From Scenedesmus sp. ARA3 (Eukaryota; Chlorophyta; Chlorophyceae; Sphaeropleales; Scenedesmaceae), in the NCBI GenBank assembly GCA_004335835.1, contig RWJK01001840.1:86681-150680 (forward strand): a stretch of 64,000 nucleotides of DNA, given 5' to 3'. Of this stretch, positions 1 through 64,000 are shown piece after piece (within the stretch, counting starts at the first letter, position 1; the number at the start of each line of letters is the position of its first letter). Below the pieces are notes generated by a model. That model was not told where the DNA came from. It made no database searches and was given only the letters and a program-made list of their open reading frames with translations. The position numbers and the translations under genes are program-made.

Positions 1-280
1 TGCTGCCTGCAGGTGCAGCAGACTCAGCTGCTGCTGGCAATGCTGCACTGCCCCTGCCAGCAGCAGCAGCAGTGCCATTCACCACGTTCAGTGTGGAGCC
101 TGCTGCGGTTTTAACACCCCAGAAGACTGCAAGGGCAGCCAGCAAGCCAAGCAAGGCGATAGCTGAGTTCAACTGGAACAAGCCAGGTGGCAAAATTGAC
201 AGCAGCAGCAACAGCAGCGGCCATGTTGGTACAGCAGGCAGCGCAGCAGACAATGCAGTTGAGAAGGGCCACAACATCGT

Positions 281-323
<43 letters not shown>

Positions 324-1125
324 TCACCTCCCAGGCAGGCCTCGCTGCTGCAGCGGCTGCTGAGCAGGAGGAGCAGCAGCAGCAGCGCCAGCAGCGCACT
401 GCTGCCAGCCGACCACGTCTCCAGCAACAGCAGCAGCTTCTTTGCACCTGAGCTGGTAGTACCAGCCGCACCTGCTGCTGCTGCTGCTGCTACTGCTGGT
501 GATAGTCCAGCCAAAGTGCCAGCCACCCCTGGCAGCAGCAGCAGCAGCAGCAGCAAGCCGCCGCCTCTGCTGGAGATCAAACTCAGAGAGGAAGGGACAC
601 CCAGCAGCAGCCACACACCTGGCACTGCTGCTGCTGCTGCTACTGACTTGAGCAGCAGCCTTCCAGCCACTGCTGCTGCTATAACCGCCAACAGCACTGG
701 CACCAGTGGTTTAGCTGCTGCTGCACCTGCGGTTGCAGCACCACCAACAGCTGCGGCGCTGTCACCTACCAACCCTTTCGCTGCCATCGCAACTGCCACT
801 GCAGCCCCTGCACCAGCACCAGCAGCAGCAGCAGCAGCAGGTGATGCCGGTTTTGCAGCACAGCGCAGCTTCCACGAGGCACACTGTGTGGGCATACCAG
901 CCATGGACAGCAGCAGCTTGGCAGTAGCACTGCCACCCACACCAGAAAAGACAGCAGCAGCAGCAGCAGCAGCAGATGCGCACGGGGTGGCTGATGGCGC
1001 GCCGGCTCCTGCCCGCGGTTTAGTGACGCAGGTGTATCAAGGTTTAGGGAAGGGCAGGAAGGCCAGGGCTCAGGGCTTTGCTGAGTGGAGTGGAGGCACA
1101 GATGGTGATGAGGAGTCTGAGGCAA

Positions 1126-1161
<36 letters not shown>

Positions 1162-1245
1162 GTGGTGGTGGTGGTGGTGGTGGTGGTGGTGTGGTGCGCA
1201 AGCTGGTGCAGCAGCTGACAGGAGGCAGGCCCAGCCAGGATGGTG

Positions 1246-1300
<55 letters not shown>

Positions 1301-1388
1301 TGACGAGGATGATGATGCAGCAGAGGCTGAGGCTGCTAACAGAGTGGTGGAGAGCCCTGGCAGTGCTGGCGGTGTGGGGCTGCTGTGA
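1..1388 (+). CDS. 3' part of an Ala/Ser-rich low-complexity protein
   Basis: The frame is open from the window edge to a TGA at 1386-1388, so the true start lies upstream; a possible acceptor (CCTGCAG) sits at 6-12. The protein is dominated by poly-Ala and poly-Ser runs encoded by GCA/GCT/AGC repeats, with one poly-Gly run from a GGT tract near 1157-1190. The few complex patches are near the start (a FNWNKPGGK stretch), in the middle (GLGKGRKARAQGFAEW) and at the C-terminus, which is acidic and ends GSAGGVGLL. I see no known domain and do not assign a function. The last roughly 140 bases, stop codon included, recur in diverged form just downstream (1492-1634), which supports this being a real terminal exon. 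The repeats also open long frames on the other strand; I regard those as shadows. Confidence 0.55.
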
Positions 1389-1491
1389 GCCGGGTGTGCC
1401 TGACACATGTTTCAAGGAGTGCTGGTGTTTTAGCCAGTCACAGGGCTGTTGAGCGTTGAGCTGGTGTGCGTGAATGAATGCGTAGATGCAG

Positions 1492-1634
1492 CTGAAGGGA
1501 GGCAGGCCCAGCCAGGATGGTGGAGCACCAGCAGCAGCAGCTAATGCTGATGCTGATGATGTCGAGGAGGGTGCAGCTGCTAACAAAGTGGTGGAGCGTC
1601 CTGGCAGTGCTGGCGGTATGGGGCTGCTGTAAGC
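1492..1634 (+). repeat. Diverged copy of the preceding terminal exon
   Basis: This stretch repeats the end of the gene at 1-1388: the GGCAGGCCCAGCCAGGATGG block, the region coding for an acidic Asp/Glu patch, the NxVVE block and the final GGxGLL plus stop. The long GCA tract of the original is almost absent and the stop is TAA instead of TGA. It is probably 3' UTR or decayed duplicate sequence. The TAA also creates a TGTAA motif at 1628-1632, which could act as a polyadenylation signal. Confidence 0.75.
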
Positions 1635-2609
1635 CGGCTGCAGCTGAAGCGTAGAAGTTGCCTTGTTTTGATGTGTGGCGTGCTAGGTTACTGTAGCGCC
1701 AGGGATTCGGGCGTCAGGAATTGATGTGGAGCTGGTGAGGGCGGGGCACTTTGTACAACAGCAGCAGCAGGGTGAGCGTGGGTCGCTAAACCAAAAGTCG
1801 GCGGTTGCAGTACAGACGTAGCGCGCAGGCTTTGTCTTTTGTATGCATGCAGGATATGTCCTTTCAGGTGTCAGCCATGTTTGCTGTGTTCATCACGTCA
1901 GCTACTTGTGCATGCCATGCGGGGTGTGTGTGGGCGTGTGTGGGCGTGAGTATGCGAACATGACTTGTACGTGCTTACGTGTGTGTGCTTCCCAAGCAGT
2001 ACGTCGGCTGTGGCATAGCACAATGGCTGCCTGCATGGGAATGTGTTAATCCAGCGACTGATGCGGTGGACCTGCAGTTGAGCTGCAGTTGAGATGAGCG
2101 TTGTGCCACCAGACTCATGCCTATGTCAACTGAAACTGCGTTGTATTGCGTCCACTTCTGGTGGATGCATTCCACTGGAATGGTGACAGGTGATGTTTTG
2201 CTGAGAAGATAGTGCTACACCCTGTGTGCACTGCTGCGAGTTGCTCTTTTAAGTTGCTTGACTGTACTCAATCTTTACCAGGCGGCCTGTCAGTGGTTGC
2301 CAAGGGCTATTTGTAGTACATGCAGCCGCCCATGTAACTTGTTACCTGTGGTGGCGCTACGCGTTGCAGGAAATACAGTTTGCAGCATCACAACGCAACA
2401 ATATGCGCACTGGCATCGCTGCTCATCCCGGCAGCTGATAATATATTTAACAGGGACAGCCTGTGGGCTGCAAGCTCAGCCGCATCACTGATCAGTCATG
2501 AACAAGCACACACATTGCGTAACATACAAAAGCAATCCCTGTGTTGCATGTGTCAACCACACCACGAGGCTAGCAGCAGCAACAACAGCTTTTTTGTTCT
2601 TTTGTTATG

Positions 2610-2653
<44 letters not shown>

Positions 2654-3410
2654 TGTTGGTGTTTTTTTGTTACCAGGGGGGGACGAAATTCTACTGGCTA
2701 GTCACACGCAGCAGTCAGGCGAACCTGACTGCAGCAACACCAGCTTGCAACAGAAGCGTTTGCTGTGAAGCAGCCAATGTGTGGCGCACACCAGCCATGT
2801 GCAGCTAAAGGTGCAGACACACACAGAAGTATGGTGCAGCACTATGTGGAAAAAAAATGCCGGTTGCATTCATTACAGGCACAAGCACAAGGCAAAATCA
2901 TGCATACTCGCATAGCTAGCACCTGCAGAGACAGGCATTCTGCAACGGGCTATACATGTCCCCTGCCTCCCTATTCCTAGGCCACACAACCATGCCCATG
3001 CCGCCACCTCTGCAGCGGATACAGCACCAAGCAAGCCAGCTCCCAGCACGCCCACAGTGCGCCACCACGGCCGATTGAAACAGGCACAACCAATCACAAG
3101 GCACATGTACAACAATGTCACAAAAATACGTCGCCCTGCTTTGTGCAAGTAAGGCACATCACCAGTCTGTTTACACGCAGTTGCGTGCAATCGCTTTGTA
3201 ATAGAACAACAGCTGAAGAAAGTGTTCTATGGAAGCTGGGCTGCAATTGCAATGCTGCCTCAGGGCTCGCAGCCAGTCAAAGTTGAAGGCCACAAGCCAG
3301 TCAAAGTTCAAGGCCTGCAGCTGCAGCCAGCTGTTGCATGCTGCTGGCCGCTGCTGTTGCTGCTGCACAGCAGCTGCACAGCAAGCCGCCCGCAACCGCC
3401 TGCTGCTGCT
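1635..3410. other. Intergenic stretch, no gene seen
   Basis: I see no supported gene here. Short frames lack domain-like sequence. The stretch holds a (GTT)n microsatellite at 2611-2653 and a short direct repeat (AGCCAGTCAAAGTT) near 3271-3310, just beyond the stop of the minus-strand gene at 3411. Confidence 0.5.
2611..2653 (+). repeat. (GTT)n microsatellite
   Basis: An uninterrupted GTT trinucleotide run of about 14 units. It is one of the few simple repeats in the window that is not CAG/CTG. Confidence 0.9.
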
Positions 3411-3765
3411 TCAGCCGTGCAGGGTGGCCATGGCAGCAGCCTTGGGCGCAGCCACTGCCAGCAGCTGCTGCTGCGCTACAGCGCGCTCATACTGCAGCCG
3501 CTGCTGCTGCTGCTGCTGCTCAGTGCTGGTCCCGTATATTGAAGCCTGGCTTTGCTGGGTAAGTGGCAGTGACTGCTGCATCACAGGGGCAGCTGGCAGG
3601 TTGGACGGCTGCTGAGCAGCGGCAACAGCTATCACTCGCTGCTGCTGCTGCTGCTGCTGTGGGTGCGGGTCATGGCACTGCGCTGCCTGGCTGCCTGCAG
3701 CGGACATCCTCATTGGGGCAACAGCTCCAGCAGCATGAGCGTGCAGACTCTGCTGCTGAGCAGGC

Positions 3766-3797
<32 letters not shown>

Positions 3798-3962
3798 ACT
3801 GAGGCCAGAGCACTGCCGCTTGGCAGGTGGCCGCATCACCTCATGTCCTTGTCCACAGCAGTGGCTGCCGCTGCCAGCTGCTGGCAGCCCAGGCTGCTGC
3901 CCGTCCAGTGTTGGTGCTGCTGCTGCTGCTGCATTGCAGCTGCACGGCAGGCTGCGCACAAC

Positions 3963-3993
<31 letters not shown>

Positions 3994-4890
3994 AACTGTG
4001 CACAGCAGTAGGGGCTTGCTGTGTCCATGAGGCTGGTGCGCTTGCCTAGGGCCGCTCTGTCATTATTGCCGCTGCTGTTCATTTGCTGCGGCACAACTGC
4101 TGCTGCTGCTGCTGCTGGCATGCTATGGCTGCCCTGCCAGACTGCTGTGGCTGTATGTGCTGAGCTGGCTGCTGCTGGTGGCGCCTGCCGCACCAACTGC
4201 AGCTGCTGCTGCTGCTGCTGCTGCTGCTGTGTGCTTGCCTGTGGCCACTGCGCTGAGTCTGCCGGGCCAATCAGCAGTGTGCCAGGCAGCAGCTCAACAA
4301 ATGACCTGTGAGCCAACTTCACCGCCCGCAGCTTGCTTGCACTTCCTGATGCACTGCTGCTGCTGCTGCGCCGCTGCATCCGCAGCATTTCAGGCAGCAT
4401 CACGGCAAACGCCTCGCCAGCTGCCGATGCTGTAGCTGTGTTGAAGCCAGCATCATGGCCGGAGGCTTCCTGCTGCTGCTGCTGCTGCTGCTGCTGGCTG
4501 CATGTGTTTAATGCTGGTGCTGCTGCCGGTGGCCCTACAGCAGCAGCAGCACGTGCTGCATGCTTCCGCCTCACCAGGCGCCCGATCAGCATTGACAGCA
4601 GAGGGCTCTGACGCAGCTCGATTGCAAGCTGCTGCTGCAATGTGGCCTTCGTGAAGCCTGTGCAGGTGCCTCCAGCAGCAGCAGGGGCAGGATTGCTGGC
4701 TGCAGCAGAAGCAGCAGCTGGCCTGGCATGCGTGAAGCCTGTGCAGATGCCCTCAGCAGCAGCAAGGGCTGGGCCTGCTGTGGCTGCAGAAGCAGCAGCA
4801 GGGGCTGGGCCTGCTGTGGCTGCAGCAGCAGCTGCAGCTGCCCTGGCACACATGTCAGCCTGGCATGCCTCGCTGATGGCGGCACTGTCT

Positions 4891-4930
<40 letters not shown>

Positions 4931-6131
4931 CAGCTGGCTGCAGCATGGTGGCCGCCAGCCAGATCCTGTAGTAGCTGTCAGTTGCGCCAGCAGGTGGCGA
5001 CACCGGGGTAGCCTGCTGCTGGCAGGCGCTGATGACACCCGCTGCTGCTGCTGCTGCTGACTCATATGGCTGCTGTGGGCTGGTAGTGGTGCTGCGGGTG
5101 CCATGTTGCCTGGCACTGCAGGCCTCCTCATGTCCCTGCATGGCAATTGCGGCTTCTGCTAGAGCTAGCAGGGGCGAGCAGGGCACATCCCTGGCACTGC
5201 TCAGCTGCATCTGCTGCTGCGGTTCATGTTGTGCATTTGCACATGTGCTTAGGCTGTAGCTGCCTGATGCTGCTGCTGCTGCTGCTGCCGCTTCTGCCAT
5301 GCTGTTGAGGGAGCCAAGCAGCGGTGCACCACAGCTGCTGCTGATGCAGTACGGCTGACTATGGGCCTGAGAATGCTGCTGCTGCTGCTGCTGCATTAAG
5401 GCACCTGCAGGCATGCCTGCGTGGATGTTTGACAGGGCAGCTGCAGCAGCAGTCACATCGGCTGTTGCGGCTGCTTCTGCCCGGCTGTGTGGGGTGTGGG
5501 GTGATTTTGGCTGTGGTGCAATGCACAGCAGCCCCTGCCGCCGCTGCTGCTGCTGCTGCTGCTGGAGCTGCTGCTTGGTCTGCTGTAGCTGCTGCTGCTC
5601 CCACTGCAGCTGCTGATGCGCCTGTGCTGCGATGTCTCTGAAGGATGAGTGGCAGCTGCTGCGGTTGTGCAGCAGACTGTACCCTTCAGGCAGAAAATTG
5701 GCTAACTGTGCTGACAGTCCGTGACTTATCGGTGTAACAACTGCTCCAAACAATTGGCTGTGTAGCTCCATGAGAGATGGTTGTCTCTGCTGGTCAACTG
5801 CAGCAGCAGCTGCTGCAGGTGAGGAAGCATTGGTCCAGGCAGCTGCACTGTCCTGGTCTGCCAGCCCCCGGAGCTGAGAGCTGGATGCTGCGTCAATGTA
5901 ACTAACCAGCTGCTGAGGCTGTCGTTTTGAGGGCCTGCCGATGGAGGGTGGCTCTGCGTGGCCCATGCTTTGGAAAAGTGTACTGGACGGGCTCGAACCG
6001 GGATGCTTGTACGATCCCTGGCTTGATCGGTTCTGCAGCAGACAAACAATATAATCGTCACTTGGAGGTGCGATTTGATACCAAACATGAGAAAGTGCGC
6101 TGGCCTCCTGCTGGCAACTGTACAGCTTCAT
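3411..6131 (-). CDS. Gln/Ala-rich protein of unknown function
   Basis: A 906-codon frame on the minus strand ends with TGA at 3411-3413. It has many poly-Gln runs (CAG) and poly-Ala runs separated by complex segments, for example GRPSKRQPQQLVSYID near residue 65, a leucine-rich LRQSPLLSMLIGRLVRRKH stretch near the middle, and a doubled CTGFT motif. The first Met gives an N-terminus that reads poorly. A CTGCAG at about 6031-6036 (minus strand) could be an acceptor, so the real start may lie further upstream or at the Met of MGHAEPPSIG. Such composition is common in algal transcription regulators, but no DNA-binding domain is visible and I do not assign one. Length and lack of stops support coding; the low complexity keeps confidence moderate. 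Confidence 0.55.
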
Positions 6132-8173
6132 GCATGAGTGCTGGGTTACACTGGTACCTACTGCAGTGCTTGCCGAAGCTCAGCTCAAAGCCTTGATGTT
6201 TAAGAACTTGTGGTTGATCGTTATTGACGACGTCGACAGGGTGGAACCAACGGGTGAGTGCTGCAGCACTGAGGGAAGCTTGCACCACTGCGATTATGCA
6301 TGCATGCGTGTTCAAGCTACTGCAATGATCACAAATTATAGTCGATGTTAATTGAACTCAAGGTAATAGTTGCTGCCAATCGCAGTGTCACAGGAAAGTA
6401 AAGCGGCCACCGAAGTGCATGACTCACCGCTCGTAACAAGGAGCGTCACACCGCCGGGCAGCTGCGCAGAGCAGCGGATGCGATTATTGCAGAAGTGGAT
6501 AGCATCTGACCACTGTATGAGAGATCTGCAGCGCGCTGCTGGATGAGTCGCTTTGCTGATCAGCTTCTCTCGTGTATCTTGGGTGTTGCGCAGTTTCTGT
6601 CACTGGTCCTGCGACCGTTGATCTAACTTTCCTTATACAAAAGCCTAGAATAAGGTTCAAGATACTTTTGTTTAGGAATTACACGTATCGCTGCGCGGCT
6701 GAGAAGTCGAAAAGTGTGAGTTGACCATTTTTTCACCACAGCTGCCAGTGAGGGCCGTCAGCAACGCTTGTGCACCAGACACCACGATCTTCACGGTCGA
6801 TTCAACAGAATGCAGCTGCAACAGGAAATTTCAGGCGTTCCTGAATCTGTACATGTTGGCGCTGCTGTAAATTTTGCAACAAGCATTGCCTGGGCCTGCC
6901 AGGCATATAGCCTTGCCCTAGCCTGAGCCTCAGCCGGGCTTGCCGCACTTGCAGCAAGTTTCAAAGTTCATGCGGCAGGCTTGCCACACATAGTCACATC
7001 ACGAGTTGGCTGAATTCATCTAGACCACCTGTCCACCACACTGCACATGTGCTGGTTAAGCATGGTCAGCGTTGAACGCGGGTGACCTGATCGGGTCCGA
7101 CAGCCAGCCCAGCAGCTGCGGGGGCGTGCAGATGTACACACGTCTGAAAAGTCCAGCAGGCCCGTGGCTCTGAGGCGTGTATGGTTGCATCAGCAGCCAC
7201 GAACAGCTGTGCAGCGCCAGTCTGAAGTTACTCAGCACTGCATGTGTCAGGAAACGATGGTGCCATGCAGTGTCAGACAAGATCCAGCGCGTTTACAGCT
7301 GACTTCGTAAAGGCCGCACAAAGGGCTGCCACAGCACGTCAGGCATGCCACTTGCCGGCTGTTGTAACCAGCCCCTGGAGTCTTCTAGGAGCAGCAGCGG
7401 TGCGACATGAGGTGCCTGCTGCTGGCAGCAGTGGCAGGCTTGCAGGAAGACAGGCAGTTGCAGGGCAGCCGGGATCTGGTGCCCTGCGGAACAAGCTGCG
7501 TCAAGCAAGTTATGTGTGACAGTTATGATGCTGCTGGACAAAGACTTTCCTGCGCTACCAGGGTACCCATGGATGCTGTAGCTACCTGCAGGCAGTCTGG
7601 CAGCTGTGACAGCATGACAGCATGTCATGTGAGGTGTTGCCCCCTGCAGTGACCCTCAAGACAACGTTGAATGATATAAACGTATGAAATGCCGGTCGCA
7701 GACCCGTTCAAGCAAGCTTTGCGTACATCACCATACCAAATGTCAGTGCCAAAACACTATGGTTGCACTCTTGGTTACAATGGTGCTGAGCAGGAGACGA
7801 CGCCCATTACAGCCTCTTGCAGGACATGATGCGCTCCAAGTTAACATCATCAAAGGCTCTTGCACCCGCGAGCACTGTTGAGAGCCGATCAAGCCATCTG
7901 CTGTGCCTTGCTTTCCGTACTCTTTCGCTTGCACAGCTCGACTGCCTTCAACACCACCAGTCGTTTTCGACAACTCAACTTGCTGATTATTTACTCCTCA
8001 AGCTCAGCTGACAACGGTATCAGCTGCTTCGGGCAGTGAGGGGCCAGGGGAGCAGCAGCAGCAGCACCAGCAGTAGGGGCATAGGGAGCAGGCTGCACGA
8101 AGTGTCTGCAGCTGCTGCTCGGCCCTAGTAGCACCCTCTGGCTTAAGCCTTTCTGTTTTAAGTCGAGGCAGCC
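6132..8173. other. Intergenic stretch, no gene seen
   Basis: No frame here reads like a conserved protein. It is less repeat-rich and more AT-rich around 6600-6720 than the surrounding genes. It should contain the promoters of the flanking divergent genes (minus gene ending at 3411 and plus gene starting at 8174), but I see no clear TATA box. Confidence 0.45.
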
Positions 8174-8609
8174 ATGGCCACCACTGTTGTGGCCACTGGA
8201 GGCAAGGGCAGCAACCCTAAGACCACGCTGTATGTCGGCGGCCTGCATGAAACAGTGAACGAGGAAATCCTGCAAGGAGCCTTCCTGCCTTTTGGGGACC
8301 TAAAGGACGTGAATATACCCATAGACCACGCTACTGGGCAGCACAGGGGATTCGGATTTGTTGAATTTGAAGAAAAGGAGGACGCAGCAGCAGCCATTGA
8401 CAACATGCACAACTCAGAGATTTACGGGCGAGTGCTCAAGGTACGGGTCTGCTGTAAGCCAGCAGCAGGAGCTACTGCAGCAGGTCATGAGCAGCAGCAA
8501 TGGCCACTGAGCTATGCGTGTTCTTTTGCAGCCTGCATGTCGCATGTCAGCGCAACAGCCTACCTGTGCGTTGGTGCGGGCCTGCACTAGCTGTGTCCAG
8601 CCGTTCCCA

Positions 8610-8652
<43 letters not shown>

Positions 8653-9329
8653 GAGCACCAGGATGAGCAGCATCACCAGCGATACAGTGTCTGCACAAGA
8701 TGCTGCTCCAAAGGGCAACACCTCTGTTGGAGCATTGCATGAATCCCAGCTGTTGCAACATGAAGTGACAGGGGGCATCTGCAGAGTATGCTTGCCATCA
8801 CTGTACAGTCGTTTGTTTGCTGCGTGCTGCGAACAGCTGTTGTGCCTCGGCATGTCAGAGCAGCACCTCACCTTCAAATGGTAGAGCAGCATCTGCAGTA
8901 CATGGGGCACCCGCTGTACAGTTGACAGCGCCTGCAAGCACCTTTGCACTGTCGCGCTTCAGCATGGTGAACAGCATCTTGCAGGAGACAGTGCTGGGGC
9001 AGCCACTGTTACAGCAATGTGTGCGCTGCTTGCTGCTGCTCACTGCTGCGTGCTCACCGCTTATAACTCATCGTTTTTGTATGAACCTTCAATTCTTGCC
9101 GCAGGTAAACTATGCGCAGCCTATGAAGATCAAGGGCGGTGACAAGGGCTGGAGCCACCAACCGGTCTGGGCTGATGCCGATGAGTACTTGGCAGAGCAG
9201 GCAGCAGAGGAGGAGTTTTCGAAGCTTGAAAAGGAGCAGGATGACCGCAGGAAGCAGCAGGTACTGCAGCAGCAGCTGCAGGATGGGCCTGACCCCATGG
9301 AGGCACTGGAGGCAGCAGCAGCACAGTGA
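8174..9329 (+). CDS. RRM protein resembling cyclophilin E (Cyp33) N-terminus
   Basis: Two exons, 8174-8440 and 9105-9329, join in phase 0 to give 163 aa. The GTACGG donor and TTGCCGCAG acceptor are canonical. Residues 17-95 form an RNA-recognition motif: RNP2 is LYVGGL (19-24) and RNP1 is RGFGFVEF (58-65). The VNYAQPMKIK continuation after the RRM and the AAFxPFGD-like block match the RRM of cyclophilin E/Cyp33, a spliceosome-associated RNA-binding peptidyl-prolyl isomerase. The cyclophilin domain is absent: after an acidic coiled-coil-like, Gln-rich tail (AEEEFSKLEKEQDDRRKQQ) the protein stops at DPMEALEAAAAQ. The start sits in a strong GCCATGG context. The 664-base intron carries a (CAG)n tract. 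A role in RNA processing is inferred from the RRM only. Confidence 0.88.
8606..8650 (+). repeat. (CAG)n tract in the RRM-gene intron
   Basis: About 15 nearly pure CAG units within the single intron. This is opposite in orientation to the CTG tracts that precede many acceptors in this window. Confidence 0.85.
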
Positions 9330-10743
9330 AAGCAAGCATACTCTGCTGGTGTCCTGTGCCATTTCAAGCTGCTGCAGCAGCAGGCGGCAGCTGCTGCAGC
9401 GGCGGCCTCAGTGCTATGCTGCCTGGAGCGCTGGTGTTGTGTTGGCAGGCTGCTGCTGTTTATATGCGTGCAGGCAGCAGCGGGTGTTGGCAGCTGCTGT
9501 ACAGGCTGCAGTCTGGTGCCTGGGTTGGCGCTGGCATCACAGTGCCTGCATGGCGTGATGCTGCACAGCAGTGCTACTCGTAGCTTGCACAGATGGAGCA
9601 TGCACAAAGCAATGCAATGATTTAAGGCTTGAACAGCCCGCAAGAGTCCAGCTTGGTGGACCTTGGTCAACATGTTACTATGCGTGGGTGTTTTTCTGTC
9701 ATTGCTAGTAGCAGTGCTAAGCATGGAGGCATTATGGCATGCTACCAGGCAGCGGCCTAGCCTGAGTTATGTTAACCGGGTTGCATGCTCAGCTGCTGCT
9801 CTGCTGTGTGGCTGCATCAGTATGCTGCAGACGTATGATTTGAAAATTTGCAGCAGTCAAGGGTTGGTGGCTGCAGCGGCTTGCTCTATGCATTGCATTG
9901 TGGTCCTGCAGGAAATCTGCTGCCTGTCGTTGATGGGGCGGAGCCAGTGCACACTGCCAGCCAACTCGTGCCCTGCTATTCATCCTTGTACGCTGGTGTT
10001 TTGGAGTGCACTTGCTGATGGCTAAGTTACAGGGTTTGTATTCTATGGCATGCGTAACAACCTAAATGCGAATCGACTGTCTGGGTGCTGTCACAGTTGT
10101 CACAGTGTGCATGCACTGCTGTGACTTGGGTGGATGAGGTATAGCACTAGAAGGCTGATCACGGCCGTTTGTGGTCAGCTATTCCTTGATTGCTTGCATA
10201 TCGGTGCTAACAAGGCCCGTAGATCAAGGGCGCGAGTCAAGAAGTTTGTGTCAAACCCTGGTGCTTGTCATGACACTGACCTTCATGTGGCGTGCAGGAG
10301 AGTTCGATGTTGCTGTTGTCTGTTCGGTTATCTAGTATTATATCCAGAACACGCGCAACTCTATAGGTGGCAACTGAGAAGCACCGAAAACTGAAACTGC
10401 TGTTTCTCCTCGACCATACCATGGTACCTACAAGGACTAGAAACCATGCTTAGTCTGGAGATAGTTCATGAACATCAGAGAGTCGGTGAGAGCCCAGCAG
10501 CACTAGGCTGGCACGATATGCTTTGACCAGGTCCACCCGAGCTGTCAGTACGTCAGTGATAGAAACTCTGTTGTTGCGGTTATTACTCCACATTTAAGTG
10601 TATAGTCTTTTCGTCTCAAGTCGCTGACGGCGAAACAGCAGCATAGCCAGCATAGACTGGCCTGCGCTGCCGTGTCCTGCCCACAGCACCTGCATAAAAG
10701 CTTGAAAAGGATCCACTTGATGCCTTTGTAGGCCGCAGTAGTG
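9330..10743. other. Intergenic stretch, no gene seen
   Basis: It covers the 3' UTR of the RRM gene and the upstream region of the kinase gene. Frames here are short and show no conserved sequence. The last in-frame stop before the kinase start is at 10729-10731. Confidence 0.5.
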
Positions 10744-13700
10744 ATGGGGAACACGTACTCTAGCGCCAAGCCCTCCCTGCCAGCCCTTAACTTATCGAAG
10801 GTGCGTGGAGGGGCGTGAAAGCTGCACGGTCAGCAACAGCTGCAGTGTTGTTCACTTGGTATTGAACTGTGCATGGTGAAGCAGCTGTGGCCTGCAGATG
10901 CCCCAGCGCAGTTGTCACACTTGCCTCCAAGCTGTTGTACTGCCCACTGACTTCTGCTGCACTGCTCTGCCTGCATGTACATTCAGGTCAAGCAGACACC
11001 AGACAATCCGGATGACTTGTACATAGGTAGCAGCCATCCACAGCGTAATGTTGTTTCACTCTCTAGCGCTCGCCTTCCTGGAGCAGCACGCAAGCTGCCG
11101 CCAGCGCAACAGCTGATGAGCACGCAGGAAGGAGCAGCAGGCCCAGGCACGATGGAGCAGCAGAGCGGCCGCATAGCGAATAATATTGTTCCTAAGCCCC
11201 AGGTACCAGCGCTCAACCTGGGTAGGCATGGTGATGGCTTTGGCAGTGACCAGTCGCTGACAGCACGGGTGCCTGGCCACGGCCCTGGCAGCCTGCCGCA
11301 TATACAGCGAGGCGCTCACACCAGCCGGCCAGCTGCATACGGGGCAGCAGCAGGTGTGCAGCAGCAGTACGGCAGCGACACCATCAGGACCACGCCAGCA
11401 GTGGAAACGGGGCCCATCACCCCAGCACAGGCGCTGAAGCGCTACGGGGAGTACCTCACTGCATATGAGCAGAGCGAGATCCTGCAGTACACACATGTGA
11501 GTTGCCGTTCTTCTGCATGCAATGTTGTAGAAACAATTAGCAGCTGCAATACCACGCAGTCTCCATGGGACTTCTGTGCGTTGTGAACAATAGTCACTGC
11601 TCCTGCTCGGCTGGTGGTTTGTTGGTGACATCTCCAATGCGCAAGAGCAGCGGCGCAGCATACTGTATGCAGAGCTGCGCGCTTCTGGCTGCTGCAGCTT
11701 GAAGTGGCTCCGCTGCTTTCAATATATCTTGGCAAACCATGCAGTTGTCTCACCTATGTTGTATGCATTTCAACATCCTCCATGTAACCATGTAACCATA
11801 CACTCCACCTGCAGATCTGGTTCCTGGGCAAGGCCGATGTGCAGAAGATCAAGGGCAACCCGCACCTGCAGAAGACCAACTACGGCTACGATGATGAGCG
11901 CGGTGACTACCATGTGACACCTCGCGACCACATCGCATACCGCTACGAGGTGCAAGGCGTGTTGGGCAAGGGCAGCTTTGGCCAGGTGCTGAAGGTGCTG
12001 GACTACAAGACCGGCAGCTACAAGGCACTGAAGGTCATCCGCAACAAGAAGCGCTTCCATCACCAGGTACGCGTGTTCTACTGCAGCACGTGTGGCACAT
12101 GCACACCTTACAAATTTCACAGCGTCCGGCATGCAGGGCAGGGTAGGCGCCTTGCTATGTCACAGGTATAATCTGACAGTTGTCAAGAGCAGCAAAGTTC
12201 ACGGCTGAGCAGCTTGTACACATCCATCATCGCTGATGCTTGGAATTACAACGCTTGAGCTGCCAAATTTGACGTGATGTAAGTCATGTCTTGCAGGCTC
12301 AGGTAGAGCTCAAGGTGCTGGAGCACCTGCGGCAGCATGACCCTGAGGATGCGCACCACGTGATCCACATCCAGGAGCACTTCACATTCCGCAACCACCT
12401 GTGCATCACGTTTGAGCTGCTGTCCATCAACCTGTACGAGTTCATCAAGCAGAACAATTTTGCTGGGCTGAGCCTGCAGCTCATCAAGCGCTTCGCTGCA
12501 CAGATGCTGGTGTCCCTCAAGTAGGTGTTGCCCAAGAATTAGCTAGGCTTTGTACAGCTTTCATGCTACAGCTGTCCTGCATCATGCTTGTTGTTGACCA
12601 AGGCAGACATGCACATGTGAGATTTTGAATGCAGCAAGCTTTCTTAATCCATGCGCAGCAAACCTGCACAGCAACAGGCTGTTGCTGCTGCTGCTGTCAT
12701 TGCCGACCTCTGCAACATCAACTCTGCAGATGCTGACCTGCTTGCCACCCCACCTATCATGCCATGCCTGCAGGTTCCTGCGGCGCCACAAGCTCATCCA
12801 CTGCGACCTCAAGCCAGAGAACGTGCTGCTGGTTGCACCGCAGCGCTCTGCCATCAAGGTCATCGACTTTGGCAGCAGCTGCTTTGTGAACGAGCAGATG
12901 TACACGTACGTGCAGAGCCGCTTCTACCGCAGCCCAGAGGTCATCCTGGGGCTGAAGTATGGCTGCGAGATCGACATGTGGAGCTTTGGCTGCATCCTGG
13001 CTGAGCTGTTCATGGGCTACCCTCTGTTCCCAGGTGGGCAGCATTCAGAGGCACAGTGTGCGTGCTTTGATGGTAACACATTCCCTGCAACACTGTGAGC
13101 ATACTTATACTACTGGTGCTTTTGCGCATGGCTAGTTGGTGAATATCATCCAGGTCGTGTTGTATTGTACCAACTTTGTGTTGCGTTGTTTGCTACTGTG
13201 CTCTGCCTTGCAGGCGAAGATGAGACTGAGCAGCTGCTGTGCATCATGGAGATCATGGGTTTGCCGCCTGCCTACTTGGTCGAGTCAGCCAGCAGGAGCA
13301 AGGTCTTCTTTGACAGCCACGGCAACCCAAGCATCGTGCCCAACAGCAGAGGTGAGGATGCAGCCTGCTGTGGCTGCTAACATCCCTGCTTAAGTGGCAT
13401 ATGTGCGACAGCTTTTAACAGGCACCCTTGGAAGTTTGTTGCTACATCTAAGCCTTATGACCGGCCTGAAAACTCTGATTCTGCTGCCGCCGCAGGCAAG
13501 GTGCGCAACCCCGGCTCCAAGTCCCTGTGGAGTGTGCTGCGCTGCCAGGACCCCGTCTTCGTGGACTTCCTGGAGAAGTGCCTGCGCTGGGACCCTGCCG
13601 AGCGCCTCACGCCCGAGCAGGCCATGGCGCACCCCTGGATGCAAGACCAGATGACCAACAGCCTAGGAAGCTTCAAGTGGGTGGCAGGCTTGTTGGGGGC

Positions 13701-15124
13701 TGTAACGCAATAGGGGTTGCATGCCCAAAGCACAGCAACACATGGTGGCTCAGATCTGTATGTGATTCTGAGAGCCTCTTGCTCAAGCAAAGTCGCCAGG
13801 ATGGGCGTACTGTTACGGTGGGCTCCTGTTGCTTGCCCAGCAATTGACCTTCGATGTGTCTGTCTTGCTACCCTGCAGGCAGACCAGCCGCACCCGCCAG
13901 GACCAGGCGCAGGCGCCCGGCGCGGGGAAGCTGCAGCCCACCAGTGTGATGGCAGCAGCAGCAGCTGCGCTCAACGCGGGCGGGGCCGTGGGCAAGGCTG
14001 CTGCCAAGGCAGTGGGCATTCCACTCAACACGCGCTCCAACTCAGGGGCGCTGTGCAGTGCAGAGTACCGCGACACCGCTGTGCCTGCGCAGCACAACTT
14101 TGCCATGGGGGTGCCAGCGGCTGCAGCTGCAGTGGCTGGCGGCGCCCCAGCAACTTGGCAGCAGCCCAGCATGCAGCAGATGCAGGTGGAAGGCCACGCG
14201 GCAGGTGCTGTGAACCACACACCAAGGGCACTGCATGCGGCGCCTTCTAACGACACTAGCCAGAGTGGCATAGACTGCACGCCTAGGCAGCACAGTGGCA
14301 CTGCTGCTGGAGCTGCAGGCATGGGCGCTGCTGGTCATGCTACGCTGTCTGCTGCAGCGCCAATGGTCACCACAGGCGCCACCGTGGCTGCCCGCCTCAG
14401 CAGCAGCAACATCAGCTTCACCCCGCGCGACATGGAGACTGATGCACCAGGCCTGGGTGGACAGCAGTCCTCCGCAGGCATTGCAGTGACCAAGCAGCAA
14501 GTGGTGAGTGTGCTGGCCAATGGACAGCAGCCGCAGGTGGTGGTGCAGCAGCAGCGTAGCAGCACGCATGACGTGCATGGCCCTGACCAGGCAGCGCTGA
14601 TGGCGGCCAGCAACCTGATGAAAGCGCAGGCCAGCATGGCGGCAGCAGCAGCGGCAGCAGGCGGCAGCAGCAACAGCACAGCGCCCACCTACCTTGCCTC
14701 GACCGCACTGCAGGGGCAGGGCATGCTCAACATGGGTATTACGTTACCCCAGCAGCATCAGCAGCAGGCGGCGTTTGTCATGCTGCAGCGACAGCAGGCA
14801 GCAGTAGCCGCTGCCATGCAGCAGCAGCAGCAGCAGCTGCAGGAGGGAGCATGGGCCGAGCAGCAGGTGGCAGCTTCACAGCTGGACATGACAGCCCCAG
14901 GAGCAGCCAGCAGGGCGGCAGCAGTCCTGAGCAGCGCAACTGGTGTCAGCCAGCAGGTGCTACTGCAGCAGCTGCTGCAGCAGCAGGAGCTCGCAGCCAT
15001 GGGCTATGGCGTCGGCTCTTCGGCCATCAACCAGCCAGTGCAGCCAATGCAGACTGGGCAGGAGCAATTTGGCGGTGCTGGTTCTGTGATGGTAGACAGG
15101 CTGCTGCCACGGCTGCAGAGATAA
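10744..15124 (+). CDS. DYRK-family dual-specificity protein kinase
   Basis: Eight exons: 10744-10800, 10987-11496, 11815-12066, 12297-12520, 12774-13033, 13214-13351, 13496-13676, 13879-15124. All junctions agree in phase and give 955 aa. A DYRK-homology box (about residues 170-230, TPAQALKRY to DHIAYRYEV) precedes the kinase domain. Visible motifs are GKGSFG (240-245), catalytic Lys262, HCDLKPEN (357-364, the Cys-type HRD usual in DYRKs), DFG (379-381) and the activation-loop YTY (391-393), where DYRKs autophosphorylate on tyrosine. The sequence is closest to DYRK2-type kinases. The kinase domain ends near 540; the remaining 415 residues are Ala/Gln-rich. The start follows an in-frame TAG and reads [10 protein letters not shown], a myristoylation-like motif. 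DYRKs phosphorylate Ser/Thr on substrates; the target is unknown. Exon 1 is the least certain part. Confidence 0.93.
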
Positions 15125-17000
15125 GGCTTCTGCTTGCGCTGTGGCTGTATGTTGTGTGAGGGCCTAGTGCGGGGCGCTGCTTTGACGCGCTACACAATGT
15201 GGGTGTCCAATTGTTGACGTGCATGCTCTTTGCTGCTTCATTGGACCCTGTGCTGGCCAGTCATCGATTGCTTCTTCTTTGTGCTGCTGTGCTGCAATCA
15301 TTGTTGTCAGAGCTTGGCGGCAGGAGGTGTGACCTTACGCATGCATGCCAAGCAGGCGGCTGTGTTTGCAGCGCGGTTGAATTAGTTTTCGTCATCAGCG
15401 TATGTGATGCGCTTTGAGAGTTTTGCAGTGTGGTTCAGGGTGGGCGCCTGGGTTAGGTAGCTGGTAGGGTAGCTTTGCCATGCAGGATGGGCTGTGGCAG
15501 CCTCTGCACCTGACAGTCAGTCAGCCTGTTGTGTGGCAGGGCATCAGCATCTGCAGCAGGGCGCTGCAGCTGACAGCACTGAAAGAGTGTGTTTGCCCTG
15601 TCTGTCTGGCGCCATGTATGCTGGGCGCGCTTGCTCACCTTGGCATGCAGCTGTGTGCTGTCTTTGACATCCTTTAGGCAGAGAGTGTTGAACTGGGTAT
15701 GCAGCTGGTCAGGGCTGTCATGTTCCTCATCTTATCGCTGTCGCCTGGTGCAGCTTCTAGCAGATCCTGCACGGCTGCAGGTAAGATAGGATACGTTACT
15801 GGTGCAGGCAAGCACTGTTTTTTGACGACGCGATCACATACAGCAATTTCTCGTGCTTTGATGCTGGTGCTTCGGATGCAGGTTGCTTGAGACTGACTTG
15901 ATGCTGCTTGTGACCCGACTCTGCATAAGCCATTTGGGTGTGTGACGTTGCTGAAACATGCAACTTGAGGTGCTCGCACCAAGTATGTTGCCAGGCAGAG
16001 ATTGCTGTAGGATGCTTCATGCGCATACATCTTCACCAACCAGTACACTTAGTGGCGTGCTTTGGTCATCATGGAAATCATGGCACAGTATGCCTGCAGA
16101 TGCAGCATGTGAGACAAGTGGTGACCCTGCAACACTCAAGCTTGCTGGGCTGGTGTGCAGCTTGTCTGCCGCGCTGCCACTCCAGGTGAAGCTCTAGGCT
16201 GTTAGGTATCAGTGTGTTTTGGTGTGTGTCATTCATAGCATTGTGTTGTTGGTGTCTGCTGCATTCTTATGTCGAGTGAACTGGAGCAGCCAGCAGGGTC
16301 ACCATGTAGCATCATGCCAATGATTGCTTTGTGGTGACCTGCTTGTGGTAAGCCAACAAAAGGTTGGTAACTCCGCTGAATTTTGAGTGCGTATTTTCTC
16401 CTTCTTATTCTGCACCCGAGTTCGAGGGCTTTGGCATTGAGCACTGGCAGTCGGGGAGAATGGCGCCAGCAGGTTGGCCCAACCTCATCAAATCAGCGCA
16501 ATGCGGTGGATGCATTGCTTTGACAATATGGCTGGCTGCCAGAGAGAACCTGGTGTCAACCACAAAAAAAAACAATGCCATGTGAGCAATCCTGGCCTTG
16601 AGCTCAGCTGGCGGGTACATGCAGTTTGGGCTACGTGGCACACCTCCCATTACGCAGTGAAATGCTCGACAATGTCACATTGCCAGATAAGCGCGCAGCC
16701 AAGTCAGGGCTTTCAGTTTCAATTCAGCTATGACTTCAAGGTTGGTGGAGATGAAGAGATGGCCCCAACTGCAGCAGGCAATGGCGCCCTTTCAGAGCCC
16801 GCCACTAGAGGACCACCCGTCGCGAGTGTGCCGAATGATCTGCAGCTACATACAAAATGTTATCAAGTAACAAATTTTAAGCCCTGCAAAAGCTTTGCTG
16901 AGCGCGGGCAGAAGCAAGAGCTGGTCCCTGCACTGGTGCCTGTCAGGCCGGTCCAAATAACAAAGGGGTGCACTCAACTGCGCACCGCTATCCGCGCTGA
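15125..17000. other. Intergenic stretch, no gene seen
   Basis: It follows the DYRK stop codon. Several frames exist, the longest at 16474-17010, but none shows conserved motifs, and its composition is not like the real exons here. The first several hundred bases are probably the DYRK 3' UTR. Confidence 0.45.
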
Positions 17001-17003
17001 CGA

Positions 17004-17010
17004 CATATAA
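17004..17010 (+). promoter_or_regulatory. Possible TATA box of the malate dehydrogenase gene
   Basis: CATATAAGG lies about 135 bases upstream of the MDH start codon in otherwise GC-rich sequence. Position and sequence fit a TATA box; there is no transcript evidence here. Confidence 0.3.
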
Positions 17011-17142
17011 GGAACCATCTGCCATCGCTCAACCAAAGACTTTGTTGTGCGTGCTCTCCATTACTCGCTGTTCAAGCTGTACGTGCTGGACACGTTTTTC
17101 GTGCTCACCTTCACAATCCTCTGTCCCTAATTGACCGTCACA

Positions 17143-17810
17143 ATGGCTTTCCATTGGAGCAGCAGGAAGCCCATGAGGGTCCTGATCACTGGTGCCGCAG
17201 GTGTGCCTAGGACTTCTGCTGTTGCGAAGCACGTGTGCAGCGCCGTTGGCCCTGGGCGATGCGAGCGGCGCTTTGAAACGTTTCTTACTGCGTTACAGGT
17301 CAGATCGGCTACGCCATAGTGGCCATGGCTGCCAATGGCGATATGCTGGGCCAGGACCAGCCTGTCATTCTGCACCTACTGGACATCGAGCCCGCAAAGC
17401 AAGCACTGCAGGGCGTGAAGATGGAACTGATGGATGCGGCATACCCTCTGCTTGTTGGTGAGCACTTTCAAGAAGCTGCAATGAGAGAGGATAGTTACAT
17501 GTGGGTCCGGCAATGCTTCTTCGTAAAGGCTGGGGGTGTCAGCAATGACCCATGCTGCTGCTGCGTCTGCTGGTAACCATCTAGTAACCAACACTCACTG
17601 AATGCTTGCAGCTCCCTGCAACCAATGCAACTGGAAGTCGTGCTGTATTCAGCATAACACTGCATAGATCGGTGTGATACGTGCTGAAACCTAGCCGCCC
17701 CTGCAGCTCCCTTGCTGGCCATGTACCACTCTCATGCCCGCATTGCTTCTCATCTGATGCCTGGGCCAAAACAGCCCCTGCCAAACTCTCCTGGCTGCTG
17801 TTGCTGCTGC

Positions 17811-17852
<42 letters not shown>

Positions 17853-17966
17853 ATGTTGTGCCCACCACTGACCTGCAGGAGGCCTGCGCGGGCGTGGAGG
17901 TGGCTGCGGTGGTGGGCGGCTTCCTCCAATGCCACACAACTCAACTCAACACCTCTTCCTCAACAC

Positions 17967-17997
<31 letters not shown>

Positions 17998-20429
17998 ATG
18001 TCGTGGCCACCACCGACCTGCAGGAGGCCTGCGCGGGCGTGGAGGTGGCGGTCATGGTGGGCGGCTTCCCTCGCAAAGCCGGCATGGAGCGCAAGGACGT
18101 CATGGCCAAGAACGTCAGCATCTATGCGCAGCAGGCGCGGGCCCTGGAGGCGCACGCCAGCAGGGACGTCAAGGTGAGGCACAAGCGAAGGATGAGTGAG
18201 TGTTTATGTGTGTGGCAGGTGGACGGGCGGCTGGGGCGCAGGGACAGACGTGAAGGTGAGGCTTGTGTGGGGCCTGTGGGAGGTGTCTGGGGGGGGGGGT
18301 ATGGGGCACATGCATAGCTGCTTGAAGCTGCTGCGGCGTGTGCAGGCGCATGCTACCATGCTCATTGGGCAATATCTTTTGGTCCGCACCTGTGTGCGCC
18401 ACGCTGGACAGTCAAGCAGTGATGTGCCGCCTGCTGGATGGTTGTAGCTCTCACACCAGCTGGCCTTGCTCAGCACGCTGCACCTCGTCAGGCTGCCCAG
18501 CTCACACCTGGTTTTGATTGCTGCTGCTGCTGCTGCTGCTGCCGCTGCTGCAGATCCTGGTGATTGCCAACCCCGCCAACACCAACGCGCTCATGCTCAA
18601 GGAGCACGCGCCGAGCATCCCCGCAGAGAACATCACAGCGCTCACACGTCTGGACCACAACAGGGCACTGGCACAGGTAGGCGCTGCTGCTGCTGTTGTT
18701 GTACCTGCTCAGTTGCTTGATTTGGGCGCCACAGCATCCGTCGGAGAGTGTATACGGACGCAGATGCATAGGTGCCCCTGCCCTGCTGTCCTGCTGACAT
18801 CATGCTTACAGCCTCCCACTGCTGTCCCTGCTGCCACTCTCTGCACTTGCCCCTGCAAACCGCACCATGCCCTTTTCTTTTGCTCATGCTCACAGCTGCA
18901 TTGTTGCACCTGCTGCTGTTCCCTGCTCCTGCACATCTGCTCTTGCGTCAGATCGCTGCACGCGCCGGCACACATGTGAGCAACGTGCGCAACGTGATCA
19001 TCTGGGGCAACCACTCCTCAACACAGTTCCCTGATGTCGCGCACGGCACTGTGGACGGCCGGCCCATCCGGGAGGTGCTGCGGGGTGAGGAGGACGCTGC
19101 CTGGCTGGACGGCGAGTTCGTGGAGACTGTCCAGCAGCGCGGCGCGGCTGTGATCAAGGTGAGTGGTCAACACTGTTGTTGACAGAGAGATTGCATGTGG
19201 ATGCATGCAAGCAGGCGTGTTGTGTGTATTAAGTCAGGCGCGACTGCAACAGGCGGTGTTGCTGGTATGTGTGTGCTGCTGCTGGTGCGCAGCAAGAGCG
19301 TGTTCATAGAGCTACAAGCAGTGTCAGAGGAAGGCGCAGCCTGGCGGGATGGACGCGAGTGCGTGGCGACAGTGCAGCAGCGCGGCGCTGCTGTGATCAA
19401 GGTGGGCTGGGTTGATATTTGTTGTATGTATCTCTGCATCTCTATGGCGTGTGCATTGTGTTCAGTAAGATTGTGCGAGTATGTGGAGACTGTGCAGCAG
19501 CGCGGCGCAGCCGTGATCAAGGTGGGTGTTGTGGTGGGGATTTGGGGCACTGGGACTGCTGCAGGCTTGAGCGTTGCCCCCAGGGCTCGAGTGCTGCCGC
19601 AGGTTCTTGCATGCTCTCACGCTCTCGCTCACGCACACGCCCTCGCAGCCAACAGAGACAGCATGCGTTTAACTTGTACAGCTTGTACATCCATGACTTG
19701 TCCCCCGCTACAGTCCACACATTGCAAAACATGTCACCGTGCACTTCTCACGCACGCAGTCTGTCCTTTCCTGTGTTGCTCTGCAGGCGCGTGGCCTATC
19801 ATCAGCGATGTCTGCCGCCAGCAGCGCATGTGACCACATCCACGACTGGTTCAACGGCACGGCCCCGGGCAAGTGGGTGTCCATGGGCGTGTATGGCGAC
19901 GGCAGCTACGGCCAGCCCGCCGGCCTCATCTACAGCTACCCAGTCACCTGCCAGCACGGCAAGTGGAAGATCGTGCAGGTGATTACTTGCTGTCTTTGCG
20001 CTTAACTGTGTTTGCCAGTTGTGTCAGCTGTCTACAGCTACCCAGTCACCTGCCAGCATGGCAAATGGAAGATCGTGCAGGTGGTTCAGCTATGAAATGA
20101 ATCTTTCACGAGCAGTTTGATCATGTTGTCTGTTGGTTTGGGTGAGGGTGAGCAGGTTTTCAGTTGCACGGCCAGCTTTGCCCAGTGCCTGGTGCAACAG
20201 CAGCTTTGAGGCAGCAGTCGCAACGGCAGCGGCAGCTCCTTCAGCAGCCTCGGCTGGCCTCACCCATTTGTGTGCTGCTGCTGCTGCTGCTGCTGTCGCT
20301 GCTTGACTGCAGGGCCTGGAGATCGACTCGCACTGCGCAGCCAAGCTGAAGGCGTCTGCAGATGAGCTGCTGGAGGAGAGGGAGCTGGCCCTGGCCTGCA
20401 TCAGCGAGGCAGCAGCAGCAGCACAGTGA
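17143..20429 (+). CDS. MDH: Cytosolic NAD-dependent malate dehydrogenase
   Basis: Seven exons: 17143-17200, 17299-17457, 17998-18173, 18554-18676, 18952-19158, 19787-19978, 20313-20429. They join in phase to give 343 aa, near the usual 330-340. The enzyme interconverts malate and oxaloacetate with NAD. The Rossmann motif GAAGQIG is at 17-23; LLDIEP ends the second strand with an Asp, as in NAD-specific cytosolic enzymes. The substrate loop contains RKAGMERKD, and the catalytic His193 lies in [10 protein letters not shown]. There is no transit peptide, and the C-terminus has no peroxisomal signal, so I place it in the cytosol. An extra 72-base copy of the exon 3 start lies upstream of the real exon (17853), and copies of the ends of exons 5, 6 and 7 lie downstream. 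The model uses the copies that keep the protein collinear with plant enzymes. Confidence 0.95.
17853..17924 (+). repeat. Acceptor-side copy of MDH exon 3
   Basis: It repeats the first 72 bases of exon 3 ([17 protein letters not shown] to VGGF) after its own (CTG)n-CCAG tract. It then runs into intron sequence without a donor, while the copy at 17998 continues into RKAGMERKD. It is an alternative acceptor at most, and more likely a non-functional duplicate. Confidence 0.85.
19325..19521 (+). repeat. Two donor-side copies of MDH exon 5
   Basis: Copies at about 19325-19401 and 19477-19521 repeat the exon 5 end ([10 protein letters not shown]) and each is followed by GTGGG, a usable donor. The first has several substitutions; the second is shorter. 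Both lie in the intron after the authentic donor at 19159. Confidence 0.85.
20029..20080 (+). repeat. Donor-side copy of MDH exon 6
   Basis: It repeats [16 protein letters not shown] plus a GT donor, 50 bases after the authentic exon 6 end, with only a few silent changes. It looks recent. Confidence 0.85.
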
Positions 20430-20497
20430 TGACGCTATATTCAATAGTATTGTTGGTAGTGGCGCTTGCCTGCATGCATGCGGGTAAATGCGGCACA

Positions 20498-20776
20498 GTG
20501 AGGGAGCTGGCCCTGGCCTGCATCAGCGAGGCGGCAGCAGCAGCAGCACGGTAGTTTGCCAAGCTTGGTGCACGTTATTTTTGCCTTTTTGCTGCTCGTG
20601 CTGCTGGTGAGCTGCTGGCAGAGAGGGAGCTGGTGCTGGCATGCATCAGCGAGGCGGCAGCAGCAGCACAGTGATGACGCTATATTTAAAAGTTTTGTTG
20701 GTGGTGGCGCTGGCATGCATGAGGCAGCGAAGCAGCGCGAGAGCTGGCGCTGGCATGCATCCGCAAGGCAGCATGG
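20498..20776 (+). repeat. Three decayed copies of the MDH terminal exon
   Basis: Copies at about 20498-20552, 20609-20740 and 20737-20776 repeat [13 protein letters not shown]. The middle one also repeats the stop codon and the following UTR block (GTGATGACGCTATATT). The duplicated unit therefore crossed the end of the coding sequence. Confidence 0.8.
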
Positions 20777-22426
20777 CAGCAGCAGCAGTACAATGCGGCA
20801 CCGCAGGGCAGTGAGGCTGTTGTTGTTCACATATGCATTGAACACAGGAGGGGCCAGCAGCAGTGTAGTGACTGCACTGCTGCGTGCGCTGTGGTGGTTG
20901 TGCGTTTTCACACATGCCGTAATCGCATGCAGCCGCATCACTGGCTGCCTGGCTGTCTCACCAGGGCGCTGCTCTGTGCAGGATTCTTTTATACATAGGC
21001 ATTTCTTCTGTTACATAGGCATTACTGTGGAGAGCTGTTGTTGCGAAGCATCAAAGAGACATGAGACAATGCATTGCCAGCAGCACTGCTGCAGCAGCAG
21101 GCGCAGCGCACAGCCTGGCTTGATAGCTGCCTGTTCTTTTACCTGCCTAGGGTTTGCTGGTGGGGTTGCTCTATGTATTGAGCCGCAGCAAGCGTGGTGC
21201 TTTTCAAGTGCTTGGGACACTATGAATTGTTTTGCAGGAGTCTTTATCTTGGTGGCTAGTCTCCATTGGCGACATGGCATGCATGCCATATGGCACAGCG
21301 GTGGCTAGCTTTGAAGCTGGATGCGAAGGCGTTGAATTGAAAGCTGGACTTCAGGCGTTGCTCAGCAGCAGCCTTGGTGTGTTGCGGTAACATGTGCAAG
21401 CTGATGCGAAAAAAAAAACAGCTGACCTCGTCATGAGGGTGCCAGTTCAAACCTTACTTTGTTCAACGTCACAAGCGGCTGTGCCCTGCTGTGACCATGT
21501 GAGTACGCATTACTTTGCACCTAGCCATGTGAATACGCCTATGTGTCGCATTGTGCTTGTAATGTGTGACCTGCAACTCAATACATTGTGAACATGCTGA
21601 CTGAGCCTTTTCACCATGATGGTGACAGGCGTACGCGTGCAACATGGCTTGGTGCTGCCGATGGTCCTTAGCAGACTGCAGAAATTGGCAGGAGTACTGC
21701 TTGAACATGCTATGATGTTTCGGAACATTTCATGTCTGTATTATTGAGAGGAGAGTTGATGATTGTGGTGTCACCCGCTGCTGCCTAAGACAGCTGGCCG
21801 GCAGTGATCCAGTGCGTCAATTACATGGCGGAAACGAAGCAGCCAGATCACCGCACCTTAAGCAGATTCACGTATCAAATGTTGTGAGAGTTTTGGCTCT
21901 CTGCAGCTGCCTCCACCAGACTCGTCGCGTCTAAGCCAGGCTGCGGCCCTGCTGTCATGAGCGACGTGGATTTGACGCCTGATCAAAGCTTGCAGAACCC
22001 AGCATAAAGTGACCACGTGACACCACGCACAAACATGCTGCTTCATAACCCAGTACATGCAGCTGATCTTGCAGGATCAGGCCGGGATTGAGGGCTCCTG
22101 CTGACTAGACCGCAGGTAACGCCGCTCTACTGCTCACAGGACCTCAAGGCTCCAGCAACAGCTGGAAGCTGTCGGAGTTTGTGTAGCTTGCAGATGTTTA
22201 CACGTTGTGTGACAACGCGCCTGGCTGCTCGCTATTAGAGGCCGTTTACTCAACACGCGAATGCGTCAGCTGTGTCACAGCCTCAGAGGGACCGACATGC
22301 GTTGATTACCAAGAGTTGATTGATACACTGGTGATACTTTGCTCTTGGCACCATTGGCCGCTTAACCATAGTAATGCCGGGAAGGCCAAACCTACTTGAC
22401 ATTTCTCCTCGATACAGCTCTTCCTG
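20777..22426. other. Intergenic stretch, no gene seen
   Basis: Frames, including a 250-codon one that overlaps the MDH tail copies, show no domain or signal I can support. No RNA gene was found. Confidence 0.45.
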
Positions 22427-22435
22427 CATATAATT
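22427..22435 (+). promoter_or_regulatory. Possible TATA box of the lipase gene
   Basis: CATATAATT lies about 110 bases upstream of the lipase ATG. Weak positional evidence only. Confidence 0.25.
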
Positions 22436-22543
22436 GCCGCAGTACTACCAAACATTCCGTCAATGCATTCGCCTTCGTGGCAGCAGTTTTGACTTCGGGG
22501 AGCCGTTCAACAGCGAACAGCAGTAGCAGTCAAGGTTGTTGGG

Positions 22544-25500
22544 ATGCATCGGCCTGGACTAGCCGTCTGGCTGTGCCTGCTAGTGCTAGTCGGGACATTT
22601 GGTCCCATAGGTAAGCAATTGTGGCCTTCTGCTGCAGCAGCTGACTCCGGTACAAGGCCGGCCTGCTGCTGGCTGTGCTGCATGGAGGTCCTCTGCAGCA
22701 GCACTGCAGCAATGATACCCCGCTGTCTTGACCAGCACTTGCTGCCTCCTGCAACTAGCATGTTGCATCACGTTACAGCATCCTAGCATCCTCTTCTCCA
22801 GTTTTTTTAGCAACCTTGAAGTGCAATTGACCCCTTATCAAGAACATCACTGTCTGCTTTCTCTGTTGTCCTTGCCTTGTAATGATGCCTTGCAGGAATA
22901 CATGCCAGCCCCATAGCAGCAGCAGCAGCAGCACTAGGCCGGCGTGCCCTGCTGGCCCCAGGCAGCCTCGACGCCACGTCAGCAGCCTGTGCCAGTTTGA
23001 ATTCAAAGCAGCTGCTGGTCAACGGCTACTTCAACAAGGTTGACCTGTCAGACATGCACAACATGCTGCTGATGGCCAGCCTGGCAAATGACGTGTACCC
23101 ATGGAGCAAGCAGTACAACATCCCGCTGCTGGATGTGGCAGACGGCCTGGATAAAGAACAGGTGCGGCAGCTGCATTCTTGTAGATGCATGATCCTATGA
23201 GTACATATGCGTACATGCAGCTGTGGTGTTGTGTGGCATTGGCTAAGGCAGCAGCAGCCAGCCGGTGGATGTGGCAGATGGCCTGGATACAGAACAGGTG
23301 GGGTGTTGGCCGCATGCAGGTGTTTTGTGTGTTGCAACACTCGTGTCGTTGTGCATGCGATGTGTACCCCTGGAGCAAAGCAGTACAACATCCCGCTGCT
23401 GGATGTGGCAGACGGCCTGGATAAAGGACAGGTGGGGCTGTTGGCCGCATGCATGTGTTTCGCAACACCTTGATCAATGTGCATGCAATGTTAGTGTGCA
23501 AGCAGTACAACATCCCGCTGCTGGATGTGGCAGATGGCATCCTTAAAGAAGAGGTGCGGCTGTTGGCCGCATGCATGTTTGCAACACTTCATTCATTGTG
23601 CATGCAGTGTGCATGCAGTGGTAGCTCGAGTGTGCAAGCAGTACAACATCCCGCTGCTGGATGTGGCAATGGCTTGGTTAGAGAACAGGTGGGGCTGCTG
23701 GCCCCATGCATGTGTTTTGCAACACATTTTTTCTTGTACATGAAATGTTGGCTCGAGTGTGCAAGCAGTACATCCCGCTGCTGGATGAGGCAGATGACTT
23801 GGGTAAACAACAGGTGCGGCTGTTGGCCGCACGCATGTTTGCAACACTTCATTCATTGTGCATGCAATGTTGGCTCGAGTGTGCAAGCAGTACAACATGC
23901 TGCTGCTGGATGTGGCAGATGACTTGGACACAGAACAGGTGCGGCGGCTGAGGGCATCATGACGCATGTGTTTAAGTATATGTGTATGAGCAACTGATGC
24001 TGGCGTAGTGATGCCATACTAATGTGGTGGTAGCTGAGGTAGCAGCGGCCAACAAGGCTGGCTAGCTGTTGCGCGTAGCAGTGCAGCAGCAAGCTGGCTG
24101 TTGAGCAGCAGCGGCTTGCAGCAAGGCAGGCTTGCTTGCGCAGCAGCACCAAGCCTTGCTTGTGCAGCAGCTTGTGCCACAGCGCCATGTTGCTTGCATG
24201 CTCATCTTCATCAACAGGACCACATGTCAACACATGTGTTGGGTGGTCAGCCGCGCTTGCGCAATCAGCTGCTTACGCTCACCTGCTGCTGCTGCTGCTG
24301 CCGCAGGCTGCGCGCTTTGAGCGCCTGTTTGGCGAGAAGTACAGGCAGCTGGGTGCGACCAGCATCCAGTTCCTGGACTTCTACGAGACGCCACACATCC
24401 CCATCACGGGCGCAGCGGCACACGCGGTGGTTCTGAGTACACCCAGCGACGTGTTCGTGGCCATCAGGTGGGTGAAGTGTCATGCCGCAGCTGTCATGTT
24501 GAGATTGTGTCATGTCTCTTCGTATTGTGCCATAAGTTGGTGCTGAGCACACCCAGCGACGTGTTTGTGGCCTGAAGGTTGGTGTAGCGTCATGCTGGCG
24601 GCTGTAGATACATGTTTTTGACTCGTGTCATACATGTCAAATCGTGTCATGCGGTTAATGCTGGGCACGCCATCAACCTGTTTGTGGCCATCAGGTGCGC
24701 GCATTGCAATGCTGGCAGCTGTTTGTTGGACTCTTGAAACCCGATTCACTGAAATGCTCCGCCGGCAGCACTGAAATATGCTTTGCACAGCAGACGCTTG
24801 AAAGGCAGCAGGTGGCAAAGCCTGGCCTATGTCCTCAGCAGCAACCACCCATGTCCATGCACAGCACAATTCGGCACTGGCCCCTCTCCCCTGCGTTTGC
24901 ATTGCCTTGTCAACAACGCACTGCTCATATTGGATGCTTTCCTCTTTATCATTCTGCAGGGGCACAGCAGATGCCGGTCAGGTGCGCATCACCGGACACT
25001 ATTACACCGAAAAATGGACGATCTACAACACAACTCTGGACGTGTACTATGCCCCCTACGCCTCCTTTGTGGGTGGGCTGTGGCCGCAGCTGCTGCCGGC
25101 TGTCAAGCGCGCAACAGCCGCAACTGACAGCCCGAGCACCGCAAATATCTACATCACGGGACACAGCTTGGGCGCTGCGTCAGCATACATGGCGGGCCTG
25201 TCCCTGAAGGAGGCTGGGTTTAGGGTGTCTGGGGTTTATGCGTTTGACCCATACCATGTCGGCTACAGCTGCGAGGCGGGGCAGGCGTGCTGGGTGTCGC
25301 TGTATGAGCAGCACCTTGGAGACGTGACCTACTCCTGGTGGAACAACCAAGACCCGGTGAGGCGCCGCAGCAACCTTGTTTGGCCTAAGTCGCGCCTGCC
25401 ACTCTGTTTGGTCTGCACAGTGCAAGTATCCACATGCAGTTGCAGCGCACGCCAAGCGCCCCGCCTTTGTGCTATGCGTCTGCTGCTCCTCCCTGATGCT

Positions 25501-26065
25501 GAGCATGACCTTCACCCTGACGCCAGCCCTGCAACCGCATCCTACGGACACCGCATATCCTGCAGTCGCTGCTCATGTCCCTTTGATTGTGTTGCTGATG
25601 CCTGCCTTCCGCTGCAATGCCACTGCAACACCTCCTTCACCCCCGCAGATCCCTCAGCTGCTGGACTTCCACTTTCAGGGCACGCCCAGCGGCAGCCGCT
25701 TCGGCCACGTGCACGCTGACGGCCGCAACTGGATGCGCATTGTGGGCGACAAGTGCCTCTCAGCACACAACAACCGCCTCATGGAAGCCTGCCCGCCAGA
25801 AATCGATGCAGCAGATGGCGCTGCAGATGGCGCCTGCCCCAGCAAGTTTGGGGACCACCTGCCTTGGAAGATCCTGATGCGCATCGCACACTGCGCACTG
25901 CTGCAGCCGCAGCAGCAGCAGCAGCAGCCGCCGCCTGCCAATGCGCGGCTGGCATCGCGGCTGCAGCAGCAGCAGCGCTCGAAGGAGGGGCTGCGGCTGA
26001 GTGCTTGCTCGAGCTCCAGCGTATGGAACATCTTGCTGGGGCTGCCACCGCCCGGCAGGAAGTGA
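22544..26065 (+). CDS. Secreted class-3 (fungal-type) lipase
   Basis: Five exons: 22544-22610, 22896-23161, 24307-24467, 24960-25356, 25649-26065, phase-consistent, 435 aa. The N-terminus (HRPGLAVWLCLLVLVGTFG) is a signal peptide, so the enzyme should enter the secretory pathway. The lipase-3 fold is shown by VFVAIRGT (oxyanion strand, near 160-167), the nucleophile elbow GHSLG with Ser234, a FDPYHVG block in the place of the usual FGxPRVG, and NNQDPIP with the probable catalytic Asp296; the catalytic His is likely in RFGHVHADG. Class-3 lipases hydrolyse acylglycerols; the exact substrate is unknown. The C-terminus carries poly-Gln and a basic Ser-rich tail. Exons 2, 3 and 5 have intronic or downstream partial copies. 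The start is the only ATG that yields the signal peptide in the correct phase. Confidence 0.9.
23162..23940 (+). repeat. Six tandem donor-side copies of lipase exon 2
   Basis: A repeat with a period of about 120-135 bases spans the exon 2 end and its donor. Exon-like segments lie at 23264-23297 (partial), 23381-23431, 23503-23553, 23639-23688, 23766-23813 and 23888-23938. Each encodes a version of QYNIPLLDVADGLDKEQ and is followed by GTGCGG or GTGGGG. Three are exactly 51 bases and one is 48, so four of five full copies keep frame. The linkers share GGCCGCATGCATGTTTGCAA-like sequence. Confidence 0.92.
24542..24694 (+). repeat. Two donor-side copies of lipase exon 3
   Basis: Segments 24542-24577 and 24661-24694 repeat the end of exon 3 (STPSDVFVAIR) before a GT. 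The first has lost the frame by a TGA; the second has an NLFVAIR variant. Confidence 0.75.
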
Positions 26066-26216
26066 GGCAACGCACAGGCGGGTGCAGATGTGGGTGCGTT
26101 GCTGTGGTCGGTTCTAGGCAGACGGTGTTGTGCTGCTTCCAGGCAGTGGTGTGCAGGCTATGCTGTGCGCCTGCCTGCCTAGTGTATCGGTGCCAGGCAT
26201 GGTGTGTTCATCCAGC

Positions 26217-26546
26217 TGCAGCAGCAGCAGCAGCGCTCGAAGGAGGGGCTGCGGCTGAGTGCCGGTTCAAGCTCTAGCGTTTAGGACATCCTGCTGGGGC
26301 TGCCGCCACCCGGCAGGAAGTGATGTTATTTGAGTACTTCAGTGCTGGAGGAGAGCGCGGGTGGCGGCGGGGAGGGGTGGTGTAGCTGTGGCCTAGCCTG
26401 CTTCCTCCTGGTGCCAGTTACAGAACACACATGTCAGCTGCCGTTGAGCAGGGAGTGAGGGCTTCAGCACGACACTGCTTATGCGCAGCTTGCATATGGG
26501 CAGCAGCAGGGCTGCAGCGAGGGGCTGCCACTCGGCAAGCAGTGGA
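26217..26546 (+). repeat. Copies of the lipase terminal exon
   Basis: 26217-26323 repeats the last 100 or so coding bases through the TGA (RSKEGLRLSA to LLGLPPPGRK), with an internal TAG. A second, much decayed copy lies near 26499-26546. Confidence 0.8.
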
Positions 26547-26580
26547 GCTGAGGCGCTGCTGCTGGGGACGTCGCTGTGGC

Positions 26581-26585
26581 TGTAA
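26581..26585 (+). terminator. Possible polyadenylation signal (TGTAA)
   Basis: TGTAA is the usual chlorophycean polyadenylation signal. This one lies about 515 bases past the lipase stop, beyond the tail copies. The motif is short and can occur by chance. Confidence 0.25.
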
Positions 26586-27564
26586 TGTGTCGAAGTACAG
26601 CACTCTCACGCAGTGTGCCATCCAAGCGTTTGGAAGGCACACTCAGTATCAGTGCTGTATTTGCAACATGATGCTGGCCGGCTGTGGCTGGAATTTGAGC
26701 CACTGCCCCATCATTGCCTTGCTGCTTGATGGAGACCCTAATGAATAAAAAAGGAATATCATATCTACTAAGTTTTGCTATACTATGATGTGTATTAGTT
26801 TTTTTGTCACACAGGTGTGGCCACCCTGCTGGATGAGCAGCAGGGGTGCTGTGGCGCACTGTGTTGCGCTGTGTTGCGTGATGGCAAGTCTGTTGTTGTG
26901 GGTGTCGGCAGCAGGTGAGGGCAGCTGTGCAGGCAGTACATACGAGTGGCTGGCTGCACCCCATGATGCTGAACATCTGCTGCCGTTGAGGATGACTCTG
27001 GTGTTGGTGGCACAGCAGCTGTGGCCTAGTTTATTTCTTTGCTGCGGAGCAGCTTACAGCTTGTGTGTGAGTGTGATAGGTGGGGATGCGCTGCAGGATG
27101 GATGGTGCTGTTTGGTGGGATATGACGCTAATTACATGTGTTTTTATGTTACGTCTGGACCTCAGGGACTGCGGCTGTGGTTGGTTCAGTGGTTGATGGG
27201 TTGCCCACACTGCAGGGCTCTGCCTGGTTGCTGCGGGCGGGCCTTCTGACTGACTGGTGAGCAACAGCTTGTGGGTGCTGACCAGCTGCTTGCTCTGTGG
27301 CGTGACAGCATGCATTGCCGTGGATGTATGTTGAGTGCTGCCCACATCGGCAGCTGCAGTTTTGTGGCGTGCTTGGTCTGTGTGGGGCGTTGTCCGATGT
27401 ACTGTTGAGGCGGGCGTTGTCGAGCCAAGGCACACATGCATGCCGTAGTTTTGATGCAGCGACGTCGCCTCCTAACCCATCATCTGCTTGGGTCTATGGC
27501 CCAGCTATGGTGGGTGTGGGTGTGACCTGTTGCGACTAATTTCCACGGATGTGACTTCTGCTGG

Positions 27565-27694
27565 GGAGTGTGACTGCAGTGACGCACGTTTGACCGAGAA
27601 GTGTGACTTCACTGTTGCTGGCTCGATGGACGAGTGTTACTGCAGTGACGCACACTTGATTGAGAAACGTGACTCCGGTGGTTGCTCGCTGGAC
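27565..27694 (+). repeat. Tandem duplication, about 65 bp x 2
   Basis: Two units begin GAGTGTxACTGCAGTGACGC and end in CTGGAC. They keep an open frame but have no recognisable product. Confidence 0.7.
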
Positions 27695-28289
27695 GGAGAA
27701 GTGTGACTACTGTGTGCACATGTGGTGGAGTGTGTGACCCCTGCTGGCAATGCACACAGCAATGCACCCACACTTGACCCAACCCATTTGGTTGGGTTTA
27801 CTGACAGAGCATGGCTCTGATTTATCTTTTATACGAGTATGACGTGTCACGGATTCCGCCGACATATTTGCTACATTTGCTTTTCAGTGTGCACTGTTGT
27901 GGACCGCAGGTCGTGCATGACTGACTTCAGTGCCGACACAGGTATTGCGCTACACGCACAAGTGTACACCTACACTTGACAGCATTTAGTGGCCTAGCTG
28001 GCCAGTCTGCTGCAGACTGTCCTGAGGCTGTTGCTTTGTGCTGTCGTGCTTCACCAGCAGCGCTGCTCCTGCTCTGCGCTGCGTTTACTATTTCATCTGG
28101 TGCTCGACTACTATTTCATGTTGTGGTGCTGCTTGGGTTGCCGCAAGCACCCACCAGCAAGTTTACTTTCGTGTTTCATGCAGTGGCAAACCTGTGTATA
28201 TTGCTGGCAGCATCGCACTGCCTAAGCCCCTACACCTTTTCAAGCTGGCACACCCAGCCTGGGCCAGTGGCCTACCCCAGCGTTGAGGC

Positions 28290-28461
28290 CTCCCCTTTCA
28301 AGCCGCCTCGTGAGGTCTGCCGCAGCCGGCTGTATGCTGTTTGACAGCATGGCATGCCCGCCACTGCCTGGCTTGCCATGATCATGCTGCCAGCAGTGCA
28401 AGCGTTGTGACCCCTCTTTTCGTGCCGCCTCGTGTGGTCTGCCGCAGCCGGCTGTATGCTG
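28290..28461 (+). repeat. Spaced duplication, 52 bp at 120 bp period
   Basis: The block GTCTGCCGCAGCCGGCTGTA with its 5' flank occurs at 28290-28341 and 28410-28461. Confidence 0.75.
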
Positions 28462-29347
28462 TGGCACATTACTTACTCTCAGCGCTCTTGGCGCTTGCAG
28501 CTTGACCCACTTCACAGCTGATACCTACAGAAGCTGACTGAGTACCAGTTTTGGTGTAGCGTGCTCCTATGCTGCCAGCAGTATGCATTGTCCCGTCCTG
28601 TTGTGTGATGTGCTGTTCTGTTTTGCAAGCTGCGGCTGCGTGCTTGGCAGGCAGCCAGTCATGGCAGCGTTGGTTGGCAGGCAACTATGTCCGTGTGGGG
28701 TGCCTGCATGGCGCTGCGTACTATACACATTGATGGGCTTGCCGTGCTACCTTTTGCTTTTGACAGCAATGTGTGCGTTTGCGCTGCTACGTGATGAGGC
28801 TTCAGCTCCAGTTGTACCATACCTTCCTACACCTCTTGAATTTGGTTGGACCATGCAGCGTGTGCCTGCCTGCCAGGTGCAGCAGAGGCATGGGCTGTTG
28901 TTAGTTTACTAGCAGTACTGTGTTTTTACATTGACGCGAGTTGTGCCTGTCGGTGAAGGGATATGCGGGTGTCTGGCTAGTCCTGAGCCTGAGTTAAGGG
29001 CGCTGCCATAGCAGCGCTGCTGGCCTGATTGCAGCGGCGGCACATGGCTCCACCTGCATGCTACTGCAGCAGCGTTGTCTGAAGTAGGTGGGAGTGGTGT
29101 CAACAGACCAGCCGTTTGCAGCTGGCAGCAGCTGCCATGATGGCAGGTGCATGGCTCCTTTGTCAGCCTGTGGAGCGGTGCGTAGTGGTGTGCATTCACC
29201 TGGTCGCCTGATGTTGCATGTGCATTGCGATGTGCTGATTGGTTGCTGGGACGCTGCTTTGAGGAGTGCTGTGCCTGCTTGCTGTGCATCGATGCACAGG
29301 TATCTGTTTGGCAAGGTTTGGTAGAGACTCATGCGCTGCCCATTTGT

Positions 29348-29537
29348 GCATGCTTTGAAGAACAGCATGTCTGACTGTGCTACAGTGCATAGCAAAGTGT
29401 CGGGCAGAAACACTGGCATTCATTTGGCGAGCAGCAGCCGCGTGCATGCATTGAAGAACAGCATGTCTGGCTGTGCTGCAATGCATAGCAAAGTGTCGGG
29501 CAGAAACACTGGCATCCATTTGGCGAACAGCAGCCGC
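29348..29537 (+). repeat. Tandem duplication, 94 bp x 2
   Basis: Units 29348-29441 and 29444-29537 are over 90 percent alike by eye and share GTGTCGGGCAGAAACACTGG. Confidence 0.88.
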
Positions 29538-29802
29538 GGAGCAGCCGTGCATAGTGGAAGAGTTTCTGTATTCAGCATGGTTTGGCTGCTGGCGGTGCTG
29601 CTGCTGCTGCTGCTGCTGGTGTGTGCGGTATGGTGCATACATATTGCTGCCCTGTGGGTGCCACCAGTAATAGAGCATGGCTACTGCTGCCTTGTGCTCA
29701 CAGAGGTGTCCACAGCTGCCCTCAGCTTCTGGACTCAGGCACTAAAGGCAGCAGCACGGCTGCTGCTGGTGTGATGGTGCATGCAGAAGCACAATGCTGT
29801 GT

Positions 29803-30064
29803 GTAGCAACGTGTGCGTCTGCAGCACGCTGCGTATGTGGTATGCTTGACGACTGGCACGAGGCAATCTAGCATCGTGGCAACGTGCGTATCTGCAGCAA
29901 TGCGGCTGCAGTATGGTTGACGGTTGGCATTGCGATTAGGCGCTCTTGCATGCGTGGCAACGCGCGTACTTGCAGCGCACTGCGGCTGCGATATGGTTGA
30001 CGTAATGGCTGGCATACGGCATTCCTGCATGCGTGGCAACGCGCACGTATGCAGCCCAGCACTG
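29803..30064 (+). repeat. Minisatellite, 74-79 bp x 3.4
   Basis: Units begin TGGCAACGxGCG at about 29803, 29877, 29955 and 30034; each carries CTGCAG-like and ATGGTTGACG blocks. The similarity falls toward the left end. Confidence 0.8.
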
Positions 30065-30956
30065 TTGATGGCCATGGCATGGCGCGTCACTGCAGTACAC
30101 CTGGCTTGCTTCTTGAGGAGGGATGCTGCCAGGCTGTGATGCGCCGTGCCAGGCGCCAGAGGAACTGCTCCCTACCTGCGTGTCCACTGTGGCCGCGCAA
30201 CCATTGTGAACATAATATTAAATTTCAATTGGTGCAGTTCACCTGCTGGGCAGAGATGTCCTGGCACTGCTGCACTGTGTGCCCTGCCCTGAGGGACTGG
30301 CTGGACGTGTCATCACACTGGCAAGGATGGCTGCGTGCCGCTCTATCGTGGTGTGATGGTTGCTGCACTTTGCAGTACTGATGGTGTTCCAGTCCATGCA
30401 TTAGTGGCACTGCATGTACTGCCTATACTTAGAGACTTTTGAGCATCACTAGCGGTTCACCCGTGGCATGATGCATCGTTGCCGTGGGCATTGTCAAGTT
30501 GCTAGCTAGGTGGCACTGGCACTGGCAGTTGGTTGCAGTTCACAGCACAACTGTAGTGCCAGGTACATCTTTAAGACGTTTTCCTATAACACAACTGTCA
30601 TGTGGTGCTGTTTGCAAAGTATGAACGTTGCAATGGGCTAAAAAGGTTGCCATGTCGTCCCTTGCTACCAGAGCACATCATGCAGGGTGTGCTGTGCCAC
30701 AGCATACAGAGGCGGCTTTGGTGGCAGTATGGCTGAAAGGCCATTCAAGTGGAAACAAAAAGCGGAAATAACTTGCTTACGCGTGGTTACAAGGCTTGCA
30801 CTGCACGGTCTCAAACCCCACAGACCTGCCCATGTCGTTTGCCATAAACTGCGATCCAACAACAAGTGAACTCCTTGACCCGTTTAGAAGACGTAGCTTT
30901 GTTTGCAGCCCGTTGAAGGGCGAACAGAGGCGGCAGACGTCTGAGGTCTTTCAAGG

Positions 30957-31392
30957 ATGGCTTTCGTGCTGAGCTCGAAGGGCCTGCAGGCCTCCACAGG
31001 TGCTTGTTCTACGCTATCAAGGCTAATGCGAGCCTGTACATGCCCACACACTGCGTTCTGTTGGACGCCGAAGTGCCATTAGAGGGCTGTTTACCGACCT
31101 GGAGAGCACCATGCAGCTGCTACCCTTCGCAGCCATGTTTCATTTGCAAATAGTACTTCCTTGTCCAGCCGCGATCTGCTGCACCGCGACACGTGGCAGC
31201 AGTAGCAGCAGCAGCTGTCAGCAGCATGCGCTGAGGGCCTGGCTAGCAGCTCAAACTGCGATCGCTGCTGCGTTGACTCGCAGGCAAGCCATGTGCTGGA
31301 GCTTCCAGGCAGCAGGTCAAGGTCAATGCTGTGGTGGCACCACCCACCGCTGCTCGCTCCCCTGCCAGCACTGGCTCGGTGAGTGAGCCGCT

Positions 31393-31424
<32 letters not shown>

Positions 31425-34400
31425 GAAAGCAGTAGCATCGGCAGTTGCAGCTGGTATGCAGCAGCTGTGACAACTGCAGCAGGGGGCAGCAGGTGCAGCT
31501 TGTGTTAGAGGGCATGTGGCGTGGCGCTGCCAGCCAAACTGCTTGACATTGCTGCATGCATGGCATGCCATGCAAGCGTTGTGAAACTCCCTCATGCAGG
31601 CAGCAGCTGTTTGGGCTAGCTTATGTATGCAAGGCATGGCAGCTGTTCCTTGGAGTGGGCGGCGTTGTGCAGCAGCTGCATGTGGGGGTGCATGCACGAA
31701 TGTGCGCAGCAACCGCGGCTGAGCGATGCTGTGTGTAGTGCAGACAGTGTGCATGTGTGGAGATGGGCGAGTGCCTGCGGTGTTGCAACAAGCCGAGTGA
31801 AACCAGGCAGCGCTACGTGGGGTTGGGTGCCGCCGTTCTGCTCTGCATGGTTGGGCACACTAAACACTGCGTGATGTTGAACCCAATTCTGCAAAACCGC
31901 GTGCAGGTGAAGAACCCCATGACCATGACTGAGAAGATCCTGGCCAACCACAGCGACAACAAGCTGGTGAGCCTCGCTTGTTACGTTCGTGTTACGTTAT
32001 GTTATATATCATGTTACTGAGCTGCAGAGTGTGTGGGGTTTCCGTCAGCTCAGCAGAGCTTAGCCAGCAGCAGTTCCACAAGATGTGCCAGCAGCATGAT
32101 GTGCTAGGACCGTACACAGCAAGCACAGCAGGCTGTTGTGTGGCTTGGCCCAGGACTGTGCTGTGGCTGTATTGGTGCGCCTGCTGATGTGCCGGCCTGC
32201 AAGTGATCAATCAGTGTCGGGCAGCAGCGGCACCGTCAGTAGCCTGCCATGCTGCATGATCATGCCTGTGGTGTGCTGCACTTTAAACAGCCCTGCTACC
32301 ATGCATGCTGACATGCGCGTCTGCTGCCGCTGCTTTGTCAGGTGGTGCCGGGCCAGAACATTCGCTGGGGTCGACCTCCCTCTGCATGCCACATGCTTCT
32401 AAACTCTGCTGGTGCTGCTGCTGCTGCTGCTGCTGCTGCTGCAGGTGGTGCCGGGCCAGAACATCTGGACCAAGGTGGACAAGCTGATGACGCACGACGT
32501 GTGCGGCCCAGGCACCTTTGGCATCTTCCAGAAGGAGTTCGGGGAGAACGCACAGGTGAGCTATAATCTCCACCAGCAGCAGCAGCAGTGGCGGCGGCAG
32601 CAGCAGCAGCAGCCACAGCAGCAGCAGCAGCAGGACCCATGCGGCAGCTTGGGTGGATGGTGTTTGAGGTCTGAACTTTTGTGCTTGCAAAGTGGCGGGA
32701 TGCGGCTGCGCAGATGGTGGGCAGCAGTGCGCAGCAGCAGGCTGCAGCAGTAGCAGCAGCAAGCGCTGGATTAGTGGGTGGGTGAAAGGTTAGGAGAGCA
32801 GCAGCGTGAACAATTTGCAGTAGTGGCAGCAACAGCAGAGGGTGCCAGTTGCAGCTGCTTGTGTTGCAGCAGCAGTAGGGGGGTTGTGTTGCAGCAGCAG
32901 TAGGGGCAGCAGGGGCAGCAGCTCAACCACCTGCATCAGCTTTGGGTGGGGCACGTGTTATGGCTCTTGCATGTTGCTGTGTTCTCAATGCGCCCGCTGC
33001 TTGTGCTGCCTGTGCCTGGTTAGGTGTGGGACCGCGAGCGTTGCGTTGCAGCATGGGTGGCTGGCATTTGAGTTTGAGCAGCAGCAGCAGCAGCAGCATG
33101 GGTGGCTGGCATCCGAGTTAATGCAGCAGCAGCCTGGCGTCCGAAGGGAAGCAGAGCAGCAGCATGTACAGCAGGAGGTGACTGCGGCAGTGGTGGCCCT
33201 TGCAGATGCTTGTGCAGCAGCCAAAGCAAGTGCGGCAGCAGTCCAAGCGAGTGCGGCAGCAGGAGCAGCAGGGCCTGCAGCTCAACAGCCTGCATGCTCC
33301 ACCCCAGAGGAAGCGCTGTTGCTGACAGCAGTACGTCAGTCTTGCAACATGTTGGCGGGGCACAGGCCCCGCCACGGGTGGGGTAGGTGTAATGGCCCTT
33401 GCATGCGTTGCTGCTCTGTTCCTAAGCGAGTTGCACTGCTGCTGCTGCCTGTTTGTGATGCTTCAGGTGTGGGACCGTGAGCGCGTGGTCATCATCCCCG
33501 ACCACTACATCTTCACGGCGGATCCGCGCGCCAACAGGAACGTGGACATCCTGCGGTGAGCGGCGCGTTGGGCATCTTACGTTTTTCTTACGAGCATAGT
33601 CGCAGCGAGAGGGCGGCCAACCATGACATCAATCACAGAAATTTTGCATAAGCCACATCAACTTGGCCAGACTCATGCACTCACGCTGCTGCTGCTACTG
33701 CCGCATGCTGTTTATCAACTCTATGTCATGCTGCTGCTGCTGCTGCTGCAGCGAGATGGCGGGCAAGTACAACATCAAGTACTTCTACGACATCCAGGAC
33801 CGCTCCAACTTCAAGGCTAACCCAGACTACAAGGGCGTGTGCCACGTGGCGCTGGCGCAGGTGCGGGCATCTCAAACAACAACCCTAACTATTTCTTGTC
33901 TCTGTTCTAAGCATCCCATGGCATCTATGCTTTCAATGCTTTTTATGCTTCGATGGCTACAAGGGCGTGTGCCATGTGGCGCTGGCGCAGGTGCGGGCAG
34001 TTTGGTGCTACTGTTGCACTGTTGTGCAGGGGTGCTGCTGGTGCACTGAGGAGTTGTTGATTGAGTGCAGCATGCTGCAGCAGCGTGCAGCAGCAGCAGC
34101 TTGAAGCAGCAGCAGCGTGAAGCATAGAGCGGCAGTGTTGCAGCTGTATCAAGGACCAACTTGGTGTCAGCAGCATGGTCTCTGCTACGTTGACAGGCTT
34201 GGCTAGCTGTCGCCAGTCGCCATAGTCCATCAACAAGGTACACGGCGCTTGATCAGCATCGTCACCTCCACTGCTGCTGCTGCTGCTGCTGCTGCTGCAG
34301 GAGGGCCACTGCAAGCCTGGTGAGGTGCTGTTTGGCACCGACTCCCACACTTGCAACGCCGGCGCCTTTGGCCAGTTTGCCACGGGCGTGGGCAACACTG

Positions 34401-36484
34401 ACGCAGGCTTCATCCTGGGCACGGGCAAGCTGCTGATCAAGGTGCGGCTGCTGCTGGGATCTGTGTTCCTTTACCTGAATTCTGATGCAAGGTGTAAATG
34501 TAGTTGATACTTTGGCTTTGTCCTGGGCACGGGCAAGCTGCTGATCACGGTGCGGCTTTGTTCTGTTACACACCGCTTACATAACGCTTACTTCTGTCAG
34601 CGCTACTCCTCAGCGTCGGCGGGGTGGTGTGTGTGAGGGCAACACTGGCGCGGGCTTCATCCTAGGCACGGGCAAGCTGCTGATCAAGGTGCGGCTTTGT
34701 ACTGTTACAGAACGGCTATGAACGGTTATTCCTATCTGCATAACTGTTATTTCTGTCAGCACTACTTTTCAGGGTTGGCAGGGTGGTGTGTGCGGGGTAA
34801 ACACTGATGCAGGCTTCATCCTGGGCACGGGCAAGCTGCTGATCAAGGTGCGGCTGCTGCTGGCGTTGAATTTTGTTTTATGCTTTACGAAACTATAGAC
34901 AAACTTGGTGTGACGTCATCCGGAACCCCGGATTACGCCACATCAAGTTTGTCTATAGTTTCGTAAAGCATAAACCAAGATTCAACGCCAGCCGCAGCCG
35001 CACCTTGATCAGCAAGCTGGGGTTCCGGCAAGCTGCTCTGATCAGGGTGGTGGTGCTGACAGTGCTGCTGCTGTTGCTGCTGCCTGCCCTGCGCAGGTGC
35101 CCCCCACTATGCGCTTTGTGCTGGACGGCGAGATGCCTGAGTACCTGCTGGCCAAGGACCTCATCCTGCAGGTGGGCTGCTTTTGTATACATGTATTCAC
35201 GGGGGGGGCACTAAGAAATCTGACAGACACTATGTTGATTAGTTCGAAAGGGGGGGTACCCCCACCCCCCCTTCCTCCATCAAAAGGGCTCAAACAGCCG
35301 TTTACACCCCCCTAAATATTAATTATATATATTGTTTAATTGATATGCGGGTTTATTTGGGGTAGTTCGTGCTGTATGACACAGTTGTGATGCCTGGATC
35401 GATCCATCGATCGAACCGCTGCGTGACAGCTGCAAGACAGCATCGACCTTAACAAAGCCCTAACATATAGGCGGTTGCAAAGCATGTACAAAGCGGTTGC
35501 TATGGCCTGGTTCACTGTGCTGCGCTTCGCCCTGAGGTCGCAAGCACCCCTCTGCCTCTGCCTGAGCTGTCAGCGGTGCCCCCCTAAAAGTGCCTGTAGC
35601 ACCCTCTGGTCACCAGAACTTAAGTAAGGAACCTACAAACCACCTTAATCAACTCATATCAACAATAGCTTGCATTTGAGCTGCGTACGGCGCTGATCCG
35701 ACGCCTACAAAGAAAGTTGGCAGCAAGACAGCAAGATACCTGAACCCCCCCCAGACCCCCACCCCCCACCCTCTTTTGACCTTGTCAGATGGGCGATTAT
35801 CTATTATTTTAAGTTATTTATATCGTAATTAATATATTGTGTAAGTTTCGATCCAAATCAACTTAGTGTCAAAAAGTTACAGAGTGCCCCCCCCCCTTGA
35901 TGTATTCGTGGATATTCTTGACGAAAAATGTGTGAGCATCGCAAGCGTTGCGACATATGGAGTACCTGCTGGTCAAGGAATTCATCCTGCAGGTGGGATG
36001 CTTGTGATTTTCTCTCAATGCATGTGTTTTGTGACTAAGTGACATGTGGCTTTGTGATTATGTGACATGTGGCTATGTGACATGAAAAGGCACGCATTGC
36101 AACATGTATGTAACTGCTGGCCAAGGACGCATCCTGCAGGTGTGCTGCTTGTGTGCTAATCTCCTTAAACAATGGGGTGCAATGTGTCGATGTTTTCACG
36201 CATGAATGCTACAAGCATTGCGACGGACGGAGTACCTGCTGCTGCTGCTGCTGCTGCTGCTGCAGATCATCGGCAAGAGCAGCATGACGGGTGCCACCTA
36301 CAGGGGCATGGAGTTCACCGGGTCTGCCATTGAGGGCATGAGAACACGAACATGGCTCACACACCCTGCTGCTGCTGCTGCCGCTGCTGCTGCTGCTGCT
36401 GCTGCTGCCAGATCATCGGCGAGATCAGCGTTGCTGGTGCCACCTACAAGGCCATGGAGTTCACCGACTCACACACTCACCCAC

Positions 36485-36522
<38 letters not shown>

Positions 36523-39084
36523 ATCATTGGCGAGATCAGCGTCGCGGGTGCCACCTACAAGGCCATGGAGTTCACACGCTCACATACCCTGCTGCTGCTG
36601 CCGCCGCTGCTGCTGTGCTGCTGCTGCTGCTGCTGCTGCTGCAGATCATCGGCGAGATCAGCGTTGCCGGTGCCACCTACAAGGCCATGGAGTTCACCGG
36701 CTCACATACCCTGCTGCTGCCGCTACCGCTACCGCTGCCGCCGCTGCTGCTGCTGCTGCTGCTGCTGCCGCCGCCAGATCATCGGCGAGATCAGCGTTGC
36801 CGGTGCCACCTACAAGGCGATGGAGTTCATCGGCTCAGCCATTGAGGGCATGAACATGGATGAGCGCATGACCGTGTGCAACATGGTTGTGGAAGCGGGC
36901 GGCAAGAACGGCGTCATTGCGCCCGATCAGACCACGTTTGACTATGTGCGGGAGCGCACTAGCGAGGAGTTTGAGCCAGTGTACACCGACGCTGCCGCCA
37001 GCTTCTGCGCAGACTACAAGTGAGTGCGGGTTTCGGGGTTTGGGGGTTTATGTGGGTGGGCAGAGAGCCTGAGCTTTTGGGGCCTGCGGTGCAAGGCCAT
37101 GCTGGTGTGGAGCCATGCACTACAGCCTGTAGTACAGGCGAACGCGCAAGAGGGGCTATGGATTATTGTACCGGGTGTTGCAGGGTGTTGCAGGATGTTT
37201 GGGGTGGTGCATGGTTTTTTTCTGCACGGAAGGATCAGAGTTATGCTGAGGAGTTTGAGCCGGTGTACACTGACGCTGCCGCCAGCTTCTGCGCAGACTA
37301 CAAGTGAGTGGGGGTGCGCAGCTGCGGGGTAGCAGCTTGGGGGACGAGCAGGGTGCTACGTGTTGTAGGACATCTGCAAGAGTGTATATCTCCAGAATCT
37401 GCTGCTATCAACCCTGCGTGATGTATTCATGGTATCTGACATCCAACGTATTGTTTTGTTGTGTCAGTTGTTCAACAGCAGAACCTCGTCTCACGCTTTA
37501 ACGCAGGTGGGATGTGTCCAAGCTGGAGCCGCTGGTGGCTGCCCCACACTCGCCAGACAACCGCAAGACGGCGCGCGAGTGCAGCGACGTGAAGATCGAC
37601 CGCGTCTACATCGGCAGCTGCACAGGTGCGGAAAATGGCTGTTGTTTGTGTGAGGTATGTACAGCGACTGGCTATGTGAGGACGGCTGACTTCAGAGCAG
37701 CCGGCACGTCAGCACACCGCTGACCATGTTTGACCGGCCTACTCAATAGCTGCTGCTGCCTCTCTGCTGCCGCTGCTGCATGCTTATGATAATTGCTGCA
37801 GGCGGCAAGACGGAGGACTTCATGTCAGCCGCCAAGCTGTTCCACAGGGCCAAGCGCCAAGTGAAGGTGCCCACGTACCTGGTGCCCGCCACGCAAAAGG
37901 TGTGTTTGGGTAACGCCGGAAAGATGACAATTTTCATGATATCATAATGTCATATTATCAAAGATTGAAGGTGGATATTATAATGCAAAGACGGCGCCCG
38001 CCGCGCGAAGGTTGCGGCGCAGCGCGTTGGTAATTGGCTGTTGTGGGGTGCACAGGTGAGCGAAGCAAGCTGTATGCTGCTGAGCTGGTGCGAAACGTTG
38101 CAGTTGCCACTCACACCACTCACACAACTTTCATGCTGGTGCTGACTGTGCTGTGCTGTGTGCTGCTGCCGCAGGTGTGGGCTGACGTGTACACGCTGCC
38201 AGTGCCCGGCTGCGACGGCAAGACAGCAGCGGAGATCTTTGAGGAGGCCGGCTGCACCACGCCCGCAGCACCCAGCTGCGCAGCGTGCCTGGGCGGGCCC
38301 CGCGACACATTCGCGCGCATGAACGAGCCCGAGGTAAGCATTTTTGTGTTTGCATGTGTTTTTATGCGGATGCTGGGGTTGTTTCAGCATGTTGGCGTGC
38401 CTGGGCGGCCTTTGCGACACCTTTGCGCGCATGAATGAGCCCTGGGTGCGATGGGTAGTGTCACAAAGCAATCCCACTGTCAACATGGATTGCGGTGGCG
38501 GCGGCGGCTGCTGCCTATTGCTGGTGTTTGCATGTAGAGATGCGCGCATGAACGAGCCGGGGGTGTGTGCAGCGGATGCAGGGCCGTCGGTGGCCCATGC
38601 AGTACCTGCCTGCTCTAGCAGTGTATGTTTGTTGCAGAACAAACACGACTTAACGAGCTCCTGCCTGCTGCTGCTGCTGCTGCTGCTGCAGGTGTGTGTT
38701 AGCACCACCAACCGCAACTTCCCCGGGCGTATGGGCCACAAGGAGGGCCAGGTGTACCTGGCCAGCCCTTACACCGCGCACATGTCTGACCTGCTGCACT
38801 GCTGCTGTTGCTGCTGCTACTGCTGCTGCGGTGCCTGTCATGTGTGTGTCAGCATGCACCACCAACCACAACCATTAATGGGGCACACTACGTCTTACGC
38901 GTGCCTTACTGCCTTGCTGCTCTGTTTTTTCACACTGCCCTGCCAGGTGTGCGTCAGCACCACCAACCGCAACTTCCCCGGGCGCATGGGCCACAAGGAG
39001 GGCCAGGTGTACCTGGCCAGCCCCTACACCGCAGCAGCATCAGCACTCAAGGGCTTCGTGTGCGACCCACGCGAGTACATGTGA
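30957..39084 (+). CDS. IIL1: 3-isopropylmalate dehydratase large subunit, plastid form
   Basis: Fourteen exons: 30957-30999, 31284-31378, 31907-31966, 32445-32555, 33467-33555, 33752-33860, 34301-34441, 35097-35171, 36778-37019, 37507-37625, 37802-37899, 38175-38333, 38947-39084, with the first two forming a transit-peptide-like N-terminus ([14 protein letters not shown], then [11 protein letters not shown]). That is thirteen listed blocks; all junctions agree in phase, giving 492 aa against about 500 in plants. The enzyme isomerises 2- to 3-isopropylmalate in leucine synthesis with a separate small subunit. The mature part starts near MTMTEKILA. The 4Fe-4S ligands are Cys360 (YIGSCTGG) and Cys429/Cys432 (SCAACLGG); HVALAQEGH and GTDSHTC match the family. 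The terminal exon keeps [11 protein letters not shown]. Many introns hold partial exon copies, and the last exon has an almost complete upstream twin at 38692. Exon count should be read as thirteen. Confidence 0.95.
32342..32366 (+). repeat. Short acceptor-side copy of an isopropylmalate dehydratase exon
   Basis: After a GTCAG, the VVPGQNI coding start recurs about 100 bases before the authentic exon at 32445, then diverges. Confidence 0.65.
33955..33990 (+). repeat. Donor-side copy, GVCHVALAQ exon end
   Basis: It repeats the last 36 coding bases of the exon ending at 33860 with one silent change and the same GTGCGGGCA donor flank. Confidence 0.85.
34510..34848 (+). repeat. Three donor-side copies, GTGKLLIK exon end
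   Basis: Copies end at 34549, 34688 and 34847, each followed by GTGCGG. They repeat the [12 protein letters not shown] end of the exon at 34301-34441. The last copy also forms the outer part of the palindrome at 34835-35016. Confidence 0.88.
34835..35016. repeat. Large near-perfect palindrome (foldback)
   Basis: Two arms of about 89 bases (34835-34923 and 34928-35016) are inverted copies separated only by AACC, with a handful of mismatches and one small indel at the outer edge. The outer third of each arm is the GTGKLLIK exon end plus its donor; the inner part (ATGCTTTACGAAACTATAGA) occurs nowhere else that I noticed. It lies wholly in an intron, so the pre-mRNA would fold into a long hairpin. 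Confidence 0.92.
35191..35907. mobile_element. Non-autonomous DNA transposon (MITE), possibly hAT-like
   Basis: The element (about 35199-35899, 701 bp) is flanked by the 8-base direct repeat ATGTATTC at 35191-35198 and 35900-35907. Its ends are inverted: a G-run then CACT on the left, the same on the complementary strand at the right, followed on both sides by GACACTAxGTTGATT and TCGAAA within about 50 bases. The interior is AT-rich with C-runs and codes for nothing. An 8-bp target duplication and a CAAGGG-type right end fit hAT elements. It sits in the intron after 35171. Confidence 0.82.
35960..36139 (+). repeat. Donor-side copies, [11 protein letters not shown] exon end
   Basis: Copies at 35960-35992 and 36107-36139 repeat the end of the exon at 35097-35171 with a GTGGG or GTGTG donor. 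A fragment (GGAGTACCTGCTG) near 36229 leads directly into the next acceptor array. Confidence 0.82.
36236..36777 (+). repeat. Four tandem acceptor-side copies of the IIGEISVAG exon
   Basis: Copies start at 36266, 36412, 36523 and 36645, before the authentic exon at 36778. Each is preceded by a (CTG)n tract ending in CAG and repeats 55-75 bases ([17 protein letters not shown]). The first is the most diverged ([17 protein letters not shown]) and the longest. The frame stays open from 36352 into the real exon. Confidence 0.93.
37248..37303 (+). repeat. Donor-side copy, ASFCADYK exon end
   Basis: Repeats the last 55 bases of the exon 36778-37019 ([19 protein letters not shown]) and its GTGAGTG donor almost exactly. 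Confidence 0.88.
38396..38562 (+). repeat. Donor-side copies, FARMNEPE exon end
   Basis: Copies end near 38445 ([15 protein letters not shown]) and 38562 (ARMNEPG), each before a GTG. They follow the authentic exon ending at 38333. Confidence 0.75.
38692..38779 (+). repeat. Upstream twin of the dehydratase terminal exon
   Basis: After a (CTG)n-CAG acceptor, 88 bases repeat [14 protein letters not shown] to LASPYTA with three changes. It lacks the AAASALKGF end and the stop, so the exon at 38947 is the productive one. A shorter scrap of the same start lies near 38843. Confidence 0.9.
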
Positions 39085-40185
39085 GGCGGCAGCTATGTTC
39101 GAGGCAAAGGCGAAGCTGTTACTGCTGCGCAGCAGACTCGCGCCCACTGCAGCAGCTGTGCAGGCGGATGTGTTGCAGCTGCAGCTGCAATGTCAGCGCA
39201 GTGCAGTGCAGCTGCTGGATGAGGTGCTGCTGCTGCAGCAATGATGTGCTGAGCTATGGATGGGGCTCCTGCAAGCCGCTGTGCGGCTGCAGGGGTGCCT
39301 GGAGTGGCAGTGCTGTGCGCTGCTGTTGTCTTGTGATTTGTTGTTGTCCTGTTGCTGGTGTGGTTTCGTGCCAAGCGCTGCTAGCATTCATCCAAGCGCT
39401 GGTGTGTTGGATGTCTTGGCAGGAATTTTGGGTCAACGGTGCACAGTAGCGCCCAGGTGCAAACTGTAGTCGGCAGGCCGCGGCTGTGTCTTTGAACCAG
39501 CTTATGTGCCACTGCATGTCCCTGCAGACAAGCCTGCTGTGCTTGCTGTATGCTGAGCGTGTGATGCATGACGAAGGCGTTCCATACTGCCCTTGCTGCT
39601 GATAAAGGTGCCATGTGGGCCCTTGTAATGTACCACTTCTCTGACTGTCTGGGCTGGTGCATGCCCTGCCTTGTGTATGGGATCAACCATCGTGTGACAG
39701 CTCACCTTGGCAGTAGTCTGCGAATATGATTTCATGAAGAGTTTGCTGTGTGCTCTGGCCTCCAATCAAGCTCTTGCAAAGCCACTGCACATCAGAACCT
39801 GGCGCTAGTCTGGCAGACAGGGTCAGCTGCATACCGCCAACAGTCAAAGCTACGCCCAATGCAAGTAAAGCTGAAGACACACTACTCGGCTAACAGTACA
39901 TCGTTTGCTACCTGTGTTGCTGCAGCTACTTGCCTGACTACTCCGAACAGGGACTGCTGCTCAGGCTGCTGCATGCACGACCAACTGCCAAAAGAGTACA
40001 GTTGTCCTGCAGAGGCCAGAGCAGCCTAAAACTTATTCTAAGCAGTTTTCACTTGTTGATCGTTCTTTATCAGCCTGTTGCGTAACGCGTTATCTCTGTG
40101 AAACCGACCCTGGTGCCAACCAGTGCAACCAACCATAAGCGTGCGGAGCACGTCAGTAGGCCGTGTTGTTGCACCATAAGGTACC
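39085..40185. other. Intergenic stretch, no gene seen
   Basis: It holds the dehydratase 3' UTR and the upstream region of the GLG1-like gene. TGTAA at 39624-39628 is a possible polyadenylation signal about 540 bases past the stop. No coding frame is supported. Confidence 0.45.
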
Positions 40186-42820
40186 ATGGCTCGGTCACGG
40201 TTGTTAGCAGCCACTGTGCTGCTGCTGCTATGCTTACTTGCGAGCAGCGCTTCTGCAGAGGACAAGCCCGCAGCCCCGGCACCAGCAGCAGCTCCTAAAA
40301 CTTCTAAAATCATAGAATCGGCCGGAGAAACACAGCTACCGAACGGCGTTGGCGACGTGGCCAAAGATGGTGGGGAGCAGCAGCAGAGCGGGAGCTGTCC
40401 TGTGCTGTCCTGCCATGCCTCGGGTCAGGTCAAGCTTACTGCACATGCATGATCTGCAGGTGCCTGCAAAGCTGATGCAGCGGCTTTTTGCAAGGACGCT
40501 ACACCAGGGGAGGGGCGCTTGGCCATGTGCCTCATAAAGCGGATAAAGCAGGCGCAGCAGGGCAATGTGGCAGGTGCGCAGCTCAAGCACACCTGCTGGC
40601 AACTGCCTCACAGCTCACAGTGCTGCTGTATCTGGTGCAAGTGCTCACTGACATACTTTCCTGCAGGCCGCATGGTTCGTCCAAAGTGTGAAGAGGCGGT
40701 TGCAGCATACAAGGTGGAGCGCAGCAAACACATCAACAAGGATCCTGCGCTGGGTGAGTGCTTAGCTTGCCATAGCAGCAGCAATGAGTATCACGCTTGC
40801 CTTTATTGCTATGCATGTGCTTGCAGGACTGCTTGACCTTGCTTTCTGCAGCAGCAGAGCTTTGTGTGGTTGCGATTGGTGCTGCAATCGCATGCTGACG
40901 CCATGTGTGTCTGTGTGCTGTTGACTGCTGCAATTGCAGCGCGCGCGTGCAAGGACGACGCTGCAAAGTTCTGCAAGAGCGTCAGCGACACCAGCACACC
41001 AGGCAGCGTGCTGATTTGCCTCAGGTAGTGTTAAAAGCGGCAGCCATGCAGCATGAATGAGCAGCTGCAAAGCAGCAGCAGCAGCAGTGAGTCACTAGCA
41101 GCAATTTCCACAAGCAGGAGGTGTGCAGCTGCTTGTACACTGGCCTGCAGTGCTGCACAGATAGCCAGCCTGGCACCATGTGCCGTGCAGTGTCTCAGCA
41201 GTAGGCATCAGCAGTGTTTTGCGACGTTCCGCACAGCTTCTGGCTCACTGGCAGTTGCTGCTGCTGCTGCTGCAGGGGCAACCAGAAGAAGCTCACCACG
41301 CAGTGTCAGGGCGAGATTCTGAGGACGCAGGCAGAGGTGAGCGCAGCGCACGTGTTGCAGTACAACATCACCCCACATGGTTTGTCAGCAGGCTTCAGGT
41401 ATTGTATGCATTAGAATCAATTGCGGCGGCAGTGCTACCCAGGTGTTGGTGCCTGCTGTGACACTCTTTAGAAGTAATGACGAAGGTAATTTTGCAAGTA
41501 ATTAACTTTTTATTGCTGCTGCTGCTGCTGCTGCAGATCGCTGAGGACTGGCGGCTGGACCCTCAGCTGTACAGCGCGTGCAGCGCCAGCGCAGCCAAGC
41601 TGTGCGCGGACGCTGAGCCAGGCACTGAGGTCGACTGCCTGGTGCGTGGGCACAGCAGCAGCAGCAGCAGCAGCACGTACAGCAGCAGCAGCAGGAACAC
41701 GGCAGGCAGCAGGAGCAGCATTGCAGGCAGCAGCAGCATTGCAGGCAGCAGGACCAGCAGCAACAGCACTGCACTGCAGGCAGCACCTGCTGGCTTTGGG
41801 AACACCGCAGCAGCATGCACCGTGGGTCACGCACTGCACAGGACGCATGCAGCAGCATGCAGCAGGCTGACATACTGTATAGCGCTCATCGGCTGGCGCA
41901 CTGCGTCTGGTTGTGGCAGCGGCGGTCAACACTTTCTTGCAGCAGCCTTGAGGCGTCCCCAGTGTATAAGCAGCTGTGACGACGTGTGATGCGGTCTGTG
42001 CTTGCAAGCATGGCAGCAGCTGTCATGCTGACAAACAGCGTGCACACGCATGCACATTCAGTTGCCACCCTGCCAACGCTGCTGCTCAGCAACCACAGCT
42101 GTACTGTTATGCATCGCAATGACCAGCAATGCATTACGTTGTCGTTCTGCGCAGCTGGCTGCCTCCACGAGCCTGGACTGGACCTGCTTGGGCCACGTGG
42201 TGCGTGTGGAGAAGGAGGCTGCGGGCGACATCCGGCTCAACATGCGGCTGTTCAGGGCCTGCGTGAACGACCAGAAGAAGTTCTGCAAGGGCGTGGAGCC
42301 CGGCCACATGCGCGTGCAGGTGCGCGGCTTGTTTTGTACAATATATTGCTCAGAGGTAGACACGGGAGGGGCTTGGTTCACATGGTAATGGTTGGACCGG
42401 GCAGCAGCTTGCGGCGGCGCCAGCAGCAGCACGGCACGGGCCAGCTGATGCGGCGGTGGCAGGGCTGGCAAGCGGATGCAAGGGCGTGGAGCCGGGCCAC
42501 ACGCGTGTGCAGCTGCGCGGCGCGGCTGGCAACAGCAGGAATGATTTCTGCGGCGAGAAGGAGGCTGCCGGGCTCAACATTGATTGCTAGAAGCAGAGGG
42601 GGTCTGTGTTGGCCTTCGGCCAGCGACCTGAGGCAGCAGCTGGCAGTGGCCGCAGCTGGTGGGAGTGACAGCAGCATGGCATCCTGCAGTGCGCTGATTG
42701 TGGCTGCTGTGCTGCTGCTGCCGCTGCTGCTTGCAGGAGTGCCTTGAGGACGCCATGGACAAGGCGGGCTTCTCCGGCGGCTGTGCATCAACACAATGCT
42801 AGCAACATTGGTTACTGCTG

Positions 42821-42851
<31 letters not shown>

Positions 42852-44718
42852 CACCGGCTTGCAGGAGTGCCTGGAGGATGCCATGGACAAGGCGGGCTTT
42901 CTGGCTGGCATACCAGTAGCTTCGCCTGCTACGCTGTGCTGTGTTAAGCATGTGTGCTGTTCTGTGTTGTGTTGATTGGCTGCTGCTTGCAGGAGTGCCT
43001 GGAGGATGCCATGGACAAGGCGGGCTTTCTGGCTGGCATACCAGTAGCTTCGCCTGCTACGCTGTGCTAAGCATGTTTGTTTGTTTTGTCTCTGTCTCAG
43101 GAGTGCCTTGAGGACGCCATGGACAAGACGGGCTTCTCTGGTGGCTGCAAGGCGGTGCTGGAGGAGGTCATCGCGATGCGCGTGGCAGACTTCAGGTGGG
43201 CGGGTTGACAATGCTGCTGCTGCTACTGCTGCTGCTGCTGTCAAGCCAGCAGCACCGCAAGAGTGCGGCGCATGCAGCGTGATAGCGTCTGCGCGTACAG
43301 CAACGGCGGAGCCCTGGCGCGCAATGCAGTGTAGCAGCACAAGGTGGTTCTTGTTACACGCATGCTGCGTGGCTTGCCTGCTTTGGACGTGCCTGTAATG
43401 TTGTACTTCCTGCTGCTGCTGCTGCTGCTGCTGCCAGGCTGGACACTGGGCTGCTGGATGCCTGCGAGGATGACCTGGCAACGACGTGCAGCACGAATGT
43501 GGAGAAGATGGAGAAGAGCAAAGAGGAGAAGGAACGGGCAATGGCCTGCCTGCAGCAGTTCAAGGAGGAATTGGCCAGTGATGCATGCAGGTAGGAGCAG
43601 CAGCAGTGTGCTGAGAGCGTGCCAGTAGTCGTTGTTGGGGCAGTAGCCTGGGGGTATGGGAGTGTGCCTGCAGCAGTTCAAGGAGGAGCTGGGCAGCGAT
43701 GCATGCAGGTTATGGGCCGCAGCAGCAGCAGCAGCAGCAGTTGCGATATATATAGAACTGCATGCCACGTGTCTTGGAGGGCGCCTCCTGCAGCAGCTTG
43801 GAGACGGTGTGACCTACCTGCAGCAGAAAGCAGAAGTTTCAGTTGCGCAGCGGTACTTGCAGGGCAGACGCTTCACCATGCAGCAGCACCAGAGGCTGGC
43901 AATGGCGCTGGCAGCATGTGCGCTGTTGTGTTGTGACTGGCTGAGGTCGTGCATGCCAGCTGCTGAGGCGTATTGAGCTTCACCGGTCAGGCTTTGGCTG
44001 CTGTGAACATGAAGGATGGGTGTCTTGGCTCTCAGACGACCCGCCAGCATCGCTGATGTTGGTGCTACTGCTGTTGCTGCTGCTGCTGCTTCAGGGACAA
44101 GGTGCACCGCAAGATGCAGCGCATGTCACGCGACATCCGCTTTGACGATGTGCTGGCCAACGCCTGCCAGGCGGACCGCAAGAGCTACTGCCCTGACGTG
44201 CAGCCGGTGAGCAGCAGAAGCAGCAGCAGCATGAGCACGCTTGGAGCAGCATTGGCAGCAGCAGGAAAAGTATAGTAATATGGAATTGCCAGTTGCGCTG
44301 AAAGACATGTGGCAGCAGCAGCAGCAGCAGCAGGCTTGAGAGCAGCACTGGCAGCAGCAGGAGAGCATAAAATAATGCTAAGGAATTGATAGTTGTGCTG
44401 AAAGGCATGCAGCAGCACCAGCATGTGCACAGTGTGACCGGCCTGTAGGGGTGAGAGTTGTTGTTTCAGCTGCGCAGCGGCACTGTCCGCAGCACTGGCA
44501 GCAGGCTACTCAGTGGGTGTGCAGGAGCACTGTGCACGGCACCTCTTCAGCTTGCAACCGCTGAGATGTGATGTGTTGGTGTGTGCGCCAGGCCTTACTG
44601 CAGCTGAGCAACACACCAGCGCATTGCATGATCGTGAGGGGCTGCTTCATTGCAGCATGCACAGTAAGCGCGGCCGCGCTGAGTTCAGCACATGCAGCTT
44701 TGCCGCGCTCACTGCCTG

Positions 44719-44772
<54 letters not shown>

Positions 44773-47700
44773 AGGGCTCCGCGCGCGTGATCCGCTGCCT
44801 GCAGGACCACCGCTCCAGCCTGAGCCAGACCTGCGCGGCGGCGCTGTTTGATCATGAGGTGCGCACGCAGGCGCAGCATGCAGCTTGTGGTATGTAGCAG
44901 CAGCTTTGGCAGTGGGAGCTGGTATGCGCAGCTGTTGGACCATAAGGTCATGGTTCCGGGTTGTGAACCTGTGATGTCTAGTGACAATTTCAGCAGGGCG
45001 CTAGGACCCTTGCAGCTGTAGCCGTTTGAACTCTGAACCCTGCCAGTGTTGCAGGCTGCACTCGTAATCGAGGCGCTCAGCAGGATGCAGTCAATACCAA
45101 GGCCACTACGTGCTCGTGCCACAACCACCATGCATGCGGCATGGTGCTGAATGCTGCCCATGCGTCATCGCTGCTGCTGCTGCTGCTGCTGCTGCTTAGG
45201 TGAAGATGGCGGAGGACATCGACTTCAAGTACCCCACGCGCATCCATGCAATGTTAGTGCTTACCGTTGTACCTGCACTGCTGCTGCTGCTGCCGCAGGT
45301 CAAGATGGCGGAGGACATCGACTTCAAGTACCCCACGCGCAAGGCCTGCGCCTGGGAGATCTCCAACTTCTGCAAGAACATCCCGCACGGCCACGCGCGC
45401 GTCATCCGCTGCCTGCAGGTGCGCTTGTTTGTAGCACCAATGAGGCTGCACCGCCGGCTGCAGTGCGGTTGACACGGTGCTGTGCAATGGCAGCCGTAGT
45501 GAGGCGGGCATGGGTGTGTGCTGCAGCTCCTGCTGTGTGTGCTGTGATATGCTACTCCTGCAGCAGTGCTGTTACAGTGTGTGGCTGCGGCTGGCAATCA
45601 GTACGCAACCATTCAGACGGCTTATCATACGGATTTGATAATCCTGCTGATTGCTGCTGCCGCTGCAGAGCCGGCTGGATGACGAGGACATGTCGCCCGA
45701 GTGCAAGGCGGAGGTGGTGCGCGACCATCAGAATGTGTAATCGTGTGTACTGAGCATATGTACCGCTTCCCTCTTCTCTCACACCTTTTTTTGCACAGAG
45801 CCGGCTTGATGACGAGGACATGTCGCCAGAATGCAAGGCAGAGGTGGTGCGCGACCAGAACCGCATGGCGCAGGACTACCGGCTGAACTGGCGGCTGAAG
45901 ACAGCCTGCAAGGCAGACATCGGCAGCCTGTGCGCGGGGCTGTGCAATGACAAGGAAGGGCAGATGTGCGGCGGCGTGGTGCTGCAGTGCCTGCAGGTGG
46001 GTCTTGGGCTCTTTTGGGGCTGTGCGGCGCTGCTGTTGTGCCTTTGAATTGTATTGACAAGGAGGGCCAGATGTGCGGCGGCGTGGTGCTGCAGTGCCTG
46101 CAGGTGCGGCTTTTTGGGGCTGTGGGTGTGCAGATGTGGCTGTTGTGCCTTTGTTTTGTAATGACAAGGAAGGGCAGATGTGCGGCGGTGTGGTCCTGCA
46201 GTGCCTGCAGGTGCGGTTGTTTTTGGGCTGTTTGGTGGTGACTGCTGTGCTGCTGTGTGCAATGACAAGGAAGGGCAGATGTGCGGCGGCGTGGTGCTGT
46301 AGTGCCTGCAGGTGAGTCGGCTGTATTTGGGCTGCTTGGCGCTGCTGCGATGGTGCCGACCTTGCGCTGCTGTGCCGCCCTGTCTCGTCCTGCATCCTTC
46401 CCGCAAGTTCCGCATACACGCAAGCGTGACATGCATTGTTTGCCTCGCTCTTTCTCAATTGCTCCTGCAGGACAAGCAGGACAACATCACCAGTCCTGCC
46501 TGCAGCGAGGAGGTCTTCTACTACCAGCTCATGGAGGTGACAGACTTCAGGAACGACGTCATTTTGGCGGAGGCCTGCCGCGGCGACGTTGACAAGTACT
46601 GCAAGGACGTACAGCCAGGTGCGTGCAGTGCTAAGGTTGTTTTCTGACTTGTTGATTTGGGGTTTAGGGATGCCTTCATCCTGGCGGAGGCCTGCCGCGG
46701 CGACGTGGACAAGTACTGCAAGGACGTGCAGCCAGGTGCGCGCAGCAGTTGATTGTTGTTTGAGGTGGCAGGAAAAGTGTTATCTTGTCGCAGGGCTGCA
46801 GGTGTGATCCGGACAAGTACTGCAAGGCCACGCCATCAGTTACGGCGCTGGCAGGGGCGGCACATCGATGCGCAGGGCTGCACAAGCTCAGACGGCTGAG
46901 TTTGCAGCGCTGAGCGTGCTAAGCATTCTAGCTTGACTCGCTGAAGCATTTGACGTCGCAACTAGGATACGGACCTGTAGGCTCTCTTCTCAGCTGCCCT
47001 CCGTGCTGACCGTTGGTGCGCTGCGCCTGGACCCTGCAGTTGGCTGCTTGTACGCTCCGATGGGCTCTTTTTTCATCCACCTTCTGACGCGCTGCCCGCG
47101 CTGGCACTGCATGTGTGCACACACTGCTGCAATGCCTTGTTACTACTGCCATACGTGCAGGCGAGGGCCGCGTGCACACCTGCCTGCGCCACAGCATGAA
47201 CTTCCTGTCTCCGGCCTGTGCGCGCAAGGAGGCTCTGCTGTCATCCGCTCTGCTGACCCTGGCATGTGTTCGCCTGCATGGCTGCTGTCTATACACGTGC
47301 AGGCGAGGGCCGCGTGCACACCTGCCTGCGGCACAGCATGAACTTCCTCTCCCCCGCGTGTGCGCGCGAAGAGGCCAAGCTGCAGGCGCTGGAGTTCAGG
47401 GACATCCGGCTCAAGCCCAAGCTGGCCAAGGTCTGCAGCGAGGAGCGCGCGGTCTACTGCAAGGTGCGCATTCTGTGAACAGTTTTTGTGAATAGTTTCA
47501 GAAGCAGTGGCGTATTGCGCTGGGTGAGGGTTGGTGGGTGCAGTGCAAGCTGGCCAAAGTCTGCAGCGAGGAGCGCTCGGTCTACTGCAAGGTGCGCATT
47601 CTGTGAATACGTTTTGTGAATAGTTTCAGAAGCAGTGGCGTATTGCGCTGGGTGAGGGTTGGTGGGTGCAGTGCAAGCTGGCCAAGGTCTGCAGCGAGGA

Positions 47701-48408
47701 GCGCGCGGTCTACTGCAAGGTGCGCATTCTGTGAATATGTTTTGTGAATAGTTTCAGAAGCACTGGCGTATTGCGCTGGGTGAGGGTTGGTGGGTGCAGT
47801 GCAAGCTGGCCAAGGTCTGCAGCGAGGAGCGCGCGGTCTACTGCAAGGTGGGTATTGTTTGCGTTGTGCGCTGTGTGTCTGTGTTGACGGATGTGTGCAT
47901 GTGTGAAGGTGCTGGGGCTGTTGGCTCAAGCCCAAGCTGGCCAAGGTCTGCAGCGAGGAGGGTGCCGTGTACTGCAAGGTGCGGCGTGTATGCGTGACGC
48001 ACTGTGTATGCGTCGACTGAGGGATTGCATGGGCGGGGTGAATGGGGGTGTGCCGGGTGCAGTGCAAGCTGGCCAAGGTCTGCAGCGAGGAGGCGCGGTG
48101 TACTGCAAGGTGCGCATTGTGCCAACAGCTGTAACAGCAGTGGATTTTGTTGTGCACTGGCAGGTGGGTGCCGCTCCAGCTAGGAGTGTGCGAAGTACTG
48201 CAGGGTGCACTGTGTACGCGGTGACAGAAGGATTGTGTCTGTGTGTGGGNNNNNNNGGGGGTGAAGTGCCAAGGCCTGGCTGCAACAATGCATTCCGCCC
48301 GTGGCGCACTTGGTGAGCCTGCTGCTGCTGCTGCTGCTTTCATACTGCAGGATGTCAAGCCTGGCAAGGCGTGCGTGATCAGGTGCCTGGTGGAGGCCAA
48401 TCACTGAG

Positions 48409-48441
<33 letters not shown>

Positions 48442-50606
48442 TTCATACCGCAGGATGTGAAGCCTGGCAAGGCGCGCGTCATCACATGCCTGGTGGAGGC
48501 CATGGCGCAGCCCAACTCACTGAGATTGCTGCTGCTTTCATACCACATAATGTGAAGCCTGACAGGGCGTGCGTGATCAGCTGCGTGCGGGAGACTGATT
48601 GCTGCGCCTGCCGCTGCTGCTGCTGCTGCTGCTTTCATTCCGCAGGATGTGAAGCCTGGCAAGGCGCGCGTGATCACCTGCCTGGTGGAGGCCATGGCGC
48701 AGCCCAACTTTGGCGCGGAGTGCCGCGCGGAGCTGCAGCAGCGGCAGAGCGCCGTGAAGAACGACTACAGGTTGGTGATGCAAGATTGGCTGCTGGTGCT
48801 GTTGCTTGCGGATTACATGGACTCACTTCAGTGTGAACGCTGCATGCCTGCTGTGTTGCTTGCCCACGCTGAGATACGACATCGGCGCCCGGAACGGTTG
48901 CCGTCAGGACATCACTATATCAGTTGCCACTACAGACTGGTTGCTATCATCCTCGCCATCAACATCATCATGCTGGATGTGATGCCGCAGGTACGACATT
49001 GGCGTCATGACGGGCTGCCGTGACGACATCGAGGCGTTCTGCGCGGAGGAGAAGACCAAGCTGCGCGGCAACGCCACTGTGCTGCGCTGCCTGGTGGCCA
49101 ACTTCGACAAGACAGGTGCGCAAGAGCATGTGCTCGACTGTTTTTGTGTTGCTAGCGCTCCCGCCAGCAGCTGCTGGGACGTTGGCTCGCAGCCACGGTG
49201 GTGGGCTGGCTGGTGGCCAACTTTGACAAGACAGGTGCGCATGGTGCTGTGTGTTCTGTGCGGCTGGGCGAGCAGTGTGCACTGGCGCTTCAAGGCTCTG
49301 TGTGTGGCAGCGTGACAGCACGAGTTTTGGGGCTGTTGTTGCATGCGGCTGACACTGCTGCTGGCGGGCAGCACCTCTTTTCATTTACAGTGCTGATGCT
49401 GCTGCAGCTGGGTGCTGATTCTCCTATTTGTTTTACTGGGTACGTCCTGCCAGGCGTTGGTAATGTTTTGCAGTGTGCTTCGCGTTGGGTACTATACGCC
49501 AGACTACTCATTGCTGCTGCTGCTGCTGCCGCTGCTGCAGGCGAGTCGTGCCAGGCTGAGATGAGCCGCGCGGTGCGCTTTGCGCTGTGGGACTACACCG
49601 CGGGCCAGGCGCTGACGCGGGAGTGTGACGCTGACGTGGACGCCTTCTGCCCCAAGGTGGGTCGAGGTTTAAATTTTATGCGAATAGGTTGTCTTCTGTA
49701 TTCATCAAGTTGGGCAGGGATTTGGTGTAACTTGACAAATGAAACCTGCCGGGCAGCATGTGTATAGCCTAGTCGCGCAGACGCAGCTGACGCGGGAGTG
49801 CGATGCTGACGTGGACGCCTTCTGCCCCAAGGTGCGTCAGATGAGTCAAACAATTTGAATCTTCGGCCCTGCTGGCATCACGTGTACAGCCTAGTCATGC
49901 GGCAGCAGCGGATGGGGGTGTGACGCTGATGTGGATGCACTCGGCTCCAAGGTGTGCTCATGTGTGGGCATGCCGCTGCGCCAAAACAATTTTTTACTGC
50001 TTGATTTGAGCGGTTCGCAATGTTGGCTTGTCCCTGTAGCACAAAGTGCGTCACGCATGAGCGGTGCAACCGCATTCAATTGGTGATCAATTCAATTCAA
50101 TTGCCAAATAATCAAGTCAACTGCCAATCAATTCGAGCTAGTTGCCTCCTGCGATCATCTTGCTTACCTTTCGTGCTGTGTTGTCGTGCTCGCTGCTGCT
50201 GCTGCTGCAGGGTGCCAAGGCGCGCCCGGGCGGTATGTTCACAATCGGCGCTGTAGGACGCTGCCTAAGCAAGGCCTTAGTACAGGCCAAGTCCCTGGCA
50301 CCCAAATGCAGGCAGCTGGTGCTTGTTGCAGCGCCTAAGGACAGCCGAGTGTACCTGCGGTACCCTGAGAGCACCAGTGCGCTAATCACAAAGATAGCAG
50401 AGCTGCAGCGGGCAGCAGGGCTTGAGGCGGTGCTGGTGGACCCTTATCGAAGGGATGGAGGCAGTGTGACGGTGACTGGCTGGGTGGCGCTTGCGTGCAT
50501 TGTGAGTTTGATTTTGGTGAGTGTGGGGGGTGTGGTGATGCTGGCGCGGCGGCTGAGTGGCGCGGACAAGCCGCACACGCACTATGTGAAGAGCGGCGAC
50601 GCTTGA
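40186..50606 (+). CDS. GLG1: GLG1-like Cys-rich Golgi/secretory type I membrane protein
   Basis: Nineteen exons: 40186-40369, 40460-40573, 40667-40753, 40940-41024, 41276-41336, 41537-41641, 42155-42319, 43101-43195, 43438-43590, 44095-44206, 44775-44858, 45299-45418, 45799-45996, 46471-46618, 47303-47463, 48646-48770, 48991-49115, 49541-49656, 50211-50606. All are phase-consistent, giving 877 aa (human GLG1 is near 1180). A signal peptide (LLAATVLLLLCLLASSASA) is followed by repeated GLG1-type Cys modules of the form CxxDxxxxC...P(G)xxRVxxCL, for example ACKADIGSLC, CRGDVDKYCKDVQPG and CDADVDAFCPK. A single membrane helix (about 837-858) precedes a short basic tail ending YVKSGDA. Animal GLG1 binds growth factors and selectin in the Golgi; the algal ligand is unknown. 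Most introns hold partial exon copies, and a 7-N gap lies in one. Confidence 0.92.
42469..42513 (+). repeat. Copy of GLG1 exon 7 end with lost donor
   Basis: It repeats CKGVEPGHxRVQ but is followed by CTGCG instead of GTGCG, so the donor is broken. A fragment of an earlier part of the same exon (GAGAAGGAGGCTGC) follows at about 42557. Confidence 0.75.
42737..43048 (+). repeat. Three acceptor-side copies of GLG1 exon 8
   Basis: Copies start at 42737, 42865 and 42993, each after TTGCAG, and repeat ECLEDAMDKAGF. The second and third share a different continuation (LAGIPV then TAG) and are near-identical over more than 80 bases, so they arose from one another. The authentic exon is at 43101. Confidence 0.9.
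43665..43708 (+). repeat. Donor-side copy of GLG1 exon 9
   Basis: Repeats CLQQFKEELxSDACR with a GTTATG donor, 75 bases after the real exon end. Confidence 0.85.
44723..44772 (+). repeat. (CTG)n tract forming an acceptor
   Basis: About 17 pure CTG units run directly into GCAG and exon 11 of the GLG1-like gene. It is the longest of the CTG acceptor tracts in this gene. Confidence 0.9.
45200..45243 (+). repeat. Acceptor-side copy of GLG1 exon 12
   Basis: After a (CTG)n-CTTAG acceptor it repeats VKMAEDIDFKYPTR exactly at the protein level, then diverges; the full exon is at 45299. Confidence 0.88.
45669..45741 (+). repeat. Acceptor-side copy of GLG1 exon 13
   Basis: Repeats SRLDDEDMSPECKAEVVRD after CTGCAG, then runs to a TAA. 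The full exon begins at 45799. Confidence 0.88.
46057..46311 (+). repeat. Three donor-side copies of GLG1 exon 13
   Basis: Copies ending at 46103, 46210 and 46311 repeat DKEGQMCGGVVLQCLQ, each followed by a GT donor; the last has a TAG in place of CAG. The period is about 105 bases. Confidence 0.9.
46668..46830 (+). repeat. Donor-side copies of GLG1 exon 14
   Basis: 46668-46735 repeats AEACRGDVDKYCKDVQP with its donor; a fragment (DKYCK) follows near 46811. Confidence 0.82.
47161..47234 (+). repeat. Acceptor-side copy of GLG1 exon 15
   Basis: After ACGTGCAG it repeats GEGRVHTCLRHSMNFLSPAC, 142 bases before the authentic exon at 47303. Confidence 0.9.
47464..48109 (+). repeat. Five tandem donor-side copies of GLG1 exon 15
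   Basis: Period about 128 bases. Exon-like segments 47544-47591, 47672-47719 and 47800-47847 are each exactly 48 bases, bounded by GGTGCAG and GTGCGC or GTGGGT, and encode CKLAKVCSEERxVYCK. Two more diverged copies end at 47978 and 48109; the last has lost one base. Confidence 0.93.
48250..48256. other. Assembly gap (7 N)
   Basis: Seven undetermined bases in the intron after GLG1 exon 15, just beyond the 128-bp repeat array. More repeat units may be missing here. Confidence 1.
48351..48590 (+). repeat. Three acceptor-side copies of GLG1 exon 16
   Basis: Copies start at about 48351, 48454 and 48547; the first two follow (CTG)n then TTTCATACxGCAG. They repeat DVKPGKARVITCLVEA with increasing change in the third. 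The real exon is at 48646. Confidence 0.88.
49205..49234 (+). repeat. Donor-side copy of GLG1 exon 17
   Basis: Repeats LVANFDKT with a GTGCGC donor about 90 bases after the authentic one. Confidence 0.8.
49786..49952 (+). repeat. Donor-side copies of GLG1 exon 18
   Basis: 49786-49833 repeats LTRECDADVDAFCPK with GTGCGT; a decayed version ends near 49952 (CDADVDALGSK). Confidence 0.85.
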
Positions 50607-50952
50607 GACGCGTGGTCGTGGTGATACTTGGGTGGGTGGTGGTGATGCTTAGATGGGCTATATATAGATAGATAGAGGCGAGGGGTGGCGAGGGGTCAGA
50701 GCTGCGAGACGGGCTGCGCTGCGGACAAACGGATGTATGTTTTGACTGACCAGTGACAGCTTGGCACGGGCTTGCCAGCATGCAGAGTCCTGCCTGCTGT
50801 CTGACAGCCAGCATGGGGCCTGTTTGGGCTGCGTGCATGCATGACGAAGACACCTTGATTCGACTGTATTACTTGCCCATGACGGCAGCAGGGATTGCAT
50901 GGGCGGTATGGCGGCGGTGTGGCCACAGCAATGGCATGTAGTGGTACAAGTT

Positions 50953-50957
50953 TGTAA
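50953..50957 (+). terminator. Possible polyadenylation signal of the GLG1-like gene (TGTAA)
   Basis: TGTAA about 350 bases past the stop codon. Plausible position for an algal 3' UTR end; motif alone. Confidence 0.3.
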
Positions 50958-53518
50958 CGTGCAGGCCTGCACAGTCTCAGATACTTGCAAGCTGTTGCTG
51001 CCTTCATAGTGCCTCGCCTGTGATGATAGTGGCTCGACTCAAGGCCATAGAAGCAGTGCCAGCTGCCGGCTGCTGCTCTACCCTGAAGTGGCTCAGCTTA
51101 AGCTGAGACTGCTGCACATTCTCCAGCTGTAAACCTCCGCTGCCTAACCAGCAAACTAGCAACTACTACCGGCAGGGACTGGCAAAAGGCTCGTGCGCAG
51201 TCTTCAACTGCTGAGCGTGGGTGGCTATACTATAGGCCTGAGGCGTTGCCAACATTGGCAACCTTGTGAATCAAGCACCTTGAGTGACGCTTTTGGCGCA
51301 TGATGCAGGCTGCTGCAACATGCAGCCATGACTGACCCTCAACAGACAGCCTGCCTTCAGACTGCTGCATTGCCATGATTTGCCTAATCAAATCAGCGGC
51401 TTGAGTTCAGCCTGCCGTACTGTACTGCAATGTGTATAGTGTGCTGTCACTGACACTGTTTAGAAAAGTGCATTCATGTTCGGACACCAAAACTTTTTGA
51501 TTGCACCAGAATTGCGTGTGATGGGAGAGACGGTTATGCTTGCATGACCAAAGTTGATCTCACACACAGAGGTTTTCATGGGTTTGAACCTCATTTGAGT
51601 GACAGCCCGAGCTGAGCTGTTTGCAGCTTCAAATCTTTTCAGGTGTTAGTGGTGGCGTATGCCGCGTGAGTACACCAGTGTAACCCCTCTCTCTCTCTCG
51701 CGCTGCGCAGCTGACGTTTGGACAGTGGCAGCTGATCTGGTGGCAGCATCAGCCTGCTGTTGCTGCCACACAATGCGCTGATGCCCGGCTCGAGTAGTCT
51801 AGTGTTACAAGCACTGCTCGGCGCGGGGCCGATGGCGACGTTGCTATGGCTTAAATGGTAACATGATGATGATGAAGCACTGCTTTGCCACTGGGCAAAA
51901 GCCTGGAATAAACAAGAACCCTGAAACACACCCTAAGCACAAGTCAAATGCACCACAGTGCTGCAGCTCACATTATTGAGCCGCACGCTAAGGCGTGCTG
52001 CGCGCTGCGTGCAGCGGCGCTGCTATGAGCCGCCCGCGGCTGCTGCTGCTGATTATGATAACGGGAATGTCAAGCACTGTTAGTGCAGCATGTATGCTGA
52101 AAGGTGCTACGCAGGAAAGACTTCATGCGTATGCTGAACCAGCAGTGCAGGCAAACCTGCCACCGTCAGTGCCCGCACAGCTGCTGCAGTGCCAGCATGC
52201 AGTCAAAGCAGTCAAAGCGGTCAAACACAACTCAAACGCAAATAACATACTGCACTACGCTAGTCAATGCGCTGGCAACCTGTCCGGTGGATAGGTATAT
52301 GCATGTGTATGGTGCACGTGCATCCACCAGTTGCCGTCATATCAGTACGCTGCTGCACACGCAGCAGCCAAATGCCGATAGATTGCAGCGTATGCAATGC
52401 TTCTCCTGCAGGGGACGAGGCATGAACTGCTGAACCTGCCCCCGCCCCAGCCCACGCACATGTTTGCGCAGCCGCAGGCCGAGCCACCTCACGCCAATAC
52501 ACACAATGTGCTGGCACTCCAACCCATGACTTGACAGAGGCGATGCGCGGCTACTGCCGCAAATTACAGGTTCAGGGCCGCAGCCACCCCCAACCTTCTC
52601 GCCTGCACGCCTCTGTGCTTTCCGCGCTTGCTGCCTGCGCCAAAGTAACTCCTTGGATCAGTGTGTCAGCAGCGCCCTTGTCAGCCCTGTACATAACTGC
52701 ACACAACGCACGTGCGCGCCCGGCAGCATTCACAGACGTTCCAACCACACACCTGCAGCGCCTTACGTATGTCATTCATTCCCTGGCCATTGTGAGTACG
52801 CCAGTCACACATCCCACGCGCAAGGACCAGCTACCGCAGCTGACTCGAAACAGCGTCAGCAGCTGCCCGCTGCCGCCACTGCTCTGATTCAGTTGCAGCT
52901 TCAAACAGCTGTTTGCAGCCCTGGGCCCTGCGGCGCTCTTCCATGCAACCACACGCAGCAGTTGCAGCCGCTGCTGATATCACACATGCACTGAGGTGTG
53001 CGCCGGCAGCAGTTTGCCTGCCGGCTGCCCCATGGCCGTCACTCCAACATTTTACACACAGTGCATCCCAGCAACATACATACATTGTCAACACCCTCCC
53101 ATACAGCCCTGGCATTGTCGCCTGCTGACTGCAGCTGCAGCAAGCTAGCCAGCGTATGCGCTTGCACATGCAGATAGGGGGGGCTCAGCATGCACCATTG
53201 CCAGTGTATGACGTACCATACGGTCAAGTCATTCATGCAAAGTAGCCGGCTAGCTAATGCATGCACACCGAACATACAGCCTGTAAGCCACACCAAGCAG
53301 TGCTGGCCCAATGATGCCTCTCCCCCAGCTGCAAACACAGTGCTGCACAACAAGCAACACACACACGCATACGTGACAGGAATACACACACACACACACA
53401 TACCCTGCAGCAGCATGTTGCCAGTTGAGTGCGTCTACCAACAACTGCTGCACTGGCGCTTGCAGCTGTGCAGCTCTCCGCCGCCTGTCCAAAACTCCTT
53501 GCCATTAACCGCCGGACT
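50958..53518. other. Intergenic stretch, little seen
   Basis: Besides one doubtful small secreted frame at 52025-52294, no gene is supported. A (CA)n run lies near 53384-53402. The convergent neighbours (GLG1-like on plus, SGNH paralogue on minus) should both end in or before this stretch. Confidence 0.45.
52025..52294 (+). CDS. Possible small secreted protein
   Basis: An 89-codon frame begins MSRPRLLLLIMITGMSSTVSA, which reads as a good signal peptide with a cleavage site before ACML. The rest has no recognised domain; a neighbouring frame is Cys-rich, so a frameshift or intron is possible. It may be chance. Confidence 0.25.
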   Translation: MSRPRLLLLIMITGMSSTVSAACMLKGATQERLHAYAEPAVQANLPPSVPAQLLQCQHAVKAVKAVKHNSNANNILHYASQCAGNLSGG

Positions 53519-53918
53519 TTAGAAGTCCTGGCGTGAGGTGGCGGTGATAGGCACGCCGTGGCTGCCACTGCTTGCCATCTCTTTCCGACGGGCAGCCGCC
53601 TTTGCCTCTGCTGCAGCCGCGACCTTCTGTGCATGACGCTTCTTGCTGATAATGCAGAAGGCCAGCAGACCTCCAATAAGCAGCAGACCACCCACCACCC
53701 CAGCCACAACGCCGCCGATGAGTGCGGCCTTGCTGTTGGATGTGCGTGTGTCAATGCGCTCGTCGTATGTGCGCAGCATGTTGGCGCGGTTGGAGTAGTC
53801 AAGGGAGCACATCTGAGCCATGTTGACGGGGCACAGGCGCGTGTCAGGTGCGCTGATGTTGCGCACCCACATGCAGGTGCTGTTGCTGAGCACGGTCCAG
53901 GGCTCTGAGGACACGTCT

Positions 53919-53953
<35 letters not shown>

Positions 53954-54634
53954 CAAGGGTGAGGTGAGCTCTCAGCTGATGCGCTACAGCAGGGTGCTAC
54001 CTAAGATTATACCTGCAAGTTGGTGAGCATGTGTACGGTTGCTCTGCCTGCCAGGCTGCCGTGCAAAACAACATAACTGCTGCTGGTCCGTCTGCCGTCC
54101 ACGAGGCACTCTCTGATTTAAATCCAGGTAAGCAGCATCAAACCAACGAGCTGCACCTCCAGCAGCCACGCACCTCCATACACCGGCGTGTCTGGCGCTT
54201 GCACGGCAATGCTCAAGGAGCGCCTGACACTGTGCATTCACATCACAACAACACCAAAATCTTCACAACTCTAACAGCCGTGCAGCGCACCTCCATACAC
54301 CGGCGTGTCTGGCACCTTCATGGCGATGCTCTGCGTGTCATAGTCCCCAAAAGGCAGCAGCAGCAGGTCCTCAGCCGTGCGCTGCGTGTTGAACACCAGC
54401 ATATCTGCCATGCTCCTGTGGCCCGGGCTGAGTGGGGTGGACCCATCTTCCTGAACGACCTGGTCTGTGATCATGCCGCTGTTGCGTGTGGGCGTTCCGC
54501 TGCCCCAGATTGCATTGCGCATTGAGACAACAGGTGTGCCATAGTAGCTTGCCAGGGCAGCGTATTGGGGGGCCTCAGGGGTGAGGTAGAAGGGAGTGGA
54601 GCCGTTGCCCATGCCGTTGACCATTGACTGTAAC

Positions 54635-54672
<38 letters not shown>

Positions 54673-54754
54673 GTCAGCTCCAAGTCATTCCAAGTCGGCA
54701 CCAAACAGACAGTTCAGTACAACCCCTGTTACTAGCAGGGGGGTGAGCCCTGCC

Positions 54755-54792
<38 letters not shown>

Positions 54793-56136
54793 GGTTCTGG
54801 CCACCTGCCAAGCTAGCCCGATGTACAGCACCCCTTGCCGCCCTTGTAACTGCTGTTACACCCCTGCTTTTGCGCAAACACTCCTTTCACCCAGCCACTC
54901 CGGCTGCCAGCAGGGTTCTGGCAGGGTTCAAAAAACGCTCCTCACCTGCGTCAAGATCACAACCCTCCCTCTCAAAACCCTCCCATACCCTGCAAAACCC
55001 TCCTCACCTGTGTCAAGATCAGCGCGGGCGTCTTTTCCGCGCCCAGGATGCCCCGCAGCAGAATCTCGTACGCCTTTGCATTGTGGCCATCGATCAGGCT
55101 CGCATCCATGCCCACTCCATCATTCGCAGTCATCTCAAGCAGCACCAGATCAGCATCCTTTGGCAGGTAGCTGCTGAGGCACTCCGCCACCACAGCAGAT
55201 GGCGCAATACCTGCGCTGCTGCGCACAGGCTCGACGCGCGCATTGGGAAAGGCCCGCTTGAGGTACTTCACATACAGCGCAAAGAAGTCGTCACTTCCGG
55301 GGCTCGATGCGTCGCTGCCGTTTGTTGCCACGCCGCCAATGGCCACGATTTTGATGGGGTTGCCGCGCTGCAGGTCGTGCACCACGCGGCGCATGCGGGC
55401 ATTGCCGGCCTGGTATACGTTTGAGGACTGGATCTGCTTCAACGGTGTGGCGAAGGAGTAGTCAAGCACGCTGCGCAGCGTGTCGCCCGTGATCTGTTGT
55501 TACAAGTGTTACATATGCGGCGGGAAATGACAAGTGACAGTGGCGGCAGTGCGTCAGAGGGAGGTCAGGGCAGCAGCGGCTGTCTGCTGAAGCATGAATG
55601 CAGGAGGCTGCGTGCACAAATGCTACTAGGCTAACCCTCCACAGGTGCTGCTTGCTGTTGCTGCTGCCGCTGCTGCGCGTGAGCTACTTGACCAGCAATG
55701 TTCAATATCGGCTGCTGCTGGATTGATCATGCCAGGCAATGAGGGTGCTGCTGTGCTGCCGCCACATCCGCTGCATGAGCTCTGCCAACTGCTGCACTGC
55801 TTGGTTTGCCAGTAGCTGCAGGGCTACTGACTCAAGTGGCAAAGCATCTGGCTCGCCAACATGCTCAAAGCTGCTGCAGGACTGCTCTTGCAGCATCACT
55901 TGTCAGGGTGGCCAAGGTAACCACTGCTGCTGCCAATGTGTCGGTTCCCTGCACATTCACCAGGACGACACCAGCCAACTGACCTGACTTCCGATTCTGA
56001 TGTTCTGCCGCTGCATGTTGTAAGTCGCCCATTCCTTGCTGATTGCGTTTGGCGACTGAGGTGCAGCGCTTATGCTGAGGATGCTTGCGGCCAGCACCAG
56101 ACAAAACGTCACGCGGGCAGCACCAGCAGGAGCCAT
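53519..56136 (-). CDS. SGNH-hydrolase-like type I membrane protein lacking catalytic residues
   Basis: Four minus-strand exons: 55984-56136, 55008-55493, 54291-54627, 53519-53916, phase-consistent, 457 aa. Signal peptide (VTFCLVLAASILSISA), an SGNH-like domain (about 95-300), then a membrane helix (AALIGGVVAGVVGGLLLIGGLL) and a basic Ala-rich tail ending TSRQDF. It is clearly paralogous to the gene at 56831-60229, and indexes align. In block I, GGVATNG replaces GGSISTG, so the catalytic Ser is Val106. Block III keeps Asn175 (TAND). In block V, DGSTP replaces DRLHP, so the catalytic His is Thr277. I infer a pseudoenzyme, perhaps a binding or scaffold protein at the cell surface or in the endomembrane. 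The start at 56136 is chosen because the next upstream Met adds a charged leader before the signal peptide. Confidence 0.85.
54173..54214 (-). repeat. Donor-side copy of exon 3 (minus gene)
   Basis: On the minus strand it repeats PDTPVYG with a GTGCG donor, downstream of the authentic exon 3 end at 54291. Confidence 0.8.
54636..54671 (-). repeat. Triplet tract before an acceptor (minus gene)
   Basis: (CAG)n on the plus strand is (CTG)n on the coding strand, just upstream of the exon 3 acceptor at 54628. A second tract of opposite orientation lies at 54757-54793. Confidence 0.85.
54939..54958 (-). repeat. Donor-side copy of exon 2 (minus gene)
   Basis: The last bases of exon 2 (ILTQ) and the GTGAGGA donor recur about 70 bases into the intron. 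Confidence 0.65.
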
Positions 56137-56830
56137 CACTGCTGCCGATTGCTCCCTCACACGCTGCTGTGTTATGATGAACACGTCTATAAGGGCTACT
56201 AGTGCGCCACACTCAGTCGCTGCTGTTGCGTCAGCGTGCCTGCTTCACTCCTTGCGCACTGCCGATGGCTATGGGTGCCTCTGTCTGGCTGCCACTGCAC
56301 TGGGGTGCTCAAAGTGTAGCTAATGTAGTTCAAGCAACATATGAAAAACGTCGAAGCGTGCGATGTCGCTTTCGACCCTGTAGTGTGGCCAGTAGATGCA
56401 GCTGCGCGAGACGGACACGAGTGACCAGCAGAGGAGTGTGCTTTACAAACTTTCCAAACGTCTCTCAAAGAAAAGCACAAGACCTGACCACGCAGTGCAT
56501 GCACGTAGATGCGTAGTGCGCTCCTAACTGTTGTTGCAAACCGGTGTCACCAGGCTGTTGCGAACAAAACTGACAGCCCTCAGCTCTTCCAGCCTTCTGT
56601 GTGTCATGGTGTCAATACATTCCATTGTCGGGATTTAACAGTGCACCTGCAGACGCTCGTCACCCCGTGTGCACCGATTCCGCACGGTGATTGCAGCAGC
56701 TGAACGAAAGCAGGCATCACTCTCACTACTCAAGCCCTATTCTCTTTCCATAGTCGGTTACAGAATATTTTACGGGCAGGGTAGTCAGCAACGCTTTTCA
56801 TACTCGTTCCCCCTGGCGGGTGTGCACACC
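56137..56830. promoter_or_regulatory. Shared head-to-head upstream region of two SGNH paralogues
   Basis: The two divergent paralogues have start codons 694 bases apart. This stretch must hold both promoters, making it a candidate bidirectional promoter. I see no clear TATA box; the plus gene has an AATATTTTA block about 65 bases upstream of its ATG. Confidence 0.5.
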
Positions 56831-59800
56831 ATGGCGCGCTGCTGCTCGCGCTGCGCAGCAGCTCTCGTGCTGCTCTTGGCATGCGTCAGCCTAGTTAAGT
56901 CCCAGGAGCCAGCAGAGTTCGCCGCATACCGTAGCAACGTGGCGTCCATGTTTGTGCCTGGTGCCGACGCCACAATTGGCCAGACGCTGGGCACCGTATT
57001 GAATGGATGGGAGTACACGCTTCCGTTGGAGTTTCTTCGCAAGGGGCAGGCCTACATGGGATCCAGCACTCGGCTCAGGCGTGTCATGAACGACCTCATG
57101 GCAGGTACGCCTTACCAGCAGCTGTTTTGAACAGGATGCCGCATCATCCTGCGGTCAAGCAGCGCCTGTGCATGAGCTGAATGTTGATTGAAGCCTCAGC
57201 ATGGCTGCTGCTGTGCTAGGGCTGCGCATGCAGAACTGTGCTGTGCAATGCCCACATGCGCATGTGCATGTGCCAGGAACAGCAACTTGATTGCATCAAT
57301 CTTTGGCTTACTGTGTGCAAGCTGCTGTAACAGCTGCATGCCAAGCAAACTGCTGCTCAGGCATTGACAGCACCCCTGCAAAACCTTGATGAATGGCTCA
57401 GGAGCGATCGGGACAGCCAGCTAGCAGCACATGCACTGCTGCCACCGGCGGCATCAGCAGTCTGCGCAGCAAATGAAAGTGACGCTGCACATGCTGTGCA
57501 GCCATGATTCTCACAGTGCCTGGCTGCAGCATCCGCTGACACCTACTGCTGCATTGCTGCTGCTGCTGCTGCTGCTGCGCCTATGTCGCGCTTGCAGGCA
57601 AGCCCGTGTCTGTCACCCGTGCTCGGCGGCAGCATCCTTTGACACTTGCTGCTGCATTCCTGCTGCTGCTGCTGCTGCTGCTACGCCTCTGTCGCCCTTG
57701 CAGGCAAACCCTTGTCTGTTACGGTGCTCAGTGGCAGCATCATCTGCTGCTGCTGCTGCTGACTTGCAGGCAAGCCCGTGTCTGTGACAGTGCTTGGCGG
57801 CAGCATCCCCTGACACCTGCTGCCGCATTGCTGCTGCTGCTGCTGCTGACTTGCAGGCAAGCCCGTGTCTGTGACAGTGCTCGGCGGCAGCATCAGCACG
57901 GGCGCAGTCGCCTCCCGCAAGCAGGCTTCCACAGACCCCAATGACCTCTGGAGTCTGGTCCGCATCTACATGCAGAAGAACCTTGACGAGTCCATCACCT
58001 TCTCAAACAACGCGCGCAGCGCCACTCGCAGCTACATCACCAGCCTGTGCCTGGAGAAGTTCCTGGATGACACGTCTGACCTCGTGTTCGTGGAGTTCAT
58101 CGCAAACGATGGCAGCGAGATGGATGTGAGCTACGTGGACAACCAGAAGGCGAGGTTTTTCGAGCGCTTCCTGCGCAACATCATGCGCAAGCCCAAGGCG
58201 CCCGCAGTGGTGATGATGCAGGTGGGACAGCTGGCTTGGGTTGGGCTGCTTGTCAGTTGCTGGGTTGGGGCCAGGGGCCAGGCGCTGGGTCGGGTGTGAC
58301 TGCTAGTGGTTGTGTTTGTTACGGTGGAGGTGGCGCAGAATGGAGCACAGCAACAGCATGCGCACGCCCAAGGCGATGATGATGCTGGAGCGTGGTTTGC
58401 TAGAGCGTGGGTTGCTGGTCCTGATGGTTGTGATGCTGGTGCGCCAGGTGTGCAAAGCAGCAGAGTGCATGTAGGGCAGGTGCAGTGTTGTCGCCAGCAC
58501 AGCAGCAGATACGTGCTGACAGTTGATACGGCTGTTACTGCACCCAATAGCTGTCTGAACCTGCTGCTGCTGCTGCTGTTGTTGCTGCCTTTCTTTTCAC
58601 CGCAGTTCATGGTGAACGAGATGGCCTTCCCGCCTGAAGGTCAGGACGGCAAGCCCAAGCGTGGCTACATGGCCACCCCCGAGGACACATACTACAACCT
58701 GGCGCAGTACTACGACATTCCCACGCTGTCTTTCAGGTGAGAACTTGATCATACACAATGCATATGGTACAGGCACAATAAGAGTGAGAAGTGAGGACAC
58801 TTGCTATAACCTGGCTCAGTACTACGACATCCCCACACTATCTTTCAGGTGCGGCTGCTGATACATTTCTGCCTTTACATTTTGTCATCCAGTAGCGGCT
58901 GAAAATAGCCCTCCAAGAACACGTTCCCATGCAAAACTCTGTTGTTGAGCTGTTATGAATCTGCTGTGCTGCATGTCATCTATGTGTGCAGGTATGCCAC
59001 CTACCTGCCGGGCAAGACTGGGGTGCTCCCCGGCTTCAATTGAGCCACGCTCATGGGCCCTGACACATACATATTCTTATGTGCTTGGTTTGCTGTGCTT
59101 GTGTAGCTGGTGCCCGCAGGTGCCCAAGCAGCACAGCCCCCCACGACCACCTTCCCATGCAACACTTTGTTACTAATGTGCTGTGCTGCAACTCATCTAT
59201 GTGCGCAGATACGCCACCTACCAGCTAGGCGAGACTGGCGTGATCCCTGGCTTCGATTGGGCCACCCTGATGGGCCCTGACCGCCTGCACCCAGCAGACA
59301 AGGGCCACAAAGTGGCAGCTGACCTCGTGGTCTACCTGCTGCAGCAAACCCTGATCGGCCTGCAGCTGCATCCAGCCGGCGCTGCGGAAGCCGCCTCAAG
59401 AACTGCACCCCTGCCTCCACCAATGTATGACGGTAATGAGGTCGGAACGTCGACGCCAATCTGCGCAATGGGCAAGAACATGACAGAGTTCATTGTGAGC
59501 GACGCAGGCTGGAGGCAGATGCAGAACACGGATAACCCCAGGTACCCCACAGATGGCTACGAGACAACCAGCCCAGGGCAGCCTCTGAGCTTCCAGGTGG
59601 ACACTACAAGCCCAGATGGCCGGCCTGTGACGGTGTTCTTCCTGTACACGCGCGCGCAGAGCGGCATTGGCACGGCGCAGATCACGTGAGTGTTGTGATA
59701 GTGAGGAACAGCACAGTATCTTTGTAGGGCAGCATGAGCAGCAGCAGCAGCAGCCCTAGTACAGCAAAGCAGCCGCGGCCGTGCCTGCAGGAGCTTGCCA

Positions 59801-60229
59801 ATAGTGACAGCGTGTCTCGTGCATGGGTTGCCAGCGGGTTATGCCTGCAATCAGCCTGCAACCAGCTGCAAGTAGCTGCCTCAGCACCAAGCACATGTGC
59901 CCTGACAAGGCTCTGCCGCCCGCTGCTGCTGCCTCTGCGCTGCCTCTTGCCTCACCTCCTGCAGCTGCGGCAATGGCTGCAAGTGTGGCCCTGAGTACCT
60001 GGACGGCTCCCTCACCTACAACCAAGTCGTCACTTTCATCGACAGCATCACTCCCACTGCGGCACCAGCTTGCCAGATCAATGTGGCTCTTGCATCAAAC
60101 AGCACAGCAGGCTCAAAGCTGCGTGTTTCCGGCATTGCTGTCACGAGTGATCCAGGCAGCCTCAACACAGCACGCATCGGGGAGGAGAAGTACATGGCGT
60201 GGCTGCTGGGGGAGAACTGGGCGGCCTAA
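56831..60229 (+). CDS. Secreted SGNH/GDSL-type hydrolase
   Basis: Five exons: 56831-57104, 57857-58221, 58606-58736, 59209-59685, 59965-60229, phase-consistent, 503 aa. Signal peptide (CAAALVLLLACVSLVKS). SGNH blocks: GGSISTG with nucleophile Ser103 (block I), FIAND with Asn175 (block III), and DRLHPADKGH with Asp281/His284 (block V). These enzymes remove acyl groups such as acetyl from sugars or lipids; the substrate is unknown. The C-terminal third (from about 370) contains a Cys cluster (CGNGCKCG) and no membrane helix, unlike the paralogue across the shared promoter. Four copies of the exon 2 start occur in tandem (57597, 57704, 57770, 57857); only the last continues correctly. The ATG has a CACCATGG context. 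Confidence 0.9.
57597..57856 (+). repeat. Three acceptor-side copies of SGNH exon 2
   Basis: Copies start at 57597, 57704 and 57770 after TTGCAG and repeat GKPVSVTVLGGSI, the catalytic Ser block. (CTG)n tracts separate them. The third differs from the real exon by only a couple of bases over 40. Confidence 0.92.
58793..59070 (+). repeat. Copies of SGNH exon 3 end and exon 4 start
   Basis: 58793-58848 repeats EDTxYNLAQYYDIPTLSFR with a donor; 58992-59070 repeats RYATYxxGxTGVxPGF before an in-frame TGA. They are adjacent, so a donor copy and an acceptor copy share one intron. Confidence 0.88.
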
Positions 60230-60338
60230 ATATGACATGTCGTAACATGTTATTTTAGGTGTTATATGACACGTTATATGTGGCATGTGGCATTGGTGTT
60301 TGGGGGGCCACAGCTCCCCTCACAGCTGCCGGCGCTGT

Positions 60339-60343
60339 TGTAA
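60339..60343 (+). terminator. Possible polyadenylation signal of the SGNH gene (TGTAA)
   Basis: TGTAA 110 bases after the stop, the best placed such motif in the window. Confidence 0.4.
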
Positions 60344-63264
60344 TGCGCTGCTGCTGCTGCTGGTGTGGGTGCGGCACATGCTGTGTCTGTAGCGAGGCTG
60401 GTGTGCATTGCGCTCATCCTGCTGTTGCTCATGCCGCCTTAAATGGTGCCCTACCCTACTCATCGTACTGCAGCTCTGTGTGGCTTGTGTTGACTTGCTG
60501 TAGGGAGGGTGCATGTTTGTGCGTGCTGGCTGACTACATAATGAATGAACATTGCGCTGCATGTGCACTGTGCAGCAGTTGGTGTCTGGTGGCTTGTCTT
60601 GTGATGTTGAGTGCTAGACTATGTATGTGTTGATTAGTTTCTTGCTTGAAGCTGCCGTGGCTTTGAGGTTTTGAAGGTTGCGGGACAGGTATGATAACTT
60701 GCTCGGCATACAACTGATAGCCATGCACATATATGCATCGCATGCGATCCGCATGTGCCGTTGCATGGCACAGCACACGTCATGCCAGCAGTTGTACCGG
60801 TGGTTGGCTGAGCGTCCTGTGCACGAGTACTGCCCCTCACTGCAAGGTGCTGTTGGGCTGCACGCAGAAGCATTGGTGGGTGCTGTAAGCCTGTTTGGTG
60901 CTGCCGTCAGTGCGCTGCTGCTGCTGCCAGTTTGGCTGCAGCGCAACTAGTCCTGGCAGTGGCTCGGCCTCCCAACTGATTGGCCGCCTCAGTGCCGCTG
61001 TTACGGCCGGTAGCTTCGAGTTGTGCTGTGGTGTTTGCATCAGCGCATGGTGTGTGCACTGGCAGGCTTCATCTGGCGCTGCACCAAGCACGCTGGCAGC
61101 GTGATCACGCCACCATTGACGACAGGGTTATGGTTCAAGGTTAGGCTTAACACCCTAAACCCTAAACATACAGACGCTTACAGCTGCAGTGGCTGACAGC
61201 GTGATTGAACTGCCGGCGGCAACACCACAGTGGAGCCTTGTCCATGTTTATGCTGAGTTGCAGCACGCACACATCCACCTTGGCCTTTCCTTGTAACAAA
61301 GTACTCATACTCTGGTGGCCGGATCCAATCAGCGGTAATATCGATATGCTCCGATCAGAATTACGCCCTAGGGCGCTCAGCTGCAGCACAGCGTGTTACT
61401 CCAGGGTGCTGCTACTGCCGACGGCTGCCTCTGCTCCTCATGACCGTGAGACAATGCACCATGCAGGCAATGATGCCCAACGCCAGTGTAGGGAGGGCGT
61501 AGATTGCCCCTGATTAATATTAGCAAGTACAGCAATCCACCGGCTGCTGGGCACTTGTCAAGCAGGGTAGCGTGATGCACATCCTGAGATTACTAATGCT
61601 GTGACAGCATGGTGCTGCCATGCTTTACTGGAGGTGGCATAGTAACACAAGCACGCTTGTTGTTACATACAGCCGTAACAGCAGGTGTTGCTTTTCATAA
61701 CGTAAGCGGAGGCCGCCACTGCAAAAAGGCTCTCCATCCAGTTCTCAGTGCATTACTGCAAGTGCACCGCTGGTGTTGCTGAGCACAAGACAGCCACAGC
61801 GCACGCACACGCAGATCCACGCACACTTTAATCGGGTCAAGTCCTGCGTCAGGTTGAGCCACAAATTCTCAGGCCATGAGACGTGTTTTTAGCTATGAAG
61901 GCCCTAGCCGCACCCCTAAGGCTCGGCCTAGCCAGGGCCGATACATGCAAACTGTCGCTCAGTGTTGTGGCACCAGCCAAGAAACAGCTCGTGACACTGC
62001 ATGGCTGCGCTGTGCTGCCAGCAGCAGCAGCAGCAGCAGCGGCAGCATTGCATGTGCACAGCCGCTTCTTTCCAGGCACACATTCGCCAGTGGATGTGAT
62101 GCAGAAGTGAGGAAACACCTACTTGTGGGCTAGGCACACCAGCCCTACCAACAGCAAACAAACACGCAGCGGCACCTGTCAGGTGTACAATGCTTCTTAG
62201 AGACAAGCTACAATGCGCCAAACAAGTGTGTGAAAGTCCTGTAAATGCAGCTGCCCCAACCTCATATGATGCGGGTTCCCTCTGCTCATCATGAAAATGC
62301 CCCATCCAACTTGACATGAGCCTGAGCATCAGCAGCAGGGGCAAGTGTTGCTAATTTCGACAGGAATGCAACATGAGCAGAAAGCTTCCAGGCAACAGCA
62401 CATACATAACGCCTGCAAGCTTGCAGCAGGATATATGAAAGACACTACATGCTGAGGCCTGGAGAGCCCAAAACTCACGTGGGACAGTTATGTTTGGAAA
62501 GGTGCCGGCGCGCTTAGCGCGCCCCGCACAAAGATGCATGGAGAGCAAGACCCTCAGATAAAATACCACTACATACATATGGATAAAATAAGAGAAGAAA
62601 CAGTGCACTTACTGGCAGCAGCACATGTACATGCGCTGGTGGTCAGTCAGATGTCAATATACAAGCCATGGCGCATGCCTACCCTACCGTCATATGCCTG
62701 TCACACACACTGTCATGCCTCTCTACTAAAGCACTTGGTAAGATAACAAAGATAAGCCAGGCCATGCTTTTCAACTGCAGAAGGCCCCCTTGCAGCTGAG
62801 CAGGCACTAGCGGCAGCGGCAGCACTGCCGAAACCTCACGCCGTAAAGTCTACAGACTTCGAACCAAAGCCAGGCCAAGACTTGTCGCACAACTTGTGGG
62901 ACAGCAGGTTGTAGACAATGCATAATGCGTAAGGCTGACTTTAGCGTAGAGTACGCTGCAGCACAGAGTACGCTGCAGCAGCAGCAGCAGCAGTGCTGAC
63001 TTCAGCATAGAGTACGCTGCTGCAGCAGCAGCAGTGCTGCTCGCGGATCTGAGTGCACAGCACTGCCACAGCTGCCGACCAGCGGCAGCGCAGCAGTACC
63101 TGATGCAAGCAGCTGCTGCCCCAGCCCTGATGCTTTTGCAGATGCCATCATCAGGTTCCAGATGACAGATGAAAGATACCATCACCGCACTCGCCATGCA
63201 GCAGGCTATACTTGGCGAGCCCGCAACACGCTGCTGCAGCTTCTGCTGTGTATGAGCTCGCCTC
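60344..63264. other. Intergenic stretch, no gene seen
   Basis: No supported coding frame. Contains two telomere-like heptamers (61153-61167) and, near 62940-63030, short repeats of GAGTACGCTGCxGCA with CAG tracts. Confidence 0.45.
61153..61167 (+). repeat. Short interstitial telomere-like repeat
   Basis: CCCTAAACCCTAAAC, two units of the plant-type telomere repeat. Too short to be a telomere; could be chance or a repair scar. Confidence 0.4.
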
Positions 63265-63376
63265 CTACCAGCTGCCCAGCTGGTCTGCTGCTGACAGCAG
63301 CTCAGGCACCTGCTGCTGCTGCTGCTGCTGCCCTACCAGCTGCCCAGCTGGTCTGCTGCTGACAGCAGCTCAGGCA

Positions 63377-63433
<57 letters not shown>

Positions 63434-63477
63434 CTACCAGCTGCCCAGCTGGTCTGCTGTTGACAGCAGCTCAGGCA

Positions 63478-63480
<3 letters not shown>
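63265..63480 (-). repeat. Three copies of the CAP-gene terminal exon end
   Basis: Minus-strand copies at 63434-63480, 63333-63379 and 63265-63309 repeat LLSSADQLGSW and its TAG stop, separated by (CAG)n tracts of growing length. Confidence 0.9.
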
Positions 63481-63516
<36 letters not shown>

Positions 63517-63933
63517 CTACCAGCTGCCCAGCTGGTCTGCTGACGACAGCAGCTTGGGCGACTCGAAGGGCTTCACATTAGCCAGGAAGGACGAGGCGCT
63601 GCCGGTGTTGCCGGGAGGGGCATACCTGCACACACCAGGTACATACACGGTGACGAGTCAGCGGATACAAGTCAGCCGTGATAAGTCCAGGGGGACAAGT
63701 CAGGAATGACTGTTCAGGGTTGGCTAGTCAGGGTTGACGTGTATGACAACGTGTTTGGTATCTGTGAACATGGTGCTCACCTGCACAGCACCAGTGTGCC
63801 GACGATGCCGCTGCTGCAGGCCTGTGCCGCGCAGCCCACTGCAAATGTGCTGCGCCACACAATTTGGCTGAAAGGGCGCGAGGCCTCCATGTCCTGAGGG
63901 TTGGCATAGTTGTAGTTGTTGCCCGTGCCGTAC
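63517..63933 (-). CDS. CAP/PR-1-like (SCP domain) protein, 3' end
   Basis: Two minus-strand exons, 63781-63933 and 63517-63625, join in phase and stop at TAG 63517-63519. The upstream part lies beyond the window, past a (CTG)n intron. Residues FSQIVWRSTFAVGCA and the later VLCRYAPPGN are the hallmark end of the CAP domain (PR-1, CRISP, allergen 5): the HxQxVW-like strand and the CxYxPxGN block. CAP proteins are usually secreted and some bind sterols; function here is unknown. The TAG comes soon after PPGN, giving a short tail (SSFLANVKPFESPKLLSSADQ). Confidence 0.85.
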
Positions 63934-63940
63934 CTACATC

Positions 63941-63942
<2 letters not shown>

Positions 63943-64000
<58 letters not shown>
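63943..64000 (-). repeat. (CTG)n tract before a CAP-gene acceptor
   Basis: At least 19 pure CAG units on the plus strand (CTG on the coding strand) run to the window edge, just upstream of the GATGTAG acceptor at 63934. Confidence 0.92.

Follow-up and report, generated by a model that had tools for sequence, protein, structure and literature searches.

Genes and copied exon edges in the window

The window, i.e. the whole stretch of 64,000 nucleotides that was analyzed, harbors seven genes that were modelled, namely MDH, a class-3 lipase, LeuC (aconitase family), GLG1, two SGNH genes and a last gene represented by one exon (Table 1). Tetradesmus obliquus provides the best protein match, and the MDH model is 100% identical to T. 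obliquus OEZ86_004218 over 343 aa. The GLG1 model was revised by comparison with relatives, whereby a false exon of 72 bp was taken out and exon 1 became 54 bp shorter, neither stretch having copies; the intron-length figures refer to this corrected model, whereas the copy list, the exonic overlaps, the splice-score matrix and the gene-finder training refer to the uncorrected one. The relative P0121 shows a 5-residue gap versus the GLG1 model at the exon boundary near 43,195-43,438, where the transcriptome-labelled P0122 matches the model. The lipase, LeuC and both SGNH models were checked by their open frames and by Pfam. A gap of 7 N bases lies at about 48,251 inside the longest array-bearing intron.

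Table 1. Genes of the window and the partial copies of their exon edges, in order along the sequence.
Feature	Position	Strand	Remarks
MDH gene	17143..20429	+	7 exons: 17143-17200, 17299-17457, 17998-18173, 18554-18676, 18952-19158, 19787-19978, 20313-20429
Acceptor-side copy, MDH exon 3	17853..17924	+	
Two donor-side copies, MDH exon 5	19327-19401, 19475-19521	+	
Donor-side copy, MDH exon 6	20031..20080	+	48/50 exon bases identical; spacer without similarity
Three copies of MDH coding end, around/near stop codon, in 3' flank	20500..20789	+	
Class-3 lipase gene	22544..26065	+	5 exons; Pfam Lipase_3
Array of six donor-side copies, lipase exon 2	23252..23938	+	inner spacers alignable; copies look neutral
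Two donor-side copies, lipase exon 3	24538..24694	+	
Copy of lipase coding end, 109 bp	26215..26323	+	match stops at stop codon
LeuC gene (isopropylmalate dehydratase large subunit, aconitase family)	30957..39084	+	13 exons; Pfam Aconitase
Acceptor-side copy, LeuC exon 4	32342..32361	+	
Donor-side copy, LeuC exon 6	33957..33990	+	
Three donor-side copies, LeuC exon 7	34514..34847	+	
Two donor-side copies, LeuC exon 8	35960..36139	+	first 821 bp off; ~700 bp unlike DNA (GC 0.48) between
Four acceptor-side copies, LeuC exon 9	36266..36704	+	preceded by CTG tracts
Donor-side copy, LeuC exon 9	37248..37303	+	
Two donor-side copies, LeuC exon 12	38395..38562	+	first scored near-edge, second under 62-copy cut-off
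Acceptor-side copy, LeuC exon 13, 86 bp	38692..38777	+	4 differences, all synonymous
GLG1-like gene (Cys-rich FGFR repeats)	40186..50606	+	19 exons, corrected model
Donor-side copy, GLG1 exon ending 42319	42477..42512	+	
Three acceptor-side copies, GLG1 exon at 43101	42737..43037	+	
Donor-side copy, GLG1 exon ending 43590	43665..43708	+	
Acceptor-side copy, GLG1 exon at 45299	45200..45242	+	
Acceptor-side copy, GLG1 exon at 45799	45669..45727	+	4 differences, all synonymous
Three donor-side copies, GLG1 exon ending 45996	46055..46311	+	
Donor-side copy, GLG1 exon ending 46618	46663..46735	+	
Acceptor-side copy, GLG1 exon at 47303	47161..47233	+	
Five donor-side copies, GLG1 exon ending 47463	47546..48109	+	first units ~97% alike over whole 128 bp (recent)
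Three acceptor-side copies, GLG1 exon at 48646	48351..48593	+	
Donor-side copy, GLG1 exon ending 49115	49192..49234	+	
Two donor-side copies, GLG1 exon ending 49656	49786..49951	+	
SGNH-like gene 1	53519..56136	-	4 exons; without Pfam match
Donor-side copy, SGNH1 exon 3 (real edge 54291)	54174..54214	-	
SGNH-like gene 2	56831..60229	+	5 exons; Lipase_GDSL_2 just under its cut-off
Three acceptor-side copies, SGNH2 exon 2	57598..57807	+	
Donor-side copy, SGNH2 exon 3	58793..58848	+	49/56 bases identical; spacer without similarity
Acceptor-side copy, SGNH2 exon 4	58992..59064	+	
Two donor-side copies, exon 63521-63625 (putative CAP gene)	63337..63471	-	within CAG-rich array

The initial annotation had reported more than 45 partial exon copies in the neighboring introns. 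At E <= 1e-4 and with targets outside exons, 62 such copies were counted in the seven genes, every one beside its source exon: 36 span a donor, 20 an acceptor, 4 lie at or near a stop codon (three in MDH, one in the lipase) and 2 near an edge. At least one junction copy belongs to 29 exon edges (18 donors and 11 acceptors, out of the edges of 47 introns and one single exon), and 24 of the 47 introns bear copies. The repeated copying of exon edges together with their splice sites was confirmed by self-comparison of the window, which gave 72 repeat pairs within 6 kb, all in direct orientation, and 3 distant pairs; the self-comparison and spacing scripts discard palindromes matching themselves, one of which lies at 34850-35001. 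For the classification of 73 local pairs the copy list was supplemented manually with six weaker copies, resulting in 59 pairs of exon edge and noncoding sequence, 9 of copy and copy, 4 intergenic pairs, 1 exon-exon pair, which falls in the repeated GLG1 domains, and no intron-only pair. Breakpoints had also been said to include the junction always and never to enclose the exon middle alone. The latter is true of all 62 copies, but selection and geometry would by themselves lead one to expect no repeats confined to coding sequence. The former holds for 56 of the 62 copies; the 4 at the stop codon and the four intergenic pairs depart from it and indicate that splicing is not the sole context in which the duplication process acts.

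Whole-unit duplication and stepwise intron growth

About half of the examined introns are lengthened by head-to-tail blocks of ~120 bases centred on the neighboring exon edge. The tandem unit of ~120 bp comprises about 50 exonic and 70 intronic bp on the donor side. Intron length follows 316 + 118 (±13) bp x copies in 46 of the 47 introns, with LeuC intron 8 and its inserted DNA excluded, and 306 + 137 (±13) bp x copies in all 47. Copy number and intron length are correlated with an r² of 0.65. Introns without copies have a mean length of 314 bp (n=23; median 275), those with one copy 435 bp (n=11) and those with two 574 bp (n=6). The excess of the single-copy over the copy-free introns amounts to 122 bp (95% 32-200), whereas the exon-derived part of a copy measures only 20-72 bp, hence each copy appears to have been born as a whole unit. 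Direct, adjacent, whole-unit addition as for tandem duplication is found in the introns carrying copies. Copying of the exon tail or head alone, through template switching or through reverse splicing at a splice-like motif that the intron already contained, would explain that similarity ends at the splice signal and that position +4 is independent. However, the 118-122 bp gained with each copy lead us to reject an insertion of the exon tail alone; moreover, judged by eye, families whose spacers align and families whose spacers do not have similar spacing, and the stop-codon copies do not fit, which makes this mode of copying scarcely credible.

The exonic overlap of 50-53 bp (sd 15-16) is tighter than uniform (KS p 2e-4 to 4e-5, 29 families), also for donors alone (50 bp, p 9e-4); for acceptors alone (59 bp, n=11, p 0.11) edge-centring is not significant. 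Uniform units of 120 bp are expected to include 34% junction, 54% intron-only and 12% exon-only cases. A rival explanation is a neutral process, in which uniformly placed tandem duplications decay, coding-only ones are removed and edge copies stay recognizable longer since the original is conserved. Such a process accounts for the missing coding-only repeats, the direct orientation and the whole-unit size, and its stop-codon and intergenic units do occur. However, it predicts intron-only repeats for about 61% of the tolerated random units, while none was found in the gene bodies of the window (0/73 local pairs), and the exonic overlap is too uniform for it. The probability of no intron-only case among 29 families, if these are independent, is 1.3e-12, or 5e-8 if edge copies are detectable twice as long.

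The duplications recur beyond the window. Of 25 further stretches taken, five had no predicted gene, and junction copies were found in 11 of the remaining 20; the figures there are noisy because the home-made gene finder over-predicts and recovered 36 of the 55 exons of the window exactly. The search with exons only returned GT in 24 of 32 donor copies and AG in 25 of 27 acceptor copies elsewhere; several of the 8 donor matches without GT are probably wrong frames or simple repeats. In 287 kb, made up of the window plus 24 further stretches (6 from the window's contig), the distance between nearest direct repeats has its maximum at 90-159 bp (92 of 148 pairs), a second maximum lies at about double this value, and 244 local pairs are direct versus 2 inverted, self-matching palindromes uncounted. 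Planted repeats were detected in 2 of 45 cases at 40-59 bp, 29 of 32 at 60-79 bp, 37 of 38 at 80-99 bp and completely at 100-259 bp, hence the scarcity of units of 60-90 and over 160 bp is no detection limit. Among 86 predicted introns elsewhere, the 50 that enclose no small predicted exons follow 352 + 147 (±44) bp x copies; the remaining 36 show no slope, and the full set of 86 gives 72 ± 44 bp. The initial suggestion of a systematic mode of intron growth is supported by the increments per copy in the window and in those 50 introns. Three DNA queries, for which only the best candidates were scored, revealed no allelic contigs, and one exact pattern each found no related DNA in viral and prokaryote collections. 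Matches of a GLG1 stretch elsewhere in the genome mostly comprise 26-54 bp over its CTG tracts, one extending over 138 bp at 79%.

An assembly artefact, produced by the tandem joining of two divergent haplotypes or of read overlaps that had not been merged, would be consistent with a unit near short-read length, with the allelic look of the differences (151 of 264 classified differences in the window copies are synonymous) and with the 1567 contigs of the assembly. It is nevertheless very unlikely in view of arrays of 4 to 7 evenly spaced, individually diverged copies and of intron lengths in agreement with the mean of 462 bp published for T. obliquus, although this mean may itself derive from the same assembly or one like it. 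The available portion of PMC5966456 lists this value beside means of 302, 284, 270 and 230 bp for other green algae. The copy-free baseline (mean 314, median 275 bp) is near the first three of these means, hence edge duplication could explain most of the T. obliquus excess.

Preserved edges, drifting spacers and copied splice sites

The exon part and the splice signal are often preserved in the copies while the spacer is lost. Among nine single-copy donor families, the spacer past the splice signal is without similarity in six, with exon parts 88–97% identical, and spacer similarity spans 9-25 bases in the remaining three; whole-unit homology is visible in the arrays of lipase exon 2, GLG1 45996, GLG1 47463 and the last exon. 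When 38 donor copies (36 from the list of 62 and the two of LeuC exon 12) were compared with their originals, 1, 0, 4, 18, 1 and 14 differences were found at +1 to +6 and 10, 20, 12, 26, 19 and 19 at +7 to +12, i.e. positions +1, +2, +3 and +5 are kept, whereas +4, +6 and those further out are largely randomised. Averaged over 19 families, 6% differ at +1, +2, +3 and +5, 44% at +4 and +6, and 52% at +7 to +12, which exceeds the at most ~twofold ratio of conserved versus free positions predicted by neutral duplication and decay. Of 22 acceptor copies (20 from the list, LeuC 5 and GLG1 48991), 21 kept the AG, and 32-64% differ from -4 outward.

Recent arrays (GLG1 47463, lipase exon 2) do show the similar substitution levels in exon part and spacer that a neutral process would give. 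Between neighboring units of four arrays, substitution identity is similar in the exon part (0.87-0.96) and the spacer (0.86-0.97). Indels are commoner in the spacers of these arrays, partly because the exon parts were trimmed to equal length, and spacers may decay faster through indels. Taken together, we regard neutral duplication as an unlikely explanation for the whole pattern.

Differences in the 62 window copies are distributed 54:60:151 over the codon positions. With families resampled, the third-position excess is borderline (ratio 2.63, 95% 1.87-4.07, P(<=2)=0.058) and becomes firm only when the two lipase families are dropped post hoc (3.26, 2.44-4.59); the lipase array itself looks neutral. 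Elsewhere, the distribution is 58:41:136 in 57 junction copies and 112:77:223 in all 72 copies. A simple small-number population simulation without exchange gave codon ratios of 2.75 and 2.86 from polymorphism alone, hence a ratio above 2 is no proof of exchange, and no simulation setting tried matched the observed set of rates. Informative site pairs in the four-gamete test numbered 6, too few to be decisive, and all four gametes occurred in 2 of these; direct evidence of exchange was not obtained. By their sequence, the copies look like exon edges that are retired or interchangeable.

The donors in the copies have scores comparable to those of genuine donors (mean 9.48 versus 9.85 for all real donors), and the median copy score is reached by 1.7% of 1441 intronic GT sites, copies included. 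However, the proposal that they form a stock of alternative splice sites is not supported in the sense of a coding device, since translation from the exon to the donor of the first copy runs into a stop in 14 of 16 instances, the distance from exon to copy is divisible by three in just 5 of 16, and the copies are without the second splice site that a mini-exon needs. Coding alternative isoforms were rejected on account of these stops. Mini-exons were rejected as well, since at their inner edges 34 donor copies score as acceptors, and 20 acceptor copies as donors, no better than random intron windows. Productive alternative splicing from the copies therefore seems unlikely from the sequence. 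Alternatively, the copies might be functional today, for instance as decoy sites by which splicing is adjusted or mis-spliced mRNA is led to decay, in line with the near-real donor scores and the preserved signal positions. Yet the premature stops after use of a copied donor and the lack of a partner site on the other side speak against it, copies of the stop-codon edge in the 3' flank cannot be splicing decoys, and a density of 24 in 47 introns is high for a regulatory device, so that we consider such a role quite improbable.

Proposed origin and comparison with known systems

On balance, we lean towards a genome process that makes head-to-tail duplications of ~120 bp, which persist at exon edges, where exchange among the copies preserves the edges and the spacers drift. 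Short duplications of this kind would arise in many parts of the genome, and the survivors in genes would be those centred on exon edges. A unit spanning the edge would be tolerated, since splicing could still join the contiguous edge and the copy would only lengthen the intron, whereas duplications within coding sequence would be purged. The ~50 bp of exon and the splice signal that two copies have in common might then serve as a direct repeat for slippage, unequal exchange or conversion. By loss of a unit a former copy would become the working edge, and by gain of a unit the working edge would become a copy. Copies that are still usable would survive such exchanges, keeping codons and splice signals intact, while the spacer, needed in no functional state, could drift freely. 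This swapping of roles is inferred, and so is the view that the edges owe their preservation to it and not to a function in use today. A more far-reaching version, in which the junction itself sets the unit through chromatin, transcription or splicing-coupled breaks, and the copies are spare edges among which the working edge jumps over generations with selection maintaining intronic sequence, is possible but rather doubtful. If the copies are exchangeable edges, exon boundaries would be less fixed than gene models assume, and selection could reach sequence that happens to be intronic in a given individual. Moreover, copied edges that score like true splice sites are a warning to gene finders.

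Intron growth is usually credited to mobile elements or slow drift, whereas here it proceeds in whole steps of ~120 bp tied to exon edges. Minisatellites consist of head-to-tail units in arrays with inner units alike; the present arrays are built likewise, but one unit holds a working exon edge. Introners are dispersed similar sequences that change the intron content genome-wide; such a genome-wide change is shared, but 72 of the 75 repeat pairs in the window are local. The initial annotation knew of no described equivalent at this density, and our literature search, which covered few subscription journals, likewise returned single cases of splice-site tandem duplication and nothing of this kind. 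A route to direct duplications free of mobile elements is given by small tandem duplications at 3'-overhang breaks, involving CST-Pol alpha or Pol theta (PMC8355091), although exon edges, to which the present units are bound, are not mentioned in the available part of that article. Intron gain by tandem duplication according to Rogers likewise duplicates splice signals, with splicing keeping the protein intact; however, as described in the accessible text of PMC4974935, a coding stretch with AGGT there makes a new intron, whereas here the units straddle existing junctions, existing introns lengthen and no new position was seen. The exons flanking the GLG1 introns align with relatives without an insertion matching a copy. 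In Drosophila, proto-splice sites were duplicated within genes as here, but the excerpt of PMC2891723 deals with seven candidate introns, duplications within coding sequence and new introns of duplication size. Finally, the potato RdRp gene, in the same portion of PMC4974935, duplicated the 3' end of an intron together with the 5' end of the next exon, like the acceptor-side copies found here; that case comprises one gene and a new intron, whereas the present one comprises 29 edges in seven genes, many of them with multiple copies.

Gene models and distribution of the exon-edge copies

The window belongs to a eukaryotic genome assembly of 87 Mb in 1567 contigs. Exon models, made by eye and with scripts, cover MDH with 7 exons, a class-3 lipase with 5, the isopropylmalate dehydratase large subunit LeuC with 13, a GLG1-like gene, a pair of SGNH-like genes and one exon of the last gene. 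The spliced MDH protein is 100% identical over 343 aa to Tetradesmus obliquus OEZ86_004218, and the source is accordingly this green alga or one very closely related to it. Pfam is in agreement with the lipase, with aconitase for LeuC and with Cys-rich repeats for the GLG1-like gene; SGNH2 scored slightly below the cut-off and the search of SGNH1 gave no match. The GLG1-like model was checked against Scenedesmus sp. NREL 46B-D3, whose GLG1 protein shows 85% identity, together with a transcriptome-labelled protein and one from Raphidocelis; a false exon was dropped and the first exon shortened. The GLG1 proteins of these relatives show no insertion corresponding to any copy, which is consistent with the copies being intronic. 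After this correction, the six complete genes comprise 47 introns with a mean length of 469 bp, and GT..CAG borders were found in all of them.

Searching every exon against the non-exonic DNA of its own gene (E <= 1e-4) identified 62 copies, i.e. partial exon duplicates beside their source exon; 36 span the donor junction, 20 the acceptor junction, 4 are situated at or near a stop codon and 2 near an edge. All 72 local repeat pairs listed by the script in the window are direct, while one palindrome was not listed. Local pairs in 287 kb (the window and 24 other stretches) are direct in 244 cases and inverted in 2. The distance between nearest neighbours peaks sharply at 90-159 bp (92 of 148), and a lesser peak lies at about double that distance. 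According to a planted-duplication test, units of at least 60 bp would be detected.

The repeats are unevenly spread. Unlike the region from 17 to 60 kb, positions 1-17,143 of the window contain a single local repeat pair; this part holds an RRM protein and a kinase, judged by eye from the translations. Among 19 other stretches, 3 have no local direct pair and 5 have one. For a survey with predicted exons 25 stretches were taken, including 7 on the contig of the window, and a gene was obtained in 20, of which 11 have junction copies. The copies found there comprise 30 acceptor-side, 26 donor-side, 1 spanning both junctions, 2 at a stop codon, 4 near an edge and 9 interior ones. In one of the comparison stretches (L014, 5072-5983) donor-side copies lie 246, 504 and 729 bp away, approximately multiples of 245, double the usual unit. 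Another one (L033, from G000 C400) carries a minus-strand, by eye kinase-like gene with one exon edge copied several times and CAG tracts in between.

Intron length and the duplicated unit

Intron length increases linearly with copy number, by 118 ± 13 bp per copy from a baseline of 316 bp (46 of 47 introns, without LeuC intron 8; 137 ± 13 bp per copy when this intron with its inserted DNA is included). Introns with one copy are longer by 122 bp (95% 32-200), though the exon-derived part amounts to 20-72 bp. The added length per copy thus speaks against an insertion of the exon tail alone, and edge duplication makes the chief contribution to the additional intron length in the sample examined. 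In predicted introns elsewhere the increase was 147 ± 44 bp per copy, based on the 50 of 86 that contain no small predicted exons. Mean intron lengths reported in PMC5966456 are 462 bp for T. obliquus, 230 bp for R. subcapitata, 302 bp for M. neglectum, 284 bp for C. zofingiensis and 270 bp for C. reinhardtii.

The initial annotation had stated that the breakpoints never take in the exon middle alone. Coding-only repeats are indeed absent; however, this is weak evidence, because such repeats would harm the proteins and a unit of about 120 bp that touches an exon mostly reaches its edge anyway. Intron-only repeats, expected to make up 61% of tolerated random units, were not observed among 73 pairs, four of which are intergenic. 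Moreover, the exonic part of the units measures 50-53 bp over all 29 families of copied edges, tighter than chance, as it does in the donor families alone (50 bp, p 9e-4), while the 11 acceptor families alone (59 bp, p 0.11) are not tighter than chance. Hence, exon edges mark the centre of the units, whether from their origin or through the survival of some of them.

Some introns show local peculiarities (see table). The left arm of the LeuC palindrome begins within sequence flanking the last of the donor-side exon 7 copies, and to the right of the palindrome there seems to be an inverted piece of the exon 7 edge. The lower-GC stretch is situated between LeuC exon 8 and its donor-side copies and is probably a later insertion. 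At the gap in the GLG1-like gene the array length may be wrong. One young array of this gene, at 47,408-48,110, is made of 128 bp units. CTG/CAG tracts are very frequent in the introns of the window, often immediately 5' of acceptors; acceptor-side units often contain them, and there they may aid slippage.

Local features of the LeuC and GLG1-like introns
Feature	Position	Location	Description
Near-perfect palindrome	34850-35001	LeuC intron 7	Arms of ~74 bp
Lower-GC DNA (0.48)	35200-35930	LeuC intron 8	~700 bp, unlike surroundings
N gap	48251-48257	GLG1-like intron with the longest arrays	7 bases

Preserved edges and a proposed exchange between copies

In the nine donor families with a single copy the exon part is 88-97% identical, while the spacer, the intronic part of the unit, shows no similarity between real donor and copy in six (p > 0.05 versus shuffles); in the other three the match is limited to 9-25 bases, located either at the donor or out of register. 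Spacers of neighbouring units in four arrays can be aligned; their substitutions resemble those of the exon part, with indels being commoner, and therefore intron DNA is not inherently far more substituted. Compared with their originals, the 38 donor copies show 1, 0, 4, 18, 1 and 14 changes at positions +1 to +6, and 10 to 26 per position from +7 to +12; averaged by family, the share that differs is 6% for the constrained positions, 44% for +4 and +6, and 52% for +7 to +12. Acceptor copies retained AG in 21 of 22 cases, with 32-64% differing from position -4 outward. When the other stretches were searched with exon sequence only, GT was present in 24 of 32 donor copies and AG in 25 of 27 acceptor copies. 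Overall, the strength of the copied donors is about that of real ones; of the 38, 21 are weaker than their own original, 12 equal and 5 stronger. By codon position, the exonic differences number 54:60:151 for the window and 58:41:136 elsewhere; this excess at the third position is borderline when families are resampled and could partly be due to polymorphism.

In a dead duplicate, signal positions should change about half as often as free ones, whereas in the actual copies the signals hardly changed and the free positions are close to saturation. In this respect they resemble edges that were in use until recently, or repeatedly. We therefore favour an explanation in which edge copies would exchange via slippage, unequal crossing-over or conversion inside their common exon stretch, a copy would occasionally turn into the working edge, and only usable copies would persist. 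Such exchange fits the lipase copy 26215-26323, in which the match stops at the stop codon, a site without a splicing role; in the copies of the MDH end, unlike this one, it continues into the flank. Small population simulations fell short of the full contrast between signal and free positions, and three DNA queries, for which the best candidates were scored, turned up no second haplotype. There is a lesser possibility that the copies now serve as splice decoys; their use as coding sequence is very unlikely.

Comparison with known tandem duplications

Among the papers listed by our literature search there was nothing of similar density or form. Tandem duplication around splice sites is already known from single cases, and staggered breaks are described to yield small tandem duplications (PMC8355091). 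The foremost of these cases is the potato RdRp gene, where an intron's 3' end and the start of the next exon were duplicated together (PMC4974935), and candidates of this type have been reported in Drosophila (PMC2891723); as presented in these sources, both the potato case and the Drosophila candidates concern new introns.
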